Positions 1-64,000 of a DNA stretch of 64,000 bases are shown piece after piece (the first letter of the stretch is position 1; every line of letters starts with the position of its first letter). The DNA is from Variovorax sp. RA8 (GTDB lineage: Bacteria; Pseudomonadota; Gammaproteobacteria; Burkholderiales; Burkholderiaceae_C). Position numbers and translations under genes: made by a program. The notes under the pieces were generated by a model. That model saw nothing but the letters and a program-made list of their open reading frames with translations, was not told the origin of the DNA and ran no database searches. The stretch is taken from assembly GCF_901827175.1 (NCBI RefSeq), contig NZ_LR594662.1:3224001-3288000 (forward strand), given 5' to 3'.

Positions 1-570
1 CGCTGGAATTTCCATCACCTCTTCGTCGCTGCCACGCTGGGCGTGGCGCACCCGCAGGCGCGCGGGTGTGGCCATGGGACCCACCAGTTGCACGCGCCAA
101 ACACCGTTCCCGCTCTGTCCCCGGTATTGCTTGAGTACCCGTGGGCCGTGGCGGAGTCGTTCTGGCAATTCCTCCTCGAGTTGTTTGAGGCTGTCGACTC
201 GGCAAACGTCGCTGCCAAACGGGAGATCGCGCGTGTGGAACAAGACGTCCTTGGTTCCCAGCTTCAGGATGGCCTCCGGATGCGCGCTGACCACAATCCC
301 CGAGTCGGCAACCCGCCGCAGCATGGCGTCCAGGACATCCCGTCGTCGTCCGCCTTCGATGGGATTGCACCAGACCAGCACGAGGCGGCAGTTGCGCAGC
401 TGCGTCTCCACTTCTTCGGCGAAGTCGTCGTTGTACACGGCAGGGACCGCCGTCACGCCGGCGAGGGCGAAAGCATCAAACAACGCAGCAAACCGGCTCT
501 CGGTCGGATCAGAGCGATCCCGCATGCGGCGATCGCCTGGATAAAGTAATGCGACGGTTGATGTAGGCAA
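1..570 (-). CDS. ATP-grasp-like (Cj0069-type) protein, N-terminal part, cut by window edge
   Basis: These are the first 190 residues of the gene that is complete in copy 2 at 18240-19277, with identical sequence. The start is taken as a TTG at 568-570, which has a GAGGAG ribosome-binding site six bases upstream; the first in-frame ATG would be 15 codons further in. It diverges from chrB. The 3' part lies left of the window, so whether this copy is complete cannot be judged here. See the entry in copy 2 for function. Confidence 0.75.
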   Translation of the reverse strand, partial: MPTSTVALLYPGDRRMRDRSDPTESRFAALFDAFALAGVTAVPAVYNDDFAEEVETQLRNCRLVLVWCNPIEGGRRRDVLDAMLRRVADSGIVVSAHPEAILKLGTKDVLFHTRDLPFGSDVCRVDSLKQLEEELPERLRHGPRVLKQYRGQSGNGVWRVQLVGPMATPARLRVRHAQRGSDEEVMEIPA

Positions 571-736
571 GGGCAACTCCTCAGCGGCTCACACGCCAGC
601 AAGCTGCCAGAGCAATTGAAGCGTATTTCATAAGGTCCTCATGGCATTCATAAGAGCTTCAGCAATGGATACCCCCACTGGGCCGAAGAGAGCCTCGACC
701 AGCAAAGTATTCGCGTTTCTGGTCTGTTGACTCTTT

Positions 737-758
737 TAATGTCGAGTTCAAGACATTA
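737..758. promoter_or_regulatory. chrB operator-like inverted repeat, copy 1
   Basis: TAATGTC and GACATTA form perfect 7-bp arms around an 8-bp spacer. A TTGACT hexamer lies just upstream (727-732) and a near-consensus -10 hexamer TATGAT at 762-767, only 6 bp before the chrB ATG, so a transcript from it would have almost no leader. The site is a good candidate for autoregulation by ChrB, but binding is inferred. Confidence 0.55.
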
Positions 759-773
759 CAGTATGATCATGAC

Positions 774-1745
774 ATGAGTTTGCTGTTCTTGCCACCCTGG
801 TTGTTGCTGATTGTTTCGCTGCCTACATCCGGCGCCACCGCGCGGACCCGCATTTGGCGGGCGTTGAAGTCGCTTGGCTGCATGGCATTACGGGACGGGG
901 CGTATCTCCTACCAGCTGGTGAGGAACGCGAAGTGGCGCTGCAGGAACTGGCTGAGGAATGCCGGCGCGAGGGAGGCCACGCGTGGCTGATGGACGTGCA
1001 GCCGCGGTCCGTCGACGAAGCTGCAACCTACCGGCAGCTGTTTGACCGCAGCGACGATTACGCCGAGCTGTGCAAGTCCTGGAAGGAGGCGGGACGCACG
1101 CTCAGCGGGCTGGCGGGGTCCGAGGTCTCGCGCATGCAGCGCAGGCTGCAGCGCGAGCGCGACATGGTGCGGGCCATTGACTTCTTCCCCGGCGACGCGA
1201 GCCTGGAGGCAGAGGCGGCCTGGACGGAGTTCACCCAACGCATCGAGCGGGTGTTGTCGCCAGACGAGCCTCACGAAACGGCAGGCGGCATTGCCAGGCT
1301 GGATGCGAGCAGCTACCAAGGCCGGACGTGGGCCACGCGACGTCGGCCCTGGGTGGACCGCGTTGCCAGCGCATGGTTGATTCAGCGCTTCATCGACCGC
1401 GATGCGCGTTTTCAGTGGCTGTCCCAGCCGTCAGATTGCCCGAAAGGCGCACTCGGTTTCGATTTCGACGGCGCGGCGTTTACGCACGTGGGCGAGCGGG
1501 TGACCTTCGAGACGCTAATGGCTAGCTTCGACCTGGAGCAGGATGCTGCGCTCATGCGCGTCGCCGCGCTTGTACACCAGCTCGACGTGGGCGGCGAACC
1601 GGTCGCCGAGGCTGCAGGCTTCGAGGCCGTGCTGGCAGGCGCGCATCAACGCCTGGACGAGGACGACGCGCTGCTGGCGGAGATGAGCAAAATGCTCGAC
1701 TCCCTGTACGCGTACTTTCAACAAGCTGGCGGTCGCCCAGGATGA
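774..1745 (+). CDS. chrB: Chromate resistance regulator/protein ChrB, copy 1
   Basis: A 323-residue protein of the ChrB family, a chromate-sensing regulator that accompanies ChrA transporters. The N-terminal part resembles the PaaX-like region of ChrB (helical, with IWRALKSLG near residue 26). The C-terminal domain begins near residue 185 with RRRPWVDRVASAWLIQRF and contains the conserved LGFDFDGAAFTHVGE. It is the first gene of a chrB-chrA-(exported protein)-chrC run on the same strand. No ribosome-binding site precedes the ATG, while a -10-like TATGAT sits 6 bp away, which would suit a leaderless message. The family is known to respond to chromate; regulation of this copy is inferred. Identical to 17065-18036. 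Confidence 0.92.
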   Translation: MSLLFLPPWLLLIVSLPTSGATARTRIWRALKSLGCMALRDGAYLLPAGEEREVALQELAEECRREGGHAWLMDVQPRSVDEAATYRQLFDRSDDYAELCKSWKEAGRTLSGLAGSEVSRMQRRLQRERDMVRAIDFFPGDASLEAEAAWTEFTQRIERVLSPDEPHETAGGIARLDASSYQGRTWATRRRPWVDRVASAWLIQRFIDRDARFQWLSQPSDCPKGALGFDFDGAAFTHVGERVTFETLMASFDLEQDAALMRVAALVHQLDVGGEPVAEAAGFEAVLAGAHQRLDEDDALLAEMSKMLDSLYAYFQQAGGRPG

Positions 1746-1960
1746 CCCAGATGATCCGCCCAGCCCCCCGCACATTGGTGAGTTTCGCGCCAAGTTACCC
1801 CGAGCCACACCTGGAACCCACCCAACTGCCGATAGCGACTTTGATTCAACCAACCACCTGTTCTGTAACCATGACCGGATAACGCCATGACACTTTTCCT
1901 GACCGGCTTGCGCGCCGCTTCGATCATCCGTCCCAACCTCAACACTGAACCGGGGGCAGC

Positions 1961-3189
1961 ATGAGTGCGCAGACGACCACCGGCGCTGCCGGCCCCGAGG
2001 CCGTGCCTCCGACGCTGACGTACTTTCAGCTTTTCATGCGGTTTCTCAAATTCGGCTTCCTTGCCTGGGGAGGCCCGGTGGCGCAGGTCGCCATGCTGCG
2101 CCGGGAACTGGTGAACGAGGAACGATGGATTTCCAGCGAACGCTTCAACCGCTTGCTGGCCGTGATGCAGGTGCTGCCCCGGACCCGAGGCGCACGAGCT
2201 GTGCGTGCATCTGGGCATGCGTGCGAAGGGGCGGCTGGGCGGGGTGCTGGCCGGTCTCGCATTCATGCTCCCGGGATTCCTGTTGATGCTGGCGCTGTCA
2301 TGGCTTTACTTCCGGATGGACATCGCTGGCACGGCACTGGGCGCCGCGTTCCTTGGTGTACAGGCAGCATGATCGCCCTGATCGTACGGGCGGTGCACCG
2401 GATCGGCGAGCACATCCTGGTGGACCGTTGGCTGTGGGCCATCGCCATCGTGGCCGCACTCGCCTCCGCCGCCGGCGTGGCCTTCTGGATCACCCTGCCA
2501 GCGCCGGCGGCGTCTATGCCTTGTGGATGCTCAAGCGTGGCAGGCTCGCCCTCCTGGTCGCTGCCGGCGCGGTGGCGCTGGCCGCCGCGATGGCGCTCTG
2601 GGCGCGCGCGCACAGCCGCTGGTGGAGGCGGTCGTCCAGGGCGAGGCCTTCGCTGCTGCTCATCTTCGTCGCCGGGGTTGAAGGCGGGCCTGCTCACCTT
2701 CGGCGGTGCCTACACGGCGATCCCGTTCATCCGCAATGACGCGGTCGGCCGCGGCTGGATCACCGACGGCCAGTTCTCGACGGCCTGGCCTTGTCTGGGG
2801 TGCTGCCCGCGCCGCTCATCATCTTCGCCACTTTCGTTGGCTATGTTGCCGGCGGGCCGCTCGGTGCGCTGGTCATGACCGCCGGCGTCTTTCTTCCCGC
2901 GTTTGCCTTCTCGCTGATCTTCTACGACCGGCTCGAGGCAGTGCTAGAGGTCAAGGAGATGCACGCCTTCCTCGACGGCGTCGCCGCCGGGGTGGTCGGC
3001 CTAATCGCCGCGACCACGGTTGACCTGGCGTTCGTCACCGCCGCGCGTGTGCCGTCGTTGGCGGTGGCCGTATCGATCTTTGTCGCGGCCTTGGCCTTCC
3101 TGTATGCCTGGAAGAACAAGCTCAACATCGCAGTCGCGATCATCGGGGCCGGAGTCGCGGGTTGGCTGCTGATGCCGAGCGGCGCGTGA
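1961..3189 (+). pseudogene. chrA: chrA chromate transporter, copy 1, disrupted by seven 1-base indels
   Basis: Copy 2 encodes an intact 409-residue ChrA at 15620-16849. Here the same DNA has an extra base near 2178, lost bases near 2370, 2502 and 2604, extra bases near 2646 and 2675, and a lost base near 2775. These scramble residues about 73-135 and break the frame in the second half, leaving a 305-codon frame from the start and a separate frame from 2791. Most changes lie in runs of C or G. Everything else in the 9-kb arms is identical, so local sequencing or assembly error is at least as likely as genuine decay. If corrected, the product is a membrane chromate efflux protein. Confidence 0.85.
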
Positions 3190-3200
3190 GCCAGCAGGGT

Positions 3201-3686
3201 ATGCAGCCTGTTGCTTGCCCTCGCTCAGCGCGCTGCGTCGCGTTAAAGGTCGCTCCGATCAAGAAAAGTCGCGCCAGCGGAGGCCTCGGCTCAACCCGCC
3301 TAGACGGACGGCTGCGCCGAAACGTTGCTTGCGGTTGCTTGCTGCTCGTGCTTGGTGCATGGACGCTGCCGGACGTGGCCGCTGAATCGGCGGCTTTTGC
3401 TCCTTTGAATGGCCAGCAGATCCGCTCCGCGTTGCGCGGCAGCTCAGTCGGCGACGGGAGACATTGGGAGCATCAGTACCTCCCCGATGGTCGACTCATC
3501 CGCTCCGAGAGCGGGACAAGCAAAGCGGGCCAATGGTCGGTTCAAGGCGACCAGCTGTGCCTGCTGAAGCCCGAGATCAGCAGCACACAGGCGGCGTGCT
3601 TCTCGGTGCATCGACGAGGCAACGAGTTGCAGTACCTAGATGGGCAGCAACTCGTATATCAAGGTTTTCTTAAAAGGAGTTCATGA
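3201..3686 (+). CDS. Exported protein of unknown function between chrA and chrC, copy 1
   Basis: A roughly 161-residue protein that I do not recognise. A charged N-terminus is followed by a hydrophobic stretch ([14 protein letters not shown]) ending in an alanine-rich cleavage-like site (DVAAES), suggesting export. The mature part is small and hydrophilic, with sequences such as YLPDGRL and [12 protein letters not shown] typical of small periplasmic beta-rich proteins. The open frame extends upstream into the end of chrA (3162), but the ATG at 3201 avoids that overlap; the true start is uncertain. Its stop codon overlaps the chrC start, so the two are probably translated together. A role in chromate resistance is inferred from position only. 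Confidence 0.65.
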
Positions 3687-4306
3687 TGACTACATCCCCA
3701 GCATTTCAAAGTCAGGACGCGCTCAAGCCGCTGCCGTTCGATCCGTCAAAACTAACGGGTCTGTCCGAACGAATGATTCGTTCCCATTGGGAAAACAATT
3801 ACGGCGGCTCGGTCAAGGCACTGGCCGCTGTCAAGGCCCGGCTGGTGCAGGCCGCAGGCGACAAGGACCTGCCGCCCTACATCTACAACGACCTGAAGCG
3901 CGAGCACCTAATTCGCACTGGATCGGTGGTGCTGCACGAACTGTATTTCGAGAACCTCGGGGGCAGTGGCGAGGCCGCAGCTACCGAGCGAGAGGCGATC
4001 GCTCAAGCCTTCGGCAGCTTCGAAGACTGGGAGAGGGAATTCCGCCGCATCGGTGCCGGCCTCGGTGGGGGGTCCGGCTGGGTGGTTCTTGGGTTCAACC
4101 TGCACACCAGGCAGCTGGAAAATTACTGGATGGCCGATCACGCGCATGGACCGGCCGCCACCGTTCCGATCCTGGTGATGGACATGTACGAGCACTCTTA
4201 TCAGATGGACTACGGCGCTGCGGCGGCGAAATACATTGATGCTTTCTTCCAGAACATCCAGTGGGAGAGCGTGAGTGCACGGCTGGCCGGCGCACGTGCG
4301 ATATGA
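3683..4306 (+). CDS. chrC: ChrC, iron superoxide dismutase-like protein, copy 1
   Basis: A 207-residue protein of the Fe/Mn superoxide dismutase family, as found in chr operons where it would remove superoxide formed during chromate reduction. Visible family features are [11 protein letters not shown] near residue 34, [10 protein letters not shown] near residue 80, the GSGWVVLG core strand and the [11 protein letters not shown] metal-ligand segment near residue 165 (canonical proteins have D-x-W-E-H-A-Y; here Met replaces Trp). A strong ribosome-binding site, AAAGGAG, sits three bases before the ATG at 3683 and six before the adjacent ATG at 3686, so the second is a likely real start. Identical in copy 2. 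Confidence 0.9.
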
Positions 4307-4362
4307 GGCATTTAGCGTTGCATGTGGCGGGTTGGCACTCTCTCGTGTGCACGTGAAGATAG

Positions 4363-4587
4363 GCATCTCCGGACACCGACGGCGCGACGGCGCGACGGCT
4401 CGGTATTCTCACAGGCGCGGACCCAAGCTGGCTGGTCTTGGTGCCCTTGTCCATCCTGGCCGAGCAACTGGTGCGTGCATGGAACTGGCGCCAATTGCTG
4501 TACCCCCTGCGCCCGGCGGGGCGCTTCGATTTGTTCGGCACCATCATGGCTGGCTACCTGCTGGCGGAGCGGGGCAAGCCACGCTAA
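4363..4587 (+). pseudogene. Remnant of an unidentified membrane-protein gene, copy 1
   Basis: The 305-bp gap between chrC and the recombinase contains a frame open from a TAG at 4360 to a TAA at 4585, with no good start codon. It reads as plausible protein: a hydrophobic segment (WLVLVPLSILAEQLV) followed by RAWNWRQLLYPLRP and GYLLAERGKPR at the end. It looks like the C-terminal tail of a lost gene left by an earlier rearrangement of the transposon cargo. The family is not recognised. The chrF gene that follows chrC in some known chromate transposons is not evident here. Confidence 0.35.
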
Positions 4588-4611
4588 TGGACAGGCGAAA
4601 AACAAACTGAA

Positions 4612-5922
4612 ATGAATCGTGTTGTTGACTACATCGAAGCCGCTGAGCGCGACAACACGCGTCGGAGCTACGCTTCGGCCATACGACATTTTGAAATAGA
4701 GTGGAAAGGCCTCCTGCCCTCGACGGCTGACGCCATCGCCCGCTACCTCGCCGACTACGCGCCTACCTTGGCCATCAACACCCTTCGCCAGCGGCTGGCG
4801 GCACTGTCCCGATGGCATGCCGACCAAGGTTTTGCGGACCCCACCAAGTCGCCCTTGGTGCGCCAGGTCCTTAAAGGCATTCGCTCAATTCACGCCGTGC
4901 CAGAAAAGCGCGCGCGCCCCCTGGAGCTGGCGGTGCTCCAGCAGATCGACCAGTGGCTCGATGTCGCGATTGGCAACGCCCAGCGGTCCGGCGACCGGCC
5001 GGCCTTGCTGCGCCAAACCCGCAACCGCAGCCTGATGTTGCTGGGGTTCTGGCGCGGCTTTCGCTCCGACGAGTTGGTCAACCTGCGCGTAGAGAACATC
5101 GAGGTGACGCCGGGCCAGGGCATGGCGTGCTACCTGGGCCGCACCAAAGGCGACCGGCAGCTGCAGGGCCGTGTTTTCAAATGCCCAGCCTTGTCCCGCT
5201 TATGTCCCGTGACGGCCTTCAATGCCTGGATCGACCTGGCCGGGTTGACCGAGGGTCCGGTGTTCCGCAAGATCGACCGCTGGGGGAATGTGGCCGACGA
5301 AAGTCTGCATGCCGACAGCCTGATTCCGTTGTTGCGCAGCCTGTTCGCCGAAGCCGGTGTCGAGTCGCCCGAGGAATACAGCAGCCACTCCTTGCGCCGC
5401 GGCTTTGCCGGCTGGACCCGCGCCAGCGGCTGGGACATCAAGGAACTGATGGAATACGTCGGCTGGAAGGATGTCAAATCGGCCATGCGCTACCTCGATG
5501 CGTCGGATTCCAGCCTGCAGGCCCGGTTCGAGCAGGGCCTGACGGCCCTGGCACCGGCAGTTCCGCAGCTACTGCCATTGTTGTTGACCGAACAAATCGA
5601 AGCGCCCCGCCCACCGGCCGAAGGAACGACGCCCATGGCAGTCCTGCGCGTCACGCTGGTGCTGGCCCGCTTCAGCAAGCAGTCGCGCGGCCTGGCTCGC
5701 GGTCACCGGCTGATCGAGCAGACCTGCTTTGAGCGTTTCGCCATGCAACGCCTGAACACCGAGGGAACGCTCTACGAGCTCGCAGTTCCCTACCTGTCAC
5801 GTGACTTGCTGGACGAGGTGATCGCCACGCTGCTCGATGACATGTACCGCATCGCCGAGGACAACCAGTGCCTGCTGGAAACCTCATTTCACGAACCCGC
5901 GACCGACACCTACTGGGATTGA
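4612..5922 (+). CDS. Tyrosine site-specific recombinase (cointegrate resolvase candidate), copy 1
   Basis: A 436-residue phage-integrase-family recombinase. The N-terminal SAM-like core-binding domain spans about residues 10-100. The catalytic domain shows R151 (GFRSDEL), H259 and R262 (HSLRR), W285 (VGWKD) and the nucleophile Y294 (AMRYLDAS). About 140 residues follow the tyrosine, a longer tail than usual. It lies 42 bp upstream of tnpA in the same direction and probably shares its message. Most Tn3-family elements use a serine resolvase (TnpR); some, such as Tn4430 and Tn4651, use tyrosine recombinases, so a role in resolving cointegrates is a reasonable inference. Identical in copy 2. Confidence 0.9.
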   Translation: MNRVVDYIEAAERDNTRRSYASAIRHFEIEWKGLLPSTADAIARYLADYAPTLAINTLRQRLAALSRWHADQGFADPTKSPLVRQVLKGIRSIHAVPEKRARPLELAVLQQIDQWLDVAIGNAQRSGDRPALLRQTRNRSLMLLGFWRGFRSDELVNLRVENIEVTPGQGMACYLGRTKGDRQLQGRVFKCPALSRLCPVTAFNAWIDLAGLTEGPVFRKIDRWGNVADESLHADSLIPLLRSLFAEAGVESPEEYSSHSLRRGFAGWTRASGWDIKELMEYVGWKDVKSAMRYLDASDSSLQARFEQGLTALAPAVPQLLPLLLTEQIEAPRPPAEGTTPMAVLRVTLVLARFSKQSRGLARGHRLIEQTCFERFAMQRLNTEGTLYELAVPYLSRDLLDEVIATLLDDMYRIAEDNQCLLETSFHEPATDTYWD

Positions 5923-5964
5923 GGCGATGGGAAGCATTGCCGCCAGGCGGGGTAGTCCCCGCGA

Positions 5965-8958
5965 ATGACCACGCTCCATGAGACGGCCTATCCCAGCCTG
6001 AAACCCGATCCGACACCCCGTGAGCTGGCGGAGCTTTACACACCGACCAAGGATGAACAACTCCTGGCTGCCGGCATCGGCAAGCGCGCCTTGCCGCGCA
6101 TGGCGGCACTGATCCACCTGAAAGTCTTCCAGCGCCTGGGCTATTTCATCTCCCTGGCCGAAGTGCCGCCGGTGATCCGGGAGCACATTGCGCAGCAGGT
6201 GGGCGTGGTTAGGCCGCCCCCGGCGGCGGACCTCAAGCGCTTCGAGGCCTCGGGCTCGCGCACCGCCTTGTTTGCGACCTTACGCCGGCACCTCAATGTC
6301 AAACCTATGAACCCGGGGGGCCACGCCTGGCTGGAGGTCGTGGCCGACACGGCGGCCGAGACCAAACACGCGGTGGCCGACATCATCAACGTGATGCTGG
6401 AGGAGCTGGTCCACCATCGCTACGAGCTGCCCGCCTTCTCGACGCTGGACCGGATGGCGTATCGAGCCCGGGAAAAGAGCAACAACCGGTATTTCTCCGC
6501 AATCACCAACCAGCTGACAGCCCATACCCGGACCTTGATCGACAGTTTGCTTAAAACCGCCACGGGCGAGTCGGTTTCTGCCTGGCAAATGCTCAAACGC
6601 GAACCCAAGCGGCCGACCAACAAGGAAACGCGCACCTACATCCAGCACATCCGGCGCTTGCAGTACCTGGTGGAGCAGCTTCCCAAGCCCGACGTGCCGG
6701 TGCCCAAGCTCAAACAGTTTCGCCACCTGGCGCGCGCCCTCAATGCGGCCGAGATGGCCGAACTCAAGCCGCAAAAGCGCTACGCCCTGGCGGTGATCTT
6801 CATCCGGGCGCAGCATGCCCAGTCCCTGGACGATGCCGCGGACCTGTTTATTCGCCTGATGCAGAACCTGGAAAACAATGCCAGGCAGAAATTGCTCTCG
6901 TTCCAGCAGGAGCGGGTCCAAAAAACCGACATGCTGGTTGGCCAGCTCAAAGACATCCTGGGCGCCTACCAGCTGGAGGGCACCGACACGCAGCGTGTGG
7001 ACGCCATCGGCACCACCCTGGTGGCCGACGTGGACGAGCTGCTCAACGAATGCGAACAGCACCTGGCCTATGCGGGCCGCAACCATCTGCCTTTCCTGCT
7101 GCAGCCCTACAAGATGGTCCGGGCCCAGTTGCTCAACTGCATCGGCATCGCCTCGCCCAAGGCCAGCAGCGAGGACCAGGTAGCGGAGCGGCTGATCGAG
7201 GCCCTTTACAAGCTGCGCGACAACCGTGCGGACATCGTGCCGCTGGACATGCTGGGCCTGACTGAAGACAAGGATTTCCGCTGGATGTCAGGCCAGTGGA
7301 AGCGGTTGGTGTTGGTCCGTCCATCCGGCAAGGGCCGGGCGGAGGCTGTCCACCGCCGGTATTTTGAACTGGCGGTCATGCATGCTGTCAAAGACGACCT
7401 GAAGTCGGGCGATCTCTTCATCAAGTACGGCGAGCGCTATGACGATTACCGCGAGCAGTTGGTCGATGACGAAACCTTTGAAAGAGAAGTGGGCGACTAT
7501 GGCCAGGTCACCGGCATCGAGACAGATCCCGGCACCTTTGTGGCGATGCTCAAATCGGCGATGTCCCAGCGGGCCCACGACATCGACGCCACTTTCCCGG
7601 AAAACGCCCATGCCGAGATCGTCGACGGCCGCCTGATCCTGCGGAAACCGCCGCGCTCAGAAATCGTCGAGGCGGCCGCGCGGATCGACGCCCTGATCAC
7701 CGAGCGAATGGAGGCGGCCAGCATCGTGGACGTCATGATCGACACCGAGCGCTGGTTGGACCTGCACAAGCTGTTCCGGCCACTCGCCGGGACCGACAGC
7801 CGCCTGGAGGATCTGCGCATGCGCGTCATCACGACGCTGTTTTGCTACGGCTGCAACCTGGGGCCCGTGCAGACCGCCAAATCGATCAAAGGTCTGAGCC
7901 GCCGGCAGATTTCCTGGCTGAACTTGAAATACGTCAGCGAGGACCTCCTGGACAAGGCCATTGTCAAGGTGATCAACGCCTACAACAAGTTTGAGCTGCC
8001 AGGCTACTGGGGCACGGGCAAACACGCGTCGGCGGACGGCACCAAGTGGAATCTTTACGAGCAAAACCTACTGTCCGAGCACCATATCCGCTATGGTGGG
8101 TACGGCGGTATCGGCTACTACCATGTATCGGACAAGTTCATCGCGCTGTTCAGCCATTTCATTTCCTGCGGCACCTATGAGGGCATCCACATCCTTGACG
8201 GGCTGATGACCAACGAATCGGACATTCGACCGGACACGATTCACGGGGACACCCAGGCCCAGAGTTACCCGGTCTTCGCGCTGGCGCACCTCCTGGGCAT
8301 CCAGCTCATGCCGCGCATCCGGGGCATCCAAGACCTCAAATTCCATCGCCCGGAGCCGGGCAATGTTTACCGCAACATCAATGCGCTGTTCAGCGATGTG
8401 ATCGACTGGCGGCTGATTGAGCTGCATTTGCCGGCGATGCTGCGGGTGGCGGTTTCCATCAAGACCGGCAAGATCACGCCGTCGGCGATCCTGCGCCGGC
8501 TCGGCACCTACAGCCGCAAGAACAAGCTGTATTTCGCGTTTGTAGAGCTTGGCAAGGTCATCCGGACCATGTTCCTGCTGAGCTACATCGGCGATGTCGG
8601 GCTGCGCAAGGTAATCCATGCCGAAACCAATAAGAGCGAGCAGTTCAACGGCTTTGCTCAGTGGTCATTTTTTGGGGGAGAAGGGATCATTGCGGAGAAC
8701 ATCCGGCACGAGCAGCGCAAGGTGATCAAGTACAACCACCTGGTGGCCAACATGATCATTCTGCACAACGTGGTGGGCATGACGAAGGTGCTGCAGGAGC
8801 TTCGCGACGAGGGGACCGAGATCACGCTGGAGATCCTGGGCGGCCTGGCGCCGTTCCGCACGGCGCACATCAACCGGTTTGGTGACTACACGCTGGATTT
8901 TCGGCGGAAGATTGGCCCCTTGAACTTCGATGCCACCATAATCCCAATGGAATCATAG
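5965..8958 (+). CDS. tnpA: Tn3-family DDE transposase TnpA, copy 1
   Basis: A 997-residue transposase, the normal size for the Tn3 family, which performs replicative transposition by binding the 38-bp terminal repeats. Its catalytic acids are visible at D691 (SADGTK), D762 (IHGDTQ) and E892 (NKSEQFNGF), spaced as in other family members. The conserved end segment contains YNHLVANMIILHNVVGMTK. It ends ten bases before the terminal repeat. The frame is intact and identical to copy 2, consistent with recent duplication and a functional enzyme. Confidence 0.97.
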   Translation: MTTLHETAYPSLKPDPTPRELAELYTPTKDEQLLAAGIGKRALPRMAALIHLKVFQRLGYFISLAEVPPVIREHIAQQVGVVRPPPAADLKRFEASGSRTALFATLRRHLNVKPMNPGGHAWLEVVADTAAETKHAVADIINVMLEELVHHRYELPAFSTLDRMAYRAREKSNNRYFSAITNQLTAHTRTLIDSLLKTATGESVSAWQMLKREPKRPTNKETRTYIQHIRRLQYLVEQLPKPDVPVPKLKQFRHLARALNAAEMAELKPQKRYALAVIFIRAQHAQSLDDAADLFIRLMQNLENNARQKLLSFQQERVQKTDMLVGQLKDILGAYQLEGTDTQRVDAIGTTLVADVDELLNECEQHLAYAGRNHLPFLLQPYKMVRAQLLNCIGIASPKASSEDQVAERLIEALYKLRDNRADIVPLDMLGLTEDKDFRWMSGQWKRLVLVRPSGKGRAEAVHRRYFELAVMHAVKDDLKSGDLFIKYGERYDDYREQLVDDETFEREVGDYGQVTGIETDPGTFVAMLKSAMSQRAHDIDATFPENAHAEIVDGRLILRKPPRSEIVEAAARIDALITERMEAASIVDVMIDTERWLDLHKLFRPLAGTDSRLEDLRMRVITTLFCYGCNLGPVQTAKSIKGLSRRQISWLNLKYVSEDLLDKAIVKVINAYNKFELPGYWGTGKHASADGTKWNLYEQNLLSEHHIRYGGYGGIGYYHVSDKFIALFSHFISCGTYEGIHILDGLMTNESDIRPDTIHGDTQAQSYPVFALAHLLGIQLMPRIRGIQDLKFHRPEPGNVYRNINALFSDVIDWRLIELHLPAMLRVAVSIKTGKITPSAILRRLGTYSRKNKLYFAFVELGKVIRTMFLLSYIGDVGLRKVIHAETNKSEQFNGFAQWSFFGGEGIIAENIRHEQRKVIKYNHLVANMIILHNVVGMTKVLQELRDEGTEITLEILGGLAPFRTAHINRFGDYTLDFRRKIGPLNFDATIIPMES

Positions 8959-8968
8959 ACTTAGGGTC

Positions 8969-9006
8969 GTTTCTGCTGGGTTTTACATGAATCCCTGCCG
9001 ACCCTC
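8969..9006 (+). repeat. 38-bp terminal inverted repeat, tnpA end of copy 1
   Basis: Reads inward from the outer edge as GAGGGTCGGCAGGGATTCAT followed by GTAAAACCCAGCAGAAAC. The same 38 bp occur at 9803-9840 and 23129-23166. At the tnpA ends the repeat is itself bounded by a small palindrome (AGGGTCG inside, CGACCCT outside) that is absent from the distal end. Confidence 0.95.
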
Positions 9007-9011
9007 CTGCT
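9007..9011. repeat. 5-bp target-site duplication CTGCT (partner at 23167-23171)
   Basis: The five bases adjoining the end of copy 1 are the complement of those adjoining the distal end of copy 2 at 23167-23171. Within the aldo/keto reductase coding sequence they are read in the same sense, as ...GCC CTG CT and CTG CTG GCC... A 5-bp duplication is the Tn3-family hallmark. Confidence 0.9.
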
Positions 9012-9630
9012 GGCCGCGAGCGGGCAGCGCGAGGAGGCCTTCCTCGCCACCAAGGTCTGGACCTCCGGCCGCGAGGCCGGCATCGCGCAGATGGAGCAGT
9101 CCTTCCAGCGGCTGCGCACCGAGCGCATCGACCTGCTGCAGGTGCACAACCTGGTCGACTGGCGCACCCACCTGGCGACGCTGCGCGACTGGAAAACGCA
9201 GGGCCGCGTGCGCTACCTCGGCATCACGCACTACACCGCCTCGGCCTATGCCGAGGTCGAAGCGGTGCTGCGCGCCGAGCCGCTCGACTTCCTGCAGATC
9301 AACTACTCGATCGACGCGCGCCAGGCCGAAGAGCGCCTGCTGCCGCTGGCAGCCGAGCGCGGCGTCGCGGTGATCGTCAACATGCCTTTCGGCGGCGGCG
9401 GGCTGCTGCGGCGGCTGCGAACCCAGCCCCTGCCCGGCTGGGCGGCCGAGATCGGCTGCGCGAACTGGGCGCAACTGCTGCTGAAGTTCGTGCTGAGCCA
9501 TCCGGCCGTGACCTGCACCATCCCGGGCACCAGCCGGGCGGAGCACATGGCGGACAACGCGGCGGCGGCAATGGGCAGCTTTCCCAACGCGGGCTTCTGG
9601 CAGCGCCACGCGGCTCCGCTACCGCTCTAA
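9007..9630 (+). pseudogene. Aldo/keto reductase, 3' part, separated from its 5' part by the transposon
   Basis: The 207 codons form the C-terminal three-quarters of an aldo/keto reductase. It begins LLAASGQREEAFLATKVWTSG, so it holds the catalytic Lys (ATK) and His (LLQVHN) but lacks the Asp and Tyr, which lie on the 5' fragment at 23167-23369 (IDSSPMYG). Joining the two and counting the CTGCT duplication once restores one uninterrupted 273-residue frame (822 bp including the stop). The two pieces now lie 14 kb apart on opposite strands, so the enzyme cannot be made. No start or promoter serves this part. Confidence 0.92.
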
Positions 9631-9647
9631 CCACTGGGGCCTTCGCT

Positions 9648-9802
9648 TCAGGCAAAGAAGCGCAGCAGCAGCGCGTTCACCTCCACGGCCTGCTCGTACT
9701 GCACCCAGTGGCCGGCACCGTCGATCACGACGCCTTCGCACTGCGGACGTCCCGCCACGAGCTGCGCCACCAGCGCCCGGGAGTCGGCCGTCACGTCATG
9801 CT
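9648..9802 (-). pseudogene. Alpha/beta hydrolase, C-terminal fragment cut by transposon end
   Basis: The last 51 codons of an alpha/beta-hydrolase-fold protein. They include HDVTAD, the segment that usually carries the catalytic Asp, and GAGHWVQYEQ with the catalytic His, and end in LLLRFFA. The fragment is convergent with the reductase piece, 17 bp away. Its upstream part is cut exactly at the terminal repeat of copy 2. If the segment was inverted by transposition, the missing N-terminal part should lie just outside the left end of copy 1, beyond this window. Confidence 0.8.
9798..9802. repeat. Predicted second target duplication ATGCT (partner outside window)
   Basis: These are the five bases next to the tnpA end of copy 2. 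They differ from CTGCT at the other end of this copy, as expected if the element moved again by replication within the same molecule. The matching AGCAT should precede the outer end of copy 1 left of the window. Confidence 0.55.
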
Positions 9803-9840
9803 GAGGGTCGGCAGGGATTCATGTAAAACCCAGCAGAAAC
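9803..9840 (-). repeat. 38-bp terminal inverted repeat, tnpA end of copy 2
   Basis: Identical to 8969-9006 in reverse complement and to the distal repeat at 23129-23166 in inverted orientation. It ends ten bases from the tnpA stop codon. Confidence 0.95.
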
Positions 9841-9850
9841 GACCCTAAGT

Positions 9851-12844
9851 CTATGATTCCATTGGGATTATGGTGGCATCGAAGTTCAAGGGGCCAATCT
9901 TCCGCCGAAAATCCAGCGTGTAGTCACCAAACCGGTTGATGTGCGCCGTGCGGAACGGCGCCAGGCCGCCCAGGATCTCCAGCGTGATCTCGGTCCCCTC
10001 GTCGCGAAGCTCCTGCAGCACCTTCGTCATGCCCACCACGTTGTGCAGAATGATCATGTTGGCCACCAGGTGGTTGTACTTGATCACCTTGCGCTGCTCG
10101 TGCCGGATGTTCTCCGCAATGATCCCTTCTCCCCCAAAAAATGACCACTGAGCAAAGCCGTTGAACTGCTCGCTCTTATTGGTTTCGGCATGGATTACCT
10201 TGCGCAGCCCGACATCGCCGATGTAGCTCAGCAGGAACATGGTCCGGATGACCTTGCCAAGCTCTACAAACGCGAAATACAGCTTGTTCTTGCGGCTGTA
10301 GGTGCCGAGCCGGCGCAGGATCGCCGACGGCGTGATCTTGCCGGTCTTGATGGAAACCGCCACCCGCAGCATCGCCGGCAAATGCAGCTCAATCAGCCGC
10401 CAGTCGATCACATCGCTGAACAGCGCATTGATGTTGCGGTAAACATTGCCCGGCTCCGGGCGATGGAATTTGAGGTCTTGGATGCCCCGGATGCGCGGCA
10501 TGAGCTGGATGCCCAGGAGGTGCGCCAGCGCGAAGACCGGGTAACTCTGGGCCTGGGTGTCCCCGTGAATCGTGTCCGGTCGAATGTCCGATTCGTTGGT
10601 CATCAGCCCGTCAAGGATGTGGATGCCCTCATAGGTGCCGCAGGAAATGAAATGGCTGAACAGCGCGATGAACTTGTCCGATACATGGTAGTAGCCGATA
10701 CCGCCGTACCCACCATAGCGGATATGGTGCTCGGACAGTAGGTTTTGCTCGTAAAGATTCCACTTGGTGCCGTCCGCCGACGCGTGTTTGCCCGTGCCCC
10801 AGTAGCCTGGCAGCTCAAACTTGTTGTAGGCGTTGATCACCTTGACAATGGCCTTGTCCAGGAGGTCCTCGCTGACGTATTTCAAGTTCAGCCAGGAAAT
10901 CTGCCGGCGGCTCAGACCTTTGATCGATTTGGCGGTCTGCACGGGCCCCAGGTTGCAGCCGTAGCAAAACAGCGTCGTGATGACGCGCATGCGCAGATCC
11001 TCCAGGCGGCTGTCGGTCCCGGCGAGTGGCCGGAACAGCTTGTGCAGGTCCAACCAGCGCTCGGTGTCGATCATGACGTCCACGATGCTGGCCGCCTCCA
11101 TTCGCTCGGTGATCAGGGCGTCGATCCGCGCGGCCGCCTCGACGATTTCTGAGCGCGGCGGTTTCCGCAGGATCAGGCGGCCGTCGACGATCTCGGCATG
11201 GGCGTTTTCCGGGAAAGTGGCGTCGATGTCGTGGGCCCGCTGGGACATCGCCGATTTGAGCATCGCCACAAAGGTGCCGGGATCTGTCTCGATGCCGGTG
11301 ACCTGGCCATAGTCGCCCACTTCTCTTTCAAAGGTTTCGTCATCGACCAACTGCTCGCGGTAATCGTCATAGCGCTCGCCGTACTTGATGAAGAGATCGC
11401 CCGACTTCAGGTCGTCTTTGACAGCATGCATGACCGCCAGTTCAAAATACCGGCGGTGGACAGCCTCCGCCCGGCCCTTGCCGGATGGACGGACCAACAC
11501 CAACCGCTTCCACTGGCCTGACATCCAGCGGAAATCCTTGTCTTCAGTCAGGCCCAGCATGTCCAGCGGCACGATGTCCGCACGGTTGTCGCGCAGCTTG
11601 TAAAGGGCCTCGATCAGCCGCTCCGCTACCTGGTCCTCGCTGCTGGCCTTGGGCGAGGCGATGCCGATGCAGTTGAGCAACTGGGCCCGGACCATCTTGT
11701 AGGGCTGCAGCAGGAAAGGCAGATGGTTGCGGCCCGCATAGGCCAGGTGCTGTTCGCATTCGTTGAGCAGCTCGTCCACGTCGGCCACCAGGGTGGTGCC
11801 GATGGCGTCCACACGCTGCGTGTCGGTGCCCTCCAGCTGGTAGGCGCCCAGGATGTCTTTGAGCTGGCCAACCAGCATGTCGGTTTTTTGGACCCGCTCC
11901 TGCTGGAACGAGAGCAATTTCTGCCTGGCATTGTTTTCCAGGTTCTGCATCAGGCGAATAAACAGGTCCGCGGCATCGTCCAGGGACTGGGCATGCTGCG
12001 CCCGGATGAAGATCACCGCCAGGGCGTAGCGCTTTTGCGGCTTGAGTTCGGCCATCTCGGCCGCATTGAGGGCGCGCGCCAGGTGGCGAAACTGTTTGAG
12101 CTTGGGCACCGGCACGTCGGGCTTGGGAAGCTGCTCCACCAGGTACTGCAAGCGCCGGATGTGCTGGATGTAGGTGCGCGTTTCCTTGTTGGTCGGCCGC
12201 TTGGGTTCGCGTTTGAGCATTTGCCAGGCAGAAACCGACTCGCCCGTGGCGGTTTTAAGCAAACTGTCGATCAAGGTCCGGGTATGGGCTGTCAGCTGGT
12301 TGGTGATTGCGGAGAAATACCGGTTGTTGCTCTTTTCCCGGGCTCGATACGCCATCCGGTCCAGCGTCGAGAAGGCGGGCAGCTCGTAGCGATGGTGGAC
12401 CAGCTCCTCCAGCATCACGTTGATGATGTCGGCCACCGCGTGTTTGGTCTCGGCCGCCGTGTCGGCCACGACCTCCAGCCAGGCGTGGCCCCCCGGGTTC
12501 ATAGGTTTGACATTGAGGTGCCGGCGTAAGGTCGCAAACAAGGCGGTGCGCGAGCCCGAGGCCTCGAAGCGCTTGAGGTCCGCCGCCGGGGGCGGCCTAA
12601 CCACGCCCACCTGCTGCGCAATGTGCTCCCGGATCACCGGCGGCACTTCGGCCAGGGAGATGAAATAGCCCAGGCGCTGGAAGACTTTCAGGTGGATCAG
12701 TGCCGCCATGCGCGGCAAGGCGCGCTTGCCGATGCCGGCAGCCAGGAGTTGTTCATCCTTGGTCGGTGTGTAAAGCTCCGCCAGCTCACGGGGTGTCGGA
12801 TCGGGTTTCAGGCTGGGATAGGCCGTCTCATGGAGCGTGGTCAT
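9851..12844 (-). CDS. tnpA: Tn3-family DDE transposase TnpA, copy 2
   Basis: Identical 997-residue protein to the copy-1 transposase, with the DDE triad at D691, D762 and E892. It is the last gene before the element's end and is transcribed toward that end from the recombinase, 42 bp upstream. The complete frame, in an element with perfect ends, suggests the transposon is still able to move. Confidence 0.97.
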   Translation of the reverse strand: MTTLHETAYPSLKPDPTPRELAELYTPTKDEQLLAAGIGKRALPRMAALIHLKVFQRLGYFISLAEVPPVIREHIAQQVGVVRPPPAADLKRFEASGSRTALFATLRRHLNVKPMNPGGHAWLEVVADTAAETKHAVADIINVMLEELVHHRYELPAFSTLDRMAYRAREKSNNRYFSAITNQLTAHTRTLIDSLLKTATGESVSAWQMLKREPKRPTNKETRTYIQHIRRLQYLVEQLPKPDVPVPKLKQFRHLARALNAAEMAELKPQKRYALAVIFIRAQHAQSLDDAADLFIRLMQNLENNARQKLLSFQQERVQKTDMLVGQLKDILGAYQLEGTDTQRVDAIGTTLVADVDELLNECEQHLAYAGRNHLPFLLQPYKMVRAQLLNCIGIASPKASSEDQVAERLIEALYKLRDNRADIVPLDMLGLTEDKDFRWMSGQWKRLVLVRPSGKGRAEAVHRRYFELAVMHAVKDDLKSGDLFIKYGERYDDYREQLVDDETFEREVGDYGQVTGIETDPGTFVAMLKSAMSQRAHDIDATFPENAHAEIVDGRLILRKPPRSEIVEAAARIDALITERMEAASIVDVMIDTERWLDLHKLFRPLAGTDSRLEDLRMRVITTLFCYGCNLGPVQTAKSIKGLSRRQISWLNLKYVSEDLLDKAIVKVINAYNKFELPGYWGTGKHASADGTKWNLYEQNLLSEHHIRYGGYGGIGYYHVSDKFIALFSHFISCGTYEGIHILDGLMTNESDIRPDTIHGDTQAQSYPVFALAHLLGIQLMPRIRGIQDLKFHRPEPGNVYRNINALFSDVIDWRLIELHLPAMLRVAVSIKTGKITPSAILRRLGTYSRKNKLYFAFVELGKVIRTMFLLSYIGDVGLRKVIHAETNKSEQFNGFAQWSFFGGEGIIAENIRHEQRKVIKYNHLVANMIILHNVVGMTKVLQELRDEGTEITLEILGGLAPFRTAHINRFGDYTLDFRRKIGPLNFDATIIPMES

Positions 12845-12886
12845 TCGCGGGGACTACCCCGCCTGGCGGCAATGCTTCCCATCGCC

Positions 12887-14197
12887 TCAATCCCAGTAGG
12901 TGTCGGTCGCGGGTTCGTGAAATGAGGTTTCCAGCAGGCACTGGTTGTCCTCGGCGATGCGGTACATGTCATCGAGCAGCGTGGCGATCACCTCGTCCAG
13001 CAAGTCACGTGACAGGTAGGGAACTGCGAGCTCGTAGAGCGTTCCCTCGGTGTTCAGGCGTTGCATGGCGAAACGCTCAAAGCAGGTCTGCTCGATCAGC
13101 CGGTGACCGCGAGCCAGGCCGCGCGACTGCTTGCTGAAGCGGGCCAGCACCAGCGTGACGCGCAGGACTGCCATGGGCGTCGTTCCTTCGGCCGGTGGGC
13201 GGGGCGCTTCGATTTGTTCGGTCAACAACAATGGCAGTAGCTGCGGAACTGCCGGTGCCAGGGCCGTCAGGCCCTGCTCGAACCGGGCCTGCAGGCTGGA
13301 ATCCGACGCATCGAGGTAGCGCATGGCCGATTTGACATCCTTCCAGCCGACGTATTCCATCAGTTCCTTGATGTCCCAGCCGCTGGCGCGGGTCCAGCCG
13401 GCAAAGCCGCGGCGCAAGGAGTGGCTGCTGTATTCCTCGGGCGACTCGACACCGGCTTCGGCGAACAGGCTGCGCAACAACGGAATCAGGCTGTCGGCAT
13501 GCAGACTTTCGTCGGCCACATTCCCCCAGCGGTCGATCTTGCGGAACACCGGACCCTCGGTCAACCCGGCCAGGTCGATCCAGGCATTGAAGGCCGTCAC
13601 GGGACATAAGCGGGACAAGGCTGGGCATTTGAAAACACGGCCCTGCAGCTGCCGGTCGCCTTTGGTGCGGCCCAGGTAGCACGCCATGCCCTGGCCCGGC
13701 GTCACCTCGATGTTCTCTACGCGCAGGTTGACCAACTCGTCGGAGCGAAAGCCGCGCCAGAACCCCAGCAACATCAGGCTGCGGTTGCGGGTTTGGCGCA
13801 GCAAGGCCGGCCGGTCGCCGGACCGCTGGGCGTTGCCAATCGCGACATCGAGCCACTGGTCGATCTGCTGGAGCACCGCCAGCTCCAGGGGGCGCGCGCG
13901 CTTTTCTGGCACGGCGTGAATTGAGCGAATGCCTTTAAGGACCTGGCGCACCAAGGGCGACTTGGTGGGGTCCGCAAAACCTTGGTCGGCATGCCATCGG
14001 GACAGTGCCGCCAGCCGCTGGCGAAGGGTGTTGATGGCCAAGGTAGGCGCGTAGTCGGCGAGGTAGCGGGCGATGGCGTCAGCCGTCGAGGGCAGGAGGC
14101 CTTTCCACTCTATTTCAAAATGTCGTATGGCCGAAGCGTAGCTCCGACGCGTGTTGTCGCGCTCAGCGGCTTCGATGTAGTCAACAACACGATTCAT
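12887..14197 (-). CDS. Tyrosine site-specific recombinase (cointegrate resolvase candidate), copy 2
   Basis: Identical to 4612-5922: 436 residues with the R151, H259-x-x-R262, W285, Y294 active-site set of tyrosine recombinases. Because the element also encodes a KfrA-like DNA-binding coiled-coil protein at its opposite end, it recalls Tn4651, where tyrosine recombinase TnpS works with the helper TnpT. Here, however, the two genes are about 8 kb apart, with the recombinase next to tnpA. The recombination site is not identified with certainty. Confidence 0.9.
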   Translation of the reverse strand: MNRVVDYIEAAERDNTRRSYASAIRHFEIEWKGLLPSTADAIARYLADYAPTLAINTLRQRLAALSRWHADQGFADPTKSPLVRQVLKGIRSIHAVPEKRARPLELAVLQQIDQWLDVAIGNAQRSGDRPALLRQTRNRSLMLLGFWRGFRSDELVNLRVENIEVTPGQGMACYLGRTKGDRQLQGRVFKCPALSRLCPVTAFNAWIDLAGLTEGPVFRKIDRWGNVADESLHADSLIPLLRSLFAEAGVESPEEYSSHSLRRGFAGWTRASGWDIKELMEYVGWKDVKSAMRYLDASDSSLQARFEQGLTALAPAVPQLLPLLLTEQIEAPRPPAEGTTPMAVLRVTLVLARFSKQSRGLARGHRLIEQTCFERFAMQRLNTEGTLYELAVPYLSRDLLDEVIATLLDDMYRIAEDNQCLLETSFHEPATDTYWD

Positions 14198-14221
14198 TTC
14201 AGTTTGTTTTTCGCCTGTCCA

Positions 14222-14446
14222 TTAGCGTGGCTTGCCCCGCTCCGCCAGCAGGTAGCCAGCCATGATGGTGCCGAACAAATCGAAGCGCCCCGCCGGGCGC
14301 AGGGGGTACAGCAATTGGCGCCAGTTCCATGCACGCACCAGTTGCTCGGCCAGGATGGACAAGGGCACCAAGACCAGCCAGCTTGGGTCCGCGCCTGTGA
14401 GAATACCGAGCCGTCGCGCCGTCGCGCCGTCGGTGTCCGGAGATGC
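14222..14446 (-). pseudogene. Remnant of an unidentified membrane-protein gene, copy 2
   Basis: Identical to 4363-4587 of copy 1: a frame without a start codon that ends in an apparent protein tail with one hydrophobic segment and the end RGKPR. The presence of the same remnant in both copies shows it predates the duplication. It fills most of the 305-bp space between the recombinase and chrC. Confidence 0.35.
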
Positions 14447-14502
14447 CTATCTTCACGTGCACACGAGAGAGTGCCAACCCGCCACATGCAACGCTAAATG
14501 CC

Positions 14503-15126
14503 TCATATCGCACGTGCGCCGGCCAGCCGTGCACTCACGCTCTCCCACTGGATGTTCTGGAAGAAAGCATCAATGTATTTCGCCGCCGCAGCGCCGTAGT
14601 CCATCTGATAAGAGTGCTCGTACATGTCCATCACCAGGATCGGAACGGTGGCGGCCGGTCCATGCGCGTGATCGGCCATCCAGTAATTTTCCAGCTGCCT
14701 GGTGTGCAGGTTGAACCCAAGAACCACCCAGCCGGACCCCCCACCGAGGCCGGCACCGATGCGGCGGAATTCCCTCTCCCAGTCTTCGAAGCTGCCGAAG
14801 GCTTGAGCGATCGCCTCTCGCTCGGTAGCTGCGGCCTCGCCACTGCCCCCGAGGTTCTCGAAATACAGTTCGTGCAGCACCACCGATCCAGTGCGAATTA
14901 GGTGCTCGCGCTTCAGGTCGTTGTAGATGTAGGGCGGCAGGTCCTTGTCGCCTGCGGCCTGCACCAGCCGGGCCTTGACAGCGGCCAGTGCCTTGACCGA
15001 GCCGCCGTAATTGTTTTCCCAATGGGAACGAATCATTCGTTCGGACAGACCCGTTAGTTTTGACGGATCGAACGGCAGCGGCTTGAGCGCGTCCTGACTT
15101 TGAAATGCTGGGGATGTAGTCATCAT
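14503..15126 (-). CDS. chrC: ChrC, iron superoxide dismutase-like protein, copy 2
   Basis: Identical 207-residue protein to 3683-4306, with the SHWENNYGG and DMYEHSY family segments and no signal peptide, so it is expected in the cytoplasm. It is the last gene of the chrB-chrA-(exported)-chrC run. In the intact copy all four genes are open, so this is the operon that can confer resistance as sequenced. Confidence 0.9.
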
Positions 15127-15608
15127 GAACTCCTTTTAAGAAAACCTTGATATACGAGTTGCTGCCCATCTAGGTACTGCAACTCGTTGCCTCGTCGATG
15201 CACCGAGAAGCACGCCGCCTGTGTGCTGCTGATCTCGGGCTTCAGCAGGCACAGCTGGTCGCCTTGAACCGACCATTGGCCCGCTTTGCTTGTCCCGCTC
15301 TCGGAGCGGATGAGTCGACCATCGGGGAGGTACTGATGCTCCCAATGTCTCCCGTCGCCGACTGAGCTGCCGCGCAACGCGGAGCGGATCTGCTGGCCAT
15401 TCAAAGGAGCAAAAGCCGCCGATTCAGCGGCCACGTCCGGCAGCGTCCATGCACCAAGCACGAGCAGCAAGCAACCGCAAGCAACGTTTCGGCGCAGCCG
15501 TCCGTCTAGGCGGGTTGAGCCGAGGCCTCCGCTGGCGCGACTTTTCTTGATCGGAGCGACCTTTAACGCGACGCAGCGCGCTGAGCGAGGGCAAGCAACA
15601 GGCTGCAT
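15123..15608 (-). CDS. Exported protein of unknown function between chrA and chrC, copy 2
   Basis: Identical to 3201-3686. About 161 residues, unrecognised, with a signal-peptide-like segment near residues 40-60 and a small hydrophilic mature region. The stop overlaps the chrC start and the start lies 11 bp after chrA ends, so it sits inside the chr operon. The N-terminal stretch before the hydrophobic segment is unusually long for a signal peptide, so the true start may be further downstream at a non-ATG codon. Confidence 0.65.
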
Positions 15609-15619
15609 ACCCTGCTGGC

Positions 15620-16849
15620 TCACGCGCCGCTCGGCATCAGCAGCCAACCCGCGACTCCGGCCCCGATGATCGCGACTGCGATGTTGAGCTTGTTCTTCCA
15701 GGCATACAGGAAGGCCAAGGCCGCGACAAAGATCGATACGGCCACCGCCAACGACGGCACACGCGCGGCGGTGACGAACGCCAGGTCAACCGTGGTCGCG
15801 GCGATTAGGCCGACCACCCCGGCGGCGACGCCGTCGAGGAAGGCGTGCATCTCCTTGACCTCTAGCACTGCCTCGAGCCGGTCGTAGAAGATCAGCGAGA
15901 AGGCAAACGCGGGAAGAAAGACGCCGGCGGTCATGACCAGCGCACCGAGCGGCCCGCCGGCAACATAGCCAACGAAAGTGGCGAAGATGATGAGCGGCGC
16001 GGGCAGCACCCCAGACAAGGCCAGGCCGTCGAGGAACTGGCCGTCGGTGATCCAGCCGCGGCCGACCGCGTCATTGCGGATGAACGGGATCGCCGTGTAG
16101 GCACCGCCGAAGGTGAGCAGGCCCGCCTTCAACCCGGCGACGAAGATGAGCAGCAGCGAAGCCTCGCCCTGGACGACCGCCTCCACCAGCGGCTGTGCGC
16201 GCGGCGCCCAGAGCGCCATCGCGGCGGCCAGCGCCACCGCGCCGGCAGCGACCAGGAGGGCGAGCCTGCCACGCTTGAGCATCCACAAGGCATAGACGCC
16301 GCCGGCGGCTGGCAGGGTGATCCAGAAGGCCACGCCGGCGGCGGAGGCGAGTGCGGCCACGATGGCGATGGCCCACAGCCAACGGTCCACCAGGATGTGC
16401 TCGCCGATCCGGTGCACCGCCCGTACGATCAGGGCGATCACTGCTGCCTGTACACCAAGGAACGCGGCGCCCAGTGCCGTGCCAGCGATGTCCATCCGGA
16501 AGTAAAGCCATGACAGCGCCAGCATCAACAGGAATCCCGGGAGCATGAATGCGAGACCGGCCAGCACCCCGCCCAGCCGCCCCTTCGCACGCATGCCCAG
16601 ATGCACGCACAGCTCGTGCGCCTCGGGTCCGGGCAGCACCTGCATCACGGCCAGCAAGCGGTTGAAGCGTTCGCTGGAAATCCATCGTTCCTCGTTCACC
16701 AGTTCCCGGCGCAGCATGGCGACCTGCGCCACCGGGCCTCCCCAGGCAAGGAAGCCGAATTTGAGAAACCGCATGAAAAGCTGAAAGTACGTCAGCGTCG
16801 GAGGCACGGCCTCGGGGCCGGCAGCGCCGGTGGTCGTCTGCGCACTCAT
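15620..16849 (-). CDS. chrA: Chromate efflux transporter ChrA, copy 2 (intact)
   Basis: A 409-residue integral membrane protein of the CHR superfamily, long form with two homologous halves. It pumps chromate out of the cytoplasm and is the main resistance determinant. The N-terminal half shows FLKFGFLAWGGPVAQVAML near residue 30 and QVLPGPEAHELCVHLG near residue 70. The second half repeats the pattern with KAGLLTFGGAYTAIPFI near residue 225 and LSGVLPAPLIIFATFVGY near residue 265. A GGGGGC sequence precedes the ATG. It lies 215 bp downstream of chrB, with no clear terminator between them. Confidence 0.96.
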   Translation of the reverse strand: MSAQTTTGAAGPEAVPPTLTYFQLFMRFLKFGFLAWGGPVAQVAMLRRELVNEERWISSERFNRLLAVMQVLPGPEAHELCVHLGMRAKGRLGGVLAGLAFMLPGFLLMLALSWLYFRMDIAGTALGAAFLGVQAAVIALIVRAVHRIGEHILVDRWLWAIAIVAALASAAGVAFWITLPAAGGVYALWMLKRGRLALLVAAGAVALAAAMALWAPRAQPLVEAVVQGEASLLLIFVAGLKAGLLTFGGAYTAIPFIRNDAVGRGWITDGQFLDGLALSGVLPAPLIIFATFVGYVAGGPLGALVMTAGVFLPAFAFSLIFYDRLEAVLEVKEMHAFLDGVAAGVVGLIAATTVDLAFVTAARVPSLAVAVSIFVAALAFLYAWKNKLNIAVAIIGAGVAGWLLMPSGA

Positions 16850-17064
16850 GCTGCCCCCGGTTCAGTGTTGAGGTTGGGACGGATGATCGAAGCGGCGCGC
16901 AAGCCGGTCAGGAAAAGTGTCATGGCGTTATCCGGTCATGGTTACAGAACAGGTGGTTGGTTGAATCAAAGTCGCTATCGGCAGTTGGGTGGGTTCCAGG
17001 TGTGGCTCGGGGTAACTTGGCGCGAAACTCACCAATGTGCGGGGGGCTGGGCGGATCATCTGGG

Positions 17065-18036
17065 TCATCCTGGGCGACCGCCAGCTTGTTGAAAGTACGC
17101 GTACAGGGAGTCGAGCATTTTGCTCATCTCCGCCAGCAGCGCGTCGTCCTCGTCCAGGCGTTGATGCGCGCCTGCCAGCACGGCCTCGAAGCCTGCAGCC
17201 TCGGCGACCGGTTCGCCGCCCACGTCGAGCTGGTGTACAAGCGCGGCGACGCGCATGAGCGCAGCATCCTGCTCCAGGTCGAAGCTAGCCATTAGCGTCT
17301 CGAAGGTCACCCGCTCGCCCACGTGCGTAAACGCCGCGCCGTCGAAATCGAAACCGAGTGCGCCTTTCGGGCAATCTGACGGCTGGGACAGCCACTGAAA
17401 ACGCGCATCGCGGTCGATGAAGCGCTGAATCAACCATGCGCTGGCAACGCGGTCCACCCAGGGCCGACGTCGCGTGGCCCACGTCCGGCCTTGGTAGCTG
17501 CTCGCATCCAGCCTGGCAATGCCGCCTGCCGTTTCGTGAGGCTCGTCTGGCGACAACACCCGCTCGATGCGTTGGGTGAACTCCGTCCAGGCCGCCTCTG
17601 CCTCCAGGCTCGCGTCGCCGGGGAAGAAGTCAATGGCCCGCACCATGTCGCGCTCGCGCTGCAGCCTGCGCTGCATGCGCGAGACCTCGGACCCCGCCAG
17701 CCCGCTGAGCGTGCGTCCCGCCTCCTTCCAGGACTTGCACAGCTCGGCGTAATCGTCGCTGCGGTCAAACAGCTGCCGGTAGGTTGCAGCTTCGTCGACG
17801 GACCGCGGCTGCACGTCCATCAGCCACGCGTGGCCTCCCTCGCGCCGGCATTCCTCAGCCAGTTCCTGCAGCGCCACTTCGCGTTCCTCACCAGCTGGTA
17901 GGAGATACGCCCCGTCCCGTAATGCCATGCAGCCAAGCGACTTCAACGCCCGCCAAATGCGGGTCCGCGCGGTGGCGCCGGATGTAGGCAGCGAAACAAT
18001 CAGCAACAACCAGGGTGGCAAGAACAGCAAACTCAT
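17065..18036 (-). CDS. chrB: Chromate resistance regulator/protein ChrB, copy 2
   Basis: Identical to 774-1745: 323 residues, ChrB family, with the WVDRVASAWLIQRF segment opening the C-terminal domain. It heads the chr operon and is divergent from the ATP-grasp-like gene, sharing a 203-bp intergenic region that contains the TAATGTC/GACATTA palindrome. ChrB proteins are known to control chr expression in response to chromate. Confidence 0.92.
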   Translation of the reverse strand: MSLLFLPPWLLLIVSLPTSGATARTRIWRALKSLGCMALRDGAYLLPAGEEREVALQELAEECRREGGHAWLMDVQPRSVDEAATYRQLFDRSDDYAELCKSWKEAGRTLSGLAGSEVSRMQRRLQRERDMVRAIDFFPGDASLEAEAAWTEFTQRIERVLSPDEPHETAGGIARLDASSYQGRTWATRRRPWVDRVASAWLIQRFIDRDARFQWLSQPSDCPKGALGFDFDGAAFTHVGERVTFETLMASFDLEQDAALMRVAALVHQLDVGGEPVAEAAGFEAVLAGAHQRLDEDDALLAEMSKMLDSLYAYFQQAGGRPG

Positions 18037-18051
18037 GTCATGATCATACTG

Positions 18052-18073
18052 TAATGTCTTGAACTCGACATTA
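18052..18073. promoter_or_regulatory. chrB operator-like inverted repeat, copy 2
   Basis: Mirror of 737-758: perfect 7-bp arms with an 8-bp spacer immediately upstream of chrB. It lies between chrB and the divergent ATP-grasp-like gene and could control both. Confidence 0.55.
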
Positions 18074-18239
18074 AAAGAGTCAACAGACCAGAAACGCGAA
18101 TACTTTGCTGGTCGAGGCTCTCTTCGGCCCAGTGGGGGTATCCATTGCTGAAGCTCTTATGAATGCCATGAGGACCTTATGAAATACGCTTCAATTGCTC
18201 TGGCAGCTTGCTGGCGTGTGAGCCGCTGAGGAGTTGCCC

Positions 18240-19277
18240 TTGCCTACATCAACCGTCGCATTACTTTATCCAGGCGATCGCCGCATGCGGGATCGCTCTG
18301 ATCCGACCGAGAGCCGGTTTGCTGCGTTGTTTGATGCTTTCGCCCTCGCCGGCGTGACGGCGGTCCCTGCCGTGTACAACGACGACTTCGCCGAAGAAGT
18401 GGAGACGCAGCTGCGCAACTGCCGCCTCGTGCTGGTCTGGTGCAATCCCATCGAAGGCGGACGACGACGGGATGTCCTGGACGCCATGCTGCGGCGGGTT
18501 GCCGACTCGGGGATTGTGGTCAGCGCGCATCCGGAGGCCATCCTGAAGCTGGGAACCAAGGACGTCTTGTTCCACACGCGCGATCTCCCGTTTGGCAGCG
18601 ACGTTTGCCGAGTCGACAGCCTCAAACAACTCGAGGAGGAATTGCCAGAACGACTCCGCCACGGCCCACGGGTACTCAAGCAATACCGGGGACAGAGCGG
18701 GAACGGTGTTTGGCGCGTGCAACTGGTGGGTCCCATGGCCACACCCGCGCGCCTGCGGGTGCGCCACGCCCAGCGTGGCAGCGACGAAGAGGTGATGGAA
18801 ATTCCAGCGCTCTTGGCAAGACTGGCTCCGTACTTCGAGCCGGAGAACGGCGGACACATGATCGACCAGGCATGGCAACCGCGCTTGGTGGAAGGCATGG
18901 TGCGCGCCTATCTGGTGGAGGATCGGGTCGAGGGCTTCGGGCACCAGTCGGTGAACGCGCTCTACCCCGCCAAACCTGACGAGCCGGCACCGCCGTCCAG
19001 CCCGAGGCTGTACCACGCCGCAAATCTGCCGCAGTTCCAGTTCTTGAAGGAACGACTGGAGACTGAGTGGGTCGAGTTGCTCCGCACACGCGTCGGCCTT
19101 TCGCGCGAGCAACTTCCGTTCCTCTGGGACTGCGACTTCATGTTCGGAGAATCTATCGCCGATGCCTCTGAGCGCTATGTGCTTTGCGAAATCAACGTCA
19201 GCAGCGTAGCGCCGTTCCCGGACTCCGCCATCCAGCCGCTCGTTTCGGCTGTTCAACGTCGTCTAAAGCAGATTTGA
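18240..19277 (+). CDS. ATP-grasp-like (Cj0069-type) protein
   Basis: A protein of about 345 residues that resembles ATP-grasp ligases of the glutathione synthetase type without a defined reaction. Supporting segments are LKQYRGQSGNGVWRV near residue 143 (ATP-binding loop-like), GHMIDQAW, and DCDFMFGE followed by YVLCEINVSSVAPFP near residue 315 (metal-binding Asp/Glu/Asn pattern). No transmembrane or signal segment. A TTG start at 18240 is chosen because GAGGAG sits six bases upstream; a TTG at 18234 and an ATG at 18285 are alternatives. It is divergent from chrB within the transposon. A link to metal or oxidative stress is inferred from context only. Confidence 0.7.
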   Translation: MPTSTVALLYPGDRRMRDRSDPTESRFAALFDAFALAGVTAVPAVYNDDFAEEVETQLRNCRLVLVWCNPIEGGRRRDVLDAMLRRVADSGIVVSAHPEAILKLGTKDVLFHTRDLPFGSDVCRVDSLKQLEEELPERLRHGPRVLKQYRGQSGNGVWRVQLVGPMATPARLRVRHAQRGSDEEVMEIPALLARLAPYFEPENGGHMIDQAWQPRLVEGMVRAYLVEDRVEGFGHQSVNALYPAKPDEPAPPSSPRLYHAANLPQFQFLKERLETEWVELLRTRVGLSREQLPFLWDCDFMFGESIADASERYVLCEINVSSVAPFPDSAIQPLVSAVQRRLKQI

Positions 19278-19487
19278 TCGCCTGTTGCGCACGTTGCCAC
19301 AGCCAAGTAGCTGCGAACCTGACTTTTGGCCTAAGTGATTGACGCGTGTTCTATCAAGCTGGTGTATGTAGGCTAGCCACCGACTCTCGTCTATTGCAGG
19401 ATGCATAAGAATACTGGCCATGGCCGGGGTTAGGCTGGCAACGTCAGCAGGGAGCTTGACCACTGACCGCACGAGAGTGCGGCCTAG

Positions 19488-19994
19488 TCAAAAGTCGAGT
19501 TCGTCGCGGATAGCAGCAATGCCCGCTTTGGCGCAGACGTCATCGGCATCCCCGCCCGGCGCGCCCGAAACCCCAATGGCGCCCACGATGGAGCCAGCCG
19601 ATTCAATGGGAATGCCACCGCCGATGGCCACGATGCGGGGAAGGTGTCGCACGCCAGATGCGGGTTCACCTCCTTGAGTGGAACGGGTGAAACTCGTGGT
19701 ATCGAGTTTGAAGGTCACGGCCGTGTAGGCTTTGTTGATGGCCGTATCGACTGTGTGTGGACCGGCGAAACGGTCGCGAAGCATAACGAGCGCGTTGCCG
19801 GCACGGTCATTGACCGATACGGCAGCTTGATGGCCATTTTTTCGGCAAGTCTCTAGCGCAGCCCGTGCCGCCTTCAAAGCGGCATCTGGCGTCAAGGAGG
19901 CTGACGTGAAAGTGGCTTGTTGTGCCAGTAGCAAACCAACAGGCATTCCAAGCAATAAGACGAAGGTCAGAGTTGATTTTTTTGCAGTGCGCAT
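19488..19994 (-). CDS. Exported GlcG/HbpS-family protein
   Basis: A 168-residue protein with a clear signal peptide (hydrophobic FVLLLGMPVGLLLA near residue 11, then QQATFTS). The mature part is a GlcG/HbpS domain: SVNDRAGNALVMLRDRFAGPHTVDTAINKAYTA in the middle and the GGGIPIES...GAIGVSGAPGGDADDVCA signature at the end. Family members bind haem or small ligands; HbpS is an extracellular haem-binding sensor accessory. Here it is a single gene inside the transposon, opposite in direction to its neighbours. Export suggests periplasmic binding or redox protection, but no substrate can be read from the sequence. Confidence 0.85.
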   Translation of the reverse strand: MRTAKKSTLTFVLLLGMPVGLLLAQQATFTSASLTPDAALKAARAALETCRKNGHQAAVSVNDRAGNALVMLRDRFAGPHTVDTAINKAYTAVTFKLDTTSFTRSTQGGEPASGVRHLPRIVAIGGGIPIESAGSIVGAIGVSGAPGGDADDVCAKAGIAAIRDELDF

Positions 19995-20724
19995 TGGTAG
20001 AAAATTCCTTTTCAGCGGTCATGTGATTTGAGTTCAGGTGCCTCGAGGCGCTTTTGCTGGCTAACTTCGATTCTCCCGCAATCTGCTCATTCTGGTGGGC
20101 ATTTGCAAGCACTATCGAAGCACCCATTATTGGCGTTTTGCCTTGCGCAGAAGCGATATGCATCCGGAAACTCGAAAGCCTGGTGCTTGAGGGTTAAGAA
20201 GCCGTGCTTGAAAACGCCGCTGACACGCGGTTGCAATGCCGCCTTGCAGTCAAGCACGTTGAGATAAGCGAGATTCCCGCGCATCCGGCTCAACTGGGTT
20301 GAATCGGAATAATGGCATTCCTGGGTCTGCTTAAGAATGGGTACGAAATCACAGCGAACTGTGATGTTCGCCGTTCCTCTGCGCTCAGTTTGGCGCGGCA
20401 GTCGCGAAATGGCTCTTTGGCTAACTAATTCGAATAATCAACTTTCACGACAGCTCCTGGTCGGCCGCCCGCCTTTCAGTCATATTTGCCCTCGTAGATA
20501 GTCTGGCATCCGCCGAGACACATCAGCAAGGCAGGGAGAAACCATACTTGCGCGTGCGCATGCTTACGCTGTTCATGCAAATGCCGATGACTTGGGACCC
20601 GGCAGGCATGTCACGGAGGGAATGATCATGGTGCTCGTCATCGTGGCTAAGCGTGCCATTCCGGCACGGTTATGCTTCGCGGGACAGCAGGATGATGCAG
20701 GCAGTTATTTGTAAGGAGAATTCG
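19995..20724. other. 730-bp stretch without a convincing gene inside the transposon
   Basis: Only short frames of under 80 codons occur on both strands, and none has a ribosome-binding site or family resemblance. Two structures stand out. A perfect 10-bp palindrome GCCTCGAGGC near 20042 is followed by a short T-run. An 18-bp hairpin at 20348-20365 has ATCACAG/CTGTGAT arms around CGAA. GC content is visibly lower than in the surrounding cargo. It may be a scar of gene loss or a regulatory region for the gene at 20725. Confidence 0.5.
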
Positions 20725-21042
20725 ATGCAACTCAAAACCATGGAGGCCGTGAGCGTGGTGCATCAGATCCGATGTGACCGGTGCGGCAAAGAGACCGAGC
20801 GTGGCGAGCTTGGCTTCGCCGAGATGACGTCGATCGGCTTCGACGCGGGCTATGACTCGATTTTTGGGGACGGAAATCGGGTTGAGGCGGATTTATGTGA
20901 GACCTGTCTGCGTGACACCTTGGGCGCATGGCTCAGGGTCAGGACACAGGCCGAAACGTCTTTGGCGACCAAGCTGGCAGCATTCAAGCCGGAGGTACAT
21001 GGAGGGGAGTTCCCTCCACCCAAATCAGCAGGGCCCGGATAA
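20725..21042 (+). CDS. Small zinc-ribbon-like protein of unknown function
   Basis: A 105-residue soluble protein with two Cys pairs (CDRC near residue 17, CETC near residue 60) that could hold one metal ion. No further family resemblance is recognised. The ATG at 20725 is chosen because AAGGAG lies seven bases upstream; the longer frame from 20653 lacks one. It ends seven bases from the convergent antitoxin gene. It may be a redox or metal-binding accessory carried by the transposon, which is inference. Confidence 0.7.
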   Translation: MQLKTMEAVSVVHQIRCDRCGKETERGELGFAEMTSIGFDAGYDSIFGDGNRVEADLCETCLRDTLGAWLRVRTQAETSLATKLAAFKPEVHGGEFPPPKSAGPG

Positions 21043-21049
21043 AGGCCAA

Positions 21050-21379
21050 TCAGTCAAACTGCAGTTCGATCTTGCCGGCGCGGCGCCGCACCGGGCCGAC
21101 CACGATCTTCACGTCATGGCCCAGCCTGGCCACCAGCTCCAACAGTTTGGCCTCGCTGACGCCGCGAAACTGGCCGCGCGTGATGCGCGAAACCTTGGAC
21201 TGGTCGATCCCCAGCAGCGCAGCCGCATCTTCCTGCGTCAAGCGGCGCGCCTTGATCGCTCGGGCGATCTCGCCGGCGAGCTGGGACTTGCGCTGCATCT
21301 CGGCCGCGTCGGTGTAGCCCAGGTCGGCATAGACATTGGTGCTGCCTTCTTCGGTGGTGATGCTTGCGGGTTCACTCAT
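21050..21379 (-). CDS. HTH Xre-family antitoxin
   Basis: A 109-residue protein whose central part is a helix-turn-helix of the Xre/HigA type: LTQEDAAALLGIDQSKVSRITRGQF near residues 47-72. It ends in a basic tail. Its ATG overlaps the toxin stop by four bases (ATGA), the usual toxin-first arrangement for this subgroup. Such antitoxins neutralise the partner and repress their own promoter. The gene is intact whereas the toxin is not, so it may survive as a regulator only. Confidence 0.85.
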   Translation of the reverse strand: MSEPASITTEEGSTNVYADLGYTDAAEMQRKSQLAGEIARAIKARRLTQEDAAALLGIDQSKVSRITRGQFRGVSEAKLLELVARLGHDVKIVVGPVRRRAGKIELQFD

Positions 21380-21748
21380 TTGCGTGCTCCTTGCTGTGCC
21401 TGCCAAGCTTCGAAGTCCTGCTTCGGCCTTCAGGCGGGTGGTGATCAATCCGGTTTCGGCGTGGCGATGCCGCTTTGGGACTTCTTCTGAAAGCAGTGCA
21501 GGACATAGACCCAGCCGGCGAACTTGACGGTGTAGACGCCCGGTGAGTGTCGCCCTGGGGGTCCTCGACCACCTCCAACACGCCGGCCGACCAAAACCCG
21601 TCATGACCTTGGCATCCTGATGCTTGCCACTGGCCTGCGCCAGGTCGATGGCATGGCCAAAAACGTCTTTGACATAGTCCGGCATCGCATCCAGATCGCG
21701 CTTGGCGGAACTGACCCATTTGACGGGTTTGCGGGTTTGCTTCGACAT
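21376..21748 (-). pseudogene. RelE/HigB-like (Gp49-type) toxin with several 1-base deletions
   Basis: The N-terminus reads well (MSKQTRKPVKWVSSAKRDLDA, then DYVKDVFGHAIDLAQASGKHQDAKVMTGFG), after which the frame breaks. The next segments, SAGVLEVVEDPQGD and FAGWVYVLHCFQKKSQSGIATPKPD, are recoverable only by changing frame. About four single-base losses occur between roughly 21400 and 21600. The total length of 373 bp is not a multiple of three. Either the toxin is inactivated or this stretch has sequencing errors of the same type as in the left chrA. The preserved stop/start overlap with the antitoxin shows the pair was once functional. Confidence 0.75.
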
Positions 21749-21962
21749 CGCTTAAATTATGTCTGTTTGGGCATAATCCCGTCAATTCGCCGGGGCGGAC
21801 CTTTTTCGGGGACGCGAGTTTTGTTCCGCGCGGTCATAAGCGCATATGACGCCACATTAGGCCGACCCCAAACCGCTACCACGGCTGAAACCATCAAAAA
21901 TTACCCTCACATTGGATAATCCACTATTACCCAGTGTGATATTTACTAAGATCTATGATTTA

Positions 21963-22002
21963 TTGACCTCTTAAATAGTATGTAATATCATGGTACATAC
22001 TA
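21963..22002 (+). promoter_or_regulatory. Promoter and overlapping palindrome upstream of the KfrA-like gene
   Basis: TTGACC at 21963-21968 and TATCAT at 21986-21991 form a sigma-70 promoter with a 17-bp spacer. A perfect inverted repeat with 9-bp arms TAGTATGTA and TACATACTA (21976-22002, 9-bp spacer) covers the -10 element. The position suits repression by the gene's own product, as known for KfrA of plasmid RK2. A tyrosine recombinase core site of this geometry is the alternative reading. Confidence 0.65.
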
Positions 22003-22026
22003 CAGTACGAAATAACGAGGTGAACC

Positions 22027-23124
22027 ATGGCCCGAGCCGGAATCTACAAGTCTGAAGTGCTGCGTGCCCGCGATAAATTGCTGGCCGCAGGGCGCAATCC
22101 GTCCATCGATGCGGTGCGCGAAGAGCTGGGCAGCGGCTCCAAAACCACGATCCATCGCTACCTGAAGGAGATCGAGGAAGAGGAAGGGCCAGCCACCGGC
22201 AGCCGCGTAGCCGTCAGCGAGGCAATCCAGGACCTGGTGGGTCGCCTAGCCGCCCGCGTCAATGAAGAAGCGGAAGAGCGGGTCACCACGGCGCAGGCCA
22301 AGCACGCCGAGCAGCTGAGCCAACAGCAGCAAGCCGTCGCGGCCCTGAAATCCGAGGCGCTGGCCACGCGCCAGCAGCTGGAGCAAACCCAGCGGGCCCT
22401 GGCCGACGAAAAAAACGCTCACGGCAAAACCAGCGAAGCTCTGAGCCGCAAGACCCTGGAAAACACTCAGCTCGTCCAGCAGGTGGCCGACCTGCAGGAG
22501 CGCCTCGCGGCCGAAGAGCGCCATCGCCAATCCCTGGAAGAAAAGCACAAGCACGCGCGCCAGGCGCTGGAGCATTTCCGGGAATCCACAAAGGAGCAGC
22601 GCGACCAGGACCAGCGCAAGCACGAACAGCAGGTGCAGTACCTGCAGGCCGAGTTGCGCACCGTGAACGAGACCTTGGCCACCAAGCAGCAGGAAGCCGT
22701 CCATACCCTTCAGGAAAACGCACGCCTCCTGGGCGATTTGTCGCGCGCCCAGGGCGATCTGCACCAGGCTCAGGAAGAGGTGCGAGGCCTGCGGCCGCTC
22801 AAGGATGAACTGGGGTTTGCGCAAAGGCGCTCCGAGGAATTGGGCCGGCGCCTGGTTGAGCAGGACGCGGCCGTCCAGCAGCTCAGCACTTCCAAAGAGC
22901 AGTTGCAGGCCAAGGTCGACGAGCTGCTTTCCGCCAAACAACAGCTGGAACTGGCGCTGGCGACGGCCAGGTCATCCGTCACGGCCCAGGAGCAGGTCGT
23001 GGCCAGCATGCTTGAGCGCTTCAGTACGCCGGCGACTGGCCCTAATTTGGTTGCGAACCCGGTTGAAGAGGCCGGTCGTCCAGGGAAGAGAGAGTCGAAA
23101 AAGTCAACGGGGACAGGCACTTAA
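22027..23124 (+). CDS. KfrA-like DNA-binding coiled-coil protein (TnpT-like candidate)
   Basis: A 365-residue protein. Residues 1-60 resemble the plasmid replication-region DNA-binding domain of KfrA (AGIYKSEVLRARDKLLAAGR, then GSGSKTTIHRYLKEIEEEE). Residues about 75-330 are one long coiled coil rich in Gln, Glu, Ala and Leu. A short basic tail follows. KfrA proteins bind operator DNA and polymerise; Tn4651 uses a coiled-coil helper, TnpT, with its tyrosine recombinase TnpS. By analogy this may assist cointegrate resolution, but it could be only a partitioning or regulatory protein. The gene ends five bases from the distal terminal repeat and has its own promoter. Confidence 0.8.
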   Translation: MARAGIYKSEVLRARDKLLAAGRNPSIDAVREELGSGSKTTIHRYLKEIEEEEGPATGSRVAVSEAIQDLVGRLAARVNEEAEERVTTAQAKHAEQLSQQQQAVAALKSEALATRQQLEQTQRALADEKNAHGKTSEALSRKTLENTQLVQQVADLQERLAAEERHRQSLEEKHKHARQALEHFRESTKEQRDQDQRKHEQQVQYLQAELRTVNETLATKQQEAVHTLQENARLLGDLSRAQGDLHQAQEEVRGLRPLKDELGFAQRRSEELGRRLVEQDAAVQQLSTSKEQLQAKVDELLSAKQQLELALATARSSVTAQEQVVASMLERFSTPATGPNLVANPVEEAGRPGKRESKKSTGTGT

Positions 23125-23128
23125 GCCT

Positions 23129-23166
23129 GTTTCTGCTGGGTTTTACATGAATCCCTGCCGACCCTC
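23129..23166 (+). repeat. 38-bp terminal inverted repeat, distal end of copy 2
   Basis: Identical over all 38 bp to the repeats at 8969-9006 and, inverted, at 9803-9840, and unrelated immediately inside. It marks the element's right border. Confidence 0.95.
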
Positions 23167-23171
23167 AGCAG
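23167..23171. repeat. 5-bp target-site duplication (partner at 9007-9011)
   Basis: AGCAG on the + strand is CTGCT in the sense of the interrupted aldo/keto reductase and equals the bases at 9007-9011. Confidence 0.9.
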
Positions 23172-23369
23172 GGCGCCCACCACCGCCTCGGCGCGGCCGT
23201 ACATCGGCGAGCTGTCGATCAGCGTGCCGCCGGCGGCGAACAGGGCATCCAGCACGCCCGGCAGGCGCTGGTGCCCGGCGCTGCCGGGGCTGACATCGAA
23301 GCCGATCCAGGTGCCGCAGCCGATCACCGGGAGGGCTTCGCGGGTGGAGGGGATGGGGCGGGTGGTCAT
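23167..23369 (-). pseudogene. Aldo/keto reductase, 5' part, cut by the transposon
   Basis: The first 67 codons of an aldo/keto reductase, from an ATG at 23369 (an in-frame ATG at 23378 is an alternative). It contains the nucleotide-site entry LPVIGCGTWIGF and GGTLIDSSPMYGRAE, with the Asp and Tyr of the catalytic tetrad, and stops at the transposon after VVGALL. It continues exactly at 9007. The gene is divergent from the imuA operon; its own promoter probably lies within about 90 bp and close to the LexA box. Confidence 0.92.
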
Positions 23370-23433
23370 GCTGATCATTGGCTTTTCCGCATGATCGTCC
23401 CGGACTTGCAAAAAGAAAACATGAGCCCCCGAA

Positions 23434-23453
23434 TACTGTATAAAAATACAGTT
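23434..23453 (+). promoter_or_regulatory. LexA (SOS) box of the imuA-imuB-dnaE2 operon
   Basis: TACTGTATAAAAATACAGTT matches the CTGT-N8-ACAG SOS box of E. coli-type LexA almost perfectly. It lies 12 bp before the imuA ATG and 56-65 bp from the divergent aldo/keto reductase start. DNA damage would lift repression of the downstream mutagenesis operon. Confidence 0.92.
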
Positions 23454-23465
23454 AACCTGATCATC

Positions 23466-24266
23466 ATGGGCCTGCCTTCCTTCGACTCTTTCTCCGCCGC
23501 CGCGCGCCACAAGGTCTGGCGCGGGGACACGCTGGGCCTGGCGGATGGGCAGGTCATCGGCACCGGCCATGCGGCGCTCGATGCGCAGCTGCCCGGCGGT
23601 GGCTGGCCGGTGGGCGCGATGACCGAGCTGCTGCAGGCCGCGCCCGAGGCGCATGCCTGGCAACTGCTGCTGCCCGCGCTGGCGCAAGCGGTCCAGGGCG
23701 GCGCAGGGCCGGTCGTACTGATCGGCGCGCCGCAGGAGCCCTTCGGCCCCGCGCTCGCGGCCCAAGGCCTGCCGGTCGAGGCGCTGCTGTGGGTGCGCAG
23801 CGAAGCCAGCCCCGCGAGATTGTGGGCCTGCGAACAGGCGCTGCGCTGCGGCGAGGTGGCCGCCGTGCTGGCCTGGCTGCCGCAGGCGCGCGTGGGCGAG
23901 CTGCGGCGGCTGCAGCTCGCGGCAGCGCAGCACGACCGCCTGCTGTTCGTGTTCCGCCCCGACGCGGTGGACCACTCGGCCTCGCCGGCGCGGCTGCGCC
24001 TGCGGCTCGCCACCTGCGCCGCCGACGCCGCGCAGATCGACGTCCACATCCTCAAGCGCCGTGGCCCGCCGCTGGCCGCGCCCCTGCAACTACCGGCGCG
24101 CGCCAAGCGCATGACGGCGCTGCTCGCGGCCGGCCAGCTCAGGCGCAAGCTGCGCCAGCAGCAGGAAGGCGCGCTGCCGCCCAAGATCGAGGGCGCGACC
24201 GTGGTCCGCCTCGACCTCCCTACCGAGCAAGGCCATGCACTGGATCGCATTGCGCTGGCCGCCTGA
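23466..24266 (+). CDS. imuA: Translesion synthesis-associated protein ImuA
   Basis: A 266-residue SulA/RecA-like protein, first gene of the SOS mutagenesis cassette. It recruits or supports ImuB and DnaE2 during error-prone repair; it is not a protease-type SulA. Typical segments are the HKVWRGDTLG start region, GTGHAALDAQLPGGGWPVGAMTELL near residue 35 and QHDRLLFVFRP near residue 160. The ATG at 23466 directly follows the LexA box; an in-frame extension upstream would run through that box and the reductase gene. The 3' end overlaps imuB by 32 bp, so translation is coupled. Confidence 0.93.
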   Translation: MGLPSFDSFSAAARHKVWRGDTLGLADGQVIGTGHAALDAQLPGGGWPVGAMTELLQAAPEAHAWQLLLPALAQAVQGGAGPVVLIGAPQEPFGPALAAQGLPVEALLWVRSEASPARLWACEQALRCGEVAAVLAWLPQARVGELRRLQLAAAQHDRLLFVFRPDAVDHSASPARLRLRLATCAADAAQIDVHILKRRGPPLAAPLQLPARAKRMTALLAAGQLRRKLRQQQEGALPPKIEGATVVRLDLPTEQGHALDRIALAA

Positions 24267-25551
24267 GATCGCGTCTGCCAAGGAGGTGCCGCTGCCATCG
24301 CCCGAGGCGCTCGGCTGGTGGGCCCTGCAGTTCACGCCGCGCGTCGCCTGGGTCGAGGGCGAGGCCCTGCTGCTCGAAGTCTCGGCCTGCGAGCGGCTGT
24401 GGGGCGGGCGCCTGGCCCTGATGCGCGAGATCGCTCGGCTCAATCCGGTGCCGGACGTCCCCGTGCAGCGCGCACAGGGCGCCACCAGCCTGGTCGCGCT
24501 GGCGCGGCTGCGCATGTTCGCCCGCGGCGAGCAGCCGCCGTACGAGCTGCCGTCAGGTTTGCCTCTCGACACATTGAGCGCGGCCCGCGATCACCTCGCG
24601 GTTCTGTCGCATCTCGGTTGTCGCAGCTGGGGCGATGTCGAGAAGCTGCCACGCGGCGGCCTCACGCGCCGTTTCGGCAAGGCCTTGCGCGCGGCTCTGG
24701 ACGTGGCCTACGGCCTCGCGCCCGACGGCCATGACTGGCTGCAACTGCCGGACTCGTTCGAGCAGAAGCTGGAGCTGCCCGCGCTGGCCGAGGGCGCGCC
24801 CGCGCTCATGTGGTCGGCCAACCGCCTGCTGGCGGCGCTGCAGATCTGGCTGCGCGCGCGCCAGCGCGGCGTGCTGGCGCTGGAGCTGCAGTGGACGCTC
24901 GACCTGAAGCGGCTCGACGGCGTCGCGCTGCCGCCGCACCAGCAGGTCACGGTGCGCACGGCCGAGGCCACGCAGGACATGGCGCACCTGCGGCGCCTCC
25001 TGTCCGAGCGGCTCGCGCTCACGACCCTGGCCGCGCCCGCGAGCTGGCTGCGCCTGCGCTCGGTCGAGACCGCGCCCTGGGCCGGCGCCAGCACCAGCTT
25101 CCTGCCGGAAGACAACCGCAAGGGCGACAAGCTGCACGAACTGGTCGAGCGCCTCAGCGCGCGGCTCGGGCCGCAGCAGGTGCTGCGCGCGGTCGCGCGG
25201 GCCGATCACCGGCCCGAATGCCGGCAGGCGTGGCAGCCTGCATTGCACAAGCCGCCGGCCGAGGCTGGCCGTCCCAAGGCGGCCGACGCCATCTACCCAC
25301 CCTGGCTCTTGCGAGAGCCCTTGCTCCTGGACATGGAAGGCGAGCGCCCGTGCTACCAGGGGCCGCTGCGCAAGCTGGTCGGGCCGCAGCGGGTGGAAAC
25401 CGGCTGGTGGGGCGAGGGCCAGCCCGCGGTGCGCGACTACTACATCGCGGAAAGCCCGAAGGCCGGTCTCGTGTGGATCTACCGCGAGCGGCCTTCGTCC
25501 TGTTTCACTTCCGAGGCTCCGCGCTGGTACCTGCAAGGCCTGTATGCCTGA
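24235..25551 (+). CDS. imuB: Inactive Y-family polymerase-like protein ImuB
   Basis: A 438-residue member of the DinB/Y-family that lacks polymerase activity and acts as the hub joining the clamp, DnaE2 and ImuA. The N-terminus (MHWIALRWPPE) replaces the usual catalytic DMDAF motif, and the second acidic motif appears as LLLEVSACERLWGG. The family's little-finger region and a C-terminal tail (WLRLRSVETA, then GLVWIYRE) are present. It overlaps imuA by 32 bp and dnaE2 by 8 bp, which indicates one message under LexA control. Confidence 0.93.
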   Translation: MHWIALRWPPEIASAKEVPLPSPEALGWWALQFTPRVAWVEGEALLLEVSACERLWGGRLALMREIARLNPVPDVPVQRAQGATSLVALARLRMFARGEQPPYELPSGLPLDTLSAARDHLAVLSHLGCRSWGDVEKLPRGGLTRRFGKALRAALDVAYGLAPDGHDWLQLPDSFEQKLELPALAEGAPALMWSANRLLAALQIWLRARQRGVLALELQWTLDLKRLDGVALPPHQQVTVRTAEATQDMAHLRRLLSERLALTTLAAPASWLRLRSVETAPWAGASTSFLPEDNRKGDKLHELVERLSARLGPQQVLRAVARADHRPECRQAWQPALHKPPAEAGRPKAADAIYPPWLLREPLLLDMEGERPCYQGPLRKLVGPQRVETGWWGEGQPAVRDYYIAESPKAGLVWIYRERPSSCFTSEAPRWYLQGLYA

Positions 25552-28500
25552 ACTCAGCGACAAGCAGATGCAGAAACGCACTCGGGCCTTGGCCACGGTG
25601 CATGCGATGCCGCCGCGGCTGCCTCAGCCGGAAGCCGGCCCCCCGATGCCGCCGGGCCTGCCGTCCTATGCCGAGCTGCACTGCCTCACGAACTTCAGCT
25701 TCCAGCGCGGAGCCTCGCATCCCGAGGAGCTCGTGCAGCGCGCCTACGAGCTCGGCTACGAGGCGCTCGCGATCACCGACGAATGCTCGGTGGCCGGCGT
25801 GGTGCGGGCGTTCGAAGGGCTGCGGGAGCTCCTCGAAGCGCTCGATCCGTCGCAACACCATCCCTTCCGGCTGCTGTTCGGCAGCGAGTTCCGCTTCGAA
25901 CGCTTCAAGCTGGTGGCGATCGCGCACGATCTCGAAGGCTGGGGCAACCTCTGCGAGTTCATCACCGCCGCGCGCATCACGGCGCCCAAGGGCACCTACG
26001 AGGTGAGCTGGGAAGACAGCAACCTCGCCTCGCTGCGCGATTGCGAGATCCTCTTCGTGCCCCTGCGCACCCCCGGCGCCACGCCCGACGCCGAAGCGCT
26101 CCGCGCCGATGTGGCGGAGGTCGCGCGCCTCTTCGCGGGCCATCTCTGGCTCGCGGCCGAGCTGCCCAACGAACTCGACGACGACCTCTGGCTGATCACC
26201 CTGCTGCAGGCGGGTGCACAGGCCGGCGTGCCGCTGGTGGCGGCCGGCGACGTGCACATGCACGTGCGCTCGCGCAAGCCGCTGCAGGACGTGATCGCGG
26301 CCGTGCGCGAGGGCAGGGCAGTCGCCGAATGCGGCTTCGCGCTGCAGTCCAATGCCGAGCGGCACCTGCGTTCGCGGCTGCGCCTGTCGAACCTCTATCC
26401 GGCCGAGCTGCTGGCCAACACCCTCGAGGTCGCGCGGCGCTGCACCTTCGACCTGAACGTGATCCGCGAGCACTACAAGTACCCGCTCGAGAACGTGGCG
26501 AAGGGCGAGACGCCGGCCCAGACGCTGGTGCGCAAGACCTGGGAGGGCGCGCGCGAGAAGTATCCGCAGGGCGTTCCCGAGAAGGTGCAGGGCCAGATCC
26601 GGCACGAGCTCGACCTGATCATCGAGATGCACTACGAGATGTTCTTCCTCACGGTGGAAGACATCGTGCGCTTCGCGCGCTCCAGGAGCATCCTGTGCCA
26701 GGGCCGCGGCTCCTCGGCCAATTCGGCGGTCTGCTTCTGCCTCGGCATCACCGCCATCGATCCCGAGACCGGCAACCTGCTGTTCGAGCGATTCCTGAGC
26801 CGCGAACGCCGCGAGCCGCCCGACATCGACGTCGACTTCGAGCACCAGCGGCGCGAGGAGGTGATCCAGTACATCTACGAGAAGTACGGGCGCGAGCGTG
26901 CTGCCATTGCGGCGGTCGTGATCTGCTATCGCTCGCGCAGCGCGGTGCGCGACGTGGGCAAGGCGCTGGGCATCGATGCGCGCCTGGTCGACGAGTTCGC
27001 CAAGGACCATTATTGGTTCGACGGCGTAGTGCTCGACCAGCGGCTGGAAGAGGCAATGCAGCGCTCGGGCGTGCAGGAAGACATGCCCCGGCTGCTGCAG
27101 TGGATCGAGCTCACGCAGCAGCTGCGGGGCTTCCCGCGCCACCTGAGCCAGCACGTGGGCGGCTTCGTGCTCACGCAGAGCAAGCTCACGCGCCTGGTGC
27201 CGGTCGAGAACGCGTCGATGAAGGACCGCTCCGTCATCCAGTGGGAAAAGGACGACCTCGAGGCCATGGGCATGCTCAAGGTCGACGTGCTGGCCCTGGG
27301 CATGCTGAGCGCAATCCGGCGTGCGCTGGCCCTGGTCAACGGCTGGCGCGGCACGGCGCTGCAGATGCACCAGATACCGGACGACGACGAGGCCGTGTTC
27401 GACATGATCTGCGATGCCGACACCATCGGCGTCTTCCAGATCGAGAGCCGGGCGCAGATGTCGATGCTGCCGCGCCTCAAGCCGCGCTGCTACTACGACC
27501 TGGTCATCGAGGTCGCCATCGTGCGGCCGGGGCCGATCCAGGGCGGCATGGTGCATCCGTACCTGAAGAACCGCGAGAAGCTCCGAAAGGACGGCGAGAT
27601 CGTCTACCGCTATCCCGACCTCATCCCGGCGCTGGGCCGCACCCTCGGCGTGCCGATCTTCCAGGAGCAGGTGATGCAGATCGCGATGATCGCGGCCAAG
27701 TTCTCGCCCGACCAGGCCGACCGGCTGCGCCGCTCGATGGCGGCCTGGAAGCGCAAGGGCGGCGTCGAGAAGTTCCACGAGCCGCTGGTCGGCGGCATGG
27801 TCGACAACGGCTACGACCGCGAATTCTCCGAAGCCATCTTCAAGCAGGTCCAGGGCTTCGGCGAATACGGCTTCCCTGAAAGCCATGCCGCCAGCTTCGC
27901 GCTGCTGGTGATCGTGAGCTGCTGGCTCAAGCTGCACGAGCCCGCCTGCTTCCTGGCCGCCATGCTCGATTCGCAGCCCATGGGCTTTTATTCGCCTTCC
28001 CAGTTGGTGCAGGACGCCAGGCGGCATGGTGTCGAGGTGCGTGCGGTCGACGTGACGACGAGCGAGCTCGACTGCACCCTGGAGCCTCCGGCTGTTGGTC
28101 CTTCCCCGTCCGAAGGAAGGTTGGGGTGGGGGCAGCAGCCTCCGCAAGCCATCCCGCCCCGTTTCGCCACCCGCCTGGGAAACCCCCGGCAACCCGCCGT
28201 ACGCCTCGGCCTGCGCCGCATCTCCAGCCTCAGCGAAGCCGGCGCCAGGCGCATCGTCGAGGCCCGCGCCCAAGCCCCCTTCGCCAGCACCGAGGACCTC
28301 GCCGTGCGCGCCGAGCTCGATGCCAAGGACATGGCCGCGCTCGCCGCGGCCGACGCGCTGCTCGCACTTTCGGGCCACCGGCGCCAGCAGGTCTGGGACG
28401 CCACCGCGCAGCGGCGCGCGCCGGCGCTGCTCAAGGGCGTGCCCATCCATGAGCGCGCGCTGCAGCTGCCGCTGGCGCCCGAGGGCGAGGAGATCGTCGG

Positions 28501-28915
28501 CGACTACGCCTCGCTGGGCTTCACGCTGCGGCGCCATCCGCTGGCGCTGCTGCGTCCGCGGCTCGCGCGCATGAGGCTCAGCAGCGCCGAGCAGCTGCGA
28601 GACCTGCCCAGCGGCCAGACCGTGCGCGCCTGCGGCATGGTCATGGGCCGCCAGCGCCCGCAGACCGCCAACGACACCATCTTCGTCACGCTCGAGGACG
28701 AGACCGGCAACGTCAACGTGATCGTCTGGAAGCACGTCGTCGAGGCCTGGCGCGAGCCGCTGCTCAAGTCGCACCTGCTCGCCGTGCAGGGCACCTGGCA
28801 GCGCGACGTGGACAGCGGCGGCGAGGTGCGGCACGTGGTGGCCACCGGCTTCAGGGACCTGACACCGCTGCTGGGGCGGCTCGCGAAGAGCAGCAGGAGC
28901 CGGGACTTCCACTGA
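25544..28915 (+). CDS. dnaE2: Error-prone DNA polymerase III alpha subunit DnaE2
   Basis: A 1123-residue C-family polymerase for damage-induced mutagenesis. The PHP domain starts near residue 40 (YAELHCLTNFSFQRGASHPEEL). The palm holds the catalytic acidic motif PPDIDVDFEHQ near residue 427. It is followed by fingers, a helix-hairpin-helix region and an OB-fold near residue 1030 (TVRACGMVMGRQRPQTANDTIFVTLEDE). Residues about 848-882 are an unusual Pro/Gly-rich insert encoded by hairpin-forming DNA at about 28087-28190. It ends the SOS operon. Confidence 0.95.
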   Translation: MPELSDKQMQKRTRALATVHAMPPRLPQPEAGPPMPPGLPSYAELHCLTNFSFQRGASHPEELVQRAYELGYEALAITDECSVAGVVRAFEGLRELLEALDPSQHHPFRLLFGSEFRFERFKLVAIAHDLEGWGNLCEFITAARITAPKGTYEVSWEDSNLASLRDCEILFVPLRTPGATPDAEALRADVAEVARLFAGHLWLAAELPNELDDDLWLITLLQAGAQAGVPLVAAGDVHMHVRSRKPLQDVIAAVREGRAVAECGFALQSNAERHLRSRLRLSNLYPAELLANTLEVARRCTFDLNVIREHYKYPLENVAKGETPAQTLVRKTWEGAREKYPQGVPEKVQGQIRHELDLIIEMHYEMFFLTVEDIVRFARSRSILCQGRGSSANSAVCFCLGITAIDPETGNLLFERFLSRERREPPDIDVDFEHQRREEVIQYIYEKYGRERAAIAAVVICYRSRSAVRDVGKALGIDARLVDEFAKDHYWFDGVVLDQRLEEAMQRSGVQEDMPRLLQWIELTQQLRGFPRHLSQHVGGFVLTQSKLTRLVPVENASMKDRSVIQWEKDDLEAMGMLKVDVLALGMLSAIRRALALVNGWRGTALQMHQIPDDDEAVFDMICDADTIGVFQIESRAQMSMLPRLKPRCYYDLVIEVAIVRPGPIQGGMVHPYLKNREKLRKDGEIVYRYPDLIPALGRTLGVPIFQEQVMQIAMIAAKFSPDQADRLRRSMAAWKRKGGVEKFHEPLVGGMVDNGYDREFSEAIFKQVQGFGEYGFPESHAASFALLVIVSCWLKLHEPACFLAAMLDSQPMGFYSPSQLVQDARRHGVEVRAVDVTTSELDCTLEPPAVGPSPSEGRLGWGQQPPQAIPPRFATRLGNPRQPAVRLGLRRISSLSEAGARRIVEARAQAPFASTEDLAVRAELDAKDMAALAAADALLALSGHRRQQVWDATAQRRAPALLKGVPIHERALQLPLAPEGEEIVGDYASLGFTLRRHPLALLRPRLARMRLSSAEQLRDLPSGQTVRACGMVMGRQRPQTANDTIFVTLEDETGNVNVIVWKHVVEAWREPLLKSHLLAVQGTWQRDVDSGGEVRHVVATGFRDLTPLLGRLAKSSRSRDFH

Positions 28916-29007
28916 GAAGCTGACCCGGACCGGCTTGCCACGCGTGCACAACGACGGCACGCCGATGCCGCTTCCCGGTGCAAACCCGGTGTACGCAGGC
29001 ACCGAAA

Positions 29008-29049
29008 TTAAGTATTCTCTCCATGAATTTGGAGAAGTTGCTTACTTAA
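29008..29049. promoter_or_regulatory. Nested inverted repeats upstream of the Rieske oxygenase gene
   Basis: The outer arms TTAAGTA and TACTTAA enclose an inner pair CTCCA and TGGAG. The AT-rich island stands out in this GC-rich DNA and lies 61 bp before the oxygenase ATG. It is a likely operator and promoter region, perhaps for the TetR regulator at 32587-33435; no -10/-35 pair is clear. Confidence 0.45.
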
Positions 29050-29110
29050 CTGCTGGCACGCTTTCTGCAGCGCTCTGCGTCATGCAAGCCGCCAGCCCCC
29101 ACGAGGACAC

Positions 29111-30130
29111 ATGCCCATGACCGCCTTCGCCTACAACGCCTGGTACCCACTCTCCTGGTCGCGGGACATCGGACGCGAGATCGTCGCGCGCCGCGTGCTC
29201 GAGCAGGATCTCGCGGTGTATCGCACGGAGGAGGGCGTCGTCGCCGCGCTCGAGGACGCCTGCCCGCACCGGCTGGCGCCGCTGTCCATCGGCCGGCTGT
29301 GCGGCGACGCGATCGAATGCGCCTACCACGGCCTCACCTTCGACGGCAGCGGCCGCTGCGTGCACGCGCCCGGCATGCCGCGGGTCCCGGAGAGCTTCCG
29401 CGTGCGCAGCTATCCCACGGCCGAGAGCATGGGCATGGTCTGGGTGTGGATGGGCGATGCCGAGAAGGCCGACCGCAGCCAGGTGTTCCGCCTGCCGCAG
29501 TACGACGACCCCGCCTACAGCGTGGTCGAGGGCGACGCGCTGCTCGTGCAGGCCAACTACCTGAGCCTGGCGGACAACCTCTGCGACCCGACCCACGTGG
29601 TCTACGTGCACCAGACCACGCTGGCGAGCGCCGGCCGCGAGGAAACGCGCGTGCAGCACGAGCGCCAGGGCAACAAGGTCGTGACCTGGCGCTGGGTGAT
29701 CGACGGCCCGCTGATGCCGATCTTCGAAGGCCTCAAGGACTTCGGGGGCAATGTGGACCGCTGGCACTATTACCACTATCACGCCCCCAGTATCGCGGTG
29801 ATCGACTTCGGCTCCGCCCTCACCGGCACCGGCGCGCCGGAGGGCAACCGGGACGACTGCATCCAGATGTACGCCTGCCACTTCATCACGCCCATCGACC
29901 AGCGCAGCTGCGTGCAGCACTGGCTGTGCCTGAAGAACTCGCCGGCCGACCCCACCGTCGACGAGCGCCTGCGCAGCAACCTGCGCATGGCCTTCAACGA
30001 GGACAAGCGCGTGCTGGAGGCGATCCAGCGCAACGAGGACAAGCCGCGCCAGTGGCACCGGATCAATCTCGCCCTCGACGGCTCCTCGATCAAGATGCGG
30101 CGCATCGTCGAGGAAATGGCCGCCGAATGA
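29111..30130 (+). CDS. Rieske aromatic ring-hydroxylating / O-demethylase oxygenase (VanA-like)
   Basis: A 339-residue cytoplasmic oxygenase subunit. The Rieske [2Fe-2S] ligands are C51, H53, C70 and H73 (CPHR and CAYHG). The mononuclear iron site is suggested by DNLCDPTHVVYVH near residue 157. Length and pattern resemble vanillate demethylase oxygenases, which need a separate reductase; no reductase gene is nearby. A second ATG six bases in is equally possible. Downstream lie an ABC binding protein and a TIM-barrel enzyme, suggesting degradation of an imported aromatic or related compound. The substrate is unknown. Confidence 0.9.
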   Translation: MPMTAFAYNAWYPLSWSRDIGREIVARRVLEQDLAVYRTEEGVVAALEDACPHRLAPLSIGRLCGDAIECAYHGLTFDGSGRCVHAPGMPRVPESFRVRSYPTAESMGMVWVWMGDAEKADRSQVFRLPQYDDPAYSVVEGDALLVQANYLSLADNLCDPTHVVYVHQTTLASAGREETRVQHERQGNKVVTWRWVIDGPLMPIFEGLKDFGGNVDRWHYYHYHAPSIAVIDFGSALTGTGAPEGNRDDCIQMYACHFITPIDQRSCVQHWLCLKNSPADPTVDERLRSNLRMAFNEDKRVLEAIQRNEDKPRQWHRINLALDGSSIKMRRIVEEMAAE

Positions 30131-30250
30131 AGCTCTCCCCCAGGTTGGCTCACTTCGTGTAGCCGCCCACCCCCTCACCGGGGGCAGCACCAGCGGCCCG
30201 GCAAAGCCGGTTCCGCGGTGTTCCCCAGCAGGCCTGCACAGCTTCGAAGC
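30131..30250. repeat. Intergenic hairpin-rich repeat
   Basis: Contains CCCCCTCACCGGGGG and CCGGCAAAGCCGG hairpins between the oxygenase and the binding protein genes. Sequences of this style recur between genes in Comamonadaceae genomes and may act as mRNA-stabilising or terminator-like structures. Assignment to a repeat family is from memory of the pattern, not from a search. Confidence 0.45.
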
Positions 30251-30322
30251 GACTGATTGAGCCACGAGCCGCTACCTTCTTCTTTTTCTCCGTCCCCAGC
30301 CATCGCCAGAAAGGACTTCGCC

Positions 30323-31528
30323 ATGAAACTCATGCCCTCCGTGTCCACCCGCCTGCTCGCGGCCAGCCTCTGCTTCGCAGCCGCGCACGCCGCGGCGCAA
30401 GGCACCATCAAGATCGGCGAAATCAACAGCTATAAGGCCCTCCCGCAGAACCTGGTTCCCTACAAGCAGGGCTGGATGCTGGCGCAGGAAGAGATCAATG
30501 CCGCAGGCGGCGTGAACGGCAAGAAGCTGGAGACGGTGTTCCGCGACGACAACGGCAACCCCGGCGATGCCGTGCGCATGGCGGAGGAACTGCTCGCGCG
30601 TGAGAAGGTCGACATCCTCTCCGGCGTGACGCTCTCGCATGTCGGCCTGGCGCTGACCGATTTCGCCAAGCAGAAGAAGGTCTTCTTCCTCGCATCCGGC
30701 CCCCTGAGCGACAAGGTGGTGTGGGACAACGGCAACCGCTACACCTACCGCCTGCGCTCCGGCACCTATGCGCTCTCGGCCTCGGTGATCGGCGAGGCGG
30801 TCAAGCTGAAGAAGAAGCGCTGGGCACTGGTCTACCCCAACTACGAATACGGCCAGGCGGCGGTGGCGGCCTTCAAGGAGAACATGAAGAAGGCGCAGCC
30901 CGACGTCGAGTTCGTGGCCGAGCAGTCGCCGCCGCTCGGCAAGATCGATGCCGGCGCCGTGGTGCAGGCGCTTGCCGACGCCAAGCCGGATGCGATCTTC
31001 AACGTCATGTTCGGCAGCGACCTGACCAAGCTCGCGCGCGAAGGCAAGACCCGCGGCCTGTTCGAGGGCCGCGAGGTGGTGAGCCTGCTGACCGGCGAGC
31101 CCGAATACCTCGACCCGCTGAAGGACGATGCGCCCGCCAACTGGATCGTGACCGGCTACCCCTACGCCAACATCGACACGCCCGAGCACAAGGCCTTCCT
31201 GGCTGCCTACCAGAAGAAATACAACGACTATCCGCGCCTGAACTCGGTGGTGGGCTATGCCACCGTGAAGGCGATCGCCGCGGGCCTGCAGAAGGCCGGC
31301 TCGACCGACACGGAGAAACTGGTCGCGGCCTTCAAGGGCCTGCAGTTCGATTCGCCCTTCGGGCCGGTGGTGTTCCGGCCTCAGGACAACCAGTCGACGC
31401 TCGGCATCTTCGTCGGCCGCACCGCGGTGAAGGACGGCAAGGGCGTGATGCCCTCGGGCACCTACCTCGACGGCGCGAAGCTGCAGCCCGCCGAGGAGCA
31501 GATCCGCAAGCTGCGCAATCCCTCGTGA
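30323..31528 (+). CDS. ABC transporter substrate-binding protein, branched-chain amino acid type
   Basis: A 401-residue periplasmic binding protein (LivJ/type I fold). The signal peptide is LLAASLCFAAAHAAAQ, followed by GTIKIGEINSYKALPQNL. The family pattern continues with QEEINAAGGVNGKKLETVFRDD and GGVTLSHVGLAL-like text (SGVTLSHVGLALTDFA). No permease or ATPase genes accompany it here, so it may share them with another locus. The ATG at 30323 follows AGAAAGGAC; the upstream in-frame extension lacks signals. It overlaps the next gene by one base. Confidence 0.92.
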   Translation: MKLMPSVSTRLLAASLCFAAAHAAAQGTIKIGEINSYKALPQNLVPYKQGWMLAQEEINAAGGVNGKKLETVFRDDNGNPGDAVRMAEELLAREKVDILSGVTLSHVGLALTDFAKQKKVFFLASGPLSDKVVWDNGNRYTYRLRSGTYALSASVIGEAVKLKKKRWALVYPNYEYGQAAVAAFKENMKKAQPDVEFVAEQSPPLGKIDAGAVVQALADAKPDAIFNVMFGSDLTKLAREGKTRGLFEGREVVSLLTGEPEYLDPLKDDAPANWIVTGYPYANIDTPEHKAFLAAYQKKYNDYPRLNSVVGYATVKAIAAGLQKAGSTDTEKLVAAFKGLQFDSPFGPVVFRPQDNQSTLGIFVGRTAVKDGKGVMPSGTYLDGAKLQPAEEQIRKLRNPS

Positions 31529-32586
31529 TGAGCGCGACCCTTCCGCCGATCGGCTGCAACGGCCGCGGCGCGCAGGCCTCCTCGCTCGAGCGGCCGGTGT
31601 CGCTGGCCGAGCCGCCGATCGAGGAGCAGTTCCGGCTGGTGCGCGAGAGCGGCGCCTTCGATTGCTTCGACCGCCTGCCGATGCCGGGCCAGGTCGACAC
31701 CTACCTGCGCTGCATCGAGCGCTTCGGCCTGCCGGTGCACACCGCGAGCTGGTTCTATGCGCTCGGGCGCGACGAGGCGCTGCTCGCCGACAAGCTGCAG
31801 CTCGCTGCCGAGGTCGGCGCCCGCACTCACAACATCATGCTGCACTGGCACGATGCGACGGGCAGGCCCATCGGCAACGACGAGGTGGCGGACTTCTACC
31901 TGCGCGCCTACGACGAGGGCATGGCACGCGGGGTGGAGCCGGCCTTCGAGCTGCACGTCAACATGTGGAGCGAGGACCCGCGGCGCGTCGCGCCCGTGGC
32001 CGAGGCGGTGCGCCGCCGCGGCGTTCCCTTCCACTTCACGCTGGACTACAGCCATGCGATCTTCAAGATCGGCAATGCGCAGGAGCAGGCGATCTGCGGA
32101 CTGACGGAAGACGTCGCTTCAGGGCGCGCGGTGCTCGACCCCTTCCAGCCCGGCAACTTCGTGGACCAATGGCTGGAGATGGGCATCGTGCGCTGGCTGC
32201 AGGTGCGCAGCGTGGCGCCGAACGGGCCGCGCAACCGCTGGTCGCTCGGCGACTCGGGCGAGGCGGTCGCGGCCGTGCCCGAGCATTCCATCTTTCCGTA
32301 TGCCAAGGGCGAGCCGGGCCGCGGCATCCTCTATCCCTTCACCGAGCCGGCGCCCGGGGAATGGCACTCACCGTGGGACGCGGGCGCGCTCGCCTGCACA
32401 CGCGAGGTGGTGCGCAAGGTGCTGGTCTATCACCGCACCCACGCCGACTCGCCGCTGCGCTGGATCACCACCGAGATGATCAACCTGCCCGACTACGCGC
32501 ACAACGCGCGCTTCTCGCTGATCGGCCAGAACGCGGCTATCGCGCGCTTCGTGCGCGAGCAGTGGGCCGCGCTCGCCCCAGCCTGA
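31528..32586 (+). CDS. TIM-barrel xylose isomerase-like (sugar phosphate isomerase/epimerase) protein
   Basis: A 352-residue protein of the xylose isomerase-like TIM-barrel superfamily. Metal-site style segments include HNIMLHWHDATG near residue 110, FELHVNMWSED near residue 143 and FHFTLDYSHAIFK near residue 172. The start is the ATG in TGATG that overlaps the stop of the binding-protein gene, so the two are cotranslated. Superfamily members act on sugars or small hydroxy-acids using a divalent metal. Together with the oxygenase this suggests a catabolic unit; the reaction is not deducible. Confidence 0.8.
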   Translation: MSATLPPIGCNGRGAQASSLERPVSLAEPPIEEQFRLVRESGAFDCFDRLPMPGQVDTYLRCIERFGLPVHTASWFYALGRDEALLADKLQLAAEVGARTHNIMLHWHDATGRPIGNDEVADFYLRAYDEGMARGVEPAFELHVNMWSEDPRRVAPVAEAVRRRGVPFHFTLDYSHAIFKIGNAQEQAICGLTEDVASGRAVLDPFQPGNFVDQWLEMGIVRWLQVRSVAPNGPRNRWSLGDSGEAVAAVPEHSIFPYAKGEPGRGILYPFTEPAPGEWHSPWDAGALACTREVVRKVLVYHRTHADSPLRWITTEMINLPDYAHNARFSLIGQNAAIARFVREQWAALAPA

Positions 32587-33435
32587 TCACTTCTTCGAGG
32601 CGGCCGGCTTGCGCCGGGGCTTGGGCGCGGCTTCCGCCGCAGCAGGTTCGTCGCCCGTCGCGAGCATGCGCAGCACCACGTCGCAGATGTGATCGCGCCA
32701 GGCGGCGCGGCGGGGCCGGCTCATCAGGTCCGCGCCGATCCAGGTGGCACAGGTGTATTGGTTCGAGAGATAGAAGAAGCCGAGCGACATGATCGTCATG
32801 AGCACGTGCTCGGACGACACGTCGCGGCGGAACACCCCGCGCGCCTGCCCGCTCTCGAGCAGGGTCGCGACCGTCTGCACCAGCGGCAGCGCGGTGCGCT
32901 CCACCACCTGCGGTGCCTGCCGGATGTGCTTGCCGCGCAGCAGGTTCTCGTTCATCAGCAGCCGCACGAGGTTCGGATGCGAGAGGTAGTGGTCCCACGA
33001 GTGCTGCACCAGCTGGCGCATGCCTTCGACCGGATCCTCCGGTGTCACGAACTCGCGCTGCGCGCCGATCATGTCCTCGTAGATCTTCGCCAGCACGGCC
33101 TGGTACAGGCGCTCCTTGTTGCCGTAGTAGTAGTACAGCATCCGGTCTACCGTACCGGCCGCGGCGCTGACGCGCTCGATGCGCGCGCCGGCGAATCCGT
33201 GCTCAGCGAATTCCTCGGCGGCAGCGTCGAGGATGCGTGTCTCCAGCAGGTCCGTCCGCTCGCGCCGCAGGCGCCGGCGCGTCGGGCCGCCGCCTCCCTC
33301 GATCGGCGCAGGCTCGTCCGCGCGTGCGGCAGGGCGGCCGGTGCGGCCGGCTGAAGAGGATCGTTCTGGCACGGTGGATTCGCTCCTTGTCTTTCGGGTC
33401 CGGGCGACGGACGGTGAACAGGCATTCTCTCGCAT
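32587..33435 (-). CDS. TetR-family transcriptional regulator
   Basis: About 282 residues. The TetR DNA-binding domain lies near residues 60-110: RILDAAAEEFAEHGFAGARIERVSAAAG, then MLYYYYGNKERLYQAVL. A ligand-binding C-terminal domain follows, and the protein ends in a Lys/Ala-rich tail (KPRRKPAASKK). The N-terminus before the domain is long and low in complexity, so the start is uncertain; ATG at 33435 is used, with one at 33477 also open. It converges on the oxygenase cluster and is its likely regulator. Confidence 0.85.
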   Translation of the reverse strand: MRENACSPSVARTRKTRSESTVPERSSSAGRTGRPAARADEPAPIEGGGGPTRRRLRRERTDLLETRILDAAAEEFAEHGFAGARIERVSAAAGTVDRMLYYYYGNKERLYQAVLAKIYEDMIGAQREFVTPEDPVEGMRQLVQHSWDHYLSHPNLVRLLMNENLLRGKHIRQAPQVVERTALPLVQTVATLLESGQARGVFRRDVSSEHVLMTIMSLGFFYLSNQYTCATWIGADLMSRPRRAAWRDHICDVVLRMLATGDEPAAAEAAPKPRRKPAASKK

Positions 33436-33600
33436 GCCGACCGAGGTGTGGCCCTGGTGCATGAGGTGCCGCGTCACGCGCGGCTCCCCAGTTCAATGGA
33501 TTGCAGATCGGCGTGCGCGCCTCCAGAATCCGCGCGGTGCAGCGGCATCGGGCAAAGCCTGCGCGAAGGCGCGAAAAGCCTGAAGACAACGAGGTGCGAA

Positions 33601-36600
33601 ATGAGCGGTGCAACGTCAGGAGCGATCGAGCGGATTCGCGCGCATGTTCCAGGCTTCCTCGACGCAGCCGCCCGCAGGGCAGGCGAGGGCCTGGCCTTCG
33701 TCTTCGGCAGCGCACGCATCCTGGGCGTGGCGCTGGTCAGCGCCGGGATGATCATGCTGCTGCTGCGGTCCATGCTCTACGTCCGCACGGGGTGGGGCGT
33801 GGAGGACTATCTCGGCTGGGCCGACGACGGCCCCGCAGGCCCCGCGGCAGCGCTGCTGGAACTGTGGCGCCGCTGCCAGCTCCTCTGGCTCGCCAGGCTC
33901 TACATGGCGCTCGACAGCATCGCCTTCGTGCCGATCTATGCGGCCTTCTTCCTCAAGACCGGCTGGGTGCTGGCGCAAGCGCTGGACGACGACACCGGCC
34001 GGCCGACACCGGCAGGGCGGCGCTGGTTCGCCTTGTTCTGGGTGCCGGTGCTGATGCTGGTGGCGGTCGACCTGCTGGAGAACCTGGCCGGGCTGCAGCG
34101 CACCGGCGGCTACGGCGCGGTGATCGGGGCGATCGCGCTCGTCCTCGGCATCGCGGGCGTGTGGGGCCTGGCCGCGCTCGGGGTCTGGAAGATCCCTGCG
34201 CACCGGGGCGCGCTGGCGCTCGGGCTGCTGCTGCTCGCAGCGCTGCTGGCGGGGATGTTCTTCGGAACCGACGCCTGCGCGGCCGTCGACGGCGCGAGCT
34301 GGCGCGGGCGGCTCGGCTGCGCGGCGCACCGCTCGAAGTCGTGGCTGATCGTCGCTGTCTTCAGCCTGCTGGCCGCCGCCGGAATCTGCTGGCTCTTCGG
34401 CGCCGTGCTCTCGACACATGCCGATGTGGCCGGGAACCCGGAACGCGCCCGGCGCCGGGCCGACCTGCGCGCCGCCATCTTCGACTGCCTGGTGCGCAGC
34501 CGCTATGTACTGGCCGCGCTTGCGCTGTTCGCCGCGCTCACCGTCGTCATGGACCAGTCGCGCGACATCATCGCCTCCACGGCCTCCTTCGTGCCCCGCT
34601 TCTTCACGATGATCCATGTCGACTGGGGCGGCGCGCCGGCGCCGGCGCCGGGCGTGGCGATCGACTGGGTCGGCGTGCTGTGGCTGCTCGCCGGATCGCT
34701 CACGGTCTTCGGCCTTTCCATCCTCGGGCTGGCGCTGCTGGTGTTCGCCTGCTGGCTGTGGACGCGCAGCGTCTGCCATCTGCGCTCGGCGGGCCGTCGC
34801 CCCGTCGCCGCGGGCTTCGAGCCCGCCCGCGACGGCAATCGGCACGAGGACATCTTCGCCCGCGACTGGGCCCGCGTCCTGGCCCTGGTGCCGGTGCTGC
34901 TGGTGGTGCTGCTGTGCGCCAACGTGCTGGAGGACCTCGCCAAGGCCCAGACCGGCGCGGGCGCGCATTCGGCCGGAGGTTTCGGCTGGCTCGCCTGCCT
35001 GTTGCCCAGCGTGGGCGTGGTGGCCTTCGCCGTGCTGGCCGTGTTCGCCGGCGGCGGCTTCATCTGGCGGCGCGGCGATCGCGCCTCGACCGCCGGCTAC
35101 TACGACTGCATCGACTGGGCCGACTGGAGCACCCGCGCCGGCCTGATGGACGCCAAGCCGCACGCGGGCCCGGCAGCGGCATCGGGGGATGCCCGCCCCA
35201 CGGACCTCAAGTACAACTTCCTCGGAAAGGTCACGCCCTACCTGCTGCCGATGGTGGCGCTCGGGCTGGTCTTCCTCTGCCGCCTCATCGACGTGCTGCC
35301 GGGCCGCACCGGCGACTACTTTCCCTCGATGGCCTTCCCGGTCATCCTGCTGTCGCTCACCTTCTGGCTCTGCTTCTTCGGCTGGCTCTCGCTGCTCGAG
35401 GTCTATGACGCCGTGCCGTGGGTGCTGGTGCTGGTCGCCTGGATCGGGGTGCTCGGACTGGCGGGCCTCACCGACAACCACCTCGTCTGGCCGGGCCCGC
35501 TGGAGGGCGAGCCCAGTACCTGGGGCGGCATCCGCATGTGGGCCTGCAGCGCCGTGCTCGGCGGCGTCATCGTGGTGGCCTACCGCTGGGCCATGGAGCG
35601 GGTGCGGCATCCCGGCACCGTCGCTTCGCTGAAGGTCTACTGGCCGCTGGTCCTCGTCGTGCCCGCGCTGACCATTGCCATCATGGTTGTCGGCAACTAT
35701 TTCGCGACAGCGCGCCGGCCGCAGGCGCCTGCAGTCCCGGCGCAGGCCGCCGCTCCCGCGGTGCCGCTCGAGACGGCCCTGGCCGGCTGGCTTCGCACGA
35801 TCTGCCATGCCCCCGACGACAACAGCCCGTGTGCCCCGCAACTGGCGCCTCGCCCGGGCCGGGGTGGGTACGACGTGTACTTCGTCTCGAGCGAAGGGGG
35901 CGGCATTCGTGCCGCCATGTGGACCGCCTTCGCCCTGCACGAGCTCGAGGCCGAGGACCCGGGCTTCGCCCAGCGCACCTTCGCGGTCTCGGGCGTGTCC
36001 GGCGGCGCCATCGGCGCTGCGGTCTACCGCGCCTGCAGCGAAGGTGCGCAGGGCGCGGCCCGCACCGCCCGCGAGGCCCGCGACGCCCGCGAGACTTGCA
36101 TCCGGCGCTTCGCGCAGACCGATCTGCTGTCGCCGCTCCTGTCCTCCTGGATGTTCGAGGACCTGCTGGGCCGCCTCGTGCCCAGCGGGCTGTGCCGCAC
36201 GCCGGGCTGCGGCTTCATGTCGCGCGGCGCCTGGTTCGAACAGACGATGGAAGTGGGCGCGCCGCGACTGCGCCGCGGCATGCGCGAGCTGCGCCACGCC
36301 GACACCACCGGCCCGAACGCCGGAAAGCATGTCCCCTACCTGCTGCTGAATGCCACCTGGGTGGAGACCGGCGAGCGCGCCATCGCGAGCGAGCTGGTCG
36401 TGTCGCAGACGGACTTTCCGGGCAGCAAGGACCAGTTGGGCCTGGTGGGCGCGGACATGCCGCTGGGCGCCGCCGCGCACAATGCGGCGCGCTTTCCCTA
36501 CGTGAATGCGATCGGCGGCCTGAAGACGCCGGCCGATCTTTGCGACCGCCGCGGCGTGGCGGTGCCCGGCAAGCATTCCCCGGACGCGGACACCAGGATC

Positions 36601-37233
36601 TGCGGGCATCTGGCCGACGGCGGGTACTTCGACAACGGCGGCGCGCAATCGACCACCGACCTCGTGCGCGCCTTCGTTGCCTGCCTCGCCGCGCGCGAAG
36701 CCAAGGACGCGGCGACCGGATGCGGAAGCCTGCCGGAAGGCCAGCGCACCTGGCTGCGCGAGAACCTGGTGCCGCGCGTGCTGATGATCCGCAACGAGTC
36801 CGACCCCGGTGCCGCGGTCGCGGACCGCTGCGGCGAGATCGCCCAGCCCGCAGCGGCGGATGTCTTTCCCGTCGTCGACAACGCCTGCACTGCGCCCATC
36901 GGCAAGCGATACCAACCCGCGCGGCCCCTGTGCGCGCAGGGCAAGGTCCCGTACCTGGACCTGATCGGGCCGTTGCTGGCCGTCATCAACACCAGCGGCG
37001 TGGGCGCCGCCGGGCGCCTGGCCGAGGCCCGCGAGGCCGATGCGATCGTGCAGGCGCGCATCGCGATGCGCGGCAAGGCCGCGGCCGCGACGACCGAGCC
37101 CGTGACCGCAATCGACCTTTTGCCCAAGGGCGTGCATTTCCCGCTCGGCTGGCACCTGTCGCACTCCGGCGTGGACAACATGAGCGAGCAGGCCGCGAAC
37201 TGCCGGATCCTTCCGGCCGCGGACAAGTCTTGA
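33601..37233 (+). CDS. Large multi-spanning membrane protein with C-terminal patatin-like phospholipase domain
   Basis: 1210 residues. Residues about 1-730 contain roughly a dozen hydrophobic segments in several clusters. From about 755 there is a patatin-like domain: oxyanion loop GGGIR (766-770), nucleophile S800 in GVSGG, and the dyad Asp D1006 in ADGGYFDNGG. All three elements of a Ser-Asp lipase are present, so it should be catalytically competent. A GAGGTG ribosome-binding site precedes the ATG at 33601, giving preference over the longer frame from 33448. It is convergent, 15 bp apart, with a caspase-like gene. Function is unknown; lipid hydrolysis at a membrane is the inference. Confidence 0.85.
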   Translation: MSGATSGAIERIRAHVPGFLDAAARRAGEGLAFVFGSARILGVALVSAGMIMLLLRSMLYVRTGWGVEDYLGWADDGPAGPAAALLELWRRCQLLWLARLYMALDSIAFVPIYAAFFLKTGWVLAQALDDDTGRPTPAGRRWFALFWVPVLMLVAVDLLENLAGLQRTGGYGAVIGAIALVLGIAGVWGLAALGVWKIPAHRGALALGLLLLAALLAGMFFGTDACAAVDGASWRGRLGCAAHRSKSWLIVAVFSLLAAAGICWLFGAVLSTHADVAGNPERARRRADLRAAIFDCLVRSRYVLAALALFAALTVVMDQSRDIIASTASFVPRFFTMIHVDWGGAPAPAPGVAIDWVGVLWLLAGSLTVFGLSILGLALLVFACWLWTRSVCHLRSAGRRPVAAGFEPARDGNRHEDIFARDWARVLALVPVLLVVLLCANVLEDLAKAQTGAGAHSAGGFGWLACLLPSVGVVAFAVLAVFAGGGFIWRRGDRASTAGYYDCIDWADWSTRAGLMDAKPHAGPAAASGDARPTDLKYNFLGKVTPYLLPMVALGLVFLCRLIDVLPGRTGDYFPSMAFPVILLSLTFWLCFFGWLSLLEVYDAVPWVLVLVAWIGVLGLAGLTDNHLVWPGPLEGEPSTWGGIRMWACSAVLGGVIVVAYRWAMERVRHPGTVASLKVYWPLVLVVPALTIAIMVVGNYFATARRPQAPAVPAQAAAPAVPLETALAGWLRTICHAPDDNSPCAPQLAPRPGRGGYDVYFVSSEGGGIRAAMWTAFALHELEAEDPGFAQRTFAVSGVSGGAIGAAVYRACSEGAQGAARTAREARDARETCIRRFAQTDLLSPLLSSWMFEDLLGRLVPSGLCRTPGCGFMSRGAWFEQTMEVGAPRLRRGMRELRHADTTGPNAGKHVPYLLLNATWVETGERAIASELVVSQTDFPGSKDQLGLVGADMPLGAAAHNAARFPYVNAIGGLKTPADLCDRRGVAVPGKHSPDADTRICGHLADGGYFDNGGAQSTTDLVRAFVACLAAREAKDAATGCGSLPEGQRTWLRENLVPRVLMIRNESDPGAAVADRCGEIAQPAAADVFPVVDNACTAPIGKRYQPARPLCAQGKVPYLDLIGPLLAVINTSGVGAAGRLAEAREADAIVQARIAMRGKAAAATTEPVTAIDLLPKGVHFPLGWHLSHSGVDNMSEQAANCRILPAADKS

Positions 37234-37248
37234 CGGCGCGGCCGGCCA

Positions 37249-38736
37249 TCACTGGATCCTGACGATCTCGGCCTGCGGTCGCGCCTGCGGCTCGATGCTC
37301 GTGCTGCGCATCAGCTTCTCGCCGTCGCGGAAGAAGTACCAGCAGCCGTCGTCGGGGCTGCGCGCATCGGTGAGCCGACCCGGCACCGTCGGGTTGAACT
37401 TTGCGCAGAGAGCGCCATCGTCCTTCAGCTCCCAGCGGCCTGAGCCTCTGATTGCGGCGCTGGTGGTGCCCTGGCTGTTGTAGTAGACGGTGCCGCCGCT
37501 GCGCAGGTCCAAGTGAACCAGACCGCCCGCCAATGGGTCCTTGAGCGTGTGGGTCTTGCCGACCAGGAGCTGCTGCAACTCGTTGCGGTCGAGGATCTTG
37601 CGCGATGAAGAGGACGGTTGCGAGGGGAGGGGCGACGGTGAGGGAGTCGGGGTCAAGGCCGCGACGGGCGGCTGCGGCGGTGGGGATGGCTGCCGCGGCG
37701 CGGCCTGCACTGCCGGGGGCTGCGCCACCGATGGCGGCGCGGGCGAGGGCGGCGCTGCTGCGACTTCGGTATCGCGCTCGCGCCGTGCCTGCGAGAACAA
37801 GGTGTCGATGTCCTTCGGCCTGTTGTCGCGGCCGGCCGGCACTGCCGGCAGAGCCGTGGCCGGTGCGGCGGGCGGCGCAGATGCGGCAGCCGGGTTCTCC
37901 GCCGCCGGCCGCCGCGCCGCCGGGTTGAAGGTGAAGTTCGACGTCAGCGAGGTGTTCACCCACGGGAGCTGGCGCTGGCGCGTCTCGCTCAGCACGCGCA
38001 CGCGCACGTTCTTGAACATCTGCTCGACCTCCAGGCCGGGGACCATCATCTCCTCGGCGAGGTTGCGGCTGTAGATGCTGTTGCGGCCGGCCGGCCCGTC
38101 CTCGGCCGGCGCGCCGGGCGCCGAGGCGAAGGCGATCAGCGAGCCGCGCGCCCCCATCTCCGCCAGCCCGCCGGCCGATCGAACGTTGCGCGTCTTCGTC
38201 GCGAAGGGGTTGTCGCGACAGGCATCGAGGATCACGATGCGCGGGTGGGAGCCCACCTTGTCGATCTTGCTGAGGAACAGCTCCTCGATGTCGACCGACT
38301 CGTCCTTCACCTCCTCCTGGTCGCGCAGGTTGATGTCCACCGGCAGCAGGTAGTTGCGCCCGTCGATCTGCACGCCGTGGCCCGCGTAGTAGAGCACCGC
38401 GGTGGCATCGTCCTGCTGCACCTGTCGCGCGAACTCGCGCAGTGCCCGCCTGAACTGCAGCACGCCGACGTTGAGCTGCAGGTTCACGTCGAAGCCCAGC
38501 TTGCGCAGGTTGCCCGCGATCAGGCGCGCGTCGTTCACGGGGTTGTCGAGCGGGACCTTGGGGTACTGGCTGTTGCCGACCACCAGCGCGATGCGCTTTT
38601 CAGCGGGGCGGTCCTGCGCGTGAGATGGCACTGGGAGCTGCAGGGTCCAGGCGAGCGTGAGCGACAGCGCCCAGCCGAGCCGGCGTACGAGCGTCGTCGT
38701 CGAGCCGTCACTGTGGCCTGCGCACGGGGGCTTCAT
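37249..38736 (-). CDS. Secreted caspase-like (peptidase C14) protein
   Basis: About 495 residues. A signal peptide (LGWALSLTLAWTLQLPVPSHAQ) is followed by a caspase/metacaspase domain with KRIALVVGNSQYP, the catalytic H120 in YYAGHGVQ and C173 in ILDACRDNP. Residues about 275-390 are a Pro/Ala-rich linker. The C-terminal 100 residues form a separate small domain (LVGKTHTLKDPLAGG, GSGRWELKDDGALC). The ATG at 38736 is chosen over one at 38772 because it starts directly before the signal peptide. It would act outside the cytoplasm, cutting after basic residues if metacaspase-like. Its pairing with the patatin gene is described under findings. Confidence 0.9.
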   Translation of the reverse strand: MKPPCAGHSDGSTTTLVRRLGWALSLTLAWTLQLPVPSHAQDRPAEKRIALVVGNSQYPKVPLDNPVNDARLIAGNLRKLGFDVNLQLNVGVLQFRRALREFARQVQQDDATAVLYYAGHGVQIDGRNYLLPVDINLRDQEEVKDESVDIEELFLSKIDKVGSHPRIVILDACRDNPFATKTRNVRSAGGLAEMGARGSLIAFASAPGAPAEDGPAGRNSIYSRNLAEEMMVPGLEVEQMFKNVRVRVLSETRQRQLPWVNTSLTSNFTFNPAARRPAAENPAAASAPPAAPATALPAVPAGRDNRPKDIDTLFSQARRERDTEVAAAPPSPAPPSVAQPPAVQAAPRQPSPPPQPPVAALTPTPSPSPLPSQPSSSSRKILDRNELQQLLVGKTHTLKDPLAGGLVHLDLRSGGTVYYNSQGTTSAAIRGSGRWELKDDGALCAKFNPTVPGRLTDARSPDDGCWYFFRDGEKLMRSTSIEPQARPQAEIVRIQ

Positions 38737-38823
38737 GGCGCGGACTATCCACCTGCGTGCTTGGGATCGCAATCCATATTTCCCAGGCGAGCCGGAGTCC
38801 GCGCTTTTCGCTACCCTAGCGCG

Positions 38824-39744
38824 ATGAACGCACTCGCCCCGCAGCGCTCCGCCGTCGGCATCCCCATTGGCCCGCCGCCCCCCGCGCCCGACCTGCCAGT
38901 ACCGCCTTCGCCGCCCCCGGCACCCTCACCCCCGCCCGAGGGCGACCCGCCGCCTGCCGATCCGCCCATGACCGAACCCGGCACGCCGCCGCCGGTGGCC
39001 GATCCACCGCCCGGCGCCTCGGCGCTGGGCCGCCTGCACGCGCGGCGCCTGCGCGAGATGTACCGCTCGGCCGGCTGGCCCTGCTGCGACGAGATCGAGG
39101 TCGAGCTGCTCGCGGCTGGCCTGCTGGAGCGCGTGCGCTGGCCGCAGGTCCACGAGACGCTGCGCGTGAGCGACGCCGGCATCGCCCACATCGCAGGCAG
39201 CCTGGTCGTCAACCGGGCGGCACGCTCGCGGCACGAGGCCCTGGTCGAGCAGGTGGCGCGCGAGATGACGCGCGCCGGCCGGGTCGCGTGGCGCGGGCTG
39301 AGCCTGCGCGCGCGGCTGCCGGCCGTGAACGAGGGCGACAAGCCGCGCTGGTGCATCGCGCGGCCCGACGTGTTCTCGATCCGCAATACCAGCGTCGAGG
39401 CCTACGCCCAGCCGATCGTCCACGAGGTGAAGGTCAGCCGCGCCGACCTGCTCGGCGATCTGCGCAAGCGCGACAAGCGCGCCGCCTACCTGGATGTGGG
39501 CGGGGAGTGCTGGTACGTGCTGGGCTGCGATGCCAAGGGCCGGCCGATCGCGGAGCCCGAGGAGATCCCGGCCGAATGCGGCGTGCTGCTCGCGCTCGGC
39601 GAGCGGCTGGTGGTGGCGCGCGCGGCGGTGCACCGCGCGCAGCCGCGGCTGCCCTTCAGCGTCTGGATGGCCCTGGCCAAGGCGCAGCCGGTGCCCGGCT
39701 TCGACGACGAATCGCAGGAGCTGCTGGCGGGCATCGACGGCTGA
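38824..39744 (+). CDS. MmcB-family (PD-(D/E)XK nuclease-like) DNA repair protein
   Basis: A 306-residue protein. The first 65 residues are extremely proline-rich. The rest resembles MmcB, a restriction-endonuclease-fold protein: RPDVFSIRNT near residue 181 followed by IVHEVKVSRADLLGDLRKRDKR gives the Asp and Glu-x-Lys of the fold. MmcB is associated with the SOS mutagenesis response in Caulobacter, and an imuAB-dnaE2 operon is present 10 kb away. Here no LexA box is visible directly upstream. Confidence 0.75.
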   Translation: MNALAPQRSAVGIPIGPPPPAPDLPVPPSPPPAPSPPPEGDPPPADPPMTEPGTPPPVADPPPGASALGRLHARRLREMYRSAGWPCCDEIEVELLAAGLLERVRWPQVHETLRVSDAGIAHIAGSLVVNRAARSRHEALVEQVAREMTRAGRVAWRGLSLRARLPAVNEGDKPRWCIARPDVFSIRNTSVEAYAQPIVHEVKVSRADLLGDLRKRDKRAAYLDVGGECWYVLGCDAKGRPIAEPEEIPAECGVLLALGERLVVARAAVHRAQPRLPFSVWMALAKAQPVPGFDDESQELLAGIDG

Positions 39745-39750
39745 GCGTGC

Positions 39751-40212
39751 TCAGGAGCCGCGCCGGACCGGCACCGCCCGGCCGAGCGGGGCTGACCCGT
39801 CGTCTTTCCCGCTCTCGTCGTTGTCGTCGCTGTCCGCCTCTTGCGCGTCTTGATCATCCGCATCTTCGGCCAGTTCTTCGGTCGAAGCCGCCGTGGGATC
39901 GTCGACCGCGTCGGTCACCTCGCCGACATCCAAAGGCACGGTCCCGATGCGGTCGGGCAGGATGTCGGCGTTCTCCATGGGTGCGGCGGGATCGGCCGAG
40001 GCCCGCTCGCCGGTGCCCTCGGCATCGGTATCCGTGCCGTGGGAGATGGGCAGCGCGCCCTCGGCGCCCTCGTCGGGCATGGCGCTGCGGTTGCGGTCGG
40101 TCTGCACGTCGCTGCCGCTGTCGCTGCTGTCGCTCGGGCCGAGTGAATCCACATCAGTGCCGCGGTGGCGCGACGGCGCATGCTCGCCGCCCAGGATGCT
40201 GCTTTTGGCCAT
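39751..40212 (-). CDS. Acidic low-complexity protein of unknown function
   Basis: A 153-residue soluble protein beginning MAKSSILGGEHAP, with SLGPSDSSDSGSDVQ near residue 25 and a highly acidic C-terminal half (ELAEDADDQDAQEADSDDNDES). GAAGGAGGA upstream of the ATG at 40212 supports the start. The N-terminal segment reads as a conserved motif, whereas the tail looks disordered. It sits between the MmcB-like gene and the oxidase cluster. No function can be assigned. Confidence 0.7.
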   Translation of the reverse strand: MAKSSILGGEHAPSRHRGTDVDSLGPSDSSDSGSDVQTDRNRSAMPDEGAEGALPISHGTDTDAEGTGERASADPAAPMENADILPDRIGTVPLDVGEVTDAVDDPTAASTEELAEDADDQDAQEADSDDNDESGKDDGSAPLGRAVPVRRGS

Positions 40213-40329
40213 GAGGGTCCTCCTTCGGGTCGATGGCATGACTCGACTGTGCGCGGCGGCTCGTGGGCCCGTGTGGGCAGCGGCCGACGCCGCATGTCGG
40301 CCGGGGTGCAGGCGTGAAGGCGGGTGGAC

Positions 40330-42849
40330 TCAGCCCACCAGCCGCGGCAGCGCCTGCACGAGCAGCAGGCCCGCCATGCCCTGCACGGTGGCGCAGTGCC
40401 AAATGGGCAAAGTGTTGTCGAGCGTCGAGCGCGCCTGCGGCTGCAGGCGGCCGGCGAGGGAGCGGACCAGCAGGTAGCCGCCCATCATCATCAGCACCGC
40501 GACATGCAGCCCCTGGTAGGCGAGCAGCATCGCGACGGTTGCGCTCCAGGCCTCGGCCTGTGGGTTCAAGCCGGCCTGCGTCTGCGCGAACAAGTCGATG
40601 CCGAAGGCGCCGGCCACGCACAGCATGGCCAGCGCCACCTGCAGTCGCAGCATCCGCTGGCCGCGCGGGTCGGCATCGCGCAGCCGCCGCGGCGCCGTCG
40701 CCATCAGCAGCGAACCGATGGCGAGCAGCGCGGCCGATGCCCACGGCCAGCGCAGCGCCGGCAAGGCGGCGCCGGGCGGCGGGCAGGTGTCGGCCGCCAT
40801 GGCGACATGCACATGCGCATACACGAAGGACGCGAAAACCGTCATGTCGACCGCCACCAGGATGAGCGACGCCCACCATGAATGCGAGTCGGCGACCCGG
40901 CTGCTGCCTACGGGCAACTGCACGCCGTGCGCGGCTTCGACGCACGGACGCGGCGGGGGGCGGTCCGTGGCCCAGAGCCAGCGCAGCACCGCCACGATGG
41001 CAACCAAGCCGAAGGCGAAGGCTGCGACCACCAGCTCGACGGTCAGCAGCAGGAAGAAGCCCGCCGTCCCGATGGCCGCCAGCAGCGGCCACCAGCCGTC
41101 GGTGGGCAGGCGCAGCAGGTGCAGCGGGCGCGCGTCGACGATGCTGGTGACCAGCGTCTCGCGGCCGCCGAGGGCGGTGCCAGGCAGCCAGTGCCGCCCC
41201 TCCTCGACCTCCCGCGGGAGCGACGGCTGCTCCCACAAGGGCTCGCGCGACACCAGCTGCGGAATGCTGCGGACGCCGTACTCGCGCAACGGCAGCCATT
41301 CGAGCGTGCCGGCCCGCCACGGATTGCCGTGGTCCTTCTCCGGCCGTCGCAGCGTGCGCGCGGCATCGACGACGAACAGCAGCACGCCCGTGGCCAGCAC
41401 GAAGGCGCCGACCGTGGACAACAGGTTGAGCGCGTTCCAGCCCAGATCGCCCGGGTAGCTGTGGACACGCCGCGGCATGCCCAGCAGGCCCGCGATGTGC
41501 ATCGGGAAGAAGGCCAGGTTGAAACCGCCGAACATCAGCCCGAAGACCCAGCGGCCCCAGCGCTCCGAGAGGCAATGGCCGTTGAACACCGGCGCCCAGT
41601 AGTAGAAGCCCGCGAACAGCGGGAACACCATGCCGCCGATCAGCACGTAGTGCAGATGGGCGACGATGAAGGAGCTGTCGTGCGCCTGCCAATCGAAGGG
41701 CAGCACCGCCACCATCACGCCGGTGAGGCCGCCCAGCACGAAGATGAAATGAAAGCCCAGCAGGAACAGCGTGGGCGCGTTGGGCCGCACCTCGCCGCGC
41801 CAGAACGTCGCGATCCAGGCGAACACCTGTACGCCGCTGGGGAGCGCGACCAGGAAGCTCGCGGCCGAAGTCACCGTCATCGCCAGGTCGCCCACGCCCG
41901 CGGCGAACATGTGGTGGATCCAGAGCGCGAAGCTCACGAGCCCGACGCCGGCGAGTGCGGCCACGATCGCCCGGTGGGCCACCAGCGGGGTGCCCGCGAG
42001 CGCCGGGATCATCATCGAGACCATGCCCGCGGCGGGCAGGAAGATGATGTAGACCTCCGGATGCCCGAAGAACCAGAACAGGTGCTGCCACAGCAAGGGA
42101 TCGCCGCCGCGCCCGGCGATGAAGAAGGGCCAGTCGAAGGCGCGCTCTATCTCCAGCAGCGTGGTCGCGGCGATCACCGCAGGAAAGGCGAAGACGATCA
42201 TCAGCGCCGTCACCAGCATGGCCCAGGCGAAGATCGGCATGCGCATCAGCGTCATGCCTGGCGCGCGCGTGAACAGGATGCCGACGATGAGCTCGATGGC
42301 GCCCGCGATGGCCGAGATCTCGATGAAGCCGATGCCCAGCAGCCACCAGTCAGCGCCGCGCCCGGGCGAGAACTCCTTGCCGGTGAGTGGCGGGTACATG
42401 AACCAGCCGCCATCGGGCGCCTCGCCGAAGAACAGGGTGCAGAAGAAGACCAGTCCGCCGATCGCATAGGCCCAGAAGGCATAGGCCGACAGCCACGGAA
42501 AGGGCAGGTCGCGCGCGCCCAGCATGCCCGGCAGCAGGTAGACCGCCACCGCCTCGACGATCGGCACGGCGAACAGGAACATCATCACCGTGCCGTGCAT
42601 GGTGAAGAGCTGGTTGTAGGTCCGCACATCGACCAACGCGTTGTCGGGCACTGCAAGCTGCGCGCGCATCACCAGCGCGAGCACACCGGCCAGCACGAAG
42701 AAAAGCATCGCGGTCGCGATGTAGTACACGCCGATGCGCGTGTTGTTGACGGCCGAGAGCGCCCGCCAGCCCTGCGGCGCCTGCCAGGCGCGCTCGAGCG
42801 CCTGGCGCTCGCCCGCGGGCCGGGGCAGGGCGGATGGCAGCTCGCTCAT
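40330..42849 (-). CDS. ctaD: Cytochrome c oxidase, fused subunits I and III (caa3-type)
   Basis: An 839-residue membrane protein. Residues about 30-550 are subunit I of a haem-copper oxidase: haem ligand in TMHGTVMMFLF, CuB His-Tyr pair in FFGHPEVYIIFLP, and the HLHYVLIGG haem ligands. Residues about 640-839 are subunit III-like helices (SWWASLILVAVDMTVFASF). The fusion is known in caa3-type oxidases. The frame continues far upstream through coxB in another reading, but the ATG at 42849 overlaps the coxB stop (ATGA), the expected start. It reduces oxygen to water and pumps protons. Confidence 0.95.
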   Translation of the reverse strand: MSELPSALPRPAGERQALERAWQAPQGWRALSAVNNTRIGVYYIATAMLFFVLAGVLALVMRAQLAVPDNALVDVRTYNQLFTMHGTVMMFLFAVPIVEAVAVYLLPGMLGARDLPFPWLSAYAFWAYAIGGLVFFCTLFFGEAPDGGWFMYPPLTGKEFSPGRGADWWLLGIGFIEISAIAGAIELIVGILFTRAPGMTLMRMPIFAWAMLVTALMIVFAFPAVIAATTLLEIERAFDWPFFIAGRGGDPLLWQHLFWFFGHPEVYIIFLPAAGMVSMMIPALAGTPLVAHRAIVAALAGVGLVSFALWIHHMFAAGVGDLAMTVTSAASFLVALPSGVQVFAWIATFWRGEVRPNAPTLFLLGFHFIFVLGGLTGVMVAVLPFDWQAHDSSFIVAHLHYVLIGGMVFPLFAGFYYWAPVFNGHCLSERWGRWVFGLMFGGFNLAFFPMHIAGLLGMPRRVHSYPGDLGWNALNLLSTVGAFVLATGVLLFVVDAARTLRRPEKDHGNPWRAGTLEWLPLREYGVRSIPQLVSREPLWEQPSLPREVEEGRHWLPGTALGGRETLVTSIVDARPLHLLRLPTDGWWPLLAAIGTAGFFLLLTVELVVAAFAFGLVAIVAVLRWLWATDRPPPRPCVEAAHGVQLPVGSSRVADSHSWWASLILVAVDMTVFASFVYAHVHVAMAADTCPPPGAALPALRWPWASAALLAIGSLLMATAPRRLRDADPRGQRMLRLQVALAMLCVAGAFGIDLFAQTQAGLNPQAEAWSATVAMLLAYQGLHVAVLMMMGGYLLVRSLAGRLQPQARSTLDNTLPIWHCATVQGMAGLLLVQALPRLVG

Positions 42850-43781
42850 TTCAGCTGCGCCAGCCAGGCGGAAATGGCCTGCAGGCTGGTCTCGTCGATG
42901 CGCTCGTGCGACGAAGGCATGCGTGCGCCGGGCTTCAGTTGCTGCGTGTGCGCCACCCAGCGCGCCAGGCCCTCGGCGTCGTTCGGCATGAGGCCGGCGC
43001 CCAGGTACAGGCGGCTGCCCACGTGGGTGAGGTCCGGGCCCAGGCGGCTTTCCTCGCTCACGCCGCGCACGGTATGGCAGGCATTGCAGCGGTGCGCGAG
43101 GAAGGCATCCCGTCCGCGCTCGAGCGCGGGCGTGGCCGGCGGCGCGGCCGGCCGTGCCTGCGCCGCGAGCCAGGCATCGAAGACCGCGGGCGGCTCGGCC
43201 ACCACCTGCAGCGCCATGCGCGTATGTTGGTCGCCGCAATACTCTGCACAGGCGCCGCGCCAGGTTCCGGGGCGATCGGCCTGCAGCTGCAGGTGCTGCA
43301 TGCGGCCCGGCACCATGTCCATCTTGCCGCCGAGCGCCGGCACCCAGAAGCTGTGGATCACGTCGGCGCTGGCGAGCGCAAAGTACACCGGCCGGCCGAC
43401 CGGAATGCGCAGCTCGTTCGCGCCCGCGACCTCCCGGCCCGTGGCCGGGTCGCGGTAGCGCAGCTCCCACCACCACATGTGGCCGGTGACGGCCACGATC
43501 AGCGCATCCCTGGGCGGCGCCACGCGCCAGGGCGGCTTGTGCCATTCGCTGTAGACGAAAAGGGCGGCGAGCACGGCGCCCGGGAAGGCCAGGCCGCCGC
43601 CGAGCACCCACCAGCGCGCATTCACCCGTCCGCGGCGGCGGCGGACCGCGAGCGCGAGCAGCGCCATCACGCCGACGAAGATCAGCGCCGCGCCCGCGAC
43701 GAGCACGCCGGTCACGCCGAGCAGCGTCTCGGCCACAGGGCCGGCCACGTGCAGGGCGGACTGTGCGCGGTCGCTGCTCAT
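42846..43781 (-). CDS. ctaC: Cytochrome c oxidase subunit II with C-terminal cytochrome c domain
   Basis: A 311-residue protein with two N-terminal transmembrane helices, a cupredoxin domain with the CuA ligands (SFWVPALGGKMDMVPG, then CAEYCGDQHTRMAL) and a C-terminal cytochrome c domain with CNACH and the distal Met region. The attached haem domain defines the caa3 subtype. Short overlaps join it to the lipoprotein cytochrome upstream and to the fused subunit I/III downstream. Confidence 0.95.
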   Translation of the reverse strand: MSSDRAQSALHVAGPVAETLLGVTGVLVAGAALIFVGVMALLALAVRRRRGRVNARWWVLGGGLAFPGAVLAALFVYSEWHKPPWRVAPPRDALIVAVTGHMWWWELRYRDPATGREVAGANELRIPVGRPVYFALASADVIHSFWVPALGGKMDMVPGRMQHLQLQADRPGTWRGACAEYCGDQHTRMALQVVAEPPAVFDAWLAAQARPAAPPATPALERGRDAFLAHRCNACHTVRGVSEESRLGPDLTHVGSRLYLGAGLMPNDAEGLARWVAHTQQLKPGARMPSSHERIDETSLQAISAWLAQLK

Positions 43782-44176
43782 TCGAGCGCCAGCAGATAGG
43801 CCGCCATGTCGCGTGCCTGATCGGCCGGGACGCCCATGGCCGGCATGAGGGTGTCGGGCACCAGCGCCTTCGGCTGGACGATCCACCGCGCCAGCGTGTC
43901 GGGGCGGTTCGGCACCTCCCCGGCGATGTAGCTGCGATGGCCGAAGCCCGCGAGCGCAGGTCCGACGCCGCCGCGGGCCGCCGGCACCTCAGGTATGGCG
44001 TGACAGCTGCCGCATTGGTATTGGGCCAGCAGCGCCTGTCCGCGGAGCACCTGCGCGCGTGGGGCATCGGCGTAGGGCAGCCGGCTTTCGCCGACGCAGC
44101 CGGTTGCGAGCGCCAGCGGGACCAGCGCCAGCAGCAGCGCGGTCCGTGGGCCGGGGCGGTCCAGCGGGAGGGCCAT
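43778..44176 (-). CDS. Lipoprotein cytochrome c of the oxidase cluster
   Basis: A 132-residue protein. A lipoprotein signal (ALLLALVPLALATGC) puts a lipidated Cys near residue 27, followed by one haem-binding CGSCH and an axial-Met segment (LMPAMGVP). It is the first gene of the oxidase operon and probably feeds electrons from the membrane surface to CoxB. The ATG at 44176 is chosen because it starts the signal peptide; an upstream frame lacks it. Confidence 0.88.
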   Translation of the reverse strand: MALPLDRPGPRTALLLALVPLALATGCVGESRLPYADAPRAQVLRGQALLAQYQCGSCHAIPEVPAARGGVGPALAGFGHRSYIAGEVPNRPDTLARWIVQPKALVPDTLMPAMGVPADQARDMAAYLLALE

Positions 44177-44254
44177 GGCCGGGATTGTGCGGGCGCGAAT
44201 GCGCGCTGCGCCGACAGGGGGGCGCTGTTGCGCGTCGGACAATGCCGCCAGAAC

Positions 44255-45088
44255 ATGGGAATCCTCAAGACCGTTCTACTGACGTCGGCGGTGCTCGGCC
44301 TTGCCGCCGCGGCCGGCGCGGCGGCCGTGGTGTATGGCGGCCTCTACAACGTGGCGGCGACTTCCCAGCACACCCAGCCGGTGCATACGCTGCTCGAGAT
44401 CGCGATGCGCCAATCGGTCCGGCTGCGTGCCCGCGCCATCGAGGTGCCGCGGCTCGACGACCCGCAACTGGTGCTGCGCGGCGCGGCCTGCTTCCGCGAC
44501 AAGTGCCAGCAATGCCACGGCGGGCCGGGGGTGGCGCAAGGCGACATCGGCAAGAGCATGCAGCCGCTGCCCGGCCCGCTCGTGGACGCACGCCACCACT
44601 GGAAGGCGCGAGAGCTCTACTGGGTAACGAAGCACGGCATCAAGATGAGCGGCATGCCGGCGTGGGAATACCGCCTGGCGGAGCAGGACCTGTGGGCGGT
44701 GGTCGCCTTTCTCGAGCGGATGCCCGACCTGACGGCGCGGGAGTATGCCGAACAGACGGGGAGGCAGGCCACCTGCGGCCCGGGCGAAGCGACGGTGGCC
44801 GGCACGCCAGGCGACGCGCGGCGCGGCGCGCGGGCGCTGCACCAGTACGCGTGCAATGCCTGCCACAGCATCCCCGGCATCACCGGGTCTTCGGTCCATG
44901 TCGGCCCGCCACTCGATGGCATCGCCCGCCGCACGATGATCGGCGGCCGCCTCGCCAACACGCCCGACAACATGGTGCGCTGGCTGCGCCGCACGCACGA
45001 GGTCGATCCACGCACCGCGATGCCGGAGATGGGCCTGACCGAGCAGGACGCGCGCGACATCGCCGCCTATCTGTCGACGCTCGATTGA
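44255..45088 (+). CDS. Dihaem cytochrome c
   Basis: A 277-residue protein with an N-terminal membrane anchor or signal (VLLTSAVLGLAAAAGAAAVVYGG) and two haem sites, CQQCH near residue 86 and CNACH near residue 206, each with a Met segment (SGMPAWEY and TAMPEMGL). It is divergent from the oxidase operon, 78 bp away, and is likely an electron carrier for it. The internal duplication indicates two fused cytochrome c domains. Confidence 0.9.
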   Translation: MGILKTVLLTSAVLGLAAAAGAAAVVYGGLYNVAATSQHTQPVHTLLEIAMRQSVRLRARAIEVPRLDDPQLVLRGAACFRDKCQQCHGGPGVAQGDIGKSMQPLPGPLVDARHHWKARELYWVTKHGIKMSGMPAWEYRLAEQDLWAVVAFLERMPDLTAREYAEQTGRQATCGPGEATVAGTPGDARRGARALHQYACNACHSIPGITGSSVHVGPPLDGIARRTMIGGRLANTPDNMVRWLRRTHEVDPRTAMPEMGLTEQDARDIAAYLSTLD

Positions 45089-45125
45089 ATTCGCGGCTTG
45101 CCGGCCGGGCGGCCGTCGAGCGCGA

Positions 45126-45533
45126 TCAGGTCGTGTAGTCGCCGCTGGCTTCGGGCTGGAACAGGATCTCGGCCACTTGCGCGCGGCCCTCGGCGCCGCC
45201 GGGCAAGGTCCAGTTCGCCGTGGCGCCCAGGCGCAGGCCGATCAGGCTGATGCCCACGGGCGACAGCACCGAGACGAAGCCCGATGCAGGCTCCGCGTCC
45301 TGCGGATAGCACAGCGTCAGCTTGCGGCGCTCGCCCGTGTGGGCGTCCACCAGCGTCAGCTGCGAATACATGGTCACGATGTCGGCCGGAACCTCGCGCG
45401 AGCGGATCACATCGGTGGAGTCGAGCAGCGCCTCGAGCACCGGATGGTGCGGGGAGTTGTCGAGCAGCTTGGACAGGCGGGCGTGATCGAGTTCGGTGAG
45501 CACGCGCTCGCCGAGAAGAAGCGTGGTGGACAT
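45126..45533 (-). CDS. rnk: Nucleoside diphosphate kinase regulator-like protein Rnk
   Basis: A 135-residue protein of the Rnk/GreA-GreB C-terminal family. It has LTELDHARLSKLLD near residue 12 and the FKBP-like GreA fold text SVLSPVGISLIGLRLGATANW near residue 87. Family members bind RNA polymerase in competition with Gre factors. The start ATG at 45533 is the family's usual position. The gene is alone and faces the dihaem cytochrome. Confidence 0.88.
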   Translation of the reverse strand: MSTTLLLGERVLTELDHARLSKLLDNSPHHPVLEALLDSTDVIRSREVPADIVTMYSQLTLVDAHTGERRKLTLCYPQDAEPASGFVSVLSPVGISLIGLRLGATANWTLPGGAEGRAQVAEILFQPEASGDYTT

Positions 45534-45848
45534 GAAGCACTCCAAATGGCGGCGCGCCGTGCAAGGCAAAGACGCTCGCGAATGCGCGGGGCGGGTGCCC
45601 GGCGATCGATGGTTTGCGCTACAGAAGAGAGAAGGGGGATCGCCGGGCGGGGGAGGGTGCGGCCGGCACGCGCTGCTGGCCGGACGGCATGGCGGCCTCG
45701 ACGCGGGCCACCCGCGCCCGAAGCACGGGCGCGCGCATGGGCGTGGCAGCGTCGAGGTGGGTGCGGGCGAGGGCCGGGAAGCGCATCGCGCCATTCTAGG
45801 CCGGGTGCCAGCGGGTCGCCGCGCCGGCACGCACCAACCCGGACATTC
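45534..45848. other. 315-bp intergenic stretch between rnk and the nirB control region
   Basis: Open frames here are extensions or shadows without ribosome-binding sites. No RNA gene or repeat is seen. It presumably holds the rnk promoter, but no confident -10/-35 pair was found. Confidence 0.5.
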
Positions 45849-45867
45849 GTGCGCCATTGCCGCGCAC
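45849..45867. promoter_or_regulatory. NtrC enhancer-like palindrome upstream of nirB
   Basis: GTGCGC and GCGCAC arms surround CATTGCC. The core TGCGCCATTGCCGCGCA agrees with the NtrC consensus TGCACCA-N3-TGGTGCA at 11 of 14 defined positions. It lies about 80 bp before the -24/-12 promoter, a normal distance for an NtrC site. Confidence 0.55.
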
Positions 45868-45948
45868 GGGCTCGTTGCGCAGCGAACGATCGATCCAGTT
45901 CCGTGCGGAAAAGGGGGCAACCCCCCCTTCAAGAACGGCTACGGGCGT

Positions 45949-45964
45949 TGGCACGGTTGTTGCT
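45949..45964 (+). promoter_or_regulatory. Sigma-54 (RpoN) promoter of nirBDC
   Basis: TGGCACGGTTGTTGCT has the invariant GG at -24 and GC at -12 with exact spacing. Transcription would start near 45976, giving a 213-base leader before nirB. A hairpin with AAGGGGG and CCCCCCCTT arms lies just upstream at 45911-45929. Confidence 0.85.
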
Positions 45965-46188
45965 CGATTTCCTTCACTGTTCCGCCGGCACCGTTGTCGC
46001 GGAAATCGCAGTGCCTCCGCTAATGACGGCGGGAGCCGAGCGAATCGACAGCAATGACGCTGCCGGTCCATCTGTTCCAACCCGTTTTCGCATCTGTTCG
46101 ATGCGGTGGCCTGCTTTCGACTGCCTGTGTCACGGCGCGTGTCGAATGCCTGCTCTCCTATCCGAGCGGACGCGTGCAGGAATCTCAA

Positions 46189-48708
46189 ATGAAAATCGCA
46201 CTGATCGGCCACGGCATGGTGGGCCACAAGTTTCTGGAGCAACTCGACGAGCTCGGCCTGGCGGATGCGCAGGTCACGGTGCTTTGCGAGGAGCCTCGCC
46301 CGGCCTATGACCGGGTGCACCTGTCCGAGTTCTTCTCCGGCAAGACGGCGGATGACCTGTCGCTGGTCGAGCCGGGCTTCTTCGAGCGCACCGGCTTCAC
46401 GCTGCGCCTGGCCGCCCGGGCGGTCGCCATCGAGCGCCGCAACAACACGGTGACCACGGCCGACGGCGAGGTGGTGCCCTACGACAAGCTGGTGCTGGCC
46501 ACCGGCTCGGCCCCCTTCGTGCCCTCGGTGCCCGGGCGCGACCGGCCGCATTGCTTCGTCTATCGCACCATCGAAGACCTGGAGGCCATGAAAGCCAGCG
46601 GTGCCCGCTCGAAAAGCGGCGTGGTCGTGGGTGGCGGCCTGCTCGGCCTGGAATGTGCCAAGGCCCTGCGCGACATGGGCCTGGAGACGCACGTGGTGGA
46701 GTTCGCGCCGCGCCTGATGGCGCTGCAGGTCGACGAAGGCGGCGGGCGCGCACTGCGCAACAGCATCGAGGCGTTGGGCCTGCATGTGCACACCGGCCGC
46801 AACACGGTGGAGATCGTCGACGGCGCGACCGCGCGGCATCGGATGGTGTTCGCCGACGGCACCTACCTGGAGACCGACATGATCGTGTTCTCCGCCGGCA
46901 TCCGGCCGCGCGACGAGCTGGCGCGCCAGTCGTTGCTGGCGATCGGCCCGCGCGGCGGCATCGCGATCGACAGCCACTGCCGCACCAGCGACCGCGACGT
47001 CTACGCGATCGGCGAGTGCGCCTCGTGGAACGAGCAGACCTTCGGCCTGGTCGCACCGGGCTACGAGATGGCCCGCGTCGCCGCGAAGCAGCTCGCCGGG
47101 CAGGACGACGCCGCCTTCACCGGCGCGGACATGAGCACCAAGCTCAAGCTGATGGGTGTCGACGTGGCCAGCATCGGCGACGCGCACGGCAAGACGCCGA
47201 AGTCGCGCGCCTGCCAGTACATCGACGAGCGCAAGCAGGTCTACAAGAAGATCGTGGTGAGCGAAGACGGCAAGCAGTTGCTGGGTGCGGTGCTGGTCGG
47301 CGATGCATCCGAATACGGCACGCTGCTGCAGATGGCGCTCAACGGCATCGCGCTGCCGCCCGAGCCGGAGTTCCTGATCCTGCCGTCGAGCGACGGCAAG
47401 GCCAAGCCGGGCCTGGGGGTCGACGCGCTGCCCGACAGCGCGCAGATCTGCTCCTGCAACAACGTGACCAAGGGCCAGATCTGCGCCGCCGTCGGCGACG
47501 GCGCCTGCACCGTCGCCGAGATGAAGGCCTGTACCAAGGCCGGCGCCACCTGTGGCGGCTGCTCCACGCTGGTCGGCCAGGTGATGAAGGTCGAGATGGC
47601 CAGGCGCGGCATGGCGGTGAACAACCACCTCTGCGAGCACTTCCCCTATTCGCGGCAGGAGCTCTACCACCTGATCCGCGTCGACGAGATCAAGAGCTTC
47701 GACGACCTGCTCGCCCGGCACGGCAAGGGCCTGGGCTGCGACATCTGCAAGCCGACCGCCGCGAGCATCTTCGCCTCCTGCTGGAACGAGTTCGTGCTGA
47801 AGAAGAACCTGGCGAGCCTGCAGGACAGCAACGACTACTTCCTCGGCAACATCCAGAAGGACGGCAGCTACTCGGTCGTCCCGCGCATGCCGGGCGGCGA
47901 GGTCACCCCCGAAGGCCTGATCGCGGTGGGCCAGGTCGCAAAGAAGTACGGCCTCTACACCAAGATCACCGGCGGCCAGCGGGTGGACCTGTTCGGCGCC
48001 CGGGTCGAGCAGTTGCCGCTGATCTGGGAAGAACTGATCGCCGCCGGCTTCGAATCGGGGCATGCGTACGGCAAGTCGCTGCGCACGGTGAAAAGCTGCG
48101 TCGGCTCGACCTGGTGCCGCTATGGCGTGGACGACAGCGTCGGCCTCGCGGTCGAGCTGGAGAACCGCTACAAGGGCCTGCGCGCGCCGCACAAGATCAA
48201 GTTCGGCGTTTCCGGCTGCACCCGCGAATGTGCCGAGGCCCAGGGCAAGGACGTCGGCATCATCGCCACCGACAAGGGCTGGAACCTCTACGTCTGCGGC
48301 AATGGCGGCATGAAGCCGCGCCATGCCGAGCTGATCGCCGTAGACCTCGGCAAGGCCGAACTGATCCGGCTGATCGACCGCTTCCTGATGTTCTACGTAC
48401 GCACGGCCGATCGCCTGCAGCGCACCAGCACCTGGCGCGAAAACCTGGAGGGCGGGCTCGACTACCTCAAGAACGTGCTGATCGACGACAGCCTCGGCCT
48501 GGCCGCCGAACTGGAAGCGCAGATGCAGCACGTGGTCGACACCTACCAGTGCGAATGGAAGACCGCGGTGAACGACCCGGCCACGCGCCAGCGCTTCCGC
48601 TCCTTCGTCAACAGCGAGAAGCCCGACGAGCACATCGTCTTCGTGAACGAACGCGGCCAGATCCGGCCGGCCCGGACCGAGGAACGCACCGACGCCGCCA
48701 CGGCCTGA
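46189..48708 (+). CDS. nirB: Assimilatory NADH nitrite reductase large subunit
   Basis: An 839-residue cytoplasmic enzyme that reduces nitrite to ammonium. The FAD/NADH part begins with ALIGHGMVGHKFLEQL; a BFD-type [2Fe-2S] domain lies near residue 425 (CSCNNVTKGQIC, then CGGCSTL). The sulfite/nitrite reductase half has the 4Fe-4S sirohaem ligands in CVGSTWC and CTRECAEA near residues 640-685. It is the first gene of nirBDC behind a sigma-54 promoter, indicating control by nitrogen supply. The ATG at 46189 begins the nucleotide-binding strand; the longer in-frame extension is rejected. Confidence 0.96.
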   Translation: MKIALIGHGMVGHKFLEQLDELGLADAQVTVLCEEPRPAYDRVHLSEFFSGKTADDLSLVEPGFFERTGFTLRLAARAVAIERRNNTVTTADGEVVPYDKLVLATGSAPFVPSVPGRDRPHCFVYRTIEDLEAMKASGARSKSGVVVGGGLLGLECAKALRDMGLETHVVEFAPRLMALQVDEGGGRALRNSIEALGLHVHTGRNTVEIVDGATARHRMVFADGTYLETDMIVFSAGIRPRDELARQSLLAIGPRGGIAIDSHCRTSDRDVYAIGECASWNEQTFGLVAPGYEMARVAAKQLAGQDDAAFTGADMSTKLKLMGVDVASIGDAHGKTPKSRACQYIDERKQVYKKIVVSEDGKQLLGAVLVGDASEYGTLLQMALNGIALPPEPEFLILPSSDGKAKPGLGVDALPDSAQICSCNNVTKGQICAAVGDGACTVAEMKACTKAGATCGGCSTLVGQVMKVEMARRGMAVNNHLCEHFPYSRQELYHLIRVDEIKSFDDLLARHGKGLGCDICKPTAASIFASCWNEFVLKKNLASLQDSNDYFLGNIQKDGSYSVVPRMPGGEVTPEGLIAVGQVAKKYGLYTKITGGQRVDLFGARVEQLPLIWEELIAAGFESGHAYGKSLRTVKSCVGSTWCRYGVDDSVGLAVELENRYKGLRAPHKIKFGVSGCTRECAEAQGKDVGIIATDKGWNLYVCGNGGMKPRHAELIAVDLGKAELIRLIDRFLMFYVRTADRLQRTSTWRENLEGGLDYLKNVLIDDSLGLAAELEAQMQHVVDTYQCEWKTAVNDPATRQRFRSFVNSEKPDEHIVFVNERGQIRPARTEERTDAATA

Positions 48709-48728
48709 ATCCTTCGAGGAAATTCCCC

Positions 48729-49070
48729 ATGACCACCGACACCCTTCACTGGACCGCAGTCTGCGCGGCCACCGACATCCTGCCCGACACCGGCGTCTGC
48801 GCGCTGGTCGAAGGCGTCCACGTCGCGATCTTCCACGTCGCGAAGGCGCAGCAGTTCTTCGCCATCGACAACGTCGACCCGAAGGCGCAGGCCAGCGTGC
48901 TGTCGCGCGGCCTGGTCGGGAGCGTGGGCGACCGCGTCGTGGTCGCTTCACCGCTCTACAAGAACCACTTCGACCTGCGCAGCGGCGAGTGCCTCGAAGC
49001 GCCGGAGCACTCGGTGCGGGCGCATGCGGTGCGTGTCGAGGACGGCCGCGTGCACGTCGCGCTGGGCTGA
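48729..49070 (+). CDS. nirD: Nitrite reductase small subunit
   Basis: A 113-residue Rieske-like protein that lacks the usual [2Fe-2S] ligands, as NirD does. It follows nirB after 20 bp. Recognisable segments are WTAVCAATDILPDTGVCALVEG near the start and DRVVVASPLYKNHFDLRSGECL near residue 70. It is the partner subunit needed for NADH-dependent nitrite reduction. Confidence 0.95.
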   Translation: MTTDTLHWTAVCAATDILPDTGVCALVEGVHVAIFHVAKAQQFFAIDNVDPKAQASVLSRGLVGSVGDRVVVASPLYKNHFDLRSGECLEAPEHSVRAHAVRVEDGRVHVALG

Positions 49071-49112
49071 CCCGGCATCCCCTTCTCCTTGCCTTCTCTT
49101 TTCAGGAATCCC

Positions 49113-49925
49113 ATGGCCTACCTCGCACCCAACGAATTCGTCACCAAGATGGTCGACGCCGGCGAATCCAAGCTCCTGATGTCGACCCGCGACACGCTCA
49201 TCCGCTCCTACATGGCCGGTGCCATCCTGGCACTCGCCGCGGCTTTCGCGGTGAGCGTGACCGTCAACACGGGCAATGCGCTGGTCGGCGCGATGCTGTT
49301 TCCGGTCGGCTTCATCATGCTGTACCTGATGGGATTCGACCTCCTGACCGGCGTGTTCACGCTGGTCCCGCTCGCCGTGTTCGACAAGCGGCCCGGCGCC
49401 ACCTGGAGCGGCGTGATGCGCAATTGGAGCCTGGTGTTCGTCGGCAACTTCGCGGGTGCCCTCACGGTGGCGGTGTTCATGGCCATCATCTTCACTTTCG
49501 GCTTCAGCGAAGCGCCCAATGCGATCGGCCAGCGGCTCGGCACCATCGGCGAGGGGCGCACCGTCGGCTATTCGGCGCACGGCGCCGCCGGCATGCTGAC
49601 GCTGTTCATTCGCGGTGTGATGTGCAACTGGATGGTGTCCACCGGTGTCGTCGCGGCGATGATGTCCACCACCGTTTCCGGCAAGGCCATCGGCATGTGG
49701 ATGCCGATCATGGTGTTCTTCTACATGGGCTTCGAGCATTCGATCGTCAACATGTTCCTCTTCCCCACCGGCCTGATGCTGGGCGGCAAGTTCACGCTGA
49801 TGGACTACCTGATCTGGAACGAGCTTCCCACGGTGATCGGCAATCTCGTGGGCGGTTTGACCTTCGTCGGCGCCACGCTCTACTCGACGCACTACAAGAC
49901 AGCAGCAAAGCGCGTGCTGAGCTGA
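49113..49925 (+). CDS. nirC: Formate/nitrite transporter family protein NirC
   Basis: A 270-residue inner-membrane channel of the FNT family with six hydrophobic segments. Signature text includes GAMLFPVGFIMLYLMGFDLLTG near residue 65, WSLVFVGNFAGALTVAVF near residue 108 and GFEHSIVNMFLFPTGLM near residue 210. It brings nitrite into the cell for NirBD. It is 43 bp downstream of nirD in the same operon. Confidence 0.94.
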   Translation: MAYLAPNEFVTKMVDAGESKLLMSTRDTLIRSYMAGAILALAAAFAVSVTVNTGNALVGAMLFPVGFIMLYLMGFDLLTGVFTLVPLAVFDKRPGATWSGVMRNWSLVFVGNFAGALTVAVFMAIIFTFGFSEAPNAIGQRLGTIGEGRTVGYSAHGAAGMLTLFIRGVMCNWMVSTGVVAAMMSTTVSGKAIGMWMPIMVFFYMGFEHSIVNMFLFPTGLMLGGKFTLMDYLIWNELPTVIGNLVGGLTFVGATLYSTHYKTAAKRVLS

Positions 49926-49947
49926 TCGGTCTGGCGTGGGCCACACC

Positions 49948-51672
49948 ATGCGCGTGACGCTCGGCCAGCATTCGCTGGCCAAGCCCGAGTCGGTCAACCA
50001 GGATTTCCACGGCGCCATGCTCCCCACGGGGGCGCTGCAGTTCTCGAAGGGCATCGCGGTGGCGATCGCCGACGGCATCGGGTCCAGCCGGGTCAGCCAG
50101 GTGGCCAGCGCCGCGGCCGTCCGCGGGTTCCTCGAGGACTACTATGCCACCTCGGAGGCCTGGTCGGTGCGCCGCGCGGCCCAGCGGGTGCTGGACGCCA
50201 CCAACTCCTGGCTGCATGCGCAGACGATGCGCAGCGACGCGCGCTTCGACAAGGACAGCGGCTATGTCTGCACCTTCAGTGCGCTGATCCTCAAGGGACG
50301 CGAACTGCACCTGCTGCATGTCGGCGATGCGCGCGTCTATCGCCTGCATCCGCAGGCACTGGAGCAACTCACGGAAGACCATCGCGTCCACCTGTCGTCG
50401 GCCCAGTCGTACCTGGGACGCGCTCTCGGCGCCGGGCCCCATGTGGAGATCGACTACCGCTGCTGGGACGCCGAGGCCGGCGAGATCTACATGCTGGCGA
50501 CCGATGGCGCCTACGCCCACCTCGATGCGCAGCAGGTGCACGATGCGCTCGGCCGATGCGGCGACGACTTCGACGAGACCGCGCGATTGCTCGCGTCGGC
50601 GGCGCGCGCGAGGGGGAGCGACGACGACTGCACGGTCCAGCTCCTGCGCATCGACGAGCTGCCGCCGGCCGATGCATCTCGACTGCTGCTGCAGCGCGAA
50701 AGCCTGGCGATCCCGCAACCGCTCGCCCCGCGCGCCCGCTTCGAGGGCTTCGTCGTGGTGCGCGAACTGCACATCAGCGCGCGCAGCCATGTGTACCTGG
50801 CGGTCGATGAGGCCACCGGTCGGCAGGTGGTCCTGAAGCTTCCTTCGATCGACCTGCGCGAGGACACGGAATACCTCGACGGCTTCGTCCTCGAGGAATG
50901 GGTGGCGCGGCGCATCAACAGTCCACATGTGCTCAAGGCCAGTCCGATCGACCGGACGCGCACGCACCTGTACGTGGCGATGGAATACGTCGACGGCCAG
51001 ACGCTGGCGCAGTGGATGGTCGACCATCCGCATCCCACGCTCGACCAGGTGCGGGGCATCGTCGAGCAGTTGGCCAAGGGGCTCCAAGCGCTCCATGGGC
51101 GGGAGATGCTGCACCAGGACATGCGTCCGGAGAACGTCATGATCGACCGCACCGGCACGGTCAGGATCATCGACCTCGCGTCGACCCACGTCGCGGGGCT
51201 GGCCGACAGCGCAGCGAAGCGCCGTGCGCACGCGATCGCCGGCACCTTGCAATACACGGCGCCCGAATACTTCATCGGGGAGGGCGGCAGCACTCGCTCG
51301 GACCTGTTTTCGCTGGCGGCGATGGCCTACCAGATGCTCACCGGGCGGTTGCCTTACGGATTGCAGGTCACGCGAGCGCGGTCGTCGCGGGACGTGGCCC
51401 GGCTTCGCTATGCGCCGCTGCGCCAGTATCGGCCGGAGTTGCCGGCCTGGGTCGATGCCGTCCTGCAGAAGGCGCTGCATCCGCAGCCGGCGAAAAGACA
51501 GGAAGCGGTGTCCTTGTTCGCGCACGACCTCAAGGCGCCGGGGCCCGAGTTCCTTCGGCAGCGGACGCCGCCGATCATCGAGCGGCATCCGGTACGTTTC
51601 TGGCAGTGGACGACGATGCTGCTGGGCATCGTGGTCATCGTGCTGCTGGGGCTGCGCATCCTGGGGCGCTGA
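49948..51672 (+). CDS. Bifunctional protein phosphatase 2C / Ser-Thr kinase, membrane anchored
   Basis: 574 residues. Residues about 1-240 form a PP2C phosphatase with metal-site Asp residues in VAIADGIGSS, MLATDGAYAH and GSDDDCTVQ. Residues about 260-530 form a protein kinase: Lys in VVLKLPS, HQDMRPENVMID in place of HRD, and IIDLAS in place of DFG (Asp kept). A transmembrane helix ends the protein (TTMLLGIVVIVLLGLRIL). ATG at 49948 is preferred over a GTG at 49936. The same architecture is known beside nir/nas nitrate-assimilation genes, where it probably tunes uptake. Targets are unknown. Confidence 0.88.
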   Translation: MRVTLGQHSLAKPESVNQDFHGAMLPTGALQFSKGIAVAIADGIGSSRVSQVASAAAVRGFLEDYYATSEAWSVRRAAQRVLDATNSWLHAQTMRSDARFDKDSGYVCTFSALILKGRELHLLHVGDARVYRLHPQALEQLTEDHRVHLSSAQSYLGRALGAGPHVEIDYRCWDAEAGEIYMLATDGAYAHLDAQQVHDALGRCGDDFDETARLLASAARARGSDDDCTVQLLRIDELPPADASRLLLQRESLAIPQPLAPRARFEGFVVVRELHISARSHVYLAVDEATGRQVVLKLPSIDLREDTEYLDGFVLEEWVARRINSPHVLKASPIDRTRTHLYVAMEYVDGQTLAQWMVDHPHPTLDQVRGIVEQLAKGLQALHGREMLHQDMRPENVMIDRTGTVRIIDLASTHVAGLADSAAKRRAHAIAGTLQYTAPEYFIGEGGSTRSDLFSLAAMAYQMLTGRLPYGLQVTRARSSRDVARLRYAPLRQYRPELPAWVDAVLQKALHPQPAKRQEAVSLFAHDLKAPGPEFLRQRTPPIIERHPVRFWQWTTMLLGIVVIVLLGLRILGR

Positions 51673-51700
51673 AGAGGGTGGGCGCGGCGGAGGGGAGCCG

Positions 51701-51774
51701 TGGAGCGGGTGAAGGGAATCGAACCCTCGTATGAAGCTTGGGAAGCTGCCGTTCTACCATTGAACTACACCCGC
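51701..51774 (-). tRNA. tRNA-Gly (anticodon CCC)
   Basis: A 74-nt cloverleaf on the minus strand, beginning GCGGGTG and ending CACCCGC-T-CCA with encoded CCA. The anticodon loop is TTCCCAA, the D-arm GTTC...GAAC and the T-loop GGTTCGATTCC. It closely resembles the E. coli tRNA-Gly(CCC). The anticodon stem has one C-T mismatch. Confidence 0.96.
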
Positions 51775-51818
51775 AGCAGACGCGGATTCTAGCGCGCGTC
51801 GCATCGAAGCGGACAAGT

Positions 51819-53162
<1,344 letters not shown>

Positions 53163-53306
53163 CTGCTAGCTGCTCCTTGCGAATTCGAGTCAAACGCATA
53201 TTGTGCGTTGCTCGCTCGCCCAGGTGTCTCGGGGCACAACATCCGCTCATGCTGCCTGCGGTCGTCCGCGAACTCGCCCGTGAACGGCAGCAACGCGCTG
53301 ATCCGC

Positions 53307-53780
53307 CTACGGAAACTTCACCACCGGCCCTTGCGCCTTCTGCCCCGGCGGTACATACGCCGGCGCCGGCGAGCCGCCGGGCCCCAGCGAGCGGGTGAAT
53401 GCATAGATGGCCTTCAGCTCGGCATCGCTCATCGCGCGCACGTTGAACCAGGGCATGGGCGGCCTCGGCTCCATGTGGCGCGCGTGGTGCAGCCATTGCC
53501 GCTCGCTCATGTTGGCCATCATGAGGCGCAGGTTGGTCGCATAGGTCGTGCCCCACGGGCCCGCCCAGCCCAGGCCGTCACCCGTCAGCCAGAGCTTCTC
53601 GTCGACCTGCCCGTTCTTCTGCGCGTAGCCGGGCGTGTGGCAGTCGTTGCACCCGGCGATGCGGACCAGGTGGCGGCCGCGTTGCAGCTGGCTGCCGCCC
53701 GGTTCGGGCGGCCCGGCCAGGGCAGGGGTGGAGGCGAGGGCGGTCAAGGCTGCAGCGGCGAGTATCCGGGACGGGGTCAT
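53307..53780 (-). CDS. Periplasmic monohaem cytochrome c
   Basis: 157 residues with a signal peptide (ILAAAALTALASTPALAG), haem site CNDCH near residue 44 and a likely axial Met in PPMPWFNVRAMSDAE near residue 107. Similar small cytochromes accompany alcohol and aldehyde dehydrogenases, but no dehydrogenase is adjacent. It is on the same strand as the TetR/SnoaL pair, 31 bp downstream of it, and may be cotranscribed with them. Confidence 0.87.
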   Translation of the reverse strand: MTPSRILAAAALTALASTPALAGPPEPGGSQLQRGRHLVRIAGCNDCHTPGYAQKNGQVDEKLWLTGDGLGWAGPWGTTYATNLRLMMANMSERQWLHHARHMEPRPPMPWFNVRAMSDAELKAIYAFTRSLGPGGSPAPAYVPPGQKAQGPVVKFP

Positions 53781-53811
53781 GGGGCACTCCTTCCGTGGGT
53801 GTGGAGGAACA

Positions 53812-54444
53812 TCACTTCTTCGCGCCTGCCCGGGGCGCCAGCCCGCCCGGCGCTGCGGCCTCGACGAGCGCCCGGATGGCCCAGCGCCTGGACTTGAGGG
53901 CCTCGGCATCGTCGAGCCGGAGCACGTCCTTGAAGACCATCATCGCTTCCGGCCCGACCACCAGCGCGAGCGCATGCTTGAGGCGCTTGAGCGCCGCCGG
54001 CTTGAAGCGGTCGCGGGCCGGACCGAGCGCGGCTTCGATCAGGGGCGTGCGGCGGTTCTGTCGCAAGGGCATCTGCGCGTCGATCTCGCCGCGCGCGCTG
54101 CGCTCCAGCGACTGCGCCAGCATCATCCGAAGGGGCGCCTCGTTGGCCGCGATCATGGTGTGCAGGGCACGGTCGACGTGCTCGAGGCGCGCGACGACGT
54201 CGTCGGGCGGTGCACCGCGCAGCGCGTCTTCGGTGAGCGGCGTCTCGATGTCGATCGACGCTTCGAGGTACAGCGCTTCCACGTTGGGGAAGTAGCGGTA
54301 GGCGGTGGCGCGCGACACCAGGGCCTGCTCGGCGATCTGCTCCAGCGTCGGCCGGCTCCCCTGCTGGCTCAGCTGTGCGGCGGCCTCCAGCAGGGCCTTG
54401 CGGGTGCGCTCCTTCTGCCGCGCGCGGCCCTGTTGTCCGGCCAT
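53812..54444 (-). CDS. TetR-family transcriptional regulator
   Basis: 210 residues. The N-terminal helix-turn-helix domain shows RKALLEAAAQLSQQG, then PTLEQIAEQALVSRATAYRYFPNVEALYLEA. The C-terminal ligand-binding domain ends in AAAPGGLAPRAGAKK. The ATG at 54444 lies two bases after the SnoaL-like gene's stop, so the two form an operon. The palindrome at 54906-54927 upstream of that operon is its probable operator. Confidence 0.9.
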   Translation of the reverse strand: MAGQQGRARQKERTRKALLEAAAQLSQQGSRPTLEQIAEQALVSRATAYRYFPNVEALYLEASIDIETPLTEDALRGAPPDDVVARLEHVDRALHTMIAANEAPLRMMLAQSLERSARGEIDAQMPLRQNRRTPLIEAALGPARDRFKPAALKRLKHALALVVGPEAMMVFKDVLRLDDAEALKSRRWAIRALVEAAAPGGLAPRAGAKK

Positions 54445-54446
54445 GC

Positions 54447-54872
54447 TCAAGCCGCCGGGGGCAACTGGCGCAGGATGGCACCCATGTCGACCCAGACGTT
54501 CTCCCTGCGGATGTCGCCGCTGTCCGCGAACTCGATGACGTGCAGCAGGCGGAAGGCGAGCGGGCGGTCGCGGCCTTCCAGGCCGAACGGGCGGCCCGGC
54601 GCCTTGCCGCTCCACAGCGAGTCGTCGACCATGAAGTTGTCGCCGTACAGGCGGCGCAGCGACTGAACCTTGCCTTCCGACAGGTCGGCGAACAGCGCTT
54701 CGTAGAAAGGACGCGTGGCATCGCGGCCCTGGCTGGGCCCGCTGGGCCAGCCGACCACGTCGTGCTCCACGTCGGCGGCGAGCGTGGCCAGCACGCCCTC
54801 CACGTTGTCCTGGGCTTCGAAGCCGAAATGCTCGTCGAGCTTGCGATCCATCTCTCTGCGGGTCATGGCCAT
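54447..54872 (-). CDS. SnoaL-like (NTF2-fold) protein
   Basis: A 141-residue cystatin-like-fold protein with the SnoaL pattern: EHFGFEAQDNVEGVLATLAADVEHDVVGWP, then GRDATRPFYEALFADL and an end strand ENVWVDMGAILRQLPP. Such proteins are small cyclases, isomerases or ligand binders. First gene of a two- or three-gene operon with the TetR regulator. The reaction is not known. Confidence 0.82.
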   Translation of the reverse strand: MAMTRREMDRKLDEHFGFEAQDNVEGVLATLAADVEHDVVGWPSGPSQGRDATRPFYEALFADLSEGKVQSLRRLYGDNFMVDDSLWSGKAPGRPFGLEGRDRPLAFRLLHVIEFADSGDIRRENVWVDMGAILRQLPPAA

Positions 54873-54905
54873 GGCGGTCCTCCGGAGGTTGGTGCGTCTC
54901 CATCA

Positions 54906-54927
54906 TAATGAGACAAAAATCTCATTA
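54906..54927. promoter_or_regulatory. Palindromic operator upstream of the SnoaL/TetR operon
   Basis: TAATGAGA and TCTCATTA form perfect 8-bp arms around a 6-bp spacer, 34 bp before the SnoaL-like ATG. A further TGTCTCAT half-site lies 12 bp beyond (54938-54945). The geometry suits a TetR dimer. Confidence 0.7.
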
Positions 54928-54988
54928 CAAGAGGTTTGTCTCATCATTTCAGACCGGCATGGCGGCACTTGCACCCCGGGCTCCGGAA

Positions 54989-55366
54989 TCAGGGGCGCCC
55001 GACCCGGCGATGCCGCCGCCGCAACAGCAGCGCATAGACACCCACGTTCAGCAGCGTGACCAAGACACCCACGCCGATCTCCAGCTCGCGCGTGAAGCCC
55101 TCTGGATAGATCAGGCCGGGCAGGTAATGCTGCACGAAGCCGCCCTGGTAGCCGGCCTGGCCGGCGGCACGGCGCAGCGAGTTCTCCAGCGGCGTGAGCG
55201 GGCAGACCCCGCCGGCCCACGAGATCCAGGCGGCCCAGGCCACGGCCGGCAGGTGCAGCAGCGCCGCCAGCGGCCAGCGCCACACCAGCGCGCCGCCGCC
55301 CACGACAAAGAGGATGAAGAGGCCGTGCAGCAGCAGCACGCCGTCTGCGAGCAGGCGGGGGGTCAT
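54989..55366 (-). CDS. DUF2784-type small membrane protein
   Basis: A 125-residue protein with three or four hydrophobic helices: LLADGVLLLHGLFILFVVGGGALV at the start, CPLTPLENSLRRAAG in the middle and LEIGVGVLVTLLNVGVYALL near the end. The central CPLTPLEN motif is typical of the DUF2784 family. Function unknown. It is divergent from alaS, 172 bp away. Confidence 0.82.
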   Translation of the reverse strand: MTPRLLADGVLLLHGLFILFVVGGGALVWRWPLAALLHLPAVAWAAWISWAGGVCPLTPLENSLRRAAGQAGYQGGFVQHYLPGLIYPEGFTRELEIGVGVLVTLLNVGVYALLLRRRHRRVGRP

Positions 55367-55538
55367 GGGCGCGAGGGTCGCACGGGCGCGGCCTTTCGGC
55401 AAAGGCGCCCCGCATGGCCTTGGGGGCGGCAAGGGCGGGCCAAACCTATAATCGACGGCTCAGCAGATCAATGGTCAGGTGGGTTCGATGCAGGGGCTGC
55501 CCGCAGCCGGCCGCCTCCCTCAGAACTCCAATCCCAAG

Positions 55539-58163
<2,625 letters not shown>

Positions 58164-58267
58164 CACCTGCCCAGCGAGGCCCGTCCGTGCCATAGTCGCG
58201 CGGATGCAAGGGGCTTTCCGGATCGATTTTTACTCTCTCGTGCCGCCGCAGGCGGCCGTCCCCGCCC

Positions 58268-59314
58268 ATGGCTGAGGCCCCGCCGGTCGACGTCCTGGTG
58301 ATGGGCGCGGGTGCCATCGGCTGCTACATCGGCGGCAGCCTCGCGTCCGAGGGCGTGCGGGTCCTCTTCGTCGGCCGTCCCCGCGTGCTCGAGGCGCTGG
58401 AGCGGCACGGCCTGCGGCTCAGCGACCTGGACGGCGGCGAGCGCTACATGCCGCCCGGCAGCCTGCGCGTGGCGGACCGGATTCCGCCCGGCGTGCGGCC
58501 GGGCCTGGTGCTGCTGACCGTGAAGAGCAGCGGCACCGCGCAGGCCGCGGCCGAGCTCGGCGAGGCGCTGCCGCCGGGCACGCCGGTGATCTCGCTGCAG
58601 AACGGCATCTCGAACGCCGCGACCGCGGCGCAGGTGGCGCCCCGGCTGCGGGTGCTGCCGGGCATGGTGCCGTTCAACGTGGCCGAGATCGGACACGGCG
58701 CCTTCCACCGCGGCACGGCCGGCCGCCTGGCCGCGCAGGACGACGCGCTGCTGCGGCCGTGGCTGGCCGTGTTCGACAGCGCCGGCGTGCCGATCGACCG
58801 GCACGCGAACATGCTGCCGGTGCAGTGGGGCAAGCTGCTGCTCAATCTCAACAATCCGATCAACGCGCTGTCCGGTCTGCCCCTGCGCCAGCAGCTGATG
58901 GACCGCGGCTACCGCCGCTGCCTCGCGGCCCTGATGGACGAGGCGCTGGAGGCGCTCAAATGGGCCCACATCAAGCCGGCGCAGTTGGCGGCGGTGTCGC
59001 CTCGCCGCATGCCCATGATCCTGCGCCTGCCCGATCCGCTGTTCAAGGTGGTCGCGGCGCGCATGCTGCGCATCGACGAGAAGGCGCGCTCCAGCATGGC
59101 GGACGACCTGGCAATGGGTCGCCGCACCGAGATCAATGAGCTGTGCGGCGAGGTGGTGCGGCTCGCGCGCTCGAACGGCGCCCGCGCCCCGCGAAGCGCA
59201 AAGATGGTCGAGCTGATCGAAGCGTGGCCCAGCCGGCCGCAACCGCTCTCGGCGCAGGAATTGATGTCTGCGCTGGGCCTGGCGCAGGGCGCAGACCATT
59301 CTCGAAAAGGCTAG
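58268..59314 (+). CDS. 2-dehydropantoate 2-reductase-like protein
   Basis: 348 residues of the ketopantoate reductase (PanE/ApbA) family. The nucleotide-binding [15 protein letters not shown] is near residue 14, and the catalytic Lys region [21 protein letters not shown] near residue 187. It may act in pantothenate synthesis, but genomes of this group carry several homologues, so the substrate is open. It is five bases upstream of dadA on the same strand. Confidence 0.88.
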
Positions 59315-59319
59315 GCGGC

Positions 59320-60573
59320 ATGCACGTCCTGATCCTCGGCAGCGGCGTCATCGGCACCACGGTGGCCTACTACCTCGCCAAGGCGGGCCACGAGGTCACG
59401 GTGCTGGAGCGCCAGGACGGTCCGGCGCTGGAGACCAGCTACGCCAACGCGGGCGAGGTTTCGCCCGGCTACTCGGCGCCCTGGGCCGGGCCCGGCGTGC
59501 CGGCGAAGGCCGTCAAGTGGCTGCTGATGCGCCACAGCCCGCTGGTGGTCCGCCCCATGCTCGATCCGGCCATGTGGCGCTGGGGCATCGCGATGCTGTG
59601 CAACTGCACGCAGGCACGCTACGAGATCAACAAGAGCCGTATGGTGCGGCTGGCCGAGTACAGCCGCGATTGCCTGCGGCAGCTGCGCGCCGACACCGGC
59701 ATCCGCTACGACGAGCGCTCGCTGGGCACGCTGCAGCTGTTCCGCACGCAGAAGCAGCTCGACGGCACGGGCAAGGACATCGAGATCCTCAAGGCCTACG
59801 GCGTGCCGTACCAGCTGCTCGACCGCGAGGGCTGCGTGCAGTACGAGCCGGCGCTGGCCGCCGTGCGGCACAAGTTCGTGGGCGGGCTGCGCCTGCCGGG
59901 CGACGAGACGGGCGACTGCTTCAAGTTCACCCGGGGCCTGGCGCGGCTGGCCGAGGCCGCGGGGGTGCGCTTCCGCTTCGGCGTGACCATCACCGACATC
60001 GCGTGCAATGCCGAGGGCGTGGCCGCGGTCCATACCGATGCCGGCCCCTTCCATGCCGACCGTTACGTCGTCGCGCTGGGCAGCTATTCGCCGCTCCTCC
60101 TGAAGCCGCTGGGCATCCGCTTGCCGGTGTACCCGGTCAAGGGCTTCTCGATCACCGTGCCGATCACCGATGCCGCGATGGCGCCCGAGTCCACGGTGAT
60201 GGACGAGACCTTCAAGGTCGCGGTGACGCGCCTGGGCGAACGCATCCGCGTCGGCGGCACGGCGCAGCTCTCGGGCTACGACCTGCGCCTGAACGACCGC
60301 CGGCGCGACACGCTCGAGCACGTGGTCACCGACCTGTTCCCGGAGGCCGGCAGCGCCGAGGGGGCAGAGTTCTGGACCGGCCTGCGGCCGATGACGCCCG
60401 ACGGCACGCCGCTTCTGGGCGCCACGCCGATTCCCAGGCTGCTGCTGGCGACCGGCCACGGCACGCTGGGCTGGACCATGGCCGCAGGCACGGGGCGAGT
60501 GGTGGCCGACCTGGTCGCCGGCCGTTCGCCCGAGATCGACATGGAAGGCCTGGGCCTCGACCGCTACGCCTGA
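59320..60573 (+). CDS. dadA: D-amino acid dehydrogenase, FAD-dependent
   Basis: A 417-residue flavoenzyme that deaminates D-amino acids and passes electrons to the respiratory chain. It opens with the FAD-binding [23 protein letters not shown], continues with [21 protein letters not shown], and ends with [15 protein letters not shown] and [14 protein letters not shown], all typical of DadA. It follows the reductase-like gene after five bases and overlaps the convergent binding-protein gene by ten. Confidence 0.94.
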
Positions 60574-61325
60574 GAAGGTGCGAACGCGCCCGCCGGCGCC
60601 ACGGTCGCGCCCTGGATGCGGTGGCGCGCCAGCGCCTCGGCCACGAAGCCGCTGGCTTTCATCTCCTCGACGTAGGCGGAGAGCGCCGCGGCCGCTTCGG
60701 CGCCGCGCGAGGCCGGCGTGCCCATGGCCTGCTGGATCACCATGAAGCGCCCGGGCAGCAGGCGCAGGCCCGGCGCGCGCGCGGCCTCGGCCTCGAGCAC
60801 CTGGCGGATGCCCGCGGCCACCTCGACCTCGCCCGCCTGCAGGCTGTCGAACACGCCCTGCGCACCCTGCACGCGCAACAGCTGCGCCTTGCCGATCTCG
60901 CGCGTGAGGAAGAGGTCGTAGGCGCTGCCGGCGCCGACCGCGATGCGGATGCCTTCGCGGTCCACCTCCTCGTTGCGCTGCAGGGCCGAGGCGGTCGGCA
61001 CCAGGTAGCTGCCCTCGATCAGCACATAGGGCGCCGTGAAGCGCAGGCCCTCGCTGCGCGCCGGATCGATGGCGAAGAAGCCGAGGTCGGCCTTGTCGTT
61101 GCGCACCGCATCGACCGAGGCGGCAGCCTTCTCGAACACCAACAGCTCGACGGGCACGCCCAGGCGCTGCGCGAAGTTGCGCGCCAAGTCGACCGAGACG
61201 CCGACCGGTTCGCCGGTTGCGGCGTCCTTGTTCGCGAGGATCGGGTTGCCGAGGTTGATGGAGGCGCGCAGCACGCCGGTGGGCGTGAAGGCCCGGACGA
61301 CCGGGGAGGGGAGGGAGGTGCTCAT
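60564..61325 (-). CDS. Amino-acid-type ABC substrate-binding protein without visible signal peptide
   Basis: A 253-residue protein of the extracellular solute-binding family 3. It has [15 protein letters not shown], then [23 protein letters not shown] and [20 protein letters not shown], typical of polar amino acid receptors. The N-terminus at the ATG 61325 ([13 protein letters not shown]) has no hydrophobic stretch. The in-frame extension upstream does not supply a convincing signal either. It may be misstarted, cytoplasmic or a non-transport homologue. It is convergent with dadA. Confidence 0.82.
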
Positions 61326-61431
61326 CGTCGCTTTCTTCGGTTGCGCCGCCCGCCGGGGTTCGCTTGGCGGCCGGCGGCTCGCCGAGTGTAAGTTGGCGAT
61401 CGCCGGCGATGCGAGCTCCCTTGACCCCAGT

Positions 61432-61487
61432 TTGATCCGGTTGATGTAGATCTGTAGAATCAGATCAAACAGATCAGACAGATCAAG
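61432..61487 (+). promoter_or_regulatory. Promoter and three 9-bp repeats of the Xre/RES toxin-antitoxin operon
   Basis: TTGATC at 61432-61437 and TAGAAT at 61455-61460 have a 17-bp spacer. Directly after come three tandem copies of CAGATCARA at 61461, 61470 and 61479 (9-bp period). Their place over the start site suits autorepression by the antitoxin. Confidence 0.75.
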
Positions 61488-61497
61488 CGAGGCCTCC

Positions 61498-62175
61498 ATG
61501 AGCACAAGCGATCTCACCGCCAAATTACAGGGCGACCTGCTGTCGCTGGAGCCCTATACCTCTGCACGGGCGGCTCGCAAGACCAGCGCGCGCAAGTTCC
61601 TGCTGGAGATCAAGGACGAGGCGATCTCGAAGGTGCTGCTGGCCTCGTTTCCGATGCTGGAACGCGCGCTGCTCGAGAAGACCGCCCAGGCTCGCGAACG
61701 CCGCATCGAGGCCGTGGTCGACTTCATGGCGGGGCAGATGGTGCTGCCCAGCGAGATCGACAGGGAGATGGCCCAGCGGCTCGCCAAGCGGCATGCCCGC
61801 GTGCTGAACGAATTCGGGTACTTCACGGCCGAGCAACTGGCCGACGCCAACCGCTCGCAGGCCAGCAGCCGCAGTGCACTGGTCGACAACTGGCGCAAGC
61901 GCCGCCAGGTATTTGCCGTGCCGCATCCCGACAAGAGCGCGCGCGAGCGCGACGTGTATCCCGCCTTCCAGTTCGAGGACCACAAGCCGATCAAGGCGGT
62001 GCAGGCCGTGCTGGAAGCCTTCGGCGATCGCCGGGCGCCCTGGAAGCTCGCGCTGTGGTTCACCTCGAACAACGGCTGGCTGCCCGACAGTGCGCGGCCG
62101 GTCGACCTGCTGGCATCGAATCCGCAGGCCGTGATCGAGGCGGCGCGGCGCGACGCGGAAGGGAGCGCGGCTTGA
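61498..62175 (+). CDS. Xre/MbcA/ParS-type antitoxin of a RES system
   Basis: A 225-residue protein. A long N-terminal helical region (residues about 20-130) precedes the toxin-binding domain with AFQFEDHKPIKAVQAVLEAFGDRRAPWKLALWFTSNNGWL near residues 160-200, typical of the antitoxin partners of RES toxins. It is larger than most Xre-type antitoxins and has no sharply defined helix-turn-helix. Its stop codon overlaps the toxin start. Confidence 0.85.
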   Translation: MSTSDLTAKLQGDLLSLEPYTSARAARKTSARKFLLEIKDEAISKVLLASFPMLERALLEKTAQARERRIEAVVDFMAGQMVLPSEIDREMAQRLAKRHARVLNEFGYFTAEQLADANRSQASSRSALVDNWRKRRQVFAVPHPDKSARERDVYPAFQFEDHKPIKAVQAVLEAFGDRRAPWKLALWFTSNNGWLPDSARPVDLLASNPQAVIEAARRDAEGSAA

Positions 62176-62819
62176 GTTGCCGCGCGCCGGTACCGCCCCT
62201 CGACCCTCTCTTCGATCGCTGGCCGGCCGGCGCGCTGATCCACGTCATCCACGACACGGCCTTCGCGCCGGAGAGCTTCAACCCCGGCGTCGATAGTGCC
62301 GGCACGTTGCGCAAGCCCACGCGCTTTGCGCCCATCCGCGATGCCAAGGGCCGGGTCGTGCCCTACCTCTACGGCGGTGCGACCTTGGACTGTGCGATCT
62401 TCGAGACGGTCTTTCACGACGTGCCGATCGACGCGCCCGACAAGTTCGTCGCCCTCGACGACTTCGCGCAGCGCGCCCATGGCCAGCTCGTGCCCCGCCG
62501 GGAACTCCTGCTCGTGGACCTGACGAGCGAAGGGCTGCACCGGCTCAAGGTTCCGAAGGAGGAACTCATCGCCAGCCCGGCACGCGACTACGTGGACACC
62601 GCCAGATGGGCAGAGGCGCTGCACCGCCAGTGCAAGGATGCCGATGGCCTGGTGTGGATGTCGCGCCAGCGCGATCGCGACAGGGCGTTGCTGCTCTTCG
62701 GCGACCGCGTGAAAGGCGTTCTTTCCGGAACGCGCGTCGGCGGGCCGCTGGCGCGCAACGATGCGTTGCGCCAGGCCATCGTGGCCGCGGCGCTGCGCGC
62801 CGGCATCGACGCGTCCTGA
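62172..62819 (+). CDS. RES-domain toxin (NAD+-degrading family)
   Basis: A 215-residue toxin. The RES domain shows the family residues: R in TRFAPI near residue 50, E in FETVFHD near residue 77 and S in WMSRQ near residue 160. Characterised RES toxins degrade NAD+ and stop growth. The TTG start at 62172 overlaps the antitoxin stop by four bases, giving coupled translation and probably less toxin than antitoxin. Confidence 0.88.
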   Translation: MSCRAPVPPLDPLFDRWPAGALIHVIHDTAFAPESFNPGVDSAGTLRKPTRFAPIRDAKGRVVPYLYGGATLDCAIFETVFHDVPIDAPDKFVALDDFAQRAHGQLVPRRELLLVDLTSEGLHRLKVPKEELIASPARDYVDTARWAEALHRQCKDADGLVWMSRQRDRDRALLLFGDRVKGVLSGTRVGGPLARNDALRQAIVAAALRAGIDAS

Positions 62820-62952
62820 AGCTCAGGGCTCGGCCGCCGCCGGCTCCAGCCCGCACTTGACGTCGCATCCACGCACGTCAGGGTAACCGCGGCCGGATAA
62901 GGGGTTTATGCCTAGACAGCCCGTGCACTTCGGGATTATTCTTCGCCCGTTC

Positions 62953-62987
62953 GTTCCATTAATAAATCACTGTTTTACTAATGGAAC
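62953..62987. promoter_or_regulatory. Long inverted repeat upstream of the Bug-type receptor gene
   Basis: GTTCCATTA and TAATGGAAC, perfect 9-bp arms, are separated by 17 bp in a conspicuously AT-rich island 38 bp before the receptor ATG. It could be an operator for an IclR- or GntR-type regulator; none is in the window. Confidence 0.6.
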
Positions 62988-63025
62988 AAAACAACCCCTT
63001 GTCCAATGCACGGATCGACACCACG

Positions 63026-64000
63026 ATGATGAAGCCCACCCGTCGCCAGGCGCTCGCACTGGCCGTTTCCATTGCCGCCGCCGGCGCTGCCGCCCCGACC
63101 TGGGCGCAAGGCTATCCGGCCAAGCCGATCACCATCGTGGTTGCCTACCCGGCCGGCGGTGACACCGACGCCCTCGCGCGCCTGTTCGCCGAGAAGCTGG
63201 CCACGCGCATCGGCCAGCCGGTGGTGGTGGACAACCGGCCAGGCGCCAGCGGCGTGATCGGCAGCAGCTTCGTGGCCAAGGCTCCGGCCGACGGCTACAC
63301 GCTGCTGCTGGCGCCCAGCACCTTCTCGATCGCGCAGCTGGTGTTGAAGACCGGCGGCAGCACGAGCTACGACGTACTCAACGGCTTCACGCCCATCGTG
63401 CAGGCCGGCACGCTGCCGCTGTTCCTGGTGGCGGGTTCGGCCTCCGGGTTCAAGAGCCTCAAGGACGTGCAGGCCAAGGGCCAGTCGCTCTCCTACGCCA
63501 GCCCGGGCAGCGGCTCGCCCATGCACATCCTCGGCGAGATGGTCAACAAGGCGGCGGGCATGAGCCTCGGCCATGTGCCTTACAAGGGCGTGGCGCCGGC
63601 GGTCAACGACGTGCTGGGCGGCCATGTGCCGCTGACCTACATCACCTACGGCCCCATCGCGCCGCACCTGGCCGGCGGCAAGATGCTGCCGCTCGCGATC
63701 GCCGACCGCGCCCGATCGCCGCTCGCGCCCAGCGTTCCCACGTTCGCCGAGCTGGGCTACAAGAACGTCGAAGTGACGGCCTGGCACGGCCTGTTCGGAC
63801 CCAAGGGCCTGCCGCCGGAGATCGTGAAGACGCTCAACGGCCACATGAACGAGATCCTCAAGATGCCGGACGTGGTCGCCAAGATGGCGGTGCTGGGCGC
63901 CTTGCCGCTGGGAGGCGCGCCCGAGGTGCTAGCGAAGACCAACGCCGCCGACTTCGAGCGCTTCGGCAAGATCATCAAAGAACTCGGCATCCAGGCGGAT
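63026..64000 (+). CDS. Tripartite tricarboxylate transporter receptor (Bug/TctC family), 3' end outside window
   Basis: The first 325 codons of a periplasmic binding protein. The signal peptide shows a twin-arginine-like start (KPTRRQALALAVSIAAAGAAAPTWAQ). Then come PAKPITIVVAYPAGGDTDALAR, VVVDNRPGASGVIGS and ADGYTLLLAPSTF, the standard Bug pattern. These receptors bind carboxylates and are greatly expanded in Burkholderiales. Only a few residues are likely missing. ATG at 63026 or 63029 may start it. Confidence 0.93.
   Translation, partial: MMKPTRRQALALAVSIAAAGAAAPTWAQGYPAKPITIVVAYPAGGDTDALARLFAEKLATRIGQPVVVDNRPGASGVIGSSFVAKAPADGYTLLLAPSTFSIAQLVLKTGGSTSYDVLNGFTPIVQAGTLPLFLVAGSASGFKSLKDVQAKGQSLSYASPGSGSPMHILGEMVNKAAGMSLGHVPYKGVAPAVNDVLGGHVPLTYITYGPIAPHLAGGKMLPLAIADRARSPLAPSVPTFAELGYKNVEVTAWHGLFGPKGLPPEIVKTLNGHMNEILKMPDVVAKMAVLGALPLGGAPEVLAKTNAADFERFGKIIKELGIQAD

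Follow-up and report, generated by a model that had tools for sequence, protein, structure and literature searches.

Two near-identical copies of a 13.36-kb transposon face each other in the genome of the soil bacterium Variovorax sp. RA8. The segment between them is inverted, the target repeats are distributed crosswise, and both original gene joints can be recognized. We suggest that intramolecular replicative transposition in trans, which has this configuration as its standard product, probably generated the pair, and we infer a single event, driven by the transposase TnpA.

Facing copies and crosswise flanks

The window, meaning the whole stretch of 64,000 nucleotides analyzed here (NZ_LR594662.1, positions 3,224,001-3,288,000), sits inside the 6.5-Mb contig C1, and copy 1 could thus be traced leftward beyond it. 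The assembly has 4 contigs and contains 4 copies of tnpA, with all four 13.4-kb element copies placed; the other two are on two contigs of about 0.43 Mb, C2 and C3. The features of the locus are listed below, in window positions unless C1 is given, with the residues of the split genes numbered on the intact relative L099.

C1:3218795-3219646, + strand: alpha/beta hydrolase, N-terminal part, residues 1-284, outside the window, left of copy 1
C1:3219644-3233006: copy 1, whole element, 13,363 bp
1-9006, + strand: part of copy 1 in the window, last 9,006 bases of the element
8969-9006, - strand: 38-bp terminal inverted repeat, tnpA end of copy 1
9007-9011, + strand: CTGCT, pairs as reverse complement with AGCAG at 23167-23171 (one target site)
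9007-9615, + strand: aldo/keto reductase, C-terminal part, residues 131-333 (PF00248)
9012-9797, - strand: 786-bp segment, inverted relative to the locus of relatives
9651-9803, - strand: alpha/beta hydrolase, C-terminal part, residues 282-332
9798-9802, + strand: ATGCT, pairs as reverse complement with AGCAT beyond the window at C1:3219639-3219643 (other target site)
9803-9840, + strand: 38-bp terminal inverted repeat, tnpA end of copy 2
9803-23166, - strand: copy 2, complete, inverted relative to copy 1, 13,364 bp
23129-23166, - strand: 38-bp terminal inverted repeat, distal end of copy 2
23166-23563, - strand: aldo/keto reductase, N-terminal part, residues 1-132
23167-23171, + strand: AGCAG, partner of CTGCT at 9007-9011

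An earlier, sequence-only reading had described two inverted copies with their tnpA ends facing inward across 796 bp, and this arrangement was recovered (9007-9802), together with the flanks it had read, CTGCT at the tnpA end of copy 1 and the distal end of copy 2 and ATGCT at the tnpA end of copy 2, and the reductase halves on opposite strands (+ 9007-9615, - 23166-23563). Positions 1-9006, which it had taken as copy 1, are not the whole element. It had also predicted from the raw sequence that AGCAT and the hydrolase N-terminus on the + strand would be directly left of the outer 38-bp repeat of copy 1; this testable prediction came true, since the repeat was located outside the window, with AGCAT and the hydrolase N-terminus directly before it. 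At both target sites, the repeats are inverted with one half at each copy, as in an in-trans product. Assuming equal base frequencies, both 5-bp pairs would match by chance at the positions needed with a probability of about 1e-6. A matching repeat of its own was found at none of the 4 element copies in the genome. The search for hydrolase homologues returned host-genus names only.

The orientation of the spacer in relatives provided an independent test, which the proposed inversion passed. The 19 best-matching loci of relatives were compared with a rebuilt empty site, and a single alignment spans both junctions in 15 of them and one junction, the right one, in 4. The spacer is reversed in 19 of 19 loci and has the present orientation of RA8 in 0 of 19, therefore the 786 bp between the copies were inverted in RA8. 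The L099 locus, for instance, aligns with the rebuilt site as one match of 3,787 bases (91.3%) and with the present order in at least 3 separate pieces. AGCAT is present at the aligned site in 4 of the 15 loci spanning it and AGCAG in 16 of 19, with varying letters in the others. Inverted copies are thus combined with an intervening segment inverted relative to the ancestor, as expected for an in-trans product.

Copy 2 is letter-for-letter identical to the C3 copy. Copy 1 differs from the latter by 7 single-base indels and 0 substitutions over 13.36 kb, so the arms are not quite identical, contrary to the previous description. All 7 are within about 600 bp of chrA (window positions ~2178-2776) and look like sequencing or polishing errors. 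The C2 copy has 11 scattered single-base indels.

The transposon and its relatives

Judging by its sequence, we classify the 13.36-kb element as a chromate-resistance transposon that belongs to the Tn3 family and is of the Tn4651/TnXax1 type. Its main components in the window are:

774-1745, + strand: chrB-like cargo gene, copy 1 (PF09828)
1961-3189, + strand: chrA region, copy 1, its frame broken in the assembly by 7 single-base indels
3683-4306, + strand: Fe/Mn superoxide dismutase cargo gene, copy 1 (PF02777)
4612-5922, + strand: tyrosine recombinase, TnpS-like, copy 1, 436 aa (PF00589)
5965-8958, + strand: tnpA, copy 1, 997 aa (PF01526, DDE_Tnp_Tn3, scanned on the C3 copy)
9851-12844, - strand: tnpA, copy 2, 997 aa
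12887-14197, - strand: tyrosine recombinase, TnpS-like, copy 2
14503-15126, - strand: Fe/Mn superoxide dismutase cargo gene, copy 2
15620-16849, - strand: chrA chromate transporter, copy 2, 409 aa (PF02417, TIGR00937)
17065-18036, - strand: chrB-like cargo gene, copy 2
21976-22002, - strand: palindrome upstream of the TnpT-like gene, copy 2 (read on the C3 copy)
22027-23124, + strand: KfrA_N-domain protein, TnpT-like helper, copy 2, 365 aa (PF11740)

The 997-aa TnpA matches PF01526 at E 5.7e-141, as expected for a large DDE transposase of the Tn3 type, and Tn4430 TnpA is its sole sequence match among solved structures. The 38-bp distal end matches the tnpA end at 100% in 4 of 4 copies, forming a terminal inverted repeat. 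Target duplications are of 5 bp, crosswise in RA8 and direct in the relatives L015 and L017, and the empty sites of relatives have 5-bp overlaps. From 49 loci scanned for element ends, 27 show any end and 2 show both; these two, L015 and L017, have the ordinary repeats CTTCA and ATAAG. In these draft genomes, similarity with the RA8 element is 96-97% for TnpA, 87-90% for the Y-recombinase and 83-86% for the KfrA_N gene. The gene order is the same, including a long interval between the last two genes, and chromate genes were not found in the stretches of these loci examined.

TnpS-like and TnpT-like genes are both present and divergent, as in the Tn4651/TnXax1 subgroup. The palindrome upstream of the latter is a candidate part of the rst resolution site, and it lies in a 39-41-bp stretch matching intergenic DNA of L032 and L034 at 87-88%. 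In those two loci, the TnpS-like and TnpT-like genes are close together, while in RA8 they are separated by cargo. They also adjoin in TnXax1, whereas in the RA8 element the interval contains about 7.8 kb of cargo, including chromate and superoxide dismutase genes; cargo in the tnpS-tnpT interval is described for TnXocp1 and relatives in PMC4619425. The element ends start with GAGG, like those of TnXax1 as given in that paper. The TnXax1 tnpA is the best plasmid match among the matches listed (75.7% over 1.2 kb), three records at ≥99% lying outside them.

Copies on contigs C2 and C3

A third target, TGGCT, is common crosswise to the C2 and C3 copies, and one integrase gene is split between the two contigs, with halves that lie next to each other in 11 of the 11 loci examined in relatives; both the crosswise pair and the split gene are new. 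The C2 copy is flanked by TGGCT and GCATT and the C3 copy by TGAAT and TGGCT, so that the remaining flanks, TGAAT and GCATT, are mismatched. In G051, the 382 bases immediately to the left of GCATT match the RA8 genome only weakly and partially (72% over 118 bases and 68% over 165 bases), so this flank seems to have been lost, as by an adjacent deletion. The gene ending there in G051 is presumably IS66-like, considering its translated end. The 1.1 kb neighboring this flank is a repeat with 7 near-full copies in RA8.

These two plasmid copies hint at possible recombination between copies in the RA8 genome. The fission of one ancestral replicon into C2 and C3 was weakened as a candidate, since their partition systems are usually apart in relatives: the C2-type ParB (≥79% identity) is found in 6 of 100 and the C3-type (≥70%) in 1 of 100, which has the C2-type as well, on a different contig. 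A better fit is an exchange between two replicons, or a fused replicon that underwent fission. When compared with G014, G022, G023 and WDL1 plasmid 3, the 20-kb arms of C2 and C3 show homology mainly at the integrase locus, too little for mapping a second crossover.

It is conceivable, although we regard it as doubtful, that all four copies are rearrangement products, one jump having flipped the chromosomal segment and another having swapped the arms of the two ~0.43-Mb replicons. With equal doubt, the latter jump would have split the integrase gene between replicons and left one copy next to a catabolic cluster for chloroaromatics (ccd). If true, the element would be a recurrent rearranger, with jumps that are often intramolecular or unresolved fusions, the lack of resolution perhaps coming from the cargo that separates its two resolution genes.

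Origin of the inverted pair

In the proposed event, a single element would have been at AGCAT in the hydrolase gene or at AGCAG in the reductase gene, sites 786 bp apart. The transposase would nick both element ends and join them to the other site of the same molecule, on opposite strands, and replication through the element would then yield two copies in opposite orientation and flip the intervening 786 bp. Each 5-bp target pair would be split, one half per copy, reverse-complemented. The product is symmetric, and the sequence fits either site as the first occupied. The Fig. 1 legend of PMC5142620 describes the in-trans product exactly in this way, and inversion after in-trans attack is reported in PMC9330008 for intramolecular transposition of Tn1 and the Tn3 family. 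Further support for this origin comes from the transposase, which is of the Tn3 type and full-length, from the perfect ends of 38 bp and from the absence of substitutions between the copies.

The single intramolecular jump suggested by the sequence-only reading agrees with the flanks and with the orientation in relatives, but an identical sequence would result from two oppositely oriented insertions, one at AGCAT and one at AGCAG, both flanked by direct repeats of their own, and one subsequent crossover between the inverted copies. This crossover, by RecA or by the TnpS-like recombinase acting at inverted rst sites, would have flipped the 786 bp. We consider this history unlikely, while giving it real weight. 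Donors exist elsewhere in the genome (4 tnpA copies), inverted 13.36-kb repeats 796 bp apart should be good substrates for recombination, and the flanks of the C2 and C3 copies can be matched up again as one perfect repeat, TGGCT/TGGCT, fitting recombination between copies. On the other hand, both insertions would fall within 791 bp of a 6.5-Mb chromosome, the second one in DNA that Tn3-type target immunity should protect (PMC9579193), and three steps are required instead of two. A target 0.8 kb away has a probability of ~1.3e-3 for any of six copy pairs under uniform target choice, and it is equally improbable for an intramolecular jump and for a second insertion, unless local targets are favored. 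Because a crossover between the inverted copies converts both ways between the present configuration and two ordinary insertions, the present state is no proof of the birth event.

We find it quite improbable that the flip is only an assembly choice after two ordinary insertions. The 796-bp segment between 13.36-kb inverted repeats could be assembled in either orientation unless reads exceeded ~14 kb, and the indels of copy 1 (7, clustered) and of the C2 copy (11, scattered) look unpolished, so reads may have been placed imperfectly within the copies. However, all four 13.4-kb copies were placed in 4 contigs, thus element-crossing reads probably existed, and two insertions 791 bp apart would still be needed. 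Artefacts are known to take the form of inverted repeats separated by short spacers, but a false duplication of a single real copy, by a fold-back read or palindromic misassembly, is hardly credible: a fold-back would repeat one flank, whereas the outer flanks differ (hydrolase N-terminus and reductase N-terminus), and both join the spacer exactly at the 5-bp sites in relatives.

The intramolecular jump in trans is a textbook mechanism. As a probable natural case of it, the RA8 locus is new and unusually complete, and searches of the open-licence literature, directed mainly at the mechanism, listed no report of this locus. It is a useful reference, since the two target sites, the two gene joints and the near-identical copies can all be read. 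Comparing the left repeat of each copy with the right repeat of every other copy is a genome-wide test that could reveal transposon-made inversions and replicon exchanges in finished genomes. The case also bears on whether Tn3-type target immunity spares jumps within a molecule; according to PMC9330008, immunity partly influences the size of the deletions made by intramolecular transposition. Inverted copies, a flipped segment and an inversely split target repeat are the features given for in-trans transposition of Tn3/Tn1, IS26 and others in PMC5142620, PMC7986276 and PMC9330008. Compared with those described cases, in RA8 the first and second 5-bp repeats are both still readable and relatives show the unflipped order at both junctions.

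Two inverted copies and the segment between them

Two copies of a transposon of about 13.36 kb, with 38-bp ends, stand within the 6,501,578-base contig C1 of this 7.42-Mb genome of four contigs. They are head-to-head, with the tnpA ends facing each other across 796 bp, as a sequence-only reading of the window had described. Copy 2 (9803-23166) is whole inside the window. Copy 1 had been placed at 1-9006, of which the right end holds, but the element extends 4,357 bp past the left edge of the window and is complete. Its left flank ends ...GGGGCGAGCAT, followed by the 38-bp end. AGCAT and the N-terminus of an alpha/beta hydrolase had been predicted directly left of copy 1 and were found there. 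With the unbroken hydrolase in a relative (L099) as reference, this flank encodes residues 1-284, and the spacer encodes residues 282-332 on the opposite strand. A similar split, again relative to L099, affects the aldo/keto reductase around copy 2, whose halves had been noticed on opposite strands.

A search for the spacer in 100 genomes of the genus, own genome included, gave some match in all of them. The own locus and those of the 19 best-matching of the 99 relatives were taken for the junction check, and the spacer and its two flanks were each mapped onto the 19 relatives' loci. With the empty site rebuilt as left flank, reversed spacer and right flank, each 5-bp site kept once, both junctions were crossed by one alignment in 15 of the 19 loci and the right junction only in 4. 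In the present orientation, neither junction was spanned with at least 50 bases on each side in any of the 19. The spacer is thus inverted in this genome relative to the relatives. Among the 15 loci whose alignment covers the left site, 4 carry AGCAT itself there; at the right site, AGCAG stands in 16 of 19. The other loci vary.

Origin of the inversion

When the two ends of a transposon attack in trans a target within their own molecule, the described product is two inverted copies with an inverted segment between them, the target repeat being split between the copies in inverse orientation (PMC5142620), and the same outcome is given for the Tn3 family, citing Tn1 (PMC9330008). Here, both ends would have attacked a nearby target in trans, leaving two inverted copies, a flipped spacer and a target repeat shared inversely between them. 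The features of the chromosomal locus fit this process. Since the product is symmetric, the sequence does not name the site occupied first.

We consider it likely that a single intramolecular event made this configuration, and do not put it more strongly because a crossover between inverted copies interconverts the present state and two ordinary insertions, so that two such insertions followed by a crossover would look the same. The closeness of the two sites counts against independent insertions, and so does target immunity (PMC9579193). The immunity argument had already been raised in the earlier reading, but immunity might also oppose a short intramolecular jump. The chromosomal finding is real, and its interpretation as one intramolecular replicative transposition is well supported.

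The arms had been called identical. No substitution separates them, but copy 1 differs from copy 2 and from a further copy on contig C3 by 7 single-base indels, probably sequencing or polishing errors. All 7 lie within chrA (window 2178-2776), with none elsewhere in 13.36 kb, and they leave the assembled chrA of copy 1 out of frame. Not one letter differs between copy 2 and the C3 copy, and a copy on contig C2 differs from both by 11 single-base indels and 0 substitutions. Either the events are recent or recombination keeps the copies alike.

Copies on the two smaller contigs

Transposon copies on contigs C3 and C2, with their 5-bp flanks
C3:246348-259711, C3 copy (L094), distal side TGAAT, tnpA side TGGCT
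C2:139877-153231, C2 copy (L095), flanks TGGCT and GCATT

At none of the four copies of this genome do the two 5-bp flanks match each other; taken in the direction of each copy, AGCAT, CTGCT and TGGCT each occur at two copies, crosswise. A search for the C2 left arm in 101 genomes gave a match in 51, and the own locus and those of 11 relatives were taken. C2 left arm and C3 right arm adjoin in all 11 relatives; in 10 of them the alignments show the 5-bp overlap at the joint directly, and in L126, the remaining one, the second match starts at base 10, which agrees with the overlap. Joining the arms restores one tyrosine recombinase frame, and in plasmid 3 of Variovorax sp. WDL1 one 1,058-base alignment (91.5%) crosses the joint, in a gene annotated as site-specific integrase. 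This integrase gene is divided between C2 and C3, two contigs of ~0.43 Mb each. A second integrase locus (C3:229529-230584) is unsplit; it shares 88-89% identity with the divided one and is situated about 16 kb away from the C3 copy.

Possible routes to this arrangement are a replicative fusion that separated elsewhere, an in-cis jump causing fission of a fused replicon, recombination between copies, or an assembly that paired the arms wrongly. Both C2 and C3 begin exactly with a ParA-like gene, ParB coming next, and towards the end each has a gene that encodes a Rep3-type domain, as would be expected of closed, rotated replicons. As to the replicon that held the target, C2-type or C3-type, the evidence points both ways: in a relative (G023) the integrase locus is on a contig with C3-type ParB, and WDL1 plasmid 3 has 77.8% DNA identity to the stretch beside the C3 partition genes, while its partition genes match those of C2 at 68%.

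The C2 copy ends inside an apparent IS66-type gene, beside the ccd cluster. For 6.3 kb, the right flank of this copy (C2:153232 onward, L190) is 99.9% identical to a cluster for chloroaromatic catabolism carried by Hydrogenophaga and Variovorax plasmids, the ccd cluster of linuron degraders (PMC7039861). Left of the C3 copy (C3:226348-246347, L191) there is a mer (mercury-resistance) operon, 79% identical to Methylibium plasmids.

Make-up of the element and known systems

The element encodes a Tn3-type transposase (997 aa), with an adjoining tyrosine recombinase (436 aa), and a KfrA_N-domain gene at its far end; the cargo between the latter two comprises ChrB-like, ChrA-like, superoxide dismutase, HbpS-like and Cj0069-family proteins. 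At the loci L032 and L034, a KfrA_N-type gene (Pfam run on that of L032) stands shortly before the recombinase and divergent from it, and on this basis we read the two genes of the element as TnpT-like and TnpS-like. Modules of the TnpS/TnpT resolution type are described in PMC7157771 and PMC4619425, the latter also reporting elements that carry cargo between the two genes. In copy 2, a candidate rst palindrome (window 21976-22002) stays beside the TnpT-like gene, about 7.8 kb from the TnpS-like gene across the cargo. The process is already known; the present case is unusually complete and is widened by the plasmid pair. The ends of the element begin GAGG, as do those of TnXax1 (PMC4619425).
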